From positions 88,501 through 152,500 of the forward strand of contig CAJHZI010000742.1 in NCBI GenBank assembly GCA_905160935.1: 64,000 nucleotides of DNA, in the 5' to 3' direction. Position 1 is the first letter of the stretch. Each line of letters begins with the position of its first letter. Position numbers and translations under genes: made by a program. The notes beneath the pieces are model-generated. The model was not told the origin of the DNA. It saw only the letters and a list, made by a program, of their open reading frames with translations, and did not search any database. The DNA is from Enchytraeus crypticus. Taxonomy: Eukaryota > Annelida > Clitellata > Enchytraeida > Enchytraeidae. This document shows, piece by piece, positions 1 to 64,000 of this stretch.

Positions 1-660
1 GAAGTTTCGTCCCCGAAATTTAAATTCCAAATGTTTACAAGCCGATAAAATTATCCAAATTTGCAGATTTCATGACATTTCTTCCAACAACATTTTTTTA
101 ATTATATCTTTACACGTTGCTGCAATACAATTGTAACAATAAATTATAATTGACGGTTGGTTTTAGAGTTAATGTTTTCATAGACACATCAATTATTCAT
201 AATATATGGTACAAAACACTTATAACCAAGCAGTCTACAATGAACAATTTATTCGTAACATATAAAATTTGCATTAGAATTTGGGAAATGTTTCTATTGC
301 CTCTAAATATCACAAATGGTCTCGAATAAATTGAGGATAAAAAAATAAAACTATACAATATAACATGTAGCATAATAATACAGTGGAATAAAGTAACGTA
401 GTATTACAAGGTAATTATGTAACTTAACATTATAGCGTAATATTATGTTACACTATTGGGGATAAATGGCATGCTAAACGGAAAGAAGATTACAGAGTAC
501 ATGTAATAATATAATGTAACAATACATTATAGTGCATTATAATATAATGTAAAATACCAAACGCAATCCCTGCACAAATATGATCACTGAAAGTTATGGC
601 AATAATGTAAAGTAATAATACAACGTAATATTGTAGGGTGTTAATGGAGTGCAATAATAA
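1..660. other. Intergenic AT-rich stretch, no gene seen
   Basis: Rich in short motifs such as TAATATAATGTAA and ACAATGTAATA, loosely repeated from about 360 to 650. No coding potential or known element recognised. Confidence 0.6.
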
Positions 661-806
661 AGTAAAGCTAAAAAGCTAACGTTAAAGTCAGTTTCCTCAC
701 TCGAAAGCAACTTCAGTGACGGGCGAGCTCAGGATTTGAACCTCGCACATACTGATCCGCTGTCGAATATCTTACCGACATCGCCACTGGCTCCAGACAC
801 TATAAT
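661..806 (-). repeat. tRNA-derived SINE, family 1
   Basis: Read on the minus strand it has an A-box-like TGGCGATGTCGG and a B-box-like GGTTCAAATCC about 40 nt apart, then GTCACTGA..CTTTCGAGTGAGGAAACTGACGTTA. The same roughly 135-bp unit occurs at least a dozen times in the window, which defines the family. Ends in AGCTTT(A)n. Confidence 0.8.
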
Positions 807-895
807 ATATACTAGTAAGTACAACGTACACGTAACAATACATATATACCCAGTTAACTTTAGCAGCAATCATGTTGGTTATTTAAAAGATCATT

Positions 896-1060
896 TATAT
901 AGAAGTGTCGTGACCAGTGACCGGTCTTCGAGACTACTTCCTTTCTGTGAGTAATCGTATCTTTTCTGTTGATAGAGCCAATAGGCAGCAATCTCTGATA
1001 CATGTTTACCCTTCCGTTGACATCAGGGGATATCCATTTTTTGATATTAGATAGTTTAAA
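896..1060 (-). repeat. SINE family 2 fragment
   Basis: Shares GTGACCGGTCTTCGAGAC, the AGGCAGCAA..CTGATACA block and GGGGATATCCAT with the longer copy at 35655-35910, in the same orientation. The tRNA-like head is missing here. Confidence 0.65.
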
Positions 1061-1199
1061 CTTAACCACACACTGTGTTTCCAGTCAAGGAATATACAAT
1101 AGATCAAAATATAGATAGATAGAAATAAAGATCCCGTAGTTTTAATTTATCTAACTTCGTAGCCTAACCTTTACAGATAAGTTAGAAAAGGTAATGAGC

Positions 1200-1640
1200 T
1201 TCAGATAGTTAGGACCCACTATAGCAGAAGATGAGGGGAGCGATAGAGGCCATCTCTAGGAGAAAATAATTACTAACAAAAAGTTGTAAGTAGTTCACGA
1301 AGACAAAGATTGCAAAAACTTTATGTGGACCACGCTCAGTTACGACTGTGAAATATGGAAGTTAAGATAGGACGCGTTCTGAAACTGGAAACGTTCGAAA
1401 TGTGCCTATGAAGAAGAATGACAAAGATCAATTTGACTGAAAAGATTACAAACGAAGAGATCCTAGACAGGGTTGGCACAAATAGATATTTGATAAATAT
1501 CATAAGTTATGGAATGAATAACGGGATGGGTCATATTCTGGGAGGAGTTGGCTTACTAATAAGATAATTGAAGGAATAATGGATGAAGAAATAGAGGCAG
1601 ACCGATACTTTGGATGCTAGTTGATTGGATATATTATTCA
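1200..1640 (+). mobile_element. LINE fragment, C-terminal part of the reverse transcriptase ORF
   Basis: From about 1379 the plus strand reads LKLETFEMCL, stop, RRMTKINLTEKITNEEIL, then DRVGTNRYLINIISYG and MGHILGGVGLLIR. This is the LETFEMWCYRRML / GHILR-type tail common at the end of endonuclease/reverse transcriptase LINE ORFs. It has at least one in-frame stop and a frame change after about 1600, so it is a dead copy. The earlier Tyr-Asp-Cys-Glu-Ile-Trp stretch (about 1340-1360) is the same region. Confidence 0.75.
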
Positions 1641-1716
1641 TGTACTGATGTCAAGAGAAAATCAAAGGATTAAAGTATGTGGAGGAGTTATATGGCATGG
1701 ACTTGCGAAGAGAGAC

Positions 1717-1863
1717 ACCATTTTTTACCTTTAAACTGGCATGAAACAGTGCCTCTGGTGCAATGGTCGAGAGATTTGAAGAGGAATTTGACTTAAAGTG
1801 GATTTGTGATTAGGTCCAGGGACACCTGATACAAACTCAGCTAACCGATGACGAATCCGTGTT
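1717..1863 (+). repeat. Direct repeat, copy 1 (pairs with 2499-2641)
   Basis: About 140 bp is shared with 2499-2641 at roughly 85-90% by eye. It includes GGATTTGTGATTAGGTCCAG and CTAACCGATGACGAATCCGT. The family is not recognised. Confidence 0.75.
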
Positions 1864-2041
1864 AATTGGAAGTTACGATCAATCAGTCCAAGATTTTATC
1901 GAGATCTTGAGGAATCAGGTCAAGGTCGGCAGTGATGAGTCAATTAAAACAAGTGCAGTTAATCTAAACAGATGAGACCAAGCGACGAATCGAAGTGAAC
2001 ATGATTGGAAAATTTAGATAGATATGTTCATTTCCTCCTAG

Positions 2042-2150
2042 ACAACAGATGTGTATGTAACAATTGTATATGATGCAAATGTATATGCAACAAATGTATA
2101 TGCAACAAATGAATATACAACAAATGTATATACAACAAATGCATATGCGG
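2042..2150. repeat. 15-bp tandem repeat (ACAACAAATGTATAT type)
   Basis: Seven or so imperfect units of about 15 bp. Because 15 is a multiple of three, both strands stay open and give spurious ORFs. Confidence 0.85.
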
Positions 2151-2379
2151 AATAAATGCATAAATATCGATGTCCACATCTAAAGTGAGGAAAATCGGAG
2201 GTTGGTGAGGATACAGAGTATCTCATCTAGCTGACCACCACGAAAACCATTCGAAATAGGCTGCTGTAATTAGAGAAAGTATTTTTAATAATACTTAATA
2301 AGTTACTATTAATATTTTAAGCGTTGCTCTTGCTACATAAGGAATGGATAATGCGTAGCTATCCCTTTGTGTTGGGCTT

Positions 2380-2480
2380 AACTTATTGAGCTATGAAGTG
2401 CTCTTTAAGAAGAGTGAAAGCAGACTTCGAGTAGAAATATATACCTTGGATTATCCAGGCACTCGGTTGAACACTGGAGT
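2380..2480 (-). repeat. SINE family 4 fragment
   Basis: On the minus strand it reads like the CTGGATAATCC..TATATTTCTACTCGAAGTCTGC block seen in the same family at 9036, 20930, 48470, 54545 and 56500. Partial copy. Confidence 0.5.
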
Positions 2481-2498
2481 TACATTGAGACAGCACTC

Positions 2499-2641
2499 TT
2501 TCACTTTAGAACTGGAGTGAAAAAGTGCCCCTGGTGCAATAGCCGACAGGTTTGAAGACGAATTTGGCTTAAAATGGATTTGTGATTAGGTCCAGGGACA
2601 CCTGATACAAACTCAACTAACCGATGACGAATCCGTGTTTC
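2499..2641 (+). repeat. Direct repeat, copy 2 (pairs with 1717-1863)
   Basis: Same unit as 1717-1863, including GGTCCAGGGACACCTGATAC. The two copies lie 780 bp apart in the same orientation, flanking the 15-bp array and a SINE fragment. Confidence 0.75.
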
Positions 2642-3259
2642 TATGCTCTAGCAGTCTATCAGAATAGCACAATATGGGATTAAATTAATCTAGAACTCCT
2701 TTTAAATATTTCATTCTAGAAATGTTAATTACACAAATAGTGAAATTATATTAATAGATAGATTACTTGTATCATTGTATAAATCTAGTGTACGTATGCA
2801 CTGATTAATGGCTTTGAAGTTATTTCAATTCATCTCTAAATTGAGAAATCAGCGTATATTCGGAAACTAAATATTCTACTACCAAACTAGTCCAATGCAG
2901 CTCTACTATAAAGTATATTGACTTTTTCAAAAGTTCACTAGCAGTTGCTGATAGAAAAGTAAGTCTTGTGAATTGATAAGTTCGGGGTTTGATGGTATTC
3001 GCCTGTGACGCTAATGATGAAATATGCGAGTTATTAGCCAGATGACGTTTCAAGTCGTCCTAGGGTGAGAAAATACGAAAGGAGCTCTGATGAGATTTAT
3101 ATTTGTCGAATAAGAAAAAGTCTGTAATTGATTGATGAAACTGCAGCAGGCTTTCTCGCACTTGTCACTGTCAAATGTCATATATCTATAAATAGATATA
3201 TGACATTTGAAATATCTATAAATAGAAATAGTACATGGCTGTATATAGCTAATATTCCG

Positions 3260-3400
3260 ACATCGCCACAGCTAAATGGCGAAGTCGGTAAGATATTCGA
3301 ACGCGGATTAGTACGTGCGGGGTTAAAATCCCGGACTTCCCCTTCAATGACATCGCTTACGAAAGAGTCAATTAACGTTAGCATTAGTTTTTACCTTTTA
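3260..3400 (+). repeat. tRNA-derived SINE, family 1 (diverged)
   Basis: Plus-strand copy with AATGGCGAAGTCGGTAAG and GGGGTTAAAATCCCGG as diverged A and B boxes, followed by the ACATCGCTT..GAAAGAGTCAATTAACGTTA tail. Confidence 0.7.
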
Positions 3401-3870
3401 AAACGTCATGAGGTTTTAAATGGCTGTTCTTGTGGTCCCGGGATCGATTTCCTGTAGAACTGATTAGAGAGTAAATCTCGGACATTCACAGGACTGGCAA
3501 CATGGATAATTGACTAAACTGCCTAATGAATAAACATATAGTATTAAAAGAGTTATCATGACAGATGATATGTATAGTGTGTTTTCGTAATTTCACTACA
3601 ATGTGTGCTTAATTTTACTTATGGAGTGCTTAAATAGCGCAGTGGTTAGAGGCGTCATAAAACGTTATGAATTTCTAAATGATCAATCCTGAGTTGAACT
3701 TAACTCTCTTGGGTTCGATTTTCAGCTACGCGGAACTGAAAGTAAAATCTCGGACATTCACATTATTGATTACACGGAAAAAGGACTAAGGTGACTAATG
3801 ATTTAAACATGTGGTATTAAAAGTGATAGATAACAACATAGTTGATCATTTCACTGCAGCAAATGTTATT
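3400..3870 (+). repeat. Two tandem copies of SINE family 5 (tRNA-derived)
   Basis: Copies at about 3400-3590 and 3630-3870. The second has AAATAGCGCAGTGGTTAGAG (A box) and GGGTTCGATTTTCAGC (B box), then AAAATCTCGGACATTCACA and TGGTATTAAAAGTGATAGAT. Further copies are at 19480-19665 (+) and 25635-25835 (-). Confidence 0.75.
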
Positions 3871-4722
3871 TTAGGTACAAGTATGCTTAAGCTAACATTA
3901 CATATATTACTATGCTTCACTAATGTCATAATTGCCTTCATTCTCTTCAAATGTCGATGCTTTTAGTTCAGCATCTTCTTCTCTTGAATCCGAGTCGGGT
4001 TCCATGGTCGGGAACTAGGATGCTAGTAGTTCAACAATTTTAACACTCGTGTCTCGAGGGTAAATTTCACGTGGGTTTTTAATTGACGAAATGGGTTACT
4101 GGGTTGCTTTAGTCTAACAGCATGCAGTGCAAGCTATGATCTCTCTATATTCCAATATATTTATATATCTTTTCCCAGCGGTTTTCATTAACTGTTTTCC
4201 TAATTATAACTAGCTTAGCATATGTCATCTTGATGTATAAATCATAATTCCTTATGATAACATAAATAAATGATTAATAGGCCTATAGTTTTACTGTAGA
4301 CCCCTTTGTAAGAAAAGGAAGAAAAGACAAAGCCTGTAGCATGTCGGTAAGAGGTCCGTCTGCGGATTAGTATGAGCATATTTTAACTTTGAAAATAGCA
4401 TATACCAATCTGAATATACTAATCCAGTGCTTACCAATCACTGATAGACTTTTTAGACAGAAGACTGATGCTAAACTTGGCTTTGGTTTTCTATCACTTA
4501 CTGATATTGTTTAATTTCATTTGAAATGATTGATGCATAAGCAATCTTAAATGTTACTGGTTTTACGTTTGTGTCGTCGATTTTGGTTTCAAATTTAGAT
4601 ATAGAATTTAGTTTGTAAGAGACAGAGAGAAAATGATAAAGAATGAATACCCCAAACGAGAGTCGATGAGTGAGTGAGTTAAACAGGTAAAGAGAGTGAA
4701 AGGGAGGGAGAGAGAGAGCGAT

Positions 4723-4755
<33 letters not shown>

Positions 4756-5840
4756 GAGATAGAAAAGACAGATAAATGTAGGCATGAGACATGTATCTTG
4801 GGATGTGCGGCGGTACACGATTAGTTGGATTTTCAAGCGACAGTTAAGGATTGATAACAAATTACTGAAGACTTTCTCAAATTCTCAAGTTAATCTCTCG
4901 TCTAACTGAAGAATGTTTCCATTGAGTCTCAGCAAAGTTTACAGAGTATAGTCATACGACAAGTGAGAGAGGCAGAAACTAGCACTTGAAAAGCTGTCTC
5001 TTGAGAAACGGGCACTAGATGATGATGATGATGATTATGATGATGATGATGATGATGATTAGAATTCCTACGATTGTAAAGTGTTTATTTGCAAATATTT
5101 TATGTTGTCTATTTAATTACACCTATGAACGGTAATTATAATTATAGGGAAACATGATGAATCATTCGCAACATACATGCTTATACATGCACGTACACAT
5201 CACCACACAAAACAGAGAAGCATTGCTAACAAATGTGCCAATACGACAGCACACATAAGTTCGTAATAAATGAGAACTTAGTAAGTTCGTATAATCATAC
5301 AGTCAAAGTTATTCAGATATGAGGAATAACCTCTCAAAATTGCTCCATATTTGATAATTGACTTCATATTTTGAATCTACAGAAGTCAATCAATTCAGTA
5401 ACTGTAAGGGCTACCTAGAATGTTTTGTCGTTTTAGAAAAAATCTTAATTCGTTTAGTGTACTCTAGAAAAGAAGGCCACACAGCAGTACGGGGTTGTAA
5501 AGCGATAATAAAATACACGGGGTCTCCTAAGAGAATAAATTAAGCTTAGAAATCGACGTAAAACTCGGAGATTTATAAGATCATAAAGGTCATCATAAAG
5601 TCGAGAGTAGCGGAGGTATACTCGCACAGAACTAAGAAATTAAAAATTAATTGAAATCTCTACAAAACCTAAGTGTTAATCTTTATACTTGCATGAATAA
5701 TTGGAAAAAGTAAGAACTTTTAATAAGGTAGACGTAAGCAAAGACAAAATACATATTATTTTCATCACGCTTCTCAGCTTAAGGAGTGTTAAAAACCAAG
5801 ATTTTTTATTCCACGAAATTTGGTTCGCACCATTTCATTA
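3871..5840. other. Intergenic, simple repeats only
   Basis: Contains a (GA)n tract at about 4690-4760 and a (GAT)n tract at about 5020-5060. No gene recognised. The ORF across 4498-4860 is the translation of the (GA)n tract. Confidence 0.6.
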
Positions 5841-5970
5841 AAGCTAAAATTAACGTCAGTTTCATAACTCGAAAGCGATTTCAGTAAGTGACGGCGAGCT
5901 CAGGATTTGACCCGCACATACTGATTCGCAGTCGAATATCTTACCGACGTCGCCACTGGCTTCACACAAG
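5840..5970 (-). repeat. tRNA-derived SINE, family 1
   Basis: Minus-strand copy with B-box-like GGTCAAATCCTGAGC and the GACGTCGGTAAGATATTCGA A-box region, in the usual order and spacing. Confidence 0.75.
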
Positions 5971-6660
5971 CGGGTTTGTGAATCGCACGTACAGTGTATG
6001 TCCTAGGAAAAGACCAGACATAACTGTGGCAGGTATTTCTTGAAATTAATTATTCTACAACAGTATAGGCCCTACAAGGTTGTAGGGCTGTAAAGGTTGT
6101 AAACGCGTAACTAGTTTAATGCAAGTAAAAGACAATTCATGAAGTAAGTATCTTCATATAATAGACTTAAAGTAAGAGCAGTTTAGTCCACTATTCCGTA
6201 ACTATTTAGTTACATTTTCAAAATCTAGCCATTTACTTTGAAAGAGTAACAACGTGAGACTTGGCTTCAATCGCTTGGATATGCATGTGAACAAGCGTTA
6301 CGTTTCCGATAGCTAAATTTAAGTTGATTAAATATATATTACATATATTACTTTGTTTTAAATGTTAAGCACTACACATGAGCTAAGTTTATATTTGAAT
6401 GGAAAATGTCCCATGAAAGTATTAAAACAAAGGCATTGAGTAATAATAATATGGCATCGTAAAAATTGAAAATATAAAGAAGTAGAAAATAGAAATATAA
6501 TAGCATCTATTTTTTAGTATTTAATCTCTAGATATTTAGTAGAATAATCATTAAATAATTAAAATAATTTACTAAAATAATAAATCATTCAATAATTAAA
6601 AGCATAACGTTAACAAGCGAGCTCAGCATATAAATGGTAACTTCCTGACACATCTATCTG
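5971..6660. other. Intergenic AT-rich stretch, nothing recognised
   Basis: No coding signal, no clear repeat other than short AATAATTAAAATAA motifs around 6540-6600. Confidence 0.5.
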
Positions 6661-6669
6661 CTTAATATC

Positions 6670-6920
6670 TAACGGGTAAACAGAATTGTGTTCTCAGGGA
6701 ATGACGCCCCTGCCCGGTAAATATTAGTCAAAACTGAGGAAGGCATAGGGGACCCATCTCGTCACAAACAGAATCCCCTAAGAATACTTGTATATCAAAA
6801 GGAATGGTAGATGATTTAAAGACCCACTCATGTGTGGACTTGAAGAGGAAAACAGAAGATAGAGATGAGTGGAGGCGCTATATACCTTGGACCTGCCAGT
6901 AGGCAGTGCACTGAGAGAGA
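6670..6920 (-). repeat. SINE family 3
   Basis: Family with the conserved end CACTGCCTACTGGCAGGTCC (here as its complement at about 6890-6915) and an internal block GATGAGTGGAGGCG. The 5' part carries AATGACGCCCCTGCCCGGTA and GAAGGCATAGGGGACCCA. At least eight copies in the window. Confidence 0.75.
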
Positions 6921-9030
6921 GAATATCTAACGAATAACTTCGGCCATTATTACAGTTTTATATCTATGACAACGATAGCAACGGTTGGAATTCTGTGCAG
7001 CTAGGGTTATGCAATGCTTGATATATTGCCGGACGTTAAATGGTTCTACTAGAAACGTTAAATATTTAACGTTATTTGTTCTTTACCGTTGCTGTGCTAA
7101 TGCATGCTATCCGATACACAGGCAGGGGTCAAATGTCGCAATGATATAGGCTGGTGTCTAGCCTGTAACGTGAGGTCTAATGGAATGTCAGACGAGAGAT
7201 ACGACACAATTCAGACTGTATAATTTCGATATTGACGTGGATATAGATGTACATTTTTTAACTTTTGAGTTAAGGGTTGCACTTATCAGGAGGTACTCAA
7301 TTGAGAGTTAAGTGGAAGCTGTGACCGTCAAGCCATTGCAATTTTTAACTGACCCTTCCAAACTATTTACACTACAAGTTTTTCTGTATTACGTCTCACT
7401 CTAAAGATTTTAGTTGGTAAAATTGGGAGAGCTATATGCCACGGACTTGCATCTACGTCCTTTAAATTGGGAGAAAGAGAACCATTGTTCTTAGTGGAAT
7501 GTGAAAGCAGAGAAAAATTGAGAGGGAACCTTAATATTACTCTAAATAATATTATTTATATTATTATTTATATTATTATTTATATTATTATTTATATTAT
7601 TATTTACATTATTATTTATATTATTATTCTAAATTATTTGAGAATAATTGAGAGGGAGATGAACACCGCAATCTACAGTAAATACAATGAGTCGTTGTGC
7701 AATGTGATCATGTAGAGCCATTATGAGTACTTCAATTGAAAACAATTAGCAATACAATTTAGTTCATTTCATCCGCATGAATAGAAATGTATTGGGGTAG
7801 TGACGAACGAAAATGCAATCCGAATATCGTCACCGCATACGAGAGAATGTTCCATGACCGTTGCTCATGTATATTATTTCGAATATCAAGAATAGTTGTC
7901 AGTATACTCTGAAACGTACATGTAAATTAAATACAAGATATCAGACGAAACAGTTTCGTATTTTTGTCAGAATATAGTTGAAATACGAGTAAAAGTTTCG
8001 AACATAGTGGAAGGTATTGATGTCAGTCGTTTTGAGTCACATCATGGAAATTATATGCGTTATTAAAATTGCAGAGTTTAAATCGGACTATATTCTCATC
8101 AATCCAGTGTAATTTATTTGTTTTAAGAATAAAGGAGGAGAGTTTTAAGTTACTAGTGTGTGATTTGGCCTGATAATTCTCCCATGAAAATTGTATGTTG
8201 AGCTTGAGCTATTGTCATAATGTTGCGAATATTTTTATCATTATCAATTCGTTGCATCTCGGCAACATATGGACAAAAATAACGTAAGAGTGACAGCCGT
8301 TAGTGGTGTATTTAATGTTGTTCTTTGCTTTACTTGATTGATTACTCGATTAATGTAAATCTGCCAAACATTCGCAATCGTTATTAAACATTATAATCGT
8401 ATGTACATGTACACTATAATGCTGTTGTAAAATGCAGTCATCTGTTGAATAACTTTAAGTATAGACTCAATCTTAGTGCAGGGTTTGACAGACAGTGCAA
8501 ATTATTCTTATTTCAATACAGACACACTGCACTCACACTCTACCATTACTAACATTGACAACATTGATATCTCATTTTAACTTTTCAATAAATATTATAT
8601 TCCCCAAAGATCGCTCTATAAAACAATAATTATCCTACATCCTTAGGCAAAACTTTCTGAAAATATCATTACAGCCCATAATCTCGAACATATATACACA
8701 AACACGTGGCCTCTAAAGTGAATTGCCATTGCTTTCCTCTGTTATGGCTTAGTCGCCTCCTACTACCGAATCTGTAACCACCTGATGTTGCGGCGGTACA
8801 CATATAAACAGTGGTTATAGTTAGGGTAATTCAGTTCTACAAGTTCTCACTTTCATTTTTTTCAAAAGTGGGTACTAGTAGTTCTAGTAGGGGTCCGTAT
8901 TAGAAATTAGGGGTCCTCAAGGTGTAAGCTGGGCCCGAAATTGTTTACAGTTCCACTAGATCTCATCTGCCACTTTAACCTCTTCCTATATACTAAGAAT
9001 AGGCCTATCTCTCTCCCTTTCTCTCCTCTT
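6921..9030. other. Intergenic; (ATT/ATTTAT)n tract and a SINE family 4 scrap
   Basis: A 15-bp repeat of TATTATTTATATTAT type runs about 7545-7632 and makes a spurious poly-Ile/Tyr ORF. 8690-8800 resembles the end of SINE family 4 (GTGGCCTCTAAAGTG..TTAGTCGCCTCCTAC). No gene seen. Confidence 0.55.
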
Positions 9031-9035
9031 CAGTG

Positions 9036-9395
9036 CACTTCCAAGTGGCAGGTTTAAGGTACATATTTATACTCAAAGTCTGTTTTCTGCTCAATATGAG
9101 CACTCTTTAGATCAACAAGTTAATCCCTTCACAAAGTCTATGCCTTATCCATACCTTATGCAGCCTGTAGCTTTGGAAAAGTATAGCTTCTAAGGTGATT
9201 TCTCGTTGCCTTACTCAGTTAGATGGATTAATTACCATTTAATCTGGGGAAAATATTTCATGGTGAGGTGGGTCCCCTCTTGCCATCCTCAGCTCCTGCC
9301 TTAGTCGCCTCTAACGTGCACGCAGCAGATTGTTTGCGGTTGCCCTATTCTGCAGTGGTCCAACCATACCCGAGCACAACACGGGGGACCTATAT
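9036..9395 (+). repeat. SINE family 4, long composite copy
   Basis: Has GTGCACTTCCAAGTGGCAGG, the GAGCACTCTTTAGATCAACA block, GCCTATAGCTTTGG-like text and CTTAGTCGCCTCTAACGTGC. The middle has GAGGTGGGTCCCC, which is shared with SINE family 3, so the copy looks chimeric. Confidence 0.65.
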
Positions 9396-10300
9396 CTATA
9401 GGTGTTAAATTGCTAGCGAAGATTCAATGTTACACGTAGAGATTGCTGCAAAGCTTCAGAATTAAACGTGTCGAATGAAGTGTGGCAGACAGAAGTGTAT
9501 GGATTCTGTCGTCAAGTTGTAATTCTCTTACGTCATTCCTGCTTCTTAAATCTGTATCGCTGTAATAACATTCAAGCCCAGCAGGCACTATGAGTTTCTT
9601 ACACAAAATTAAATCAATCAATCTTTCATAGGAAGTCAATCAATCAGTATTTTGATTCAATTTCCAATAAAGTTATCAAAATATTAGCAATCTATAAATC
9701 TAACAGCGCAATCCCTTCAGTGATTCAGCCTTTCTTCGTTTCTTCTCTTCATTTCTTGCTTCAGAATCTATTTCTTACGAGATTAGGGAACCACTGAACC
9801 ACTGACTCTTTAAATAAATTAGTGAATCAATCAACTGATCAATAAATCAGCGAAACACATTTTTTTCAGTATCAGGAGATTATTGTTGCGCGAAAGTTAA
9901 TGTTTAACGAGATTTTTGAAGATATCTATGTTGTAGAGAATTGTGAATACTACTTCACATTTTTCCCTGCATCCGCCCTCTCCTTTCTCAGAGAGAGGAA
10001 ACAACTATCGATACCAAAGAGGCAAAGCAGAAGTCTATAATGTCTCTTCCTGCTAATCGCTTTATGTCGTTCATAGAAAGCCAACGCTCATGTAAATAAT
10101 AAGATTTGAATTTTTATACTTTATTTTTATATGCCTGTGTAGCAGCAAAGAAAGGTAGCGGGTGAAGCTGACATATTTAGCACACAAGCTTACATTATGA
10201 GCTTGATTATATATGCACAGGCCTTAAATATTGCAATCTATCATTTCTATGCAATTAACTGTCAGTTGCAAGAGGAATGATCACAAATTTACTGTAGATT
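9396..10300. other. Intergenic, nothing recognised
   Basis: Short AATCAATC runs near 9620-9640 and 9820-9850 only. Confidence 0.5.
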
Positions 10301-10309
10301 ATGGCAGAA

Positions 10310-10435
10310 GCTGTAAAGATAATGTTAACGTCAGTTTCCTCACTCGAAAGCGATGTCAGTGACTTGCGAGCCAAGATTTGAACCCGTACACACTCCGCGA
10401 TCGAATATCTTGCCGACATCGCCACTGGCTCTAGA
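10310..10435 (-). repeat. tRNA-derived SINE, family 1
   Basis: Starts AATGTTAACGTCAGTTTCCT and ends CATCGCCACTGGCTCTAG; good match to the family unit on the minus strand. Confidence 0.78.
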
Positions 10436-12250
10436 TTAACTGCAATTTACAAATCTGTAGATTTTTAAAGGAGGAATTTCTTTCTTACAATTCATTGTAC
10501 ACACTTAGATGCGGCATGAACGCTGTTTCTTTGAACACCCGCAGAGTTTCTATTTGCACTTCTATATCTTGTATCAGCCCTGCACGGCTTGGCAGGTTAA
10601 ACTTTATTTCTCTTTCTGTCAGTTTCTTCTCATCTCACAATACATCAGAAGTGTTGCGGCAGTCAAACTTTTACCACTCTACATAAAAATTGTTTTAAAA
10701 GGCAAATCAAATTTCAGTTTGAAACCTCGTAAAACCTTTCAATGATCTCCACGAAAATTTTTCAATAATGGCTCTGTAATTTGCTCTGTTTTAGTTTTTT
10801 AAATGATTTGCTCTACTCTTTCAATCGAGTGAAGCTAAACTTCTTGTTTATTTATTGTAAACTTACTGTATAGCGGAAGACAGAGAAGTGTGAAGGCGTT
10901 ATAAACCATGGACCTGCCAGTAGGCAGTGCACTAAGACTAAGAAAACGTACTGTACATTGTCTAGTATTAATACGTTCATAGAAAATCTTCATATTCATA
11001 TCTCACATCAGCAACCTATTAAGTCTACGCAACGCAAATTATTTTTACTGGAAGGAGTGCCCGAACTCACAACTGGTACTAGGCGGTGATCAGCTGATAT
11101 AGATGAGCAAAATATGGAATGCATTGGCATAGCCAATCAAACAGCTACGGGCAGCTTATCAGAGTGATTTACAGCATTGTCTACAGTATTACATACTGGA
11201 TGCAATACTTGACTAAGCAGTCGGATGAGCACTCAAATATACAAATGCAACCAATTAAACTACACTGATTTAGCATAGTGTTTGAGAAAGTGAACACAAT
11301 ATTATTGTTATTAGCTCTAGTACTGACAGTTTTGATCTTATAATTAGCCAGGAAGGTATTAATTACAACAGCATGTGCAGAATTGGTCCTCAGGTCTGGA
11401 TTAAAATCACCCCCGAATATATAATACAGGTCATCTGATTCTTCATATATTCCCCATTTAACTTAACTTAATTATAATGGTTCAGGAATTCGTAAAGACT
11501 TGTAACACCAATCTTTATATCCATATTAAATAAATATACATATTATATACATATTAAATAATATAACTTCCGTATCTCTTTATCCTTTTACGCCATTCGT
11601 CGTCGTTTATGTTAAATTTCACGAAATGCTATACGATGCGATGAGGTTTGAAGCGATAGAGACCTGATCTACTACAACGATACATCGGTCACCTCCAAAA
11701 TTCACATTTTGCATATATTTCCTTTCAATGTTTCGACATTTAGTCTTTCCTCCAATCCTTTCCACTGCTTCTACTATCATTCCCTAGTTATACATTTTGT
11801 TTTTATAACTGATATCCCAAATTGTTTTAACAATAAAGTCGTAAGAAGTGGACCGATGTTCTTGAAATTTACAACACTTGACCAGCAGCCAATTCTACCA
11901 AACATAGAGAAATTTCGTTCGAATATCTTAAATAACGTGAAACTTATAGTTTCGCGAATTGGAGTGGGGTCAGATAAGAAATTTCCAATACAGGATTACG
12001 GGCGTGTTACATTTAGTGTAGATTATCTCTATAAAAAATACTTGCAAACATGCAATATAAAATTTCTGCTAATGCTATTTTGAAGAGCAATCATTTCTTT
12101 GCAAAATGACGTAAAATACGTGCTGATATGTTCTTAATTGATAAAGTCATTGAGCTTTTAATGCATGCATGCATTGTATGTCTGGGTACAACTGCTATCA
12201 CCGAAGCCACTGATGCGGCGTCCTCTAGCGCCACACAGTTAAAATAGCTT
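10436..12250. other. Intergenic; SINE family 3 end at about 10870-10940, otherwise nothing recognised
   Basis: The SINE scrap has GACCTGCCAGTAGGCAGTGC. The open frame at 11709-12083 (124 codons) has no recognisable domain and AT-driven composition; I do not call it a gene. Confidence 0.5.
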
Positions 12251-12261
12251 CTTCATTTATT

Positions 12262-12545
12262 CTCTTCATGCAATGCATCCATGATCAGAACTAAGATTAA
12301 AGGCAATGTCAGAAATAAGATCAGAACAAGATCAGAGGTAAGACTATAAGTAGGATCAGACATACAAAATCAGGAGTAAAGTCAAAACTAAAATTAGAGG
12401 TAAGATCAGAACTAAGATCAGAAACAAGATTGAATATAAGATCAAAATTAAAGTCAAAGGTATGATTAAAATAATATCAGAAAAAAGAACAAAAGTAAGA
12501 TCAGAAGACTAAAATCAGATGTAAGAACATAAGTAAGCTCAGCAT
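12262..12545. repeat. Degenerate tandem repeat (GATCAGAACTAA type)
   Basis: Imperfect repeats of about 13 to 14 bp built on AAGATCAGAACTAAG and AGGTAAGATCAG, about 20 units. Confidence 0.75.
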
Positions 12546-12717
12546 TATGATTGGAAGGTTGGGTATGTCATGTAGCAGTGGATAAACTAATTTTTTCGGG
12601 TTCTTGATGGATTGTTATTATATAACGATTCCGCGGATCATTTCTCTAAATAGTGCTCGCTGCAACTTGCTTTTCTGTAATCATCGGGATTTATCGGGAC
12701 TCAAGGTCGAGTCTAAT

Positions 12718-12910
12718 GATGTGCGGCTAACAACTTACACCTGAGAACTAGTGTATAACTTTTCATAGTTTTAACCAAAGATGATGTGCGGTTAACAACT
12801 TAAACCTGAGAAGTAGTGTATAGCTTTTCATAGTTTTTAGCCAAGATGATGTGCGGTTAACAACTTACACCTGAGAACTCGTGTATAACTTTTCATAGTT
12901 TTAACCAAAG
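12718..12910 (+). repeat. Three tandem 65-bp repeats upstream of the K2P start
   Basis: Units start at 12718, 12783 and 12848 (GATGTGCGGTTAACAACTTA ... TTTTCATAGTTTT). Copies differ at only a few bases. They end 189 bp before the channel ATG, so they lie in its promoter or 5' UTR. A regulatory role is only a guess. Confidence 0.85.
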
Positions 12911-13098
12911 ATAGATTAACAGAAACTTTACCAATATATTGATATATTAGGTCATATAGATCTTAGGAAAAAAAGCACAGATAATAAAATGAAAGAGGAT
13001 AAAAATAGGTCCATGATAACTTAAATATAACTTCAACTACAAGGATTATTTATGTAGCAGCCCCAGTAATTTCAAATCTGCACGTTTCTATAAACAAT

Positions 13099-16000
13099 AT
13101 GACGGAAGAAACCCCTAGAAGGAAATCCCCAGAAATCACTTGCATCGAGCTACAGGAGGATGCCGAAACGAACGTTAATTCCACCTCTAAGAGACGCCGA
13201 TGTTGTATATGTTGCTCTCCTTCAACTCCTCAAATTAAGAGTCCAAGGTTTAAAAATAAGATCGAAGAAAATTCAGATCTCGAAGGTGCTGGTTCGATTA
13301 CAGAACCGGAAGAAAGGAGTTGCGGAGGAATCCGTACCTCCTGCAGGATTATATCGTCATGGATACTCTCTGCACCGTGTATGCTGGTCATCATCCTTGC
13401 CTACCTCGTGATGGGAGCCTTTCTGTTCAGCATGACGGAGGCTCAGAATGAGCTGGAGGAACGAAAGACGGCTGCCAGTCTGGCCACGAAGGCTTCAGCG
13501 TATCTGTGGCGACTTCGATCTACCACATCACCCGACCAGCCAGGTCGAACTGAAGAGAAACAGTGAGTCATTTCATATTTGTATTTAATAACTAACTACT
13601 CAGTTACAGACTTAAGGGTCAAGCCCTTTCAAGCTAATTTAAACAAGACTGGTGCGTTTTATTAACTGGTAGTACTGGGTCGATAGATTAGCATTTTCCT
13701 ATAATAATTTGTTGCTTTTATCTGCTTACTTTAAGTTTGATATTCCCATTAATTTAAGTGCAGTTTAACTGAAGTTAAACAAGGCCATACCCTTGTTGAG
13801 CCCTTACACTACTAATATAATCAAATCTAGACTGATTGCACTGATCTAGACTGATTGTACTGATCTAGATTGATTGTACTGATCTAGGCTGATTGTACTA
13901 ATCTAGACTGATTGTACTGATCTAGGCTGATTGTACTAATCTAGACTGATTGTACTGATCTAGGCTGATTGTACTGATCTAGACTGATTGCACTGATCTA
14001 GGCTGATTGTACTGATCTAGGCTGATTGTACTAATCTAGACTGATTGTACGGATCTAGGCTGATTGTACTGATCTAGACTGATTGCACTGATCTAGGCTG
14101 ATTGTACTAATCTAGATTGATTGTACTGATCTAGGCTGATTGCACTGATCTAGACTGATTGCACTGATCTAGACTGATTGTACTGATCTAGGCTGATTGT
14201 ACTGATCTAGGCTGATTGTACTAATCTAGACTGATTGTACTGATCTAGGCTGATTGCACTGATCTAGACTGATTGCACTGATCTAGACTGATTGTACTGA
14301 TCTAGGCTGATTGTACTAATCTAGACTGATTTTGTACTGATCTAGACTGATTTGTACTGATCTAGACTGATTATATTGGTGATTGTATTTAGGGAGCTAT
14401 TTCAATGTTTCTTCATAACTTTTTCGAATGTTCTAGACTAACCTGTTAGTGATTAAGATTTACTTCTTAATCATTTTGACTAAATGATTTAAATTATTTT
14501 TCATTTCCAACTAGATTACATTGCTCAGTAATATATTTAATATTCATTGTCATTCATAAACAATACAGAATTAAGCTATTTAGTAAAGAAATGATTTTTA
14601 TTCCTTATTGATCTAATTTTGTTTTAAACTTCTAAACGATTAGAAAATCTATTACTAGCATTTTATTCTACTATTTTCTTGTAATGTGATTTTTCTATTC
14701 ATAAATGATTTCTTCATTGATCAGAAATCTGCTTGTTATAATTTTAGCATTCGTTCATAAGTTTCCTTAAAAGTTCATAAGTTTAGCATTCGTTAATGAA
14801 ATAATTGTGTCGTTCCATCAATAATCCAGTAATTTATATCCATCAATCAGATATTAAGTAACTTTGCCTATCATTTATTAAAAAGAAACACATTTTAGTA
14901 AAATATTTAGTAATGAAATTATTTAGTTTACCATTCAGTAACTAAGTAATTTTTGTTTATTATTCAATAATGATATAGGTCAACCGTGCAATAAGTAAGT
15001 ACCTTCTTCGACCTTTCAATGATGATATAATGTTACAATTCTCTATACTGCCGATATGATTTTATTTCACAACAATAGCTCAGTGTTCGACTCCACTGTA
15101 ACTCGACTGATCTCTGAGGTAGTCCTGCAAGATAGGATCCGGTTAAGATCATTCCGTGTTCAGGACAATCTCTATGACGTCATGTACTCTTCTCAGAGTG
15201 ACGTCATCAACAGGCTTGAGGCCAGGGTCACAACCTGGTCATTTACTGGATCACTTCTCTATTCGACGTCACTAATAACCACAGTGGGTATGGACACACA
15301 CACACACACACACATATGCACACACACACATATGCACACACATACACACACACACACATATACACACACACATTAATAACCACAGTCGGTATATGGACAC
15401 ACACACTACACACACTGGTATACACACTAGTATACACACACTCACACGCATGTGTGTAATATGTACTTTTACTTTTTCCATTGTTGTGCATGCTTATCAA
15501 TGTTTGCACGGATATTTGCTTTCGTTTGATTTTTTGTATGAATTTGTTTGCTACTGTGCTAGTATTGAACATTTACTTGTATGTTGTTCTGATGAAGTGA
15601 AATGAATTAAATCTATACGTGTATGTGTGTATGTGTGTGTATACATGTACAGTATATATTTTCTGCTTGTGTTAACTCCTTATTTAATTGGATCGATCCA
15701 AAAATACAAATGAAAGTACTACAGAAAATGACATTTTAACGATGCAATCTGTTCAAGCTTATTACATATTTCATCCTATAAAGGTATTGGCTCGAAATCA
15801 TTAGAAATCACCGATAATTGCTATCAACCTGAGAGATTTATTTATGAAGAGAAACTAGTACTACGATACTGTACCATGATTCTGTTAGGGTATCATGGTA
15901 GAGCTTTTAAAAGCATCGTCTACAACTATCCAATTAACTTTAATTTCAATTTAAACAATTGCAATATCATAATGCATATAGTTTATTCAAACAATTGTTT

Positions 16001-18501
16001 AACCAACTCAATGATAGAGGATATATTATGTTGTAGGATACGGACGTATAACCCCACACACAATTCTTGGAAGAACTATTTCCTTAATCTACGCCATTCT
16101 AGGAATTCCCCTGATGTTCTTTTATCTTCTGAAAGTAGGAAGACTATTGGGGAAACTATTCTGCGCATTTTATTGGTCGATATTTTGTGACGTCATTTGC
16201 TGTCAGAGCTGCAACCGCACACAGCAGCAGAAGATTGTAGCAGCTGACAGGCCTAGAAATTACTTAACCCTTGAAGTTCAGCAGCTGTCCAACATTCCAT
16301 ATAGGGGTGTGCAAGGAAATAGACTTCGTGCTCAATCTTTAGCTTACACAACTGTACCTGATAGATATTCCAATATGAGGAGACAAACTCTTGCCAGTAT
16401 GGGAGAGCCCGGAACACTTGGCTCTACTAGGAAATCCAGTGGATTGTTGGGAACAGTTTCAACGGACAATGGACGTAAGCTTCTATTGACGCAGAAGTCT
16501 CTAGATTTTGAAAGCGGTAAGAAAAATAAATACAAAACACCCAAATACAGTCGCAGTAAATCTGTATATGATGGCGAAGTAGCCGGTGCCAATGATGGGG
16601 CATCTCACATTTATGAACGACTACATGGAAGAATAACGAGCAAATCCGTCACGCCCGGAAATCCGGAGTTGCCTCAAAGAGTACTTTTGGGAGAGGAAGG
16701 AGGGGGGCCAGCTCCTGCGGGTAAATGGCGATTCCAAGCTGATAAAACTAATAAGGAATACGAGATTGGTTACCAGTACTTTACACCACATCGTATTAAA
16801 ACACAGAAAAGTTATCCAGGAACCCTCCAAACGCGAAAAGGTGAGTATTCGAAACTTACAAGTACAGATAATCGAGTAGTAGCGAAAGAATCCGGTGGTG
16901 ATGACTGGGAAGACTCTGGAATAAGGACTTTACCAACGAGAGGTCAAAGAGCAGAAGTACAGCGTCATCGAAAAAAATCACTACAAAGGCAGTATCGTAT
17001 CGAAGAGGAGGTTCCAACAAACATCGAGCCGTTAGACAAAGCTGGAGGAAAGATGGATAAAGCGGAGATTACTGTTGGACCCATGAGTTTTATTCCGGCG
17101 AATCCAACGGAGGTTGAATTAGGACGGATGCAAAATCTTCCTGGCACTTCCAAATCACTTCCTAGAAATTTTACCGCAAGGGATGATTCTACTAGCAGTG
17201 TTAATTATTCAAAGGAAATAGCAATGGGCTATAAAAAGGAAAAAGCGAAGAAATCCAACGCTGCAGATGCCAAAATTATATCACCTCTTGAAGAGGAGAA
17301 AGCTCTTCCAAAGATCCCTAAGGGTAGATATAGAAAGTCACCTAAGAGTCAGAGAAGATCAGCTGCAATGCAGAGAACAACTGCAGGGAGAAGAAAAGGA
17401 AAAGGAACAGGTTGTTTGATGTCGGCTGGAAGGAACTCGGATGATTCCTTTGTGACCGCAAGAAGCGCCAGCAGTTCCTCAACTTCCGAGGTCAGTGCCG
17501 CCTGTTCTGACGATGAAACTTGTAGATCACAAGGAGTTCAAAGTCACCCTTCGTCTCAGAAGATTAAGAAGGATTCTTTTAAACCTTCAAAGCGTTTTCA
17601 GGATGAAGATTCGCCAAATGTAAATGAACGCGATGAAGAGCACAAAATGTTTTCAAAAAGGAGAAAAGGAGAAGAGTCAAGCAAGAAAAAATTCCTTAAA
17701 ATAATTCCTATTAACGATCCTTCAAAATACTCAGACCGCAAAGAGAAGTTTGCTAGAAAAGGGATTCTTTATGATGACAGTATCGATATTTTTGGCAAGT
17801 CAAGAATCCGTCATAATTCATCTGATGTAGAAGAAGCAGAAGAAGAAGATGATGATGACGAGACTATAGAAGATCAAGTAAAGGCAGAACGTTCCACTGT
17901 GCCGGTTCTTGCCAGTGTGATAGTATTCCTCGGATATCTTTCCGCTGGAATGATTTTATTTGCCTTGTGGGAGAAACAGACATACTTCGAGTCGCTATAT
18001 TTCTGCCTAATCACTCTCACAACCATAGGCTACGGCGATATTGAACCGCGTCACCATCACGCGCAATCTGATGAGATTTTTAACAGCGACGAATCGCAGA
18101 AATTAACTTCAGGCCGGAGAAGGGCTGTCGACTACATTAACCCCGGAACTGATTCAAACAATGACCATAACCTGAGCTATAAGAGTAGTCGCAGCATTAG
18201 AGATACTGAGAGATATAACACGGGCGGTAAGATCATCAAAAGTGATACTGGCAGCGGTCCTGATGAATCTGAGGTTCGTAATCTAACTGGTTTATTTAAT
18301 ACTGGTCTGGGGGATAATGCCGTAAATGGGTTTACAAATGAGTTAGCAGAATCTGACGGACACCAAGTGGGAGATACTGCACACAGGATTGCTTACGTGG
18401 TCTGGATTATCATAGGACTGTCTGTACTGGCTATGTGCCTCTGTTTAATATATGATCGGTTTACGAAGAACAAGTCAAAAGGTAAGGTTAAAAGAAAGTA
18501 G
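13099..18501 (+). CDS. Two-pore-domain potassium (K2P) channel, 3 exons, about 1045 aa
   Basis: Subunit of a dimeric background K+ channel in the plasma membrane. Exons are 13099-13562, 15079-15287 and 16037-18501. Donors are CA|GTGAGT and GTGG|GTATGG, acceptors are AATAG| and TTGTAG|, and the junction phases agree (3138 nt including the TAG stop). Residues 92-113 form TM1. Residues 156-205 match the extracellular cap region. The first pore is WSFTGSLLYSTSLITTVGYG-like, with filter TTVGYG at 222-227 split by intron 2. TM2 is about 234-262, TM3 about 845-868, second filter TTIGYGD 886-892, TM4 about 1009-1030, and the tail is about 15 basic residues. The TM2-TM3 cytoplasmic loop is about 580 residues, basic and Ser-rich with an acidic patch before TM3. 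The P2-TM4 linker is about 116 residues with NLS and NLT sequons. K2P proteins are usually 300-500 aa. The N-terminus has a Cys cluster (RRRCCICC, about 32-39) that might be palmitoylated (inference). The long loop recalls TRESK, but the subfamily is not certain. Confidence 0.93.
13826..14372 (+). repeat. 19-bp minisatellite in K2P intron 1
   Basis: About 28 units of CTAGACTGATTGTACTGAT, in two main variants (AGACTG and AGGCTG; TACTGATC and GCACTGATC) that alternate in blocks. It sits 264 bp past the exon 1 donor and does not reach a splice site. Confidence 0.95.
15297..15440 (+). repeat. (CA)n tract with a duplicated exon 2 donor region, K2P intron 2
   Basis: The (CA)n run starts 9 bp after the exon 2 donor. 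At 15374-15403 a second copy of the exon end and donor appears (TAATAACCACAGTCGGTATA against TAATAACCACAGTGGGTATG at 15273), followed again by TGGACACACA. See findings. Confidence 0.9.
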
Positions 18502-18604
18502 TTTTGGCAGCGATATGCATGGGAAACAGTAAAGAAAATAGTTGCGATTTGATTCATTGGCGTAATATACGAAATAGTTACAAAATTCAGTAAGTCGCGT
18601 GTTT

Positions 18605-18830
18605 AAATCGCCTCTCTCTTAGTGCACTGCCTACTGGCAGGTCCATGATATATTATGCTTCCACTCTTCTCTGTCTTCCTTTGTCCTTTTTATGTCCACA
18701 TATGAGTGGATCTTTAGATTATTTAACTTTCCTAATCGCAGTCTTCCTCTGCTTCTCTTTCCTTCCATTCTACCATCAATGACCTCCTTTAGTAAACTAT
18801 CTCCATTTCAAATATGTCCTATGGGGTTTG
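18605..18830 (+). repeat. SINE family 3 in the K2P 3' flank
   Basis: Plus-strand copy: TCTCTTAGTGCACTGCCTAC, GGCAGGTCCATGATATA, CCACTCTTCTCTGTCTTCC, then CTTTAGTAAACTATCTCC. A short 3' piece of the same family is repeated at about 20040-20090. Confidence 0.78.
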
Positions 18831-18846
18831 AATTGTATATATTTTA

Positions 18847-18852
18847 AATAAA
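18847..18852 (+). promoter_or_regulatory. Possible polyadenylation signal of the K2P gene
   Basis: AATAAA about 345 nt past the channel stop, just after a SINE at 18605-18830 that would then lie in the 3' UTR. Chance occurrence is likely in this base composition. Confidence 0.25.
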
Positions 18853-19479
18853 TTTACATACTAATTTAAAATTTGATCTATAGCGTATTATGAGTCTATG
18901 TTTGAAGTACATGTCTGGTTTTAGTTGCTTGGGTTGTAATGTATTTCTAAAATAAACTACAAAGGCCGGTAGAACAGTATAGCACAGACGTAAATCTCAA
19001 TTTTGTGAAAGCAATATCAGGTTAATGAAAATTAATAATCTTATTTATTCCCATCAGTACCGTATTTGTTTTTCAGCAAAACTAAACACTTTTGACATGG
19101 GAACAAAGTGTAATATAGGTCTACGCTGTGTTCTTAATGAATGGACTAGAATATATAAATACCAAATTTTAGATACATTTTATATCACTAAATAAATAAA
19201 TTATACACTAATACGTGGACTGATGATGATCCGGCTGAGTAATATAGCCTAAGATAAAGTATCAGTTTTGTAACACTTTACGAAATATGAAAAATGAAAA
19301 CATGAATCGAAATATCAAATTGGCTGGTTTCCTGTCTTGAAGTATACTGAAAATACAGTGTTAAATTATAGCCTAGTTTCAAACTAAAGGTGAACAGAAG
19401 TAACACTTTCAACTTCCATATCTCGATTTCACATTCACACAAAATTTAGAATGTTTCAATAGCGTAGGTTTAACATCAG

Positions 19480-19665
19480 GACGTTTTAAATGATAGACCT
19501 TGAGTAGAATTGAACCCTCGTGGGTTCGATTCCCAGACGCGGTGATCTGAGAGTAAAATCTCGGACATTCACATCTGGTTATACGGAAAATGCTCTAAAT
19601 TGCAGAACGGTTTAAGCATGTGGTGTTAAAAGTGATAGATATCAACATAGGTGATTGTTTCACTA
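19480..19665 (+). repeat. SINE family 5
   Basis: CTCGTGGGTTCGATTCCCAG is a near-perfect B box. AAAATCTCGGACATTCACA and GTGGTGTTAAAAGTGATAGA follow as in the 3.6-kb copies. Confidence 0.78.
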
Positions 19666-20018
19666 TATTGTGTGTCTACTTTTAAAATTAAAATAGGACA
19701 ATTATTGATATTTTGTATTCAAAGTTAATTTTATTGGTTAATTTTTTCAATTGTCGCATTACAGAATTGAAACTTTGGTCTGCAAATGATCAATTAGTAA
19801 AAGTTAATTTATCATGATATAAATTATATTTACTTATAAAGTCTATAGTAAAGCACGAATACAGTGCTTGTACAAAATTTCATTGTTTTGAAATCTAATT
19901 GCATACGTTGTCCGTGTAGAATTCAAACGAATTGAATTGACTTAGTGACTTCGTAAGAGGCTACTACACCAAAACTGAGGCAGAGTTACCATAATTCACA
20001 AGCTAAAAGGTACTTCTC

Positions 20019-20024
20019 TTTATT
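20019..20024 (-). promoter_or_regulatory. Possible polyadenylation signal of the guanylyl cyclase gene
   Basis: TTTATT on the plus strand reads AATAAA on the minus strand, about 310 nt past the cyclase stop. In such AT-rich DNA the hexamer is common by chance, so this is only a candidate. Confidence 0.25.
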
Positions 20025-20334
20025 TCTATTGTACCTTTAAGACTTCCTTTAGTAAACTATCTCCCCTTAGAATGTGTCCTTACCAAATACATAGTTTCAG
20101 CATAATGTATCAACTCTAAACAAATGATTCAATGTTGCTTAGTACAACTACATTGCGATAGCTAATTGTAGCACTTTACAGCATACTAAAACAAACTTTA
20201 TCTTAATAAACACATGCTATAAGCATTTCTGATTCTCATTGTCAACGTAACGATCGGAAAACTACTTCAGAAACTTCAGAAAATATCATTTGTTTCTGAC
20301 TATTCAGCGAGCTGCGCTGTCTCTAACTTCGTCA

Positions 20335-20692
20335 TCAGCCGACTTTAGGCATTCCGGATTTTTCCACCACCTGACGTGGAGATAGCGTCCCTCCATCCCT
20401 ATCCTCATCCCTACTCGAATGGAACCCTCCCTCCGCCAATCCCGCCGTCCCACCCGCTCCACTATCCTTCTTATCTTTCCACTTCCCCTCGGCAGATCTA
20501 ACAACTATTCCGGTGTCGTCATCTTCCGTCGTGTCCTTGCGATCCATGAGAGACTTTGAGGTAGGATTCTTCCGGTCAGCCTCGGCGGAGTAATAGGCCA
20601 TCGCCTTCTGCCTCTTGGCCTCGTCCTCTCGAATCCCTTCGTTCCTGTAGTAGTAATCAAGCATCGGGCGTGCATCTGTTTGAGTCTGGGTT
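20335..20692 (-). CDS. Guanylyl cyclase exon 26: charged C-terminal tail and stop
   Basis: Encodes residues 1167-1285 after the cyclase domain, ending in TGA at 20335-20337. Acceptor CACAG|A was chosen over the next AG because it keeps phase with exon 25 (AG|GTAGGA). The start reads [19 protein letters not shown]. The rest is rich in D, E, K, R, S and G, with no recognised domain. Vertebrate NPR-A and NPR-B end soon after the cyclase, while several invertebrate receptor cyclases have long tails. No PDZ-ligand or CAAX-type ending is seen (last residues SGMPKVG). Confidence 0.85.
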
Positions 20693-21562
20693 CTGTGTGA
20701 GTGTGGTCAGATTGAACAATAGTGGTTGTGTACAGTGCAAACAAGTTTATCATTTCATTTTAAAGCAATTTCATAAAAATACGATTGGTTGCTAGTGAGA
20801 ATTGTACATGCAGTACATTTATAAACAGCTGTTACTGTAATTTTCTGTCTCTTCTAGTTCAACGAATAATGTAGAAAAATAAAATAATTATCAGATCAAG
20901 CTTACGTTCTCTCTTTCTCTCTCTCTCCCTCCCCTCTCTCCCTATCTCTAATGTTCTGCCTAGTAGCAGGTCAAAGTTTCATATTCCACTCACATGCTGC
21001 ATTCACACTCCTTAAAGAGGACTCCATCGATTAACAAGTTATTCTCTTCACACTTTTACGTATAGCTTGGAAATAATATGGCTCGGGGTAGTTTTCCGTT
21101 GTCTACATCAGTCCTTGCACAGTCGCCTCTTACCATGCGTGCAGTTACGGTTGGTCCATTCTTCAGTTGAACACAGCAAGGGATTAAGATTAAGATAACT
21201 GTATTGCTTAAGATAATGCAAAAGAAATGTTGCTCCTACCTGTCAAAAGCCGGCAGCGGCTTTTCGAATCCTCTCTTACCGTGGAGCCAATAGGTTGTCT
21301 GGAATCCCTTTCCCTAAAATTTATTCAATGAAATAGCGTAATAATAATCGTATCTGTAAACATGTAGAAAACTCGTAATATATATATATTTTCTAGGATC
21401 GTTCAAAATATAAAATCAACAAAAAATAAACTAAGAAAATTATAAGCTTAAGAAAATTCTGCCATCTCATTTTCGGTGTACGAGCGATAGACCACATTTT
21501 AATTTTACCGCTAACTAGCCCCCAGAGTATAGGGTATAGACCAATCATGGACCTCTGAATAT

Positions 21563-21615
<53 letters not shown>

Positions 21616-24600
21616 TACACCCAGACCAAACTGTTAGAGAAGTGTGCTGAAAAGTAAGGTCCTAATCAAAACGCGTCCGGTGATCAATAAATGGTCACTA
21701 TAGATAGGGTATGTTCCCTACGGTGGGAAAAATTAGCTAAAGTATTTTACAAATCATCTTAGTATTCCGAAATAATCCAGGACATTAGCTATCAAGATAA
21801 CATCAAGGCTTTCAAGGGCATCAACTCTATATCCAATCACAACGTCACTTCTTTCAAAATTTTTATAGCCTAATGGTTGAGCCTGTAGCATTTTAGCTTT
21901 CCTCCCTCAGATCACTAGGTGCATAATTCAAATCCAGTTCTCGCCCCTTCACTGACCTACTTTCGAGGCAGCTGACGCTTAACTAGATCTTAGCTTTTAT
22001 ACCATAAATTGGTCAAGTCTATCGATATGATTTTCCATTGCCTTAGTCAGTATCTGTAATAGTCAATTCTTATTTTACAGAACATGTTTCTTTTGCTCTA
22101 ATCTTAACTTTTCAACCTCTGACTCCGAAATAACGCATAACGACAATATCATACCTTGATATTAGTCTCTCCTCGCTTCGTCATCAGATAGCCGTTGTAG
22201 TTGGCGGTGAGCAGCTCGTAGATTGACTTGCTGGCGTGTATATGTAGCGCTGAAATAGTGAAAATAACGGTATTTGTTTCATGACTTTATTCAGAGTTGC
22301 TCTAAAGAACCTAATTATAGGAAAAGGTTTATTCGTATTTACGAGCCTTAGAAAAACTCCAGGATTTGATTTCATTATGACTAATTTCCAATCTTCGAGG
22401 TCACAGACTCTGCTAATACCTCGTATGGCGAAACTGCCGATAAATTTCTCTTTATGTTTTTATATTCTAGAATAATAACATACGTCTTCCACTAGACTCG
22501 AGTGCCTGAGCCATATTCACCGTGTCTCCAAACAAACAGTAGCGAGGCATCACATTACCCACCACCCCTGCTACCACAGGTCCAGAATGTAGACCTAGTA
22601 CAACAGATATACCGTAGTGTAATACAATACAATTCTAGTTACATTATAGTGTAATGAAATACAAGTCTAGTTACAACAGATATAGCGTAGTATAATGCAA
22701 TACAAATCTAGTTACAACAAAATATACCGTAGTATAATGCAATACAACTCTAGTTACAACAAAATGCAAGGCAGTTTATTGCAACTGGTAGGTTTAATGC
22801 AATGAGCTGCAGCCAATGAGCTGAATGTTTTTTCTGACTTTTTAGGCCTTAGTGTTTCGTTGCCTTTTTCGACACGTGCAATCAGTGGTTGATATATTTT
22901 TTCAGCAACCAGAAAAAAACACAGGTTATAATTCAGATCCAGAGATACCTTTAGTAATTCACAAGAGATATATAAACGACTAGAGCAGTTAAGGAATTGA
23001 AAGCACGCAATCACTAACTAGTAATCACAAGTCGAAATTTGAACTTTTACCCATTTTTATTTAAATTGTTAATTTGATTAAAAACTATACAAAGAGATAA
23101 TTATACATGTATACTACGATTGTTAGGACTGAAAAGATCATACGGAATTTCTTTTTAATTTCCTCTGTCCCAGCTTCAAAATACTTGCGATATTGGTATT
23201 CAGCACCATTTATCGTCCATTGTTAATCCTAACTTGTCATCATGGTGGTAATACTTATCCTGAGCGACCGATACCTAATTAAATCAGAGACGCCTACAAG
23301 AGCTGGTAAAGCTAAAGCTACGATTAACGTCAGTTTCCTCACTCGAAAGCGATGTCAGTGACGGGCGAGCCAAGGATTTGAACCCCGCACATACTGATCC
23401 GCGGTCGAGTATCTTATCGACGTAGCCACTGGCTCCAGCTATGCTTTAACCCAGTAACTGATTGATATTCTACGCGGCTCATTACCAATGCGTAGCTGCA
23501 GCTGCTGATCTGGACGGTGTCGTATACGGAATGAGGTCACGACGCTAAGTAGGTCAAGAGACACGTCAGCCACCTCTGATGCGTGTTTGCTACCGTTCCT
23601 CTGAGGCACCCCGCTGACCACCAGATAGGCGTCCCCTATCGTCTCCACCTGTCTCATATATACATTACTTTTAAAATTCAATAGGAAAAATTAGCAATAT
23701 TTCCAATTATCAATATCAATCAATCAATAAGAATATAACGTCCGGTTCCTCGCCATAAGGCAATTTCAGGGACGTCTCTGCAGACTCTACACAAACATGC
23801 GCCAAAGCACCACACGATGACGACTGAGTACACAGAGACCACAAGAGGGAGCGAGATCAAAACAGTGTAAGTCCACGTTCCGAGGTAAGCGGGTCAGAAT
23901 TTAGACCTATAGGGGGAAGAGATGGGTTTTAGCTTGCCAAGAAAAGTACCGATACAATTACAAAATCTCAGATCTTCAGGCAGAGAGTTCCATATTGTCG
24001 GAGCATAAAATATGAAAGAGCGTTTGCAATAATTAAATTAATTGGTTAAATTAGAAAATTAGAAAATAGCTGTCTAGAAGAGCAGTACATTGGATGATTA
24101 TAAACTTAATGGTTTTGTTAATTAGAAAAATAATGATGCATTGAAATATCGAAAAAAACATAAATTAAATTCAACGTCGTTGTCTAACATTCCACCAAAT
24201 ATTCATTGCTAGATAATAAGATATGGAATCACTATCAGATATCAATAATATCAAAGTAATTTAGTTATATAGCTATTAATTACTGAACAGCCAGGCACAA
24301 TGTCAGTTGAATCACTTGAAAAAGAATGTTGCAAGTTCGAATGAAGAAATGACGACACAATGTAAAACGAATTCGCTATTCAAATACAGAACTTATCTTG
24401 TGAATTATTGGCCTCATTATTTGCATTTCAAAAATGCTATAGTAATAAAAGGTAACAAATAAATAAGGCAATTAAGGAATAATAGTAATAGTCAATCAGT
24501 TAATCAAACTATTAATCACTCATAAAATTAATCCGAGTATCCAGCTTATAGATTCAGATTTTTCGTGCATGCATGTTTGCCCATAATTATAGAGAGAACT

Positions 24601-27600
24601 TCTCGATTATGTGAAATCAGCAACAAAGCAATATATGTTATAATGACCATTAACACAAAGCAGTAACATTTGAAAACAATCAAAGGCAGTCAGAAATAAA
24701 GTACTATTTTAACTCAATTTACAAATTCCTACATTGTGTGGCACTTCATGTCATAGTCAATGAGCCCTTAACTGACAGCATAGTTATCTTTTAAGAATAG
24801 CATAGAATCCAACATTACATGTACATGTGTATGGCCTTAAACAAGCATCTGCGCTTCCACACCCAGTGTGCCGTTATGTTATTAATCTCTTATGCCAGAT
24901 TCTTCATCTAACAGTATGGTATTTCTAAAACTGAACAAAACCGTTTATCATTTAAAAAATGGAATACTTAAAGACTACATTAAATACTTCAGTATTTCAT
25001 TTAATGAAATCCTTAAAGAATCGTTATCTGTATTTTTAACAGAATTTGTTATAGTAGTTGACATTTAACAAAGTTTTCGTATTGGTTAGGGCGTAAGATC
25101 TTTTCATTGCAATGGAAGATCATCATCATCATCATCATCATCTTCCCTTTGTTCCCAGTTTAACTAGGGTCGGGCAATGGAATGAAAATGAATGAATGAA
25201 TGAATGCAATGAAAGATCGAAAGATGATAAATATTGCAATTGGCAAAACGCGATAAACAGTAGTAGAGAGATATAAATTAAGAGTAATAGACTGAGATAG
25301 AAAGAGAGAGATAGAGAGAGAGAGAGAGGAGAGTGATAAGTTTAAAAATGTAAACACACCTTGTACACGTCATACTTGGCGATAATGTCATCAAAACATG
25401 AGTAGAGATCGTTCAGAAACTCGACAATCTAAACCAAAAATTAATTAGCACAAGTGCTCGATTAACAGCAACAACAACAATCTTTTTCATTATTCGAACT
25501 TTCTCATTTATTTATATTGCAAGTTAGTTTTACAATAATAGTAATTTACAAACATACTTAACTAGCAAATAAACAGATAGGCAATAATAGTAATAATAAT
25601 AACACACATCATAGTTAAACGATCAACTACGTCGATATCTATCACTTCAATACCACATGTTAAATCCGTTAGGCAATTTATTCAATTTAACGCGTGACCA
25701 GTCATGTGAATGTCAGAGATTTTATTCTCAGATCAGCGCAGCTGGGAATCGAACTCACTAGAGTTAAATTTACCTCAGGGTCTGTCATTTAAAACTCTAT
25801 GACGCAAACTGTACACCCCTAACTACTACGCTATTGAGAGATTAAAAAAGAATTCACTTCTTTATTAACGAAGAAAGTTTCCATAAATGAGCCCGCCCCC
25901 TAATGTTGGAGCTTATAAGTTAGATAAAAATTAAATGCATAACTCTTCTATTTCGCAAAAGCATATGATTATTGTGATTGTAAATGCGATTGTGAACTTT
26001 AATTTAAGAAGCTCAAATGTTTCCAAGAGTTTTATCTGGACTTAGAGCGTTCGTGTATTTAATTAAACTAATTGCTAAAATAGTTAAAAAGCTAAAGCTA
26101 AGATTAACGTCAGTTTCCTCGCTCGAAAGCGATGTCAGTGACGGGCTCAAGCCCTGGATTTTAACCCCACACATACTAATCCGCGGTCGAGCATCTTACC
26201 GACGTCGCCCCTGGCTCCAGCCAGTCAATATCAATGTCCAATAGAAATCGTTTTATAATAGCTCTCAGCGCCTACCTGCATAGGACTGCTGTCACTGGCG
26301 ATTGTTGTGAATCCCACAATGTCTGAGAAGTAAATGGATGCCTGATCATACTGCTCGGGCTGGACAAAACTGCCTGCCTTCAATCTCTCAGCAACAATTC
26401 TAGAACAACAACAATTAGATAATTGATGACAATATCGATAGTTGATGACAATATCGAGCATTATTCAGACAAATCCATGCCGGTGTCAAAAAAGACGGTC
26501 CAAAATAGTGCAAATTCGAAAATCTAGAAAAAAAATCAAAGATCATCATCATCTTCCCTAAAATCCCAGAAAAACCAGTTCAAAGGTAAAATGATAAAAT
26601 CAGTCATATAGCTATTAATCAGTAAATCAATCATTCAATATCTCAATCAAATCCTGCAATGAAATCAATCATTCGATGTTGAAATCAAATCCTATAACGT
26701 TCTGATGAGGTATAGCCATCTTCCCGAATTTCTAATCTCTCAGAAATGGTCCTGCAATTTGTCAACAAATCATTTATCTTCAACAACTAAACTTCTACAT
26801 ATTATTAGTCTGGTTGAATATAGTTACCGTTATTCATTTCGCCTTCACCCTACGATCATTACGATTACTATTCAATCAATTCATTACATGTTCCATACAG
26901 AGTTTAGAAATCAATATAAAACAACTTGGGTGGGGTTTCATCAATGCTGATGAAATAAATAGCCTTGAAGCATTTTTAAGACGCGCAGAAAGGGCAGGTT
27001 TCTACAACAAAAAGCAACTTTTTTGAGAATATCTGCTTATCAGATGATAGTAAACTATTTAGGGCAGTCTGTTACAATCCTGACCATTTGATGGCTCCAC
27101 TTTTAGCCCCACTAAACCAACATTCATATCAAACCCGAAGAAACGTTGCTAAAGGAAGCTATGCAATACCAACTAAGCGTAGCTTCTTGATTGATAAAAA
27201 CTTTGTATCCCGCATGATGCTAAGTGATGCTAATAAACTATACCTAATTTAATATTGGTTTAAAATGCATTGTTTGTATTAGCATTACTAGGACACTATC
27301 TCTCGTATAGTGTTTATTGTAATTATGTTCGTATGTTCCATTTCGTATGTTCGTATGTTACCTATCTGGTTTTGTCAGATTGTCTTGAAATAAACGAATA
27401 TACTGTATATATTCTCTGTCTTACAGCGTAACTGAGAACAACCTCATGGGCAGCTATTTCGTAGATATATGCTTTGTTATATATATATCTTAACCATTTT
27501 GGTGAAATGCTTTCTCTATCTCTCTCCATTACTCACTTACTCGCTCACACTCGTTCACTCTATCATTATTTCACTCATTCATTCATACACTCACTCACTC

Positions 27601-30600
27601 ATTCATTCATTTATTCATTCACTAAATCATTCATTCCTGCATTCAATCATTCATTCACTCACTCACTTATTCATTCATTCATTCAATAAATCAGTCAATC
27701 ACGCATTCAATCAATCATTTATTCACTTATTCATTTATTCATTAATTCATTCATCCATTCATTCATTCAGTACTCACGGAGGCAGCAGACGATAGAGCAG
27801 TCGATCAGTCTTCTGTTTCTCGTCGAGCAGCTGCTGAGCCCTCTCCTCCACAATGTCCTCGAGGTTCTGAGCGTACTTCTCCATCATCGACATGATCGAA
27901 TCCATGATGTTGACGCTAAGTACAGCAGCGTAGTTCATAGAGGTCACTCAGTGCAGAGATATAACAGCTTAGTTCATAGAGATCACACAGTGCAGAGATA
28001 TAGCAGCATAGTTCATAGAGGTCACACAGTGCAGAGATATAACAGCATAGTTCATAGAGGTCACCTCTGTGACCTATATGAACTATACAGCATAGTTCAT
28101 ATAGGTCACAGAGTGCAGAAATATAACAGCTTAGTTCATAGAGGATAGGTCATACAGTGCAGAGATATACAGCAAAGTTCATAGAGGATAGGTCATACAG
28201 TGCAGATATCTAACAGCTGAGTTCATAGAGATCACACAGTACAGAGATATAACAGCATAGTTCATAGGTTACCCAGTGCAGAGATATAACAGCCTAGTTC
28301 ATAGAGGTCACACAGTGCGGAGATATAACAGCTTAGTTCACAATAGATGGAGTACAAGGCACAGAGACTTACTAAATATATAATTGTATTGGATACTTTA
28401 AATGTCGGCTTATAATAGCTTAAACTATGTAATGTTAAATTTAGGTAATTAGATTGTATCAAACTAGCTGCTGGTTTAAAAAGGAATGAACAAGATAGAA
28501 ATTGTTGTATACCCACATGTTCGATGTAGGTTCTTCTGCGTACTGTTAAATGTACATGCATGCAACCGTTTTTGTTTCCTTTTCTCTCTCCCTCTCTCTA
28601 TCTTTTTTGCTCTCTCATTATTTCTCACTCTCTCTCATTCTTCTCTTCATCGACTCAAATAAATGAAACATGTTTAACGTCTATTTCCTCCTGAAATAAT
28701 GACCTCTGGGTACTTCATTGATAAATCAATCTAACAACAAGCTTTTGAATGACTTAACCCTAACTCAATAGTGCTCGATGTTGTCATTAATGACTGTAAC
28801 ACTCTAATTGTTATTATTATTATTATTATTAATTATTATTATTATTATTATTATTATCATTATTATTACTAATCAACTGATACAAACTTTCCACCGGCTA
28901 GCTTCGTGATGGTTCTGCGGATCTGCTTGAAGTGAGGCCTTGAGTCGGGATTCTCGTCCCAGCAGGACTTGATGAGGTCGATGAACGGCTTCCCCAAGTC
29001 CGTAGACTCCGGTAGCACCGGACGGAACGGGATACTCTCTCCGTTCCTCACGCGATTCACCACGTCTGGACATTCAAAATAATAAAGTCGCAGTCTAAAT
29101 CAGTTCAAAAATCTTCAAATGACGCATTGATAAATTGGGATGAGCCAGTGACTGCATGCTGTTCGAAAATGGACTTATAGGTGCTGGGTTCAGATACAAT
29201 GTTCGCTCTCTCCGTCATCGATATGGTATTACAGCAGGAAACTGACGTTATACTGGGCTTTAGCCCTTTTTAAAAAAGGATAAGTCTGGTTTAGCGATAG
29301 TTTTCTGATTCAAAAGCAAAAAGCAGTGAAAAAGATCGAGCATCGAATTTTAAACGTACTTTTCAACACTTACAGTACCTACTTGTCCGCAGTAGGATAT
29401 AGGGTAACAAAGGATAGGATAGCACTGGATATCAGGCTGTGGCCGATACGGCCATTGCAATTTTCTCCGAGTTATAACTTCAAATCTTGATATTCAAAAT
29501 CCTGGATTCAAACTACTGCGAATCCCAGACAGAAAAATAGTGAACCAGTCAGGCAGACAAAGAGAGTCGGAGAGAGACAGAGAGAGTCGATAGACAGACA
29601 GAGAGACAGACAGAAAGACAGACAGGATAGTTGTTGTAAATTCTCTACCTCTAGGATTATACTGGTCAAAGTTGTAGGGTTCAGAGCGTTGCATGATCTC
29701 AAAGCAGATGATGGCGAAACTGTACACATCCCCCTTCTGAGTGCCGAGCGGTGGGGGGAAGTTTTCCCTCAGGAGTTCAGGGGCCATCCAGAGCTTCCCT
29801 GTAATAATCGTGCAGGAGCTTTTACCGTCCATTTCAGCATTAACATTTACATTTCAGTATTTACATTTACATTTAAGCATTTACATTTACATTTCAGCAT
29901 TTTAACGTCTATTTCAGCATTAAAGTCCATTTCAGCATTCATATACGTTTACAACCAAGCACTCAATTGAATGATGAAACAAATATAGTGAATAATTTAT
30001 CAACTTTATTGTCCTACACTTCATATCATTTACATTATACATGGATATTTAATTATCACGCTTTGCTATCTCAATAAAAATAAATTCAAGAAAGACAAGT
30101 GTAAGTTTTCTTGTAAATAGTTAACTAATGCTTGATAAAAAGATTACTTTGCGATGAAGCCTGGAATAAAAACTCATCAATCTAAATATTGGATAGATTA
30201 AAGCAGAATGTGAACCATTTGTATTAGATATTAGAACGCCACTCGCTTAGCTAGAGACAACTGATGCTATTGATTAAGACAGGGTGAACAAAAAGAACTT
30301 ATCAAAAAAATTTCCATTAATTTATTAAATTAAATTAAATTAAATTATTAAAAAGGCTACCATGAACATAAAACAAATTCTTTGTGACTTGAAGCAAACT
30401 TTCAAATAATAAAAAATACCTAAAAGCATTTTTCAGTTGTGAATAAATTCTTAATATTGAGAAAATACATCTATCGAAATTTATGAGTAGAAATTGTATA
30501 TAATGGAAGAGACTATTGTAAAATTATTAGTTAGTCAGTCTGGCAATCAGTCAATCAGTCGATCAATTAATCAAACAATCAATCAATTAAACATTGAATT

Positions 30601-33600
30601 AATCAAGCAATCAATCAATAAAACAATTAATTAATCGAGCGAGAGACTTACTTTTAAAGATTTCCTCCTCTGTTGTTTGCACTTCCTGGTTTGCCAGAAA
30701 GCTGGGCAAGCCGTAGTCAGTTATCTGAAATTTAAAAAAGTCAAATGATAATCAATTAGCGGGTATTTAGTTTTACACATATAAATCAAATATTCTGTTA
30801 GCAGACGTGATTTAGTATTTGACGTAATTGATGCTAAATGTGATTTGTAATGCATTTGCAGTAATAAAATTCCTTTAAGTGCATGACTATGACATCATAA
30901 GATGATTACTTGTAGTTGTTAGATATATTGACTGATCGACAGATCGATCGACCGATCGGATGAATGAATGAACGAACGAACGAAACGAACGAACGAATGA
31001 ACGAATAACGAATGAATGAATAAATGAGTGAATGAATAAATAAATGAATGAATGAATGCTTATTAGGATTACCTTAAGGGACCAGCGAGAGTCTATCACA
31101 CAGTTGGAGCTCTTGAGGTTGCCATGAGATCCCAGAGCCGTCTGATGAATGTAGTACATGCCTCGACATATGTCCGCCATGAAGCTCCACTTGAACGTGC
31201 TGTCCAGCTTATAATTCTCGTTCTCGAGCACATCCTGAAAGAAAAGTGTAAATAGCTGACATGAGCTTGTGAAAGCAAGTGCTGTGAATGGGAGACGTCA
31301 ATGATGGCATCAACTCCAGATAATGAAGATCGCGATAATGTCAAAAACTCCAGATAATGAAGATCAGGATGATGCCGTCAATTCTAGCTAATGAAGATCT
31401 CGATGATGCCATCAACTCCAGAAAATGAAGATCTAGATTATGCCATCAACTCCAGATGAAAACAATGAAAACTGACACAATAAGCCTCGTTACTCAAATC
31501 CTTAGTATTAGATATCGCTCTGTTAGCTTCATGCTGTCGTTAACGGTATAACCGAAACTAATGCTTCGGTGCACTCACTTTGCAACAAAATTATTTTTTG
31601 TATTACAATAATGCGTCAACATCAATTTGATGTTACGCTTTGAAAATTAGGAAGAGAGAGAGAGAGAGAAATATGTTCCAATTTAACAAAATTTCGCAGA
31701 GTAATCACATCAATGAACGTGTGACAAAAAAGCTTAAGCATTATCAGAATCTAAGTAATAAGTGCAATAAGTTCTGTAAGTGCAAAAATGTGCATAAGAA
31801 ATTGAATAAAAACCAGGCCATCAAAGAGAATCCAAGACCTGCTCTGCAGAACTTTCTTACAAATATCTAATACGCGAATACCATAAATTTAAAAAGCTGG
31901 TAAAGTTAAGGTTGACGTCAGTTTCCTCACTCGAAAGCCATGTGACGGGAGAGCCCAGGACTTGAACCCCTCACTATCTGATCCGCGGCCGAGTATCCAC
32001 AAATAATGAATAAAACTAATGCATTGTTGAGTACCAGGATACTATCCTGTCCTCGTTTGAATGTTTAATAATTAATTCGTTGATTTTATTTTAATGTTTG
32101 ATTTGACGCTTTGTTAAAGATGGAATTCGTAGCTTGTGCACTAAATAAGAGGTCAGGAGAATTGGAATAAGCATATGTTTGCTTTCGTCGATCGAAATGA
32201 CATATCACGAATTATATTATGCCTAAAATTGCCTAATAACCCGAGAAAAGCCTACAAATCATGTAGCTATCGTATAAATAATTAATTTAGGATGTGCCTA
32301 ATGGCCTCTAAGATAAATGATATTAATGGCGTATCGAATACGTTAATTATAGTATAATTTGTTATGAATATTTCTAATGTGCATGGAAGACTAGCGTGCT
32401 AGATATTTTAAGTTAAATTATCTCTTAATATTCGTTTTATCTGATGATATTAACATGTGTAATAAATAAGATACCTTGTATTCGTTATATTAAATGAGGA
32501 TTGAAGCATACGATGAAATATTACGTTGGATTAAAGAAGATTAATTGATTAGTAGTTTAGACTAGATTATTCACGAGGTTTAATCTAACCAGGAAGGAAA
32601 TTGGCCATTATCGATGCTATTTGCGTTAATTATATTTGGATTGCTTAGGACTGTGTAATGTTTAGTAATTGCTAGGAATTTGAGTATATAACGATTAATA
32701 ATTAGAAAGTTAGTTAATTTTAACTTTAAAGTTATGCTTAATTGAACTGGACAGAATTTACTACTAAAGCCTAATGTTTGATTATTTGCAGTCATCTACA
32801 TGTATGTTGAAAGCTATTTACAGTCTTGCAGTTTCCGCAATTACATAGTCGACAACATGCATAATATCATTCAGTAGTAAATATAGATATCTGAACCATA
32901 AGTCATCTATTGGAGACATACCGTGAGACTTCCCTTGGAGCAGTATTTCCAGAGGACGCAGATGTTTGGTGGGTCAATGCACGCCCCCACGAACACGTTC
33001 AGATTCTCATTTACCAGGTCCTTTATCTGTGACATCAATCGATAGACTTTCTCAATATATGCAGTATTAAGTTTATTTTGTTATTATAATTAACATTAGT
33101 GTAGTAATTTAGAATTGGAAAAGCGGTTCAAGTAAAAAATCTAAATACATTGACAATGACAATGTGTTAACTAAAAACAGGACATAGAATCGAAGAAGTA
33201 AATACAGATTCAGATAAAGTAGAAAGAGCAGCTAAATATTGTATTGCTTTTCATTCACTGGATTCTAGAATAAGAATGTTAATTGACTTCAAATTGCGTA
33301 TATGCTAGTAAATGTAGATATGAAAAGAAAGCTGATGCGAATAGTGAGGAATTTATATGCCGTAGAGCTGCCGACTAGAATACAACTCAATGATGTATAG
33401 AGAAAGAGAAGCAGAGAGAAATAAAGAGAGAGGTAGAATTAGAGCGAGAGTGACAGAGAACGAGAGTGAAAGAGAGAGAAGAGAGTTGATAGTATAATAA
33501 ACAATACATCAACTCAATTAGCTGAACTAATTCTCACTAATACAACATCTGCTCTAGTCTGCTTATAATGAACACATGCAGTTCTCAGTTCTAAAATCAG

Positions 33601-36600
33601 TTATCTCAGATCCAGGAGATTGAATCGCTGCAGGAACCTCACTAAACTCCAGCAGGACTCTTCTGGTGAGCTGGAAGTGTTCCTTCTTTACGTGTTTGAT
33701 GGCCACAGGAACACCGCGGTAGATCCCAACCTCTGCAAACAGCTGACCAGCGCCCGTGCCAATAGATGCCAAGGACCTGACGCATCACAGAACACCAGGA
33801 ACAACAATAGTAATAAATTTATTAATATAGAAATTATCACAATAATTTAGAATTAAAATTATAAACCAATAATATGATTTTTAGTATTATTTAATTGCTT
33901 TTATCAGTGGTGCGGAATCCTCGAGTTAAACACAGAATAAGTGTAAGAACGATAACAATATTATATCATATTATTAAAATTGCGTCCATAGTAATAAGTA
34001 ATAAGTTTTTAAAAAATCCCCTTTGTTACACATATGGCATACTGCATGTGTTACATAGTTCCTTTCTTGATTGCTGTTATTTTTATTTTTCGTTATTTCC
34101 TCCTTTTCCCCTCCAAGGTTATTAGTAATCGTTGCCTTTTGTTGGCGTACCAATAGCAGAAAGCGCGAATTTAAGAATAACCTCCACACCCTGGGGATTA
34201 TTTACATTCAAAGCTGTCGACATTCGGTCTTCCAAAGTGATCGCCCACAATGTACTAACCGCGCGAAACTAGGCTTTACTTCGTTCAATTGACAAGCAGC
34301 AAATCCGAGTGCTCTTAGTCCACTCCCTAATTCCTCTCCATAAGTATATTATATTGAAATTATTATAATAATTTAGAATTATAGTTATAAACCAATAATA
34401 ATATTGTTATTAGTTGTTATATGTGGTGCGGAATCCTCGAGTTACATACACAATAATATTAAGAAAGATAACGATGTTATATCATATTAGTAATATTTAA
34501 AAATGTCAAAAAGTCTTAATTAATCAAAAGCAAAATCTCCAAGAAAGATTGGAATATCGCAGAAATGTTTGATGATTTAAGGATCCACTCATATACGATT
34601 ATGAACAGGAAATCGGAAGACAGAGACGAGTGGAGGCGTTATATAGCACGGACCTGCCAGTAGGCAGTGCATGCACTACGTGAGAATGATATTAGTAAAA
34701 TTACCATCGATGTATTAATCAGGAATTGAAAAATGCGGTTAAAGCAAAACAGAACTTGCTGAATTGCAGCCTAGCCATTCGATGTCGTCCATTTTAAGGG
34801 GAACCGCTGTAGTGATAAGCTGCAAATCTCTTCTATAAGAAATAAATCTATCAAGAAACTATTCGATAGTTCGATGTTGTGAGAGTGCAGATCAATACCA
34901 TGGAACTTATTAGCTCCGTAGGAGTTGACTTCAAAAACATCTTAGGAAAGTCAAAAGCCAACAAGACAAGTAGTGATGAAGGCTAGAGGATAAAAGCTTT
35001 ATTACTTTCCAGTCTCGAAAGCATGTCTCTGACGGGGCGGCTACTAAATTTGAACCCTGCACCTACAGATCCGCAGTCGAGGCCTAACCGACAGTCTACA
35101 ATCGGCAGAAGCGCTACCTAAAATTAATTAGTAATTATAAGGTTTTCTTTATTATGTTAATCCAAGTTCAATACCTAGCGTTAGAAACAGAATTAGAGGA
35201 TCCATGAGATCCACCAGATGACCCCAACAGTTCCCGAATCCTTGCTGCTGAATCTTTAGCACCGGATCCCTTAGTATCCTTGTCCTTATTATGTTTCTCT
35301 TTATCTTTTCCTTGCTTGTCCTTTCCTTGCTTGTCCTTCCCCTGCCTCTCCTTCTCTTTGGACTTTGAGTCCTTTGCCTTGGCAACCACATCAGAACTCA
35401 GCTGGATACCTCTAGCCAGTCCACTGCATTCAGACATCTAAATACAGCACAGAATAACTTAACTTACTTAACTACGCACTTGCGTACTTAAATCATTCAA
35501 TGTTAACTAAATAGCGACATTTGCAGGGAAATGTAAATAAATGTTGGCATGTTCACTAGTAAATAAAAATTTCATCAAATGAATTTAAAAGTTATTTTAT
35601 AATTTAAATGCTTCATTGAAATTAGTAAGATAATAATAAATAAGAACCTCCGACAATTTCTATAGCGGTGTCATGGCCGGTGTCCGGTCTTCGAGACCGT
35701 TTTACAGGTTCCTGGCAGATTATTATTAATCCTCTTCATGGTTAATCATATCTTTGCTATTTATAGCGCCAAACGGCAGCAAGCTCCGATACAAGATTAA
35801 CCTTTCATGGACCCAAGGGGATATCCATCATTACTTGACGACCTGGGCTTTGAACCCAGGCCACTAGCATCCGAGGCGAACACTCTAACCATTACACCAT
35901 ATCCCCTCCCCAAATAAATTCAAGAAAGTGATGAACTGAACTTACCCCAGCACTCGGAGTACTACCGGTGATATTCTTTCCACTCTTGACCAACTCAACT
36001 TCTTCCCATTTCACTCTCCAACTCTGACTCAGCAAGTTCTTGTTTAGAACAATTTGCCTGCGAGCAAAAGAAAAAGATACAATATAATAAAGGTACACAT
36101 TTTAATAATTTAGATATGATTTTATGCATATACATATCAAGGTAATAATGATCGAATCCCTTGGGTAGACTTATTATTGGCTTGAAACAAGCAGCAGCAC
36201 GGACAATTTGAGTGTATTCATAATACAATTCAATTATTAATAAATTCAAAACCTGTATTCCATAGGATAAGCAATACCGTGATACCTCATTGAATTTATT
36301 TAAACAAGCCATAATAATTATATTAAATTATCTAGTATACAAGTGCTAAATTAAATTACTCAAACTAGACAGGTAGACTTTTAGGTTGCAAACACTAGGA
36401 TATTAAGAATATTTTTACAGAATATATATCATAAACTTGGGAGATTATATTCATATATACCCCAGGCCAAGCATTGCTCTGTGAACATTAGCAAGATTTG
36501 TATATATTTTTAAATTATGAGAAAATACACTAATAGATTTTCATTATCATGTATTACTTGATTTTTAAACCAAGCTTTAAAAATTGGAAAATATATTGAG

Positions 36601-39600
36601 GGAGCTCTATTTTTATAGCCAAATATAAATGAAATGTGCAAGATCAAGTATAATCCAATTAAATAACTAACTTAATGATTTATTAGGAAATTATTAACGA
36701 TTTTAATTAATTATATTTTTTGTAGTTGTAAAGAACATTAGAACTTTATTTAGAATATTTATATTGCTTGGTGCATTAGATATATACATGTACCTATATA
36801 TTATATATATCTTATTATATATTATATATATATTATATATATATATATATATATAATACATATATATATATTACATATATATATACATATATATACTGTA
36901 TATATATATATTATATATATATATACAGTATATATAGTGTATGTATATATACATATACATGTATATATATTTATATGTAAAGTTTTTGTACTTGTACATG
37001 AGAGTCGCGACACCGATAAGGACAGAAAGTACAGCGAGTCCGCTCAGTACAGAAACAGCTATCACCCAGTCCGCCACTGCGATAACACAACAACAATAGT
37101 ACAAATTAGCTAATACTGGACAAACAAGTACACGGCTATTTAAGCTAACACTAATAATACAAATTAGCGGACAGCGGACAAACAAGTACACGATTACTTA
37201 AGCTGTAATTAATAGGTGTCAGTACAGAACCGATAAAAGTACAAATTAATACAAATAGAAGAAACAGAGAATAATATAGATCGACTATCATGCGGTCTGT
37301 CATAGTGAATATAACAAATAGTTGTAGAAGTAGCTAATGAAATTAACAAAAATAATACTGTACGGGTGAAGCTATCAATCTGACTGTCAATGCGCGAATA
37401 GCAGAAATAACAGAGCACAAAACGAAAGCAAACAAATTCATTTGTATTTATTTCATAATTATTTACTAACTGAATTCAGAAGTGTCTGCTTTATTCGTCC
37501 TAGCTGTTGGCACTTGATATGATGGGGAATCACTGTGAGCTAATTTTATTTTCAAACAATCTGTACTTAAGTTTTTTTTCTTTACGTAAAATACAAATAA
37601 ATTTTGCAATACATTCCTTACGTAAATACAAATTATGCAATTCATTCTCGATACATAAATCAACATAGGGGCTTGCAGTATACAGTATATGTATTTATTT
37701 TTATGCTTCTATTTTATATCTATACGTATAGCTCTCACTCATAGTGTACGTATATTCCCACTGGCTGGTTCATGGTATATAAAGCCTCCATTCATCTCTA
37801 TTTTTCATTTTCATCTTCATGACCATTAGTGGACCTTCAAATCGTCTAACATTCCTATCTCTGTCAGCCTCTGCTTCTTTCTCTTTCCATTCTGCCTTCT
37901 GTGACCTATTATAGGGACTTAAAATGTAAAAGTACTGTCAACTGCTGATAAGAAATATCTATCTCTACTCCGAGCTTGTCGTCACGCTCAGCAATGTCAT
38001 CGTTAAGCAACCTGGCGAGCAATACATTTAACAATCATTTATCTAAACACTAAATTGTATTCCATGATTTGATCAATCTTAATATAATTTGACGGGTTGA
38101 AATCACCACTGAGGGTTGGAATTACATTCTTCTCAGTTTCATTTGCTTCCTACGAAGATTGAACTATTTTAATTATTTAAAATTTATTCATACTGCATAA
38201 TCTATGCCCATTAAACTATGTAAACACTTATTATTTGGAACAAATATTCAAATATACATGCAAATACATCAATTTTTATCAATTGATTAGAATGTGTATA
38301 CATTAGAGCATTTCCAAATTGTTAGTCTCTGATAATTTAAATTATTTGATAAAGTACATCTTAACACAAGGTTCTTATTATATGTTATAGAAATACTATG
38401 TAAAGCTAATAAACGTAGCATTGTCTAATACTAAAGCTAATAAACGTGGTATTGTCTAATACTAATACATATTGTCTAATACTAAAGCTAATAAACGTAG
38501 TATTGTCTAATACTAATACATATTGTCTAATACTAAAGCAAATAAACGTAGTATTGTCTAATACTAATACATATTGTCTAATACTAAAGCTAATAAACGT
38601 AGTATTGTCTAATACTAATACATATTGTCTAATACTAAAGCTAATAAACGTAGTATTGTCTAATACTAATACATATTGTCTAATACTAAAGCTAATAAAC
38701 GTAGTATTGTCTAATACTAATACATATTGTCTAATACTAAAGCTAATAAACGTAGTATTGTCTAATACTAATACATATTGTCTAATACTAAAGCTAATAA
38801 ACGTAGTATTGTCTAATACTAATACATATTGTCTAATACTAAAGCTAATAAACGTAGTATTGTCTAATACTAATACATATTGTCTAATACTAAAGCTAAT
38901 AAACGTAGTATTATCTAATACTTATTACTTATTGTTTAAAACTAAGTTAATAAACGTAGTATTAGACGGCGGGGTTAGCGTACTTGGTTCAGTTGCGCGT
39001 CAATTATCGAAATTAAGTTGCATCGACCTCGGTTAGCACTTTGTGGGTGACCACCTTGGAAGACCGAGTGTTGATAAAAGCTTAGGAAGGAAAAAATGCC
39101 AGGGTGATGGAAGGCTATTCTTAAATCCGCGCCGGCTGCAATTGATGTGCCATCAAAAGGCAACGATTTCTGATAACCATGGAGGGGACTGCAGGAAATT
39201 TGTCTTAAACTAGCATCTGTGCTTCCTGACCCAGTGTGCCGTTATGTTATGTTATGAATTGTCTAATACTACGCAATACTTTAATATTACCAAATTATAC
39301 ATTATTATACTTATCATAGTATTATACTTATAACACCATTATAATTTACTGTAATACTATTGTGTAATACTAATAACACTACGTGAAGCTACGTATATAT
39401 TTATTTATGACATTTATACTAAAATGTAAGAACTTTCACTAATGTGCAAAGTTATTTACACCTCATTATACTAGTCATTCACATCTCATGTGCTGGACTC
39501 AGAGAACTTCATATTGGAGCAATCTGAAGCTGCAGGTATTCTTTTAGAGACGACCAAGTAAACTATAGATCAGTGAGTAAAATACTATTTTGATCAGAAA

Positions 39601-42600
39601 GCGCGCGACGTGTAGTAAAAAAGGACAACATTTAGTACAATATTTAAAGTTAGCACTGGCAAGAACTGAGCTGCACAGAATTTGATCAAATGCGTTGTGG
39701 CCAATAGAACAATGTTTTGTTCACAAAGTTTGTACACAAAGTTTTGTTCACAAAGTTTGTACACTAAGTTTTGTACACAAAGTTTTGTACACAAAGTTTT
39801 GAACACAAAGTTTTGTACACAAAGTTTTGAACACAAAGTTTTGTACACAAAATTTTGTACACAAAGTTTTTGAACAAAAAGTTTGCACTAAGAGGTTTGT
39901 ACTTAGTCTAGCGATTTAATTAGTGACGCCTTTAGTAAATAATGGTTAAGCTTCGAATTCGTAGTAATTAGTTCTACCATCTTCTTTCAATTATCCGATT
40001 AATTATTTTCAGATCTATAGCATATAACTCTATCAAAAAATTATTATTCACAGCCTTACTTATCATGTCGATTTAAGAATTTGTTATTAAATCATCCATC
40101 AGCAATTTTTCAGTCTGCTTCGAACACATTTTTCTCTGCATACATCATCATCATCTCCCCTTTAATCGCAGTTTAATCACGGTCGGGATTAGAAAATTTT
40201 GTAGCAATCTCTGGAGGGTAGGAGCTCACAAATCGAATGCCTTTCTCTTACGTTGATTTAAATCTTATTGTCTCCTTTTACGACACGTGCAGTCCACAGA
40301 TGATCAATTCTTCATCAACCCGGTTACAACGCGGATGAAGTACGGGTCATTTTATTATTTGGATAAAATTATACTCCATACTTCAACCATCACCTAACAT
40401 CCAATGTGTAATATCTTACGCTACCATCCAATGTGTAATATCTTACCCTACCATCCAATGTGTAATATCCTACCCTACCATCCAATGTGTAATATCTTAC
40501 CCTACCATCCAATGTGTAATATCTTACCCTACCATCCAATGTGTAATATCTTACCCTGCTCTGCCATACAGAGCTCATGACGGAACCCGCATGGTGGAAC
40601 GTCTGGCGGAGCAAACTGATGTCCCACCTTTCCTCCGGGCCACCTGGGAGGCACTAGATTAGAGTAGAACATCTGGGCAGACGATAAAACAGAGTCAGTC
40701 TATACGTACAATCAAAACACTCTGCATAAAACGTAACGATCTATCTTTAATTTCATTAATTAATCCGATAGATAACTTCATTAATCAATTCGCTAGATAA
40801 CTTCATTAGTTAATCCGCTAGATAACTTTATTAGGTAATCCGATAGATAACTTCATTAGGTAATCCGCTAGATTACAGGTCTGAGGAAAAATATGACGCG
40901 GCAATGACTCATTTGTAGAGGCAGAAGGTGAATGGAGGGGCGGTGGAATTTTTATTCGTCCCCCTGGTCCCTCTTAGCTAACTTTTGGCTATGATTCGTA
41001 CATGTAAAGTTACATGTATTTTCATACAAATCACCTTCTCTCTCTTCGTCTTGACAAAATGATCCAGGTAACAGTTCCACATCACGGTGGATTTGTCACT
41101 TAGCGGTATGATAGTAGATTAAGTCGGTCGGTATCAATTAAACAAAACTAGAGAACATTCAATAATTTAACCTAGCTGTCCCCTATCTCAGAATCATTTC
41201 AACCATGTTTAACATTACTATGTAACGGTTGATTTTAATTACACAAAATGTCATGTGTGTGATTAAATGAATAAAAACAAAATTCGAGATTAATTTCCAA
41301 CTGCAACACCAAAATGAAATCACCTGGCGTCGACTACTCCACTCGAAGTCTTACCCTTGATCCATTAGCCGAGAATACAAGTTCAGCCACTTTAACAAAG
41401 GTTCCATTGGCAGCCATATCGGTGATCCAGTACGAAGGGTCCCTATCCCCAAATTCATCCAGTGTGACGTCTCCAGATTTTCCTGAATGACAAATCCGTG
41501 CAAAAGGTTTTGCAGTAATCTAATAATTAATTTAAGTTCAATAAAAGTAAACTTATTCAATCACTCAGTGTAGTATTTTAATTACGCTGCATCTAGTCTC
41601 GCAAGTCCATGGAAAACAAAAGTATTATATCTTCTTCGCGAATGAGATTGAATATTATTGACGATTTAATTATTAATTTCATGACTTATTAACAGCTCAA
41701 ATAATTGATTCATTGTTGTGGAACGTTATGTAAAACTAAAAATGTTGGTTAGGAATGCCAATGTCTTCAGTAAAATTCGTCAGCTGTAGCTGTTAAATTA
41801 AACTGTTTGTCAAGAGCAAACTGCGGGTATTTCCTTTTTATTTACAGATACCCCACATTGTGCATTAATTTAACTGTCAAGATTTCTTACTGGCTGTGAG
41901 GAACTCGCTATTTAATTCTATATGAAAATCGGTAAATTAAGAACTTTATCTACATCATTGAACATGTTTATAACTTTATAATCTTTTGTCTTCATTTACA
42001 GTGCGGACTTTTTGCTAAGAATTTGGTGATTGGTGATAAATAGAAGGTTTGAATCATTTATTTATCAAATCACTATTTGTTTGCTTTACATATATTAGAC
42101 GATTCATTCTGCTACTACAGATAGAAAAAGACAGACTGATTGCTTAAACGAATCTTTGCAGTATAGACTTTTCATATTAGTCATATAACATTTACAGAAT
42201 ATTAATCGAGTAACTTATTACGAATTTATTTATACTTCTGCCCATGCTTATGACTTTTTACTGCTAACTTTTTCTTGTTTTTCTTTTCTTCCTGCTTTCT
42301 TTTCTACACTGGCATTCAAGGAGAGAGAGAGAGAGCATTGTTTAATTTCAAACGATCAACAACAGACATACAATCAGCTACAAGTAAATAAAAAATGAAT
42401 TTTACCATTGAAAGTAAATCATACAATAGATGAGTTCTATCTTTCTCTTGCTCTCTCTCTCTCTCTCTCTCTCAGGTCTGTCACTTTACCCGCCAGATGG
42501 AAGATGATGCTGATGATGATTTCACAAGAAGAGAAAATGATGCTGATGATGATTTACTGTTAACTTTGAAATTGACGAGATAATTACTAACCGCTACGTC

Positions 42601-45600
42601 CTTAGATAAATCTACGGATTGATTAGTCCTTGAATAATCTACGGATTAGTTAACTGATACCTTTGAACTGGAGACGATTCATATTTGCCGCCACATCCAC
42701 ACCGCTCCGAGCGTCCATGCCCCTGGCGATGGTCCTGTTGACGGCTGCAGCAAACAGCATGACGGCGTCGTAGAGGAACGGCGAGTACTTGTCCCCATTT
42801 GTGAACCTCTGCCGCATCTCCACGTCACAGGTAGGTCACCAAGCACCCCAAGGACGTTGACGCCGTGGTAAAGTTCGTGAGAAGTTACCCGTGAAGCATG
42901 GGGTGAAGAATGGCAAAAATAGTTTATAGCAGCAAAGAGAATTCCAAGCAGGAATAAGTTGAGATGACAGTTAGTCAAGAGTTTAGAAGGGAAATAAGTT
43001 CATTGTTGTTAATTAGAATGGTAAATGAAAAGAGCATAAATAAATAGACAGTTTGTAAGTAGTCAGCAAGAATTTTTAGATTAAAGAAATAGTAATTAAT
43101 TAGAAGTGGTTGAATTAGAATATTTAAAAAGGAAGTGTTATATAATGTAAATATATGAATATAAAGTATTTAACATTCCAGTGATTATTTTGGTAAGCAC
43201 CGGGAGGTAACATGCAGAGACAAGGTTTAATGGACATGGAAAAGCAGTTGTGCAGATGGAAATAATGAAACGGTGGAAATAAGAATAGTTGATCGATAAG
43301 TATTGATAGATCAAAGTTTATGGAGAAAATTAACGGTTAAAATAGCGCGATATTCATGGTCCAGATAAGAATTAAAGTTGAATCATTCGTATAGTGTCGG
43401 TGTGCAGAAGTCATGTAAACAAAAACCAAAACGTACGAAATAGCATAAAATTTATCAAGTATTTAGCATTTAAGTATTTAAAAGTATTTAGCTAGATTAT
43501 ATTTGCATTCTGCTTGTTATCACAATAACTCTAACATAAGCTACAGCATTTTACTAGCTTTTCTTGATAAAAACTTCAGAAATTTATCGTTTAACAATTA
43601 AAACGATATCAAAATGGTTGCGTGTCTATCAGTCTAAATTAGAAAAAATTACAAGCAATACTACTACGGAGATAAAAAGCTAAAGTCAAAAACTAAATCA
43701 GAATTTAACATCACTTTCCAGTCTCAAAAGCAAATCAATGATGGGATGAGAACTGAATTTAAACCATGCACTTATTGATCTGCTATCGGTATCCAATCGA
43801 TCATGCCATTGCGTCAGTCCTTAAAAGGTGTGGCAGCATAATCGATGTATATTTTCAATTAACAAATATAAAATTTTCGGACCTGTTAATTATAAATAAG
43901 CGAATTACAACTATTACGTTTATTTACTTAAAAATTAATTATGAGCCGAAATTCTATTGACTCGGAAAATAATTTTGCCAACAGAAAATTCTATATAAAC
44001 GCCAATGATAGTAATTTCAGAAACCTTAATCTTCCGTCAGCCTAAGGATTAAGATGTTACCAGAGATTGGTAATAATGTTATAAGATATTTAGAATTATG
44101 AACTAGTAACTGATAATATAATGATATGACTAGATAACTAATAACACAGTGATAACACTATATAACTGATAACTGATAACACAGTGACGAGAATAGATAA
44201 CTGATAACACAATGATGAGACTAGATAGCTGATAAATCAGTGATAAAACTAAATAACTGATAACACAGTGATAAGGCTAGATAGGAAGATAATGTATACG
44301 TTTACAGTGGTGGTCAGCTCAGTCCATGGAGGTTGTCTCATCCTTCGAGCCACTTCCGCTCTGAATCCATCCACTTCCGAGTTCTCCATGGAGGCCAGCG
44401 TTATCTGGGGAGTTCAAGAACAGAAGCAAGAAGATAAGTTGCGTTAGATACCAGCACGAAATTTTAAGTGCTGTTCCTGAGGTCCTGGGATCAATTGCCC
44501 GTCGAGCTGACTCTCTCTCAGTCTCTACTCTCTCTGTCTCTCTCTCTCTCGTAACTCTCTCACTATCTACTATCTCTCTCCCTCGCTCTATTTATACTCT
44601 CTTTCTCTCTTTCTCTACCCTTTCTTTCTCTCTCTCTCTTTCTCTCTCTTTCTTTCTCTTTCTCTTCTTTCTTTCTTTCTCCCTCTCTCTCTCTCTCTTT
44701 CTCTGTCTCTACTGTCTCTCTTTAATTCTCTCTCCTATCTCTCTCCTCTCTTCCTCTATCCGTAGCCTCCCCTCTTCAATGCATTGCTGCATTGCTAACA
44801 GGAAACATCAGAATAACCTCTTCTAATATCCAGCTATCAACCTTTCTTAACCAAGAGCTTATTCACCTTCATTCAGGTTAACAATTAATTCAATGGAGGT
44901 TTTCAAATGTCTATCATAGTATCTACTCTAGTCAGTTACAAGGCTGCATAAAGAGACTTAGACTTTAATTTCTTTATTCCTTCATTTCCTCAATGAACAG
45001 TTTTATGCCTCGGACAGCATCCTTTGATGACTACTGGAATATAAAACTTCCATTTTACCACAATACTCATTCGTTCTTTCGTTCTTAAATGCATTCACTT
45101 TTTTACATTCAGTTATTCCTTAATTAATTCATCCACTCATCATTCATTCATTCAGATTTTCATTCATTGACTCATTGATTGATTGATTCATTCATTCATT
45201 AACTCATTCATTCATTCATTTATTCATTAATTCTTCATTCATCCATCAATCCATTCAGTTACTACTTACATGGAAGACTGCTTCGAATGCAATCCTAGCC
45301 GCAGCGTCACGCCCATCATTTCCCACCCAGATCTGGTTTGTGAAGAGGATGTCCTCCGGCAAGGCGTCCAGAGTGTAGAAGACGTATTCACCGTCACACA
45401 TGCCCAGGTCATGGGCAGCCAGAATGAACCTGCGCCTCTCCCACTTAGGGGCTATCACCAACACGACTGGCACACGAAATATCATCAACTGTAATGATCT
45501 CTCTCTATCTGTCTTTGTCTTTCTCTCTCTCTCTCTCTCTCTATCTGTCTTTGTCTTTCTCTCTCTCTCTCTCTTTCACTCCTTCTCTCTCCCTTCTTCT

Positions 45601-46994
45601 ACATCTCTCTCTCTCTCTCGCTACTTCGTTATTATCTTATTGAGGTGGTTTAGCTATTAAGTCAAAAATCCAATGGACTTCATCAATCGTCAGATTAATC
45701 TCTCACATTAATATTGATACTATTTTTTTTTAAATTGTACATCTTAATTATGGTATTATATATCTCAGAGAATTTCAATGCTTTTGTAACTGATTATGTT
45801 GAATTGAGAATTCAAACGGCTTTAATATTAACAAACAAAAATTAATATTAATTAGCGTAAATAAAACAAATGTCTCTAAGCACGTCAATGATGAGAATAT
45901 TTGTAATAAATACGAAAATAGAATTTACTTCTTCCTTCTTCTTTAGTTTTGATGAGAACTCGTTTAATGTAATCATCCTGTGGATCTTTTTCGAACTCAG
46001 AGTAGTAAGTGATCGATACATTGGCCTGGGTAAACACCTGATTAATCAATCAATAAGTGATCGATACCTATGTATAGGTAAACACCTGATTAATAAATCT
46101 AGAAGTGATCGATATACTGGCAAGGATAAACTCCTTATTAATCAATCAATAAGTGATCGATACATTGGCAAGGATAAACATGTGATTAATCAATCAATAA
46201 GTGATCGATACATTAGCCTGGGTAAACACCTGATTAATCAATCAATAAGTGATCAATAGATTGGCCTAGGAAAATACCTTATTAATCAATCAATAAGTGA
46301 TCGATATATTGGCCTGGGTAAACACCTGATTAATCAATCAATAAGTGAACGATACATTGACCTGGGTAAGCACCTAATTAATCAATCAATAAAGTGATCG
46401 ATACATTGGTCTAAGTAAACACCTGGTCAATAAATCAATAAGTGGCCGATACATTGGCCTGGGTAAAATATATTAATCAATCAGTGATGTAGGCCTACTG
46501 TAGATATGTCAACGGTAAACCTTTGACAAAATAAACTGTATGGCTAAGGTTAAGCATTTTCTTAACACCTATGAAACTGTCAGAGACAGTTCGCCTGGAA
46601 TTCGAACGTATAGCCCTCTGCTCATCAAGCAAGTGCGGTACCAATTCGGCCATCTAACCATTACATAAACTAACAAATGATATATAAATAAACTAATAAT
46701 ACATGTACTTGGTAAACAGGATTGTTTGATCAGGTAATGACGACCCTGTCCAGTAAATATAAGTCGAAGCTGAGGAAGGCATAGGGGACCCACCTCATTG
46801 TAAGCAGCATCCCCCAAGAATAATGGCATATCAAAAAGGAATGTTATTGATGATTTAAAAATCCACTCGTATGTGGAGATGACGAGTAAAGCGGAAGAGA
46901 GAGATGAGTGAAGGTGTTATATACCATGGACCTGCCAGTGGGGAGTGCACTAAGAGATATATATATATATAATTGTTGTTATTATTATTATTGT

Positions 46995-47045
<51 letters not shown>

Positions 47046-49818
47046 TACAGGCACATTCACAGACTCACGCACTGGTACGCACACAGGCACACGCATAGAT
47101 ACAGGCACAGACATAAATACAGGCACGCGTACAGACACATACACACAGGTAGGCGCACAGACAGGCGCACAGACCCACACAGAATTTATCCGAAGTTTTA
47201 CCACGCACCTTACGAATGGCCCTACTGGCGTCACCCCACAGCAGATAGTTGGAGGCGAGTACCACCAGGCGAGTCCACTTGTACATTCGAAACACCTCCA
47301 GTAAGAAGTTACCCATCTTAGTGAAGGGCCCGAGACTGCGCCCTAGGGTTGTGTAGATCGTTTTGTCTCCGAAATCTGGATCAGTAGCCACCCACGACAC
47401 GATGGGTTTGTTCCACACAGAGGCCAGCTCCGCCACAGGTCTGCAAGCTGTCCATTAAATAACAGAGGAATTTGTGTCGTGAGGGCAAATATATAAAAAC
47501 ATCATCATTAGTGATATACGAGTTTTGCTACTGATATACCTAGGTACTAATAAAAACTGGCTCAAGTTATTATATATAATACTAGTAGACAATATTATTA
47601 TTGTTAATTGTATTATCATAAACAATTCAGTCTAAATAGCTTTTACTAGGTCTTCGTAACATATACGTGTTTGTGATACATGGTATATCTTTAAAGTTCA
47701 ATTATGGCATTCTACAAGTAAAAGCTGGTAAAACTAATGTTAACGTCAGTTTCCTCACTCAAAAGCGATGTCAGTCACGGGCGAGCCCAGGATTTGAACT
47801 CCGCACACACTGATCGACGGTTGAATATCTTAACGACATCACCACTGGCTCCAGCTAGTAAGTATATGTTCCAACAAAGCAAGTAACCAACAAAAGAATA
47901 TATTCATAGTTATACTGAGCTATACTGAGAAAGTGAGTATTAAACCAGCAGCCTCCAGTAGAAGAGAAAAGAACGTTAACCACTAGACTATGTAATGGAA
48001 GAACTAGTAGACCTACCCGCCGAGCAGGCAGGTCCAATGAAGCCGTCCACCTTGTCCCTCAGCATCATCGTTACCGCTGCTCCTGCCGCCGTCTTGCTGT
48101 TACACCCAGTGTCCATCGTGATCATGCTGAGACAACAACAACATGGTGATCATGCTGTGACAACAACAACATCGTTAGCAGGATGTGACAACAACAACAT
48201 CGTTATCATGCTGTTACAATAACAACAAGGTTATATTGCTGTAATAACAACAACATCGTTATCATGCTGTGACAACAACAACATCGTTATCATACTGTGA
48301 CACAATCGAAGCGCAAACGTACAGTTAATACTTACCCGTATGGGTACGGCCAAATGCATAAGTATTAGGGTGGCATGGTACACCATTGCAAATTCACTAT
48401 CTTTCTCTCCCACTCTCACTCTGTTTTCTCTCTCCCTCTCTTTCTCTCTCTCTGCTTCTCAATCTATCCATCTATCTCCAATATTCTGACAAGTAGCATT
48501 TCCAAATAATTTAGTCCTTTACACGGAGTCAGATTTCACATTTCATAAAAAGTAATACTGTGATCAAGAAGCTAATGCCTTCAGAAAGGGTTATTCCTCA
48601 TTCATCCTAATGTAGCCTACATTTTTGGAAAAGTTATGCTTCAAATGTAGTTTCCCAGTGCCGTCTCCAATTATTGCATAGTAGCCTCTTACGATATCTG
48701 CAGCTTATGTACGATGAGTTATTCAGTGACCCGGACGCTACACGGAAACGTTTGCTACAAATAAAAACATTAAGCACTACAGTATTTATACCTGATTTAA
48801 GCATATACTCCACATTGGCTGGAGCCAGTGGCGAAGTCGGTAAGATACTCGACCGCGGATCAGATGATGCGGGGTTCAAATCCTGGGCTCGCCCGTCAAT
48901 GATATCGCCTTCGAGTGAAGAAACTGGCGCTAACCTTAGTTTTACCAGGTTTACATTAGAAAATAGGTCAGTATCTAAAACCAAACTCTTCGCTCTCAAA
49001 AACTCTTTTTTCAAACGTTTTTCTAACTCTTTTTAAAGCCAAACTCTTTGCTACTGAATTTTCATTTTCCATCATTAAAGGAATGAAACTTAGAAAAATG
49101 ATTTTTCGCAATTTGATTATCGTAACATGCGGGATTGATTTTCTTAAATTTATCTCCAGTAGGCCTTCCCTTTTTCAGCAGTAAGCAGAGTAAAAACATA
49201 ACCAACACATCTCAATTAATCTAACAGCTACAAAGCAACAAAGTAATATTTACTATACTCCGTTACGCTTAAAAATAGCAATACTATTTATCATAAGGAC
49301 AAATATTAAATAAAAGGAATAAACTACCAAAATATTATATACAATACTAATATTAAAATACTTATATTATCATGAACAGCTGTTGCTGCAGGGATATCAA
49401 GTAAGACGTCTTGGATAAAAAGTGTCAAAGTTATTAGCCTTCAAAGTAGTTTCAGTTATTGTAGACCACCCTGTATTAAAACTAGACTACTCAACTTCCC
49501 TGACCTGAAGTTAAACCTAGAGCTAAGGATGGGATCTCGTTCGATGTCCTCAAATGCCAGAGAGATGGCGCTAGCGCTCGTCAGCGCGCTGATCTCATCG
49601 AAAGACTCTTTCCATGGAGCCAGGAACCCGATCTTAAAGTGAAGCCGACCCACCAGGGGCAGCCCCTCGAGACCGTCTCGCCCCATGGCTACCTTGGTCT
49701 CCTCGGCGGCAGTGCAGTAGCGACAGAACCACAAGGAGGCTGCGATAACGACAGTCAGAGAGAGGAGGGTTGGGCGACTGCCGTAGTTCAGTTTTAGAGA
49801 CAAGCGTCTCGGAGGCAT
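20335..49818 (-). CDS. Receptor guanylyl cyclase (natriuretic-peptide-receptor type), 26 exons, 1285 aa
   Basis: Single-pass membrane receptor that would make cGMP from GTP after binding an extracellular peptide. Exons in coding order: 49818-49505, 48126-48017, 47447-47209, 46025-45929, 45466-45270, 44404-44306, 42817-42661, 41482-41355, 40672-40555, 37076-36992, 36057-35946, 35437-35175, 33776-33638, 33026-32922, 31234-31073, 30724-30652, 29798-29649, 29065-28888, 27915-27778, 26399-26276, 25428-25360, 23648-23486, 22594-22484, 22249-22155, 21313-21240, 20692-20335. All introns are GT..AG, all phases match, and the total is 3858 nt. Domain order: signal peptide, ANF-receptor ligand domain, TM about 491-512, Lys-rich segment, kinase-homology domain about 641-905, dimerisation helix 910-954, cyclase 956-1167, charged tail. 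The KHD is NPR-like (VAIK, HGN for HRD, DYG for DFG). The ATG at 49818 was chosen because a hydrophobic signal follows it. The acceptor of exon 7 (GGAG|ATGCGG) has a weak pyrimidine tract and is the least sure junction. Confidence 0.95.
20905..21185 (+). repeat. (CT)n tract and SINE family 4, cyclase intron 25
   Basis: (CT)n at 20908-20945 leads into AATGTTCTGCCTAGTAGCAG, the GAGGACTCCATCGATTAACA block and CAGTCGCCTCTTACCATGCG. Several family 3 and 4 copies begin at a (CT)n run, so that run is probably the SINE end. Confidence 0.7.
21240..27915 (-). CDS. Guanylyl cyclase exons 19-25: dimerisation helix and class III cyclase domain
   Basis: Exon 19 encodes the coiled-coil hinge ([20 protein letters not shown]). 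The cyclase spans about 956-1167. Metal-binding Asp are present in FSDIVGFT (981) and [10 protein letters not shown] (1025). GTP-selectivity residues are present: Glu1021 in KVETIG and Cys1093 in PRYCLFGD. Asn1100 (VN) is kept, but the position of the transition-state Arg four residues on is Ala1104 ([12 protein letters not shown] instead of the usual GDTVNTASRMES). [10 protein letters not shown] near the end is canonical. The Ala codon is GCA at 22503-22505, deep inside exon 23, so it is not a splice-model error. The protein may have weak or no cyclase activity (inference). Confidence 0.93.
21560..21745 (-). mobile_element. (TA)n tract plus 3' end of a CR1/L2-like LINE
   Basis: (TA)n at 21570-21612. 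Then 21613-21740 matches the 3' untranslated part of the LINE at 52490-53390 (GTGTGCTGAAAAGTAAGGTC, GATCAATAAATGGTCA, CTACGGTGGGAAAA). Truncated so that no coding part remains. Confidence 0.6.
22596..22768. repeat. About 42-bp tandem array touching the exon 23 acceptor of the cyclase
   Basis: Four units of about 42 bp. On the minus strand each ends GTTGTAACTAG, a copy of the native acceptor GTTGTACTAG at 22595-22604. See findings. Confidence 0.8.
23305..23440 (-). repeat. tRNA-derived SINE, family 1, cyclase intron 22
   Basis: Full unit on the minus strand; ends about 45 bp from the donor of exon 22. B box GGTTCAAATCC is intact. Confidence 0.82.
23715..24035 (-). mobile_element. CR1/L2-like LINE 3' end, cyclase intron 21
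   Basis: The minus strand reads [13 protein letters not shown] ... TFLGKLK and a stop. This is the [16 protein letters not shown]-type end of L2/CR1 ORF2, as also seen at 52570-52700. About 200 bp of 3' untranslated sequence follow. Confidence 0.78.
24815..24895 (+). repeat. Short repeat shared with the 5S-SINE tail at 39200
   Basis: TTAAACAAGCATCTGCGCTT and CCCAGTGTGCCGTTATGTTA match 39207-39252. Confidence 0.65.
25085..25345. repeat. (CAT)n-tailed SINE family 6 scrap and (GA)n tract, cyclase intron 21
   Basis: (ATC)n at 25120-25142 then TTCCCAGTTTAACTAGGGTC, as at 40141 and 53470. (GAAT)n follows at 25185-25205, and (AGAG)n at 25300-25330 ends about 30 bp from the exon 21 donor. Confidence 0.65.
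25635..25840 (-). repeat. SINE family 5, cyclase intron 20
   Basis: Minus-strand copy with GAGTTCGATTCCCAGC as B box and TAGCGTAGTAGTTAGG as A box. Confidence 0.75.
26090..26222 (-). repeat. tRNA-derived SINE, family 1, cyclase intron 20
   Basis: Whole unit, ending 54 bp from the exon 20 donor. Confidence 0.8.
26445..26580. repeat. Repeat shared with 50025-50125
   Basis: Both have CAAATTCGAAAATCTAGAAAA-like text, TATTCAGACAAATC/TATTGAGACAAATC and GCCGGTG. The copy here runs into a (CAT)n-type TTCCCTAAAATCCCAG tail. Probably a LINE or SINE 3' region; family not identified. Confidence 0.55.
26926..27400 (+). mobile_element. LINE ORF2 C-terminus and 3' tail, cyclase intron 19
   Basis: Plus strand encodes [20 protein letters not shown] and, after one frame change near 27020, [20 protein letters not shown] then [14 protein letters not shown] and a stop at about 27250. 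This SLEAFLRR / DDKLF / NPHHPL / YNLR-type ending is typical of ORF2 ends in invertebrate non-LTR elements. 5'-truncated. Confidence 0.78.
27530..27775. repeat. (ATTC)n-type array next to the exon 19 donor
   Basis: About 240 bp of CATTCATTCACT-like repeats. The last unit ends only a few bases from the donor (27776-27777), so the array fills the first part of the intron. Confidence 0.9.
27921..28345. repeat. 38-40-bp minisatellite starting at the exon 19 acceptor
   Basis: About 10 units with GTTCATAGAGGTCACACAGT and GCAGAGATATAACAGC. It begins within about 6 bp of the acceptor at 27916. One unit near 28065 contains a small inverted copy (GGTCACCTCTGTGACC). Confidence 0.9.
28800..28872. repeat. 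(ATT)n microsatellite after the exon 18 donor
   Basis: Near-perfect TTA/ATT run about 15 bp past the donor at 28887. Confidence 0.9.
28888..33776 (-). CDS. Guanylyl cyclase exons 13-18: kinase-homology domain
   Basis: Residues 640-909. The glycine-rich start is [19 protein letters not shown] has the usual Lys (667), and [19 protein letters not shown] is the strongly conserved receptor-cyclase core. [15 protein letters not shown] precedes the catalytic-loop equivalent HGNLKSSNC (758 onward), where Asp of HRD is Asn, and ITDYGL replaces DFG, as in NPR-A and [13 protein letters not shown] is the APE-like motif and [13 protein letters not shown] the helix F region. [13 protein letters not shown] closes the domain. 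Family members are pseudokinases that relay ligand binding to the cyclase, and the substitutions fit that role. Exon 18 uses donor GGAAA|GTTTGT, chosen because it alone keeps phase with exon 19. Confidence 0.94.
29135..29278 (+). repeat. Diverged SINE family 1 copy, cyclase intron 17
   Basis: GAGCCAGTG start, GTGCTGGGTTCAGATAC B-box region and GCAGGAAACTGACGTTAT end in the plus orientation. Confidence 0.55.
29530..29640. repeat. (GACAGA)n tract next to the exon 17 donor
   Basis: Imperfect GAGAGACAGACAGA repeats ending about 10 bp from the donor. A (CATTTACATTTCAG)n run lies on the other side of the exon at 29830-29940. Confidence 0.85.
30500..30640. repeat. (AATC)n-type degenerate repeat next to the exon 16 donor
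   Basis: Repeats of the AATCAATCAGTC kind end about 10 bp before the donor at 30650-30651. Confidence 0.85.
30925..31062. repeat. (GAAT/GAAC)n tetranucleotide array next to the exon 15 donor
   Basis: GACCGATC units pass into AACGAACG and then AATGAATG; the array ends about 15 bp from the donor. Confidence 0.9.
31290..31455. repeat. 36-bp tandem repeat, cyclase intron 14
   Basis: Four to five units with CCATCAACTCCAGA and AATGAAGATC, about 55 bp upstream (in gene sense) of the exon 15 acceptor. Confidence 0.85.
31895..31995 (-). repeat. Truncated SINE family 1, cyclase intron 14
   Basis: Minus-strand copy that stops after CGCGGCCGAGTATC; the A-box end is missing. Confidence 0.72.
31996..32921. 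other. Intron 14 of the cyclase, unique-looking AT-rich sequence
   Basis: No exon, repeat or element recognised. Confidence 0.5.
34015..34325 (-). repeat. 5S rRNA-derived SINE, copy C
   Basis: Minus-strand copy of the family at 38966 and 51920. On the minus strand: CGCGGTTAGTACATTGTGGG, CGATCACTTTGGAAGACCGA, then a shared tail (TTCTTAAATTCGCGCTTTCT, CAACAAAAGGCAACGATTAC, GGAGGAAATAACGAAAAATA). Confidence 0.75.
34545..34685 (-). repeat. SINE family 3, cyclase intron 12
   Basis: Has GACCTGCCAGTAGGCAGTGC at the end and GATTTAAGGATCCACTCATA at the start. Confidence 0.75.
34975..35115 (-). repeat. SINE family 1, variant b, cyclase intron 12
   Basis: Variant with TTTCCAGTCTCGAAAGCATG and TTTGAACCCTGCACCTACAG; the same variant occurs at 43690 and 61360. 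Confidence 0.7.
35175..37076 (-). CDS. Guanylyl cyclase exons 10-12: transmembrane segment and Lys-rich juxtamembrane insert
   Basis: Exon 10 (36992-37076) encodes [20 protein letters not shown] and onward, a clear single membrane span at residues about 491-512, followed by YKYK. Its donor, CAA|GTACAA, is weak and runs straight into an AT-rich repeat. Exon 11 (35946-36057) has the family juxtamembrane motif [11 protein letters not shown]. Exon 12 (35175-35437) encodes 87 residues. The middle (about 573-612) is almost only K, D, E, S, G and Q, with QGKDK three times in tandem (15-nt DNA repeats near 35300-35344). The end is Ser/Gly-rich. The family normally has a short Ser/Thr phosphorylated region here; a 40-residue KDK stretch is not usual. 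Confidence 0.9.
35655..35910 (-). repeat. SINE family 2, full copy with tRNA-like head, cyclase intron 11
   Basis: On the minus strand it starts GGGGATATGGTGTAATGGTT (A box TGGTGTAATGG), then CCTGGGTTCAAAGCCCAGG (B box) and a body ending GTCTCGAAGACCGGACACCG. It lies 36 bp from the exon 11 donor. The anticodon arm does not fold as a normal tRNA, so I do not call it a tRNA gene. Confidence 0.82.
36775..36975. repeat. (TA)n-rich tract next to the exon 10 donor
   Basis: About 200 bp of TATATA with small interruptions, starting about 20 bp past the donor. It makes spurious Tyr/Ile ORFs. Confidence 0.9.
37725..37925 (+). repeat. SINE family 3, cyclase intron 9
   Basis: CCCACTGGCTGGTTCATGGT, CCTCCATTCATCTCTATTTT and GACCATTAGTGGACCTTCAA, a diverged plus-strand copy. 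Confidence 0.65.
38398..38962 (+). repeat. 51-bp minisatellite, cyclase intron 9
   Basis: About ten near-identical units (AAAGCTAATAAACGTAGTAT ... ACTAATACATATTGTCTAAT). The unit is a multiple of three, so one frame is open for 196 codons. It ends exactly where the 5S-SINE at 38966 starts. Confidence 0.95.
38966..39255 (+). repeat. 5S rRNA-derived SINE, copy A, cyclase intron 9
   Basis: Reads ATCGAAATTAAGTTGCATCG, CCTCGGTTAGCACTTTGTGG, then GTGACCACCTTGGAAGACCG, in the order of the 3' half of 5S rRNA (AAGCTAAGCA, CTGGTTAGTACTTGGATGGG, GACCGCCTGGGAATACCGGG). An unrelated body follows (TTCTTAAATCCGCGCCGGCT, CATCAAAAGGCAACGATTTC). Confidence 0.8.
39714..39890. repeat. 13-15-bp tandem repeat (TTGTACACAAAGTT)
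   Basis: About 12 units in cyclase intron 9. The unit carries the palindrome TTGTACAC/GTGTACAA in part. Confidence 0.9.
40139..40345 (+). repeat. SINE family 6, cyclase intron 9
   Basis: Starts at a short (CAT)n run, then GCAGTTTAATCACGGTCGGG, TGTAGCAATCTCTGGAGGGT, CTTACGTTGATTTAAATCTT and TACGACACGTGCAG. Matches 53470-53640. Confidence 0.7.
40394..40554. repeat. 27-bp array of the exon 9 donor region
   Basis: Six units. On the minus strand each reads GTAAGATATTACACATTGGA then TGGTAGG. The first is the native donor CAGG|GTAAGA at 40553-40554. See findings. Confidence 0.92.
40555..49818 (-). CDS. Guanylyl cyclase exons 1-9: signal peptide and extracellular ligand-binding domain
   Basis: Residues 1-487. 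A hydrophobic stretch at about 16-37 ([14 protein letters not shown] core) is the signal peptide, and KIGFLAPW follows as the start of the ANF-receptor fold. Family landmarks in order: MDTGCNSK and [15 protein letters not shown] (exons 2-3), [16 protein letters not shown] (exon 3), [13 protein letters not shown] and EEGRIVLVIAP (exons 4-5), [16 protein letters not shown] (exon 5), [20 protein letters not shown] (exon 7), [15 protein letters not shown] (exon 8) and [10 protein letters not shown] (exon 9). Exon 4 (45929-46025) encodes 32 codons and closes a gap that otherwise falls between AIRK and VLVIAP. Using it moves the exon 5 acceptor to 45466, which restores phase on both sides. The conserved Cys residues of the family are present. 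The ligand cannot be inferred. Confidence 0.92.
40742..40872. repeat. 27-bp tandem repeat (GATAACTTCATTAGTTAATC)
   Basis: Five units upstream (in gene sense) of the exon 9 acceptor at 40673, about 70 bp away; the acceptor itself is not in the unit. Confidence 0.85.
41490..42660. other. Cyclase intron 7; (GA)n and (CT)n tracts and a GATGATGCTGATGATGATTT duplication
   Basis: (GA)n at 42320-42335, (CT)n at 42450-42474, and two copies of the GATGATGCTGATGATGATTT motif between 42503 and 42560. Nothing else recognised. Confidence 0.6.
42820..43685. other. Cyclase intron 6, 5' flank of exon 7, nothing recognised
   Basis: Purine-rich AT sequence without a clear pyrimidine tract in front of exon 7. 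Confidence 0.5.
43685..43815 (-). repeat. SINE family 1, variant b, cyclase intron 6
   Basis: ACTTTCCAGTCTCAAAAGCA and AATTTAAACCATGCACTTAT, a diverged minus-strand copy. Confidence 0.6.
44097..44285. repeat. 26-27-bp tandem repeat after the exon 6 donor
   Basis: About seven imperfect units of CTAGATAACTGATAACACAG, ending about 20 bp from the donor at 44305. Confidence 0.85.
44515..44765. repeat. (CT)n microsatellite, cyclase intron 5
   Basis: About 250 bp of imperfect CTCTCT with CTTT interruptions, starting about 110 bp from the exon 6 acceptor. Confidence 0.9.
45060..45265. repeat. (ATTC)n array next to the exon 5 donor
   Basis: Imperfect ATTCATTC repeats up to within about 5-10 bp of the donor at 45268-45269. 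Same kind of array as at 27530-27775. Confidence 0.85.
45500..45625. repeat. (CT)n tract, cyclase intron 4
   Basis: Two CTCTCT blocks with a duplicated ATCTGTCTTTGTCTTT spacer. Lies 35 bp beyond the exon 5 acceptor. Confidence 0.9.
46008..46480. repeat. 48-bp minisatellite that overlaps exon 4 of the cyclase
   Basis: Ten units. The first unit includes 18 bp of exon 4 (AGTGATCGATACATTGGC on the plus strand), the acceptor CAG and 27 bp of intron. The others repeat all of this. See findings. Confidence 0.95.
46565..46955 (-). repeat. tRNA-headed SINE joined to SINE family 3, cyclase intron 3
   Basis: On the minus strand, ATGGCCGAATTGGTACCGCA and ACGTTCGAATTCCAGGCG are A- and B-box-like. 46700-46955 is family 3 (AATGACGACCCTGTCCAGTA, GAAGGCATAGGGGACCCA, GACCTGCCAGTGGGGAGTGC). 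Whether they are one element or two is open. Confidence 0.65.
46957..47190. repeat. (TA)n then (CACAGACAGG)-type repeat after the exon 3 donor
   Basis: (TA)n at 46998-47041; 47041-47185 has degenerate ACAGGCACAC / ACAGATACAG repeats, ending about 15 bp from the donor at 47207-47208. Confidence 0.88.
47715..47857 (-). repeat. tRNA-derived SINE, family 1, cyclase intron 2
   Basis: Whole unit on the minus strand. Confidence 0.8.
48113..48302. repeat. 28-bp minisatellite that overlaps exon 2 of the cyclase
   Basis: Six to seven units. The first holds 13-14 bp of exon 2 (CATCGTGATCATG on the plus strand), the acceptor CAG and a GTTGTTGTTGTC tract; the others repeat it with small changes. See findings. 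Confidence 0.9.
48420..48710 (+). repeat. (CT)n and SINE family 4, cyclase intron 1
   Basis: (CT)n at 48420-48455 then AATATTCTGACAAGTAGCAT, CTAATGTAGCCTACATTTTT and CATAGTAGCCTCTTACGATA. Confidence 0.7.
48818..48950 (+). repeat. tRNA-derived SINE, family 1, cyclase intron 1
   Basis: Best plus-strand copy: GGCTGGAGCCAGTGGCGAAG start, TCGACCGCGGATCAGATGAT, GGGGTTCAAATCCTGGGCTC (B box), ending ACCTTAGTTTTACCAG. Confidence 0.85.
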
Positions 49819-51800
49819 TCTTCTACAGAGATCTTTTTGGAAAGTCAATTGATCGGTACTTATATGCTAAATGAAATCACCGCTTATACTCTTTTAATTT
49901 ATGGGCAATATAGTTCGTCAAATGATTTGTTTCGCCATTTATTGGTCATACTTGCACTAAATGAAAATCTGTGCATCGTGACAACCATAACAAAACAATA
50001 ATTAGAGTCCTACTGTCATCCATGACAACATTGAGGATTATTGAGACAAATCTAAGCCGGTGAGCAAAAAGAAGGTTCAAAATAATGAAAATTCGAAAAT
50101 CTAGAAAACCAGACCAAAGATAAATAATATATATATGAATCTTTATTGCACCATCAAAACGTGGTAGCAAGTTACATACAATAAACAAATATATGCTACT
50201 ACTGAATATCGTCGAAGGTATCGACAACACTTTTGCCTCAACCATAATTTCATTATTTATGTTTTAGTCTTAGGTAAATAAACTATCTTATAAATATCAT
50301 ATATATATTACTAGATATATTACTATCTTAATATAATTTATAACTCAATATCTAATTTCGATAGCCATGCAAATCTACTAGCACAATGAGAGTAATGAAT
50401 CAGTGCATCATTTTGTGATAGCCTAAATCAACAAAAATTATTGTTCATCTACGAAATACGGACCTAAGAAATACGCCAGAATGTGACCACTTTTTCTGAA
50501 AACAATTTAGACTATGTAAAGAATCTGTTATCACGCTTTGAATAAATTAAATTGGAACTACTAAATCAGTAGTATTAAAGTTTACCAAATACTGTGTTTT
50601 TAATTGTTTGTTATTTTTCAATGCATATAATTTAAGATTTGTTTAAACCTTAGCCTAGCATATATCAGCGATATTAATTTTGTACAGTTAGATCTAAGAT
50701 TGGACTTTAGGTCGAGATTGAGACCGAGTCACGTAGCACTATCCACAGTCACTGAAGTTCATTTAGTTATTACTGACTTAACAGGAGCACTGATCTAGGT
50801 AGGATGAAAACTATTCATCTACATGAAAAGACATTACCAGCGAGAGGGAGAGAGAGACAAACAGACAGAGAGAGAGGGAGAGAGAGAGAGAGAGGGGGAG
50901 AGAGAGAGGGAGAGAGAGGGGGGAGAGAGAGAGAGTAATGTATCAAAGGCCTTTAAAGGCCTGGTCTACATTTAAATGCTTAACCCAATACATTTAGCAG
51001 AATACTTCTCACCTGCAAATATCACTGGAGTTCAACAGCAGCCTGAAGGATGTAATGATAAATCATAGTAGCCCTGAAACCAAACGGGATCGACTGTAGA
51101 GCGTCAAAATTTACTTTTAAAAAATACTATAAGAAATGTGTTCTACTAAATCTATACTATCAAATTTGTAAATAATAGTTTACTATGACAAAATATTACT
51201 ACAATATTATTAAAATCTCAAAACCGATAGAGCAGTTGTCACTAGCTAATAATGCTATTTGTCATTAAGCTAATGACGTAATTTTATATTAAGCTGATGA
51301 CATTTTAGTCAGCAAACTGAATATATTACTTGCTATTAAGCTAATGATGTTATTTATCATCAAGCTTATTTAAAATGAATATTTGTCTTCAGGTGAAAAA
51401 TTTTACTTGTCGCTTAGCCAGAGATGGAAGCAAATTTTGTCCTAATACTGATAATGTTTATAAAATCAACAACACAATTAGAGTTTTACAGTTGTCCAAG
51501 ACAAAATTGAGCACTATAAACCAAATTAAAATCGATGTCTTAACCTATAGTAGTTCCAGATATAGCTGATGATCTTAAATCTGGAAGTCCTGTAACTGAT
51601 GATGCAAGCGATGTTTTGTCATTCAACTGATGATGTGTGCTATGCTATTTGTCGTTGAAATGCTGATCCAAAGCGATGCCATGAATTGTATCTAAGCGGG
51701 AGATGCCAACGCTGCAGTTTCGTTGCCATGATTTTATCTTTGTGGAGGCAATTTTGTCTTTGGTGCTCATTATGGAGGCACACACTTTATACAAGCTCTC
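49819..51800. other. 5' flank of the cyclase gene; repeat shared with 26.45 kb; (GA)n tract
   Basis: 50025-50125 matches 26445-26550. A (GAGA)n/(GGGAGA)n tract runs 50840-50935. 51235-51370 has short repeated phrases (AAGCTAATGA). The cyclase promoter should lie in this part, but I see no clear core-promoter motif. Confidence 0.5.
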
Positions 51801-51880
51801 TCTCTATCTCTCTCCCTTAGTGCACTACCTACTTGCAGGTCCGTGGCATATAAAGCCTCCATTCTTCTCTGTCTTCCACT
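51785..51880 (+). repeat. SINE family 3 fragment
   Basis: TAGTGCACTACCTACTTGCA, GGTCCGTGGCATATAAAGCC and TTCTTCTCTGTCTTCC; preceded by a (CT)n run. Confidence 0.72.
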
Positions 51881-51919
51881 TTATACAATATGTGCGCTAA
51901 TATTTTGGGTTGAAAAATA

Positions 51920-52215
51920 TTTTTAGCGCACTCAGTTAAGCTGCGCGTCAGTAGAACGAATGTAAAGTCACGTTGCACGCGGTTAGTAAATTGTGGGCGA
52001 CCACTTTGGAAGACCGCGTGTAGACAGCTTTGAAAGTAAAACAATCCCCGGGGTGATGGAAGTTATTCTTAAATCCGCGCCGGCTGCTAGTGGAGCGCCA
52101 ACAAAAGGCAACGATTACTAATAACCATGGAAAGGAAAGGAGGAAATAACGAAAACTACAAAAACAGAAACTTGAGAAAGGAAACATTCTAAACACATGG
52201 GGTATGTCATGTGTG
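51920..52215 (+). repeat. 5S rRNA-derived SINE, copy B
   Basis: Best copy of the tail: CACGCGGTTAGTAAATTGTG, GGCGACCACTTTGGAAGACC, TTCTTAAATCCGCGCCGGCT, CAACAAAAGGCAACGATTAC, GGAGGAAATAACGAAAACTA. Ends near 52215. Confidence 0.78.
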
Positions 52216-52489
52216 TAACTATATGGAATAAATAAAAAAAATAAAATTAAATAAAAAAAGAAAACTTTCCGAACAGAGTCTTCAAACTTGAATCTGAAGG
52301 AAATCTGGAGGAGGTCTTGTACACGAGACTACTGGCACTTGGCTGAGCCACAAGTGTCATCGGTTAGGCATCCCAATGCGTGTCCGTAGGTGCAGGATTA
52401 TAGTCCAGTAATCACCACACCACTCATAGGCTATCGAGACAGGAGAATGACGTTAAACGTGACTTTCAATTCACCCACACCAATCTGCG

Positions 52490-53390
52490 AAAGAAATGTG
52501 CTGAGGAGGAGAAGTAATGTCCTAAACGAAAGCCAGTCCAGTGATCAAAAAATGGTCAAGGTAGATTGATTATGTCTATGGTGGGAAAAGGTAAGTTTTA
52601 AGCTTGCTAGAGAATGTTGAAAGAGAAAAACAAGAGCGAAGATTAGCAGGTAAAGAGTTCCAGATTGTGGGTGCTGCGTAAGAAAATGAACGTCTGCCCA
52701 ATGACGTGAGAATATTTGGAACTGAGAGAAGATTGGCATCGGTGGAGCGAAGTGTACGTGAGGGCGATAGGGAAGAAGAATTTCAGATAAGTAAGAAGGC
52801 TTGCCAAATCGCAGAGTTTTGAAAGTTAATAGAGCTATTTTATATTTTATGCGTTGATTAACAGGGAGCCAGTGAAGACTGCATAGAAGAGAAAGAGAGC
52901 GAAATTAAAGTCGAGAGGACTTACAAACAACACGTGCAAGAGAATTTTGGACGTGCTGCAAACGATTGAGAGAAGAAGTAGGCAACCCATGTAATAATGA
53001 ATTACAGTAGTCGAGCTTTGAATGAACTATAGAATTAGCAAGGATAGTGGCTGAATTTCTAGTAAGGGATGGACGTATTTGCCTAATCTGACGAATCTGA
53101 AAGAAAGAAGCGCGACAAACAGAAGAAATATGGGATTTAAAGTCAAGGTTTTCATCAAATATGACTCTAAGGTTTTTGGCAGATCGAGAAGGTGAAAGAG
53201 CAAGATTCTGAAAATTGACAGAGTTATTGGTAATTTTACTTCTTTGCAAAGGAGTGCCAATTAAAAGGTATTCAGTTTTGGAGGGATTAGCAGCAAGACA
53301 GTTAGCACAAAACCAGGAATAAACCTTGTCTAGAATGGATGAGAGATGAGCCAGTTTCTGATCGGAATCATGAATAGAAAAGGAAATATA
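52490..53390 (-). mobile_element. CR1/L2-like LINE, ORF2 C-terminal third and 3' end
   Basis: The minus strand encodes WFCANCLAANPSKTEYLLIG, SAKNLRVIFDENLDFKSHIS, SKLDYCNSLLHGLP and LNRLQHVQNSLARVV. In two other frames it reads LHWLPVNQRIKYKIALLTFK and [20 protein letters not shown], ending in a stop near 52577. This order is that of the end of the reverse transcriptase in L2/CR1-type LINEs. At least two frame changes, 5'-truncated, hence inactive. Pieces of its 3' end recur at 21613 and 23715. Confidence 0.88.
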
Positions 53391-53469
53391 TAGTTGTGTG
53401 TATAATCTATAAATATAATCTATATACTATACTACATGTAATACTATACAAATGTATATACTATACTAT

Positions 53470-53700
53470 ATAATCAGTATTCATCATCATCATCTTGTCT
53501 TAAATCCCAGTTTAACTAGGGTCGGAATACGAATAGACTTCATCTATTCGTTTAATTTTTTTGTGGCAATTTCTGGAGCTTAGGCGCTCACCAACCAAAT
53601 GCCCTTTCTGACGTTGCTAAATATTTTCAGTATTAACTGTAGTATTATTGTGAACTGTACAGGGTTGAATGACCCTTTTGGTGATCTAAATAAATAAAAT
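53470..53700 (+). repeat. SINE family 6 followed by a LINE-like 3' end
   Basis: (CAT)n, AATCCCAGTTTAACTAGGGT, TTGTGGCAATTTCTGGAGCT, then ACTGTACAGGGTTGAATGAC and AAATAAATAAAATAAATA, an A-rich retroposon end. Confidence 0.65.
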
Positions 53701-54129
53701 AAATATTATTAAATATAATACTGATTATAACATAATCAGTATTACATGTTATAATTTCCAGAAGATTCACGAAAAGATGCCTTGTTAAATATTGATAAGT
53801 CAGCATGACTATAGGCATCCATGGCAACAAACAACATACAACGTCTAATAGGATAGGTATCAGGAAGACAGAATAGCCCCCGGGGAAGATACAATATTAA
53901 GCACTTAAAACTTGTCAAGTAATCATCCTAGCTGCTAGCCGTATTGCTACTCTAAGCTTATCACGTTATCTACTTTAAATTATACTTGTAAAACTCGATT
54001 TATCACTTAGATTACCAGGTCCTATGCATAATGCATATCAGTACAGGTAGTATTTTATAGGTTAAATGAGGCCAAGCGGTGAACATGTTGCGATCGGATC
54101 ATGAAATAATCTAACTATTCCATGAATGT

Positions 54130-54480
54130 CACTCTTTCTCTCTCTCTCTTAGTGCACTGCATAAAGCTGGTAAAGCTAAGGTTAACGTCAGTTTCCTCAT
54201 TCGAAAGCTATGTCAATGACGGGCGAGTCCAGGATTACTACTGGCAGGTCACGGTATATAACGACTCCACTCATATCTATCTTACGTTTCCTCTTCATAT
54301 CCACATACAATCGGATCCTTAAATCATCTATAACTTTCATTTTGATATAGGCCTACCATTACTCTTTGGGGATTCTGCTTATGACGAGGTGGGCCCCTAT
54401 GCCTTCCTCAGCTTCGACTAACATTACTGGGCAGGGGCGTCATTCCTTGAGAAAACTATCCCGTTTACCTGAATGTCACT
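54130..54480 (+). repeat. SINE family 3 interrupted by a SINE family 1 fragment
   Basis: TTAGTGCACTGC (to 54160) continues after 54237 as CTACTGGCAGGTCACGGTAT. Between them, 54161-54236 is a family 1 fragment (TAAAGCTGGTAAAGCTAAGG ... GGCGAGTCCAGGATT). The rest of family 3 follows to AATGACGCCCCTGCCCAGTA-type text (minus sense) at 54450. Confidence 0.8.
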
Positions 54481-54539
54481 ATAAGCGAGTAAATAGGAGC
54501 TGATGAGAGAAAAATTAAAGCATGAAATCAGTATTATTA

Positions 54540-54840
54540 TTTTATTATTTCTCTCTAGTATTCTGCCAAGTGGCTGATCCACGGCACATATTCATACTCA
54601 GAGTCTGCTTTCTTGTTCCACAAAAGAGCACTCCATAGATCAACATGCTAATCCATTCAGGAATGGCTAAGCCCTATCTATATCTCAGGTAGCCTATTGG
54701 CCTACTTTAAAAATATGGCTTCAGAGGTAGTTTTCTGTTGTCTTCCTCAGTTACTAGCTTAGTAACCTCTTAATTAAGACACGCGCAGTTAACGGTTGGT
54801 ATATTCTTCATTGTCACGGACAAACAACGGAATATTTTAA
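54540..54840 (+). repeat. SINE family 4, long copy
   Basis: ATTCTGCCAAGTGGCTGATC, CACATATTCATACTCAGAGT, AGAGCACTCCATAGATCAAC and CTTAGTAACCTCTTAATTAA; preceded by a TTTCTCTCTAG stretch. Confidence 0.75.
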
Positions 54841-55327
54841 ATACTTATATTTAATGTACATGTATTTAGTGTCATACATGTAGTATTTAATTGTATCAGT
54901 ATTATATCGTATTTGAAGATAAGAATTGCATTTATAACAGGTGAAATATTGACAAGAAATATAAAGAATATTAAAGGACTTTATTGCAAAAGGTATCTAA
55001 TAGAAATGAATTAACGAATGCACGATACAGTTAATTTCTAACAACAAATTAAACCATGAGATACGAATTACGAATTCATTGTAATGAACTATAGGCAGAG
55101 GAAAACGTACGAACTCTTTAAATAAAAAGGGACAATAAATTCTTTAAAAATTTCTAAAATGTAGAAGCGTTTTTAAGTAGCGAGATTGTTATAAATACAA
55201 AGTGTGTAAAGATAATGTAAATAATTAAGATAATGTAGATAATTATGTTTTTCTTATCTAACATGACATTATATACTAGACAAACAGTAGTGCTATCTCC
55301 CTCTCGCCCTCTCTCTCTATCTCTCTC

Positions 55328-55377
<50 letters not shown>

Positions 55378-56500
55378 GTATCTAACTAATTAAACGAACA
55401 ACAACAAGTATTTCATTTACAACATTTTCGATTTTCAACAAAATCAGCTTCCTAGAATAGATACAGCAGAGATGAGTAGCAAATACAATACAACGAAATA
55501 CAATACGATCATATAATACAATACTCTAGAATTAAACGTCCATTTATTTACCCACGGCAGCTGTCAAAAAAAATAAATCATTCGCTCTCCGTTACAAAGA
55601 GTCTTCCTGAAATTTGAAACATGTAACTCCTTAATATTAATATTTGTATTAATTAATATTAATGTATTGATTTCTTCAATATATTTCAAATTAATAAAAC
55701 GATTAATAGCTATAAATTTGAGAGGATCGATAATTCTAATACATAGAGAGATCAGCGAATTAATCAATCATTAATTAATAATCTCGTACTTACTACATTA
55801 GCATTTGTTTAGTTGGAGAATTAATAGCTTCTCCTATCAAAGAGCGAGATATTCAATCAACAATCAATCAGTCAATCGGCTACAAATGACTTAATCAATC
55901 AATCACTTAATCAGTATATCAATCAATTAATCAGCTATTAAATCAGTTAATCAGTCAATCAAATCAGTTAATCAGTCAATCAAATCAGTTAATCAGGTAT
56001 CAATCAGTCAATCATGCATCAATCAATCAATCAATAAGTTAATAAAGTATCAATCAGTCAATCAGTTAATCAGTTATCAATCAGTTAATCAGTCAATCAG
56101 ATAGTTCACTACTGAATTCAACTTCAATATATCATCATCTAATATCTATAATTCAATAAAGTTAACGGTGCATCAACAAAATAAATTGCATTAAAAATAA
56201 CAAACGTCCGAAATCAAACAAATGTCAGTAACTAGACGCAACCTAAGCTTCTAAGCGTCCAAAGACACCGTCAGCCACGGGGTAACCTCTCAGGAGCTTT
56301 GCAAGAGAACTAAAAGTGTGCATCTGAGACGGTAGCAAGTTTAATATTTGTGACCTATAATATTTGTGACCTATAATCTTTGTGACCTATAATCTTTGTG
56401 ACCTATAATCTTTGTGACCTATATTTGTGACCTATAATCTTTGTGACCTATAATCTTTGTGACCTGTCACTACTAATAACTGTATATCCTTCTCCCTTTA
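54841..56500. other. Intergenic; (CT)n, AATCAGTC-type and 16-bp repeats
   Basis: (CT)n at 55295-55373. Degenerate AATCAGTTAATCAGTC repeats run 55840-56105. A 16-bp repeat (TATAATCTTTGTGACC, 8 units) runs 56345-56468. No gene recognised. Confidence 0.65.
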
Positions 56501-56705
56501 CTTTTCTGCTAAGTGGCACGCCCATGGTATATATCCTTACTCGCATGCTACTTCTACGCTCCATAAAGAGCACTCCATCAATTAACAAGTCAATTCCTTC
56601 ACAAAAGGCTATGCCGTAGCCACACCTTAATGTAGCCTATAGCTTTGGATCAACACGGCCTCTGAGGTGGTTCTCCGTTGTCTTCCTCAGAGCGTTGAAC
56701 AGCAG
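56500..56705 (+). repeat. SINE family 4
   Basis: TGCTAAGTGGCACGCCCATG, AAGAGCACTCCATCAATTAA, TTAATGTAGCCTATAGCTTT and GAGGTGGTTCTCCGTTGTCT. Confidence 0.75.
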
Positions 56706-57974
56706 AAAGAGCCTCTGAACACTTACTGGGTGAGGGAGGCTTTTCGACTATACGTCATAACTTTAGTTTGTAGAGAGAAATTAACTTACAACACGAAGAA
56801 ACATATGTAGCAAATTGGGACACCACGCAAACTATCTAAAACAATGGCAGCGGCTCAAAGACGTTTAGAAATCACCGCAGTAAGGTCACGTCTTCCTTTA
56901 GTCATTCTAACGATTTATCCAATATAGAAATCTACATCTCACACCTTCGATTACAAGTTGACAGTATTGCAGCGCAATAAAACGAACACGTCAATGCGGC
57001 AGTCTGAGACGATAGCTTTAGCTACATAGCAATGAACGTACATCATCATCATCATCATCATGATATCATCATCATCATCGTCATTACATCATCATCATCG
57101 TCATCATCGTCATCATCATCATCATCATAATCATCATCATCATCGTCCTCTTCCATCCCAGTTTAACACACATATACACATAAGAAAAACAAATATTTGA
57201 TTTCTCTGACAGTTCGTAGAGACATTTCGAAGATGTGATGAGTGAGAGACAAAAGTTAGAGACACACAGAATAAGAGTTGCACAATATTAAATAACTAAA
57301 ATGTCGGAACACAAGATTACATCCACAAATGTTTAGCTTTAATAGAGAGGAGAGAGCAGCCTCTTACTCCAACCGATTCAATGGATTTTCACTGAAAAAG
57401 AAAAATACGCAATATTCGATTTATTAAAGTTATTAAGGCATAAGTGGTGCACAAACTCTATTAGCATGGATATAAATATAAAGCGCTTATAATGATAAAA
57501 GCAGGCAAGATAATGATAAAATTACTTTTTAAAACGTATCCAATATAATTAATTTCATTAACACTGCTGATTAATAAAGTCGCCTCTACCACAGAGCACT
57601 GATTCGTCCACATTCTAAATTCTATCAAAAAACATCGAATCGTTTATTAACAGATATATAACTGCAATGTAATTATACAGCTAGATTATTATATATACGA
57701 AAAAGCACAAACATTTCTAGAAGAGTGATAGAGATCAACTAAAACAGATAGCTGATATCGTATTTCGTTTTCAGAAAGAACGAATACAATATCAAAGACG
57801 TTCAGTTAAGGTTTTAATACATGATTTATAATGATATTGTAAAATTATCTACTAAGGCTCACATTTTAAACAAGCTCAAAAATAAGCCTTATTAAACAAA
57901 TTTTCTCCAGAGCTACGAATATTTGCAAAGCATAATGCAAATTCTACTTTGGCCCTGCCACTTGGTAAAACGCT

Positions 57975-58017
<43 letters not shown>

Positions 58018-58145
58018 CGGAGAGAGAATGTCAATTCTATGCTTTGACGGAGCTCTGGCTCTATTTATTCCCGGTTGTATCCCTGTATATCTATAATAAA
58101 CGACGATTACTCTACAGAGATTACGCAATATAATTCCAGACTACA
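56706..58145. other. Intergenic; (CAT)n at 57036-57150 and (GA)n at 57975-58028
   Basis: The (CAT)n run ends CTTCCATCCCAGTTTAACAC, a scrap of SINE family 6. No gene recognised. Confidence 0.6.
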
Positions 58146-58272
58146 TAAGCTAATGTTAACGTCAGTGTCCTCACTCGAAAGTGATGTCAGTGACGGGCGA
58201 GCCCAGGATTTGAACCTGCACATACTGCTCCGCAGTCGAGTATCTTACCGACATCGCCATTGGCTCCAGCCA
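58145..58272 (-). repeat. tRNA-derived SINE, family 1
   Basis: AATGTTAACGTCAGTGTCCT start and CATCGCCATTGGCTCCAGCC end. Confidence 0.8.
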
Positions 58273-58755
58273 TAGCTATAATGGTAGCAATAATTAAATT
58301 CCAGTCTGACCAACTCTATCAGTACCTTTAAGATACAGAAACGGCCGTTAAAATTAGTTCTAAAACTCTATAGTATTTAGTTATATAGAAGAAACATGAT
58401 TTGACAGCACTATACGAGACATCTATCGTTGTGTTAATTCATAAGTTTTCCACACTTGAACATTAGTAATGCTAGGATCCAATAGCCCTTACGTACATAT
58501 CACTTGTGCACATGACTAAGTAACGATAGTGCACGTAAGCTTAACATCAGAGACTACTTGATAACAAAGCCCCATTGACTGAACGGCAAGACCGACCATG
58601 ACTAGAACATCCAATCCCATCAAAAGCATTATGCATTTTACGCCTAAAATCAAAAGAATAAAAAATGCCGTTCAGATGCTACTGATGCCTTATATTGCAT
58701 TCTCACTCCATCTCTCTCTCCGTCTCTCTTTCTCTCCGTCTCTTTCTCTCCGTCC

Positions 58756-58797
<42 letters not shown>

Positions 58798-60813
58798 ACA
58801 CGCTCTTGCACAATTGGAATAATATAATTTGACAAGGATTTATTAAACAGTTGTAGCTAGTCATACTAGTTGGAAAGAAACTAGTTAAAACAGCTTATAA
58901 ATGATAAAACTACTTATAACTATGTTATAACTACTAAAAACTGATTAACACTTTAACCTCTAGCTTCTCTAACAGCTCAGTTCCAGTCATGCACGGCTGG
59001 ATTTGAGTTGTATCATTTTGTTCTACCTCTGATAATTCCTTGAGCACGTAAACAGACGCTAAATTTGGCTTCTGATTTTCTATGAACTGCAGATCAAGCG
59101 GAATAAATTTGGGGCACAGGCCGCAAGTATAATTATTTGCGCACTTAATCACTCACTGAGTGCTGTACTCTTTGACTATAGTCTGTTTCACCCTTGACTA
59201 CAGTGGAAGTCAATTCTGAATTACAGTCTGCAATTGTTATAAGAGAATAACAGTCCGAGTATAATTACAACTGACTTACAGTAATTGAATTATTACGATA
59301 AGACTTTCTTGCAGCAGTTATGAGTCTAAAATTTTTTTACTGCTAATGTTATTACTCAAATCAGATGAAGGAGTTTAGACAGAGGAGCTAAGCTCTTAAC
59401 AAACAAGTGACTACTGCCAGCAATCAGTATAGTACGATTCATTTTGCAGTTCTATACATATTGTACTGCAATATAATAATACTGCAGTCTGCAATAACAA
59501 TCATAGTAATGCTTTGTCAGTTAACATTAAATGATTTGTCATTTAACATTACATTACATACGAACATTTAACGTTATATCGCATAAAATCGACAGAAAGT
59601 ATTGCATGAAATGATACAGAGAGTGAGAGAACTAATAGAGGAACACATTGCACTTGTAAGCATTAAATCATTGCACTAGAACAAATACTACATCTCTAAG
59701 TAAGGCCAACAACGTCTTAAAATCCACTAACACTATACTATCAAAACTCAAATGCAGTGTTCGCTTATTAATTAACGGACATAAATATAAAGCGCCTTAT
59801 TACAGGTATCGTTAATGGAAGCAGTAGAATTACATGTAAACAAAGAAGACTCCACCTGGCATCTTCTTACATGAAGGAAATCAGTAGTAGACAATTGTAG
59901 TGGACTAAATCTTCTTTCATACACAGCATTCGCCCTACTCAATGTCGTGTTTCCTAAATTAATACTACATATATAATTATAGTCACATTTTCTAGACCAT
60001 TGAAGGCAATGAAAAACCAGCTCAGCAGCCACATTTTCTCAAAAACCATAGGCTATACCAAGACTTAGAATAGGCACAAACTATGTGATGGAATCAGCCC
60101 AATAGTCAATGCAGCACATATTAGAGAACATGAGAGCAGACTGTGGGAAGAAATATGTACTTCAGATCAAACATTTGACTGAATACCCAAAAAATGAAGA
60201 GAGAAATAGAGAAAGTATTAAAATATGGATCGAGGGAGGAAGGGAGGTAGGAAAGGAGGGGGAGACTGTTGTGCAGAAACTGGCAGACACAGCAGCACCA
60301 ACTTTGTCTCAGCTTCTTAATAATTATAACCAGCGATACACCTCAGTGTATATATCATTCACATACAATCAGCAGCAATATGAACAGAGATCTTGCTACT
60401 TTTAAAACATAGCACTTCTCTTCATCATTTTCTCTTCAGCTATCAACAACTGATTGCTTGCAGTGTCACTTTAGAAGTGAGGCTTCTCAACACAGAGTTA
60501 AAGCACAATACTCTTTAATGAATGGCATCAGACCCATGTCCTGCTGTGAACGAAAGACGCATCGTCAAGCTTGCTTGCACGCAAAAACTGCATTCAGTCT
60601 AAATTCACACAGATACTCTATTGCTCTTTATGTCTAAATTCAGAGAGACACTCTGTAGCTCCTGTTCACTCTCTCCTTATCTGAGGCAGCTAATAAAGAT
60701 CATCAGAGAGATGGCAGCAGAGGTCACACTCAGCAGTGGCAAAACTGCTCAAAGCGTAGACAAGAAAACCAGATAACCGTGAGAAAAATCCAGAGATCCA
60801 CAACCATCAGCAG
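58273..60813. other. Intergenic and probable 3' UTR of the SH2 adaptor gene
   Basis: (CT)n at 58705-58795. The rest is AT-rich without a recognised element. Open frames at 58934-59152 (-) and 60109-60405 (+) show no domain I can recognise. Confidence 0.5.
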
Positions 60814-62516
<1,703 letters not shown>

Positions 62517-62519
62517 CTG

Positions 62520-63115
62520 AATGGAGAAATAACAGCTGTGAACATATAATACAAGAGAGAAATAACAGCTGTGTACATATAATACAAGCAAGATATAACA
62601 GCTGTAAACATATAATACAAGAGAGAAATAACAGCTGTGAACCTTATAATACAAGAGAGAAATAACAGCTGTGTGCATATAATACAAGAGAGAAATAACA
62701 GCCGTGAACATATAATACAAGAGAGAAATAACAGCTGCGTACATATAATACAAGAGAGAAATAACGGCTGCGTACATATAATACAAGAGAGAAATAACGG
62801 CTGCGTACATATAATACAAGAGAGAAATAACAGCTGTGTGCATATAATACAAGAGAGATATGACAGCTGTGTGCACATATTACGAGAGAGAAATAACAGC
62901 TGTGTACATATAATACAAGAGAGAAATAAAAGCTGTGTGCATATAATATAATTGAGAAATAACAGCTGTGTACATATAATACAAGAGAGAAATGACAGCA
63001 ATGTACAAATAATACAAGAGAGAAATAACAGCTGTGAAACATATAATACAAGAGATATGACAGTTGTGTGCATAAAATACAAGAGAGATTTGACAGCAGT
63101 GTACAAAACACAGAG
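62520..63115. repeat. 33-bp minisatellite starting at an SH2-gene acceptor
   Basis: About 17 units (ACATATAATACAAGAGAGAA and ATAACAGCTGTGT). It begins about 3 bp from the acceptor at 62517-62518. The 33-bp unit is a multiple of three, which leaves several frames open on both strands (up to 242 codons). Confidence 0.95.
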
Positions 63116-63199
63116 TATACAATGTCATGCACAGTACAAATACTTTTAGCAGCTGTGAAATATACAGTACAATGAAATACGACGCTGACCAGTGAAATG

Positions 63200-63338
63200 T
63201 AAAAAGCTAATGATAACGTCAGTTTCCTAACTCGAAAGTGATGTCAGTGATGGGCGAGCCCTGGATTTGAACCTCGCACATACTGATGCGCGGTCGAATA
63301 TCTTACTGACGTCGCCACTGGCTCCAGCCAGTGAAGAC
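63200..63338 (-). repeat. tRNA-derived SINE, family 1
   Basis: AATGATAACGTCAGTTTCCT start, GGATTTGAACCTCGCACATA, GTCGCCACTGGCTCCAGCCA end. Confidence 0.82.
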
Positions 63339-63439
63339 ATATGTACATATGAAGTAAAATAGCTGAGAAATATCAATAAAAGGAATAAAGCAAGCCTATC
63401 CTCATAAAGGATGGTCCTTGTCAAATATTAAGAGTATTT

Positions 63440-63898
63440 CTAGAGGAAGATTGCGGGTAGAGAGCAACTGATAGAATGTCGGGCAGTGGCTGGCCCAAGA
63501 GTGCCAGAATACCTGCTAATATTGCTGCTGTTGAGGAAATAATTTGTTCTTAGGAAGGAGAGCCTGAAACACGTCGTAATACACATCAGATATCTCAAGT
63601 ACTAGAGATTTCTGCCGCATCAGATAGCAGGATTGCTACTACCAACACAATGAACAATGAAGGGCTCTATTCAGAAGTACTCAGTGACAAACTGCTCAGA
63701 GAACCTATAAGAGGTGGGGGCATGGCGCAAAAAGATCTGTAACTCGAATTGTGGTGCATATAGTTCCATGAAATTTTAAGCATATGTGTAGAATTGGACC
63801 ATGTATTATCGCTAAAATTTACATGATAAGGAGACATCAGATACCAAAGGTATAGAAATTTTTCTGTTGGGGATCAAGTTTTTTTGACGCAGTCTGTA
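63440..63898 (+). mobile_element. Tc1/mariner-superfamily DNA transposon remnant
   Basis: The plus strand from 63477 reads SGSGWPKSARIPANIAAVEE, then IICS, stop, EGEPETRRNTHQISQVLEIS. This matches the second helix-turn-helix region of mariner-like transposases (GRPRTARTPENIAAVEE ... THRSTRQIA). The central catalytic part is missing. The far end GTTTTTTTGACGCAGTCTGTATA next to TA looks like a terminal inverted repeat. I could not place the left end with certainty; probably an internally deleted, non-autonomous copy. Confidence 0.65.
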
Positions 63899-63903
63899 TA
63901 TAC

Positions 63904-63904
<1 letters not shown>

Positions 63905-63957
<53 letters not shown>

Positions 63958-64000
63958 CTATTATATATATAATATATATAATATAGTATCATATTAATAT
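63905..64000. repeat. (TA)n tract at the right edge
   Basis: TATATA run of about 50 bp followed by AT-rich sequence to the window end. Confidence 0.9.

Follow-up and report, generated by a model that had tools for sequence, protein, structure and literature searches.

The locus and its genes

The stretch of DNA analyzed here, which we call the window, is 64,000 nt of Enchytraeus crypticus contig CAJHZI010000742.1 and holds three genes. Their exon models were built by hand without RNA, and exon models and match ends are to be read as predictions. The genes are as follows:

13099..18501, + strand, K2P channel gene, three coding exons modelled
20335..49818, - strand, receptor guanylate cyclase gene, 26 coding exons modelled
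60814..62516, - strand, 3' part of an SH2 adaptor gene, three exons modelled

The cyclase models join into a single open frame of 1285 codons with ANF_receptor, kinase and Guanylate_cyc domains (Pfam), and natriuretic peptide receptor 1 aligns to residues 113-537; the acceptors of exons 3 and 5 were set by reading frame. Pfam likewise places an SH2 domain in the adaptor gene and Ion_trans_2 in the K2P gene. The best PDB sequence matches of the adaptor are the SH2 domains of SHP-2, and we take the gene to be SHB-like.

The host is annelid-like, as its innexins and the order of its mitochondrial genes indicate, and not an amphioxus or other cephalochordate. The order reads nad3-nad2-cox1-trnN-cox2-(trnD)-(atp8)-trnY-(trnG)-cox3, with bracketed items read by eye, and is the common annelid order. 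Three presumed tRNA stretches were folded, and the trnD stretch, whose ends were guessed, gave no cloverleaf.

Tandem arrays at exon borders in the window

The window was picked in the original prediction for its border arrays, which were said to occur in at least eight introns. The pattern is larger than that: 20 of the 57 tandem arrays overlap or adjoin (<=26 nt) one of the 59 exon borders, 11 of the 20 on the donor side. Four run across the border and hold copies of the splice site, one (K2P) is followed by a single copy, one (cyclase exon 23) shows a shifted likeness of the site, and 14 lie beside the border only. The idea that the arrays had grown from splice sites is therefore true of a minority, since those 14 adjoin a border without copying it. 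The arrays with site copies are:

48114..48330, - strand, 28-bp array across the cyclase exon 2 acceptor (exon start 48126), with six upstream copies of the acceptor plus 13 nt of exon
46006..46483, - strand, 48-bp array across the cyclase exon 4 acceptor (exon start 46025), nine upstream copies scored
40393..40557, - strand, 27-bp array from the cyclase exon 9 donor (exon end 40555), five downstream donor copies
61625..61825, - strand, 69-bp array across the SH2 exon 2 acceptor (exon start 61641), two upstream copies
15289..15402, + strand, CA-rich array 1 nt past the K2P exon 2 donor (exon end 15287), then one donor copy (border-equivalent 15388)

The first four repeat the splice site in register, as had been claimed, with copies aligned at regular steps. 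Those of the cyclase exon 2 acceptor follow at 28 nt with identities of 0.71-0.93 over 15 nt of intron and 13 nt of exon. At exon 4, eight aligned upstream copies lie 48-49 nt apart with identities of 0.81-0.96 over 26 nt of intron and 21 nt of exon, and a ninth was scored for splice strength. The exon 9 donor copies (27-nt steps, 0.89-0.93) share only AGG on the exon side, and the two SH2 exon 2 copies (69-nt step) have identities of 0.88 and 0.94. The K2P exon 2 donor was indeed duplicated once, the copy lying 101 nt downstream, beyond the CA array, at identity 0.80. A fifth border predicted to have its native site in the unit, cyclase exon 23, stood only in part: the array ends 20 nt before the acceptor, and its units match the site with a one-base shift and a best ungapped identity of 0.62.

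Many of these decoys score near the native sites. AG is retained in 5/6 copies at exon 2, 6/9 at exon 4 and 2/2 at SH2 exon 2, and GT in 5/5 at exon 9. Copies that keep the dinucleotide score 5.5-9.4 at exon 2 (native 10.0), 3.3-7.5 at exon 4 (native 6.7) and 5.3-8.3 at exon 9 (native 8.3), and the two SH2 copies score 6.6 and 6.9 (native 6.9). Use of a window copy would lead to a stop codon in all 21 cases tested (exon 2, 6/6; exon 4, 7/7 tested; exon 9, 5/5; SH2 exon 2, 2/2; K2P, 1/1). At four myosin donors of the same genome it would do so in 14 of 15 copies, the exception being one of three at L007; at myosin acceptors L014 and L021, one of three frames is open in 3/5 copies. Judged by reading frame, nearly all readable decoy uses would insert a stop codon in the message. 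Loss of AG from the three exon 4 copies nearest the exon, with AG present in the other six, might suggest selection against decoys, but exon 2 and SH2 exon 2 differ, and we keep the idea only as a lead.

Arrays beside donors, which the original prediction overlooked, begin 8-26 nt inside the introns after nine cyclase exons:

45106..45257, - strand, GAAT-type array 12 nt past the exon 5 donor
44102..44283, - strand, 28-bp array 22 nt past the exon 6 donor
36780..36976, - strand, AT array 15 nt past the exon 10 donor
30960..31058, - strand, CATT-type array 14 nt past the exon 15 donor
30544..30636, - strand, ATTG-type array 15 nt past the exon 16 donor
29570..29625, - strand, TGTC-type array 23 nt past the exon 17 donor
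28807..28868, - strand, TAA array 19 nt past the exon 18 donor
27554..27769, - strand, TGAA-type array 8 nt past the exon 19 donor
25294..25333, - strand, TC array 26 nt past the exon 21 donor

Six arrays lie beside acceptors:

22615..22769, - strand, 21/42-bp array 20 nt before the cyclase exon 23 acceptor (22594), a shifted likeness of the acceptor in its units
27926..28340, - strand, 39-bp array 10 nt before the cyclase exon 19 acceptor (27915), intronic part only, without the native AG
62524..63105, - strand, 33-bp array 7 nt before the first SH2 exon acceptor (62516), intronic part only, without the native AG
37095..37204, - strand, 58-bp array 18 nt before the cyclase exon 10 acceptor
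26418..26457, - strand, 19-bp array 18 nt before the cyclase exon 20 acceptor
29820..29939, - strand, 6/20/40-bp array 21 nt before the cyclase exon 17 acceptor

Those at cyclase exon 19 and the first SH2 exon had been described as abutting the acceptor, in agreement with the distances found; the latter has 15 AGs of its own. A GA array 31 nt from the cyclase exon 5 acceptor falls outside the 20.

Random placement had been judged unlikely, and within the window this holds: 20 of 59 borders have an array against 4.4 expected when arrays are placed freely over the whole window, exons included (0/1000). With non-overlapping arrays only, the count is 16/59 against 1.4 (free placement, 0/1000) or 1.9. 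When arrays were shuffled within their own introns, 1.2 donors and 1.2 acceptors were expected to have one within 25 nt; 10/29 and 8/29 do, and at a TRF score of 50 none of 2000 placements reaches either count. This excess was robust at TRF scores of 30, 40 and 80 and under pooled placement (<=1/2000). Arrays cover 35-39% of positions 26-100 nt past donors and 30-32% of those before acceptors, but at 301-500 nt coverage drops to 7% (donor side) and 10% (acceptor side), compared with 7.7% in intergenic DNA. Altogether, the 200 nt next to a border hold 59.7% of intronic array bases, where 24.4% would be expected (0/1000); the window arrays cluster at distances of up to about 200 nt from exon borders. 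The excess of border-spanning units in the window is modest (4 against 0.97, P 0.017). Because the window was chosen for its border arrays, its P values are too flattering, and the effect is weaker elsewhere.

Border arrays in other genes of the genome

The expectation that arrays overlap borders above chance elsewhere was borne out for myosins, where 27 of 132 exon sides have a border array against 12.2 under free placement (0/1000), 12 of the 27 on the donor side. It is borderline for innexins (9/32 sides against 5.4, P 0.056), and guanylate-cyclase paralogues gave no significant excess (3/50 borders against 1.87, P 0.28; this count omits the L035 donor, where array and exon share >60 nt). 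The excess outside the window is about twofold. An earlier null that barred exons had given 27 against 7.9 for myosins and 9 against 5.0 for innexins; we replaced it with free placement because the observed counts allowed overlap with matches whereas that null did not, and the claim was halved as a result. A like mismatch in the within-intron shuffles of the window has little effect, as the non-overlapping counts given above for the window show. Counting only myosin arrays that lie beside a match without overlapping it gives 13, where free placement predicts 5.9 and exon-avoiding placement 7.9 (P 0.042); at up to 100 nt their number does not exceed the exon-avoiding null (19, with 17.0 expected, P 0.33). 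For innexins the non-overlapping count is 6 against 2.5 (free) or 5.0 (exon-avoiding, P 0.38).

Copies that span a border are also present in further genes of this genome. Over three samples there are 14 border-spanning units against 4.8 expected (P 0.0005), about three times random seeding. By the structural definition of a mirage minisatellite, in which the unit comprises the exon-intron border, cyclase exons 2, 4 and 9 and SH2 exon 2 are such cases, together with seven myosin borders, for which copies were listed, and innexin L045; innexins L044 and L046 are weaker cases. The remaining border arrays fall outside this definition and were classed as border-adjacent only. Spanning occurs at donors (cyclase exon 9, L003, L007, L015 and L018) and at acceptors (cyclase exons 2 and 4, SH2 exon 2, L005, L014 and L021). 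L009, with a 108-bp unit, is possibly a further myosin case.

Precedents and possible origins

Mirage minisatellites have been described in amphioxus, in Adh3, the globin genes BflGb6 and BflGb9, PGBD5 and troponin C, a precedent absent from the original prediction. According to the portions of these reports available, their border-spanning units occur at donors and acceptors, measure 10-72 bp in Adh3 and 150-160 bp in the globins, keep splice signals intact in many units and are said not to disturb regular splicing (PMC3087553, PMC3902484). The Enchytraeus units resemble them in spanning borders on both sides and in keeping AG or GT in many, not all, copies. They differ in that the host is annelid-like, that several unrelated genes are affected and that most window border arrays adjoin the border without copying it, an arrangement that those portions do not describe. 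A similar case in an annelid is that of the earthworm metallothionein genes, whose intron 1 contains large minisatellites and which have additional copies of exon 4 that the transcript lacks (PMC12783039). It differs in that intron 1 units average ~180 bp, one exon copy is inverted and border-spanning arrays are not described in the accessible text. Human internal tandem repeats at exon-intron borders may yield new introns or activate cryptic sites (PMC2812944), but they concern recent paralogues, and the part available does not mention arrays clustering at borders. In C. elegans, intronic minisatellites of one repeat family flank alternate exons and are linked to alternative splicing in the text available (PMC4039745). 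That human report aside, we found no account of arrays crowding at exon borders outside amphioxus in the literature covered, which included few subscription papers, nor in the available parts of PMC2206037 and PMC8769644.

The border arrays of Enchytraeus may extend a pattern known from a few amphioxus genes, and exon borders may be favored for tandem duplication in distant animals. Should borders prove to be favored in a chordate as well as in an annelid, natural genes would offer a direct test of how splicing chooses between nearly identical copies. Exon ends might then be wrongly placed when genes are predicted in genomes of this kind, and one origin of splice sites, perhaps also of introns, could be measured. 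Array coverage as a function of distance from the exon border is a measure that can be applied to any annotated genome.

We consider it probable that the arrays are by-products of tandem duplication and slippage of the usual kind, taking place on borders or next to them, the spanning ones being of the mirage kind, and that they are tolerated without a function of their own. A first duplication would occur between short direct repeats, one intronic and the other in or near the exon; at cyclase exon 4, ATCACT is present in both the intron flank and the exon (such repeats at the ends of units were identified by eye). New copies would fall on the intron side, leaving the exon-adjacent splice site in use and the exon length unchanged, and the duplication would survive because the copies are intronic and that site is still used. 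Unequal exchange or slippage could later extend the array.

This model of duplication and slippage leaves the border preference itself without a reason. One possible reason, which we put forward tentatively, is that, in animals generally, exon borders act as hot spots of array birth through a border-tied process (for example, nucleosome edges, transcription-linked breaks or a step in base composition) shared by the amphioxus mirages and the annelid arrays. Intron ends would then turn over faster than middles, and decoy splice sites would constantly be made and discarded. We lowered our estimate of this idea because the free-placement null gave only a twofold excess outside the window.

Somewhat less likely still, borders could be passive refuges, with arrays deep in introns lost or broken, or with once-short introns widened by insertions in their middles. 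The drop of deep intronic coverage to the intergenic level fits this, and so does the position of dispersed stretches of >=40 bp: none of the 17 intronic stretches, all repeated within the window, lies within 25 nt of the 29 donors or 29 acceptors, though with 17 stretches such an absence is likely by chance. The same absence speaks against transposon tails as the source of the arrays, only elements repeated within the window being detectable. Against the refuge reading, near-border arrays are no more decayed than the others, with no difference in repeat identity (P 0.58), and do not look older. Array-free introns (8/29) are not short, seven measuring 508 to 1398 nt and one 234, and the excess survives when arrays are collapsed to a short unit, with 13/34 in the nearest 5% against 1.7 expected.

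It seems unlikely to us that the arrays act in splicing and are kept by selection, for instance by serving as enhancers or spacers and so helping exon definition where introns are AT-rich. Border arrays sit where splicing signals sit and recur in other gene families, but they have no common unit (TGAA, CATT, ATTG, TGTC, AT, TAA, TC and CA occur beside various minisatellite units), and the eight array-free introns would have to do without them. An apparent split in the window, with microsatellites at donors (9 micro, 2 mini) and minisatellites at acceptors (1 micro, 8 mini; Fisher 0.005), fails in the myosins (micro in 1/12 on the donor side and 5/15 on the acceptor side), and we regard it as a local accident.

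The second cause named in the original prediction, slippage that begins in the acceptor pyrimidine tract and spreads both ways, would suit the arrays of cyclase exon 19 and SH2 exon 1, which extend into the tract region, but it leaves the donor side (11/20 window arrays, 12/27 myosin arrays) unexplained, and acceptor-spanning units include 13-20 nt of exon as well as intron outside the tract; we think it quite improbable. Least credible of all is that the arrays are traces of introns newly formed when pieces of exon were duplicated in tandem, an origin put forward for amphioxus globins in the part of that report available (PMC3087553): most tested copies read with stops and none was seen, by frames only, to serve as an exon, even if some units do bear exon end and splice signal together.

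Tandem arrays at the exon borders of the window

Exon models for the following genes were built by hand from the reading frame and GT/AG sites:

13099-18501, plus strand: K2P potassium channel (Pfam Ion_trans_2)
49818-20335, minus strand: receptor guanylate cyclase, 26 coding exons (Pfam ANF_receptor, kinase and Guanylate_cyc)
62516-60814, minus strand: SH2 adaptor gene, last three exons only (Pfam SH2)

The cyclase model is a single open frame of 1285 codons, of which residues 113-537 align with natriuretic peptide receptor 1, and the models together yield 29 complete introns (29,200 nt in total, median 853) and 59 borders, comprising 29 donors and 30 acceptors. Cyclase coding exon 12 contains a 15-bp tandem repeat of its own, with GKDKQ-type repeats (35307-35353). 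The last K2P exon, a single exon of 2465 nt (16037-18501), has a long charged stretch separating the two pore domains; a charged stretch of such length between pore domains, within one exon, is unusual among K2P channels.

The original prediction held that tandem arrays meet exon borders more often than random placement would allow, and this observation is confirmed and extended. Tandem Repeats Finder returned 93 rows for the window, which merged at score 50 into 57 arrays, and 20 of these overlap a border or lie within 26 nt of one (11 at donors, 9 at acceptors), whereas 4.4 borders are expected when arrays are placed freely over the whole window, exons included. For arrays clear of an exon, the same free placement predicts 1.4 borders and 16 were observed. 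Arrays lie within 25 nt of 10 of the 29 donors and 8 of 29 acceptors, compared to about 1.2 and 1.15 expected from random placement within their own introns; neither count was equaled in any of 2000 such placements, and thresholds of 30, 40, and 80 as well as pooled placement gave at most 1 in 2000. Array coverage is 35-39% past donors and 30-32% before acceptors at 26-100 nt, 5% and 15% at 201-300 nt, and 7% and 10% at 301-500 nt, with an intergenic coverage in the window of 7.7%. Positions within 200 nt of a border hold 59.7% of intronic array bases versus 24.4% by chance, although these crowding figures flatter because the window was picked for its border arrays in the original prediction. 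The crowding measured in this window includes arrays without a copy of the splice site.

Array copies of native splice sites

Several array units had been proposed to carry the native splice site, and an ungapped comparison of native junctions with their neighboring arrays located the copies listed below.

Table. Array copies of native splice sites in the window. Scores come from a position matrix of the window's own splice sites, with each native site left out in turn; ranges cover only copies retaining AG or GT.
Junction; copies; native score; copy scores; copies giving a stop codon if spliced
Cyclase exon 2 acceptor; 6, 28-nt steps, 13 nt of exon included; 10.0; 5.5-9.4; 6 of 6 (one without AG)
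Cyclase exon 4 acceptor; 8, 48-49-nt steps, about 20 nt of exon (ninth copy scored separately); 6.7; 3.3-7.5; 7 of 7 tested (three without AG)
SH2 exon 2 acceptor; 2, at 69 nt; 6.9; 6.6 and 6.9; 2 of 2
Cyclase exon 9 donor; 5, at 27 nt; 8.3; 5.3-8.3; 5 of 5
K2P exon 2 donor; duplicated once, 101 nt further on; 7.0; 4.5; 1 of 1

The unit at cyclase exon 23 resembles its native site as proposed, but only as a shifted likeness, and the arrays at cyclase exon 19 and SH2 exon 1 consist of the intronic part. When arrays were thrown randomly on the window as one-unit seeds, 0.97 were expected to span a border and 4 did so (P 0.017); border-spanning is therefore in modest excess, and the bulk of the excess belongs to arrays beside the border.

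Stop codons would also follow the use of 14 of 15 copies at four myosin donors elsewhere in the genome (donors only; at the acceptors of L014 and L021, two stretches fetched around myosin matches, one of three frames stays open in 3 of 5 copies). These stops most naturally suggest that splicing takes place at the exon-adjacent site, or that products of the other sites are degraded. In the cyclase exon 4 array (46006-46483), the six copies farther from the native acceptor retain the AG, whereas the closest three have lost it, which could reflect selection against near decoys.

Border arrays elsewhere in the genome

The genome sampled comprises 802 contigs with 524,188,772 bases in total. Of 81 myosin-head matches from a family search, 66 were analyzed within 20 stretches of 10 kb, and the border excess recurred there: 27 of 132 match sides have an array overlapping or within 45 nt (14 overlapping, 13 clear of the match), compared to 12.2 expected from free placement (0 of 1000 placements) and 7.9 from exon-avoiding placement, a null that bars the overlaps included in the 27 (0 of 500). 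The 13 clear arrays compare with 5.9 (free, P 0.003) or 7.9 (exon-avoiding, P 0.042), and the counts within 100 nt (19 versus 17.0) show no excess under exon-avoiding placement. Around myosin matches, arrays cover 18-25% of the sequence between 26 and 150 nt and 10-16% beyond 200 nt. All seven of the overlapping arrays that were checked hold border copies (native counted):

Donors: L003 (3), L007 (5), L015 (6), L018 (6)
Acceptors: L005 (3), L014 (2), L021 (8)

Border-spanning seeds numbered 7 versus 2.65 expected (P 0.019). The excess outside the window is therefore about twofold and consists mostly of arrays overlapping exon ends.

Five multi-exon innexin genes, selected before their arrays were seen, gave a borderline excess: arrays adjoin 9 of 32 match sides, some of which are domain ends rather than borders, versus 5.4 (free, P 0.056) or 5.1 (exon-avoiding, P 0.045), and arrays clear of the match number 6 versus 2.5 (free, P 0.032) or 5.0 (exon-avoiding, P 0.38). 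Stretch L045 is a clear border-spanning case; L044, with one copy of the native junction, and L046, with the exon head copied but not the acceptor, are weaker, and 1.18 cases are expected (P 0.12 if all three are counted). No array comes within 45 nt of the match ends in two innexin stretches whose matches cover the entire domain. In 20 stretches of guanylate-cyclase paralogues the excess was not significant (3 of 50 borders versus 1.87, P 0.28). Pooling window, myosins, and innexins gives 14 spanning cases versus 4.8 expected (P 0.0005), the cases having been selected by eye from array lists and adjacent paralogues being not fully independent.

In the paralogue stretches L035 and L036, ends of the exon corresponding to cyclase exon 21 are repeated: a 132-bp unit repeated 2.7 times (L035:85-449) contains three copies of this exon, and a piece of it is present twice, 172 bp apart, in L036. 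The guanylate cyclase family is greatly expanded in this genome: its catalytic domain has 170 matches on many contigs (C449, C158, C795, C617, C794, C454, C475, and others), and among the matches listed, 88 align to the central part of the model at E 2.4e-29 or better and appear clustered on a few contigs.

Origin of the arrays and their host lineage

Crowding in the window, in-register copies there and elsewhere, near-native decoy scores, and the stop codons that decoy use would bring are observed. An initial duplication most likely arises between short direct repeats; at cyclase exon 4, ATCACT is present in the exon as well as in the flanking intron sequence. Such a duplication would be tolerated while the exon-side copy stays in use, and the array could then grow on the intron side via slippage or unequal exchange. 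Arrays might instead survive long at borders rather than being born there, but border arrays do not differ from other arrays in internal similarity (P 0.58) and are somewhat longer (P 0.026), which favors birth at borders. No sequence is common to the units, which argues against a common splicing signal.

Border arrays are of a kind already known in part; border-spanning minisatellites of amphioxus are described as mirages in PMC3087553 and PMC3902484. The present arrays lie in an annelid-like genome; this setting, their occurrence in several unrelated genes, and the measured crowding of non-copying arrays in the window are new as far as our literature search shows. Amphioxus was ruled out as host, since 93 innexin matches are present in the genome (9 across the whole family model), whereas lancelets apparently have only one innexin, according to PMC8769644.

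Contig C802 is mitochondrial, with nad3, cox1, cox2, and cox3 confirmed by Pfam together with a proton-pump NADH dehydrogenase subunit whose size and place suggest nad2. Between cox1 and cox2 there is a tRNA with anticodon loop CUGUUAA (GUU), and one with GUA precedes cox3. Putative trnD, trnG, and atp8 were assigned by visual inspection; Pfam did not recognize the atp8 frame, and the trnD stretch gave no cloverleaf with its ends as guessed. The order cox1-N-cox2-D-atp8-Y-G-cox3 is the common one in annelid mitochondria. Fragments on other contigs that resemble COX1 but contain stops (C361:258458-258736, C424, C796, and C373) are probably nuclear copies of mitochondrial DNA.

Within the window, open frames at 52545-53426 (minus strand), read by eye, resemble the 3' part of a LINE reverse transcriptase. 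Twelve stretches contain a dispersed element, about 75-150 bp long, that includes GGTTCAAATCC and is perhaps a SINE because GGTTCAAATCC resembles a tRNA B box:

681-806, 3275-3401, 5839-5968, 10308-10435, 23298-23449, 26084-26231, 31889-31997, 47720-47869, 48813-48953, 54162-54236, 58147-58282, 63195-63344: dispersed element
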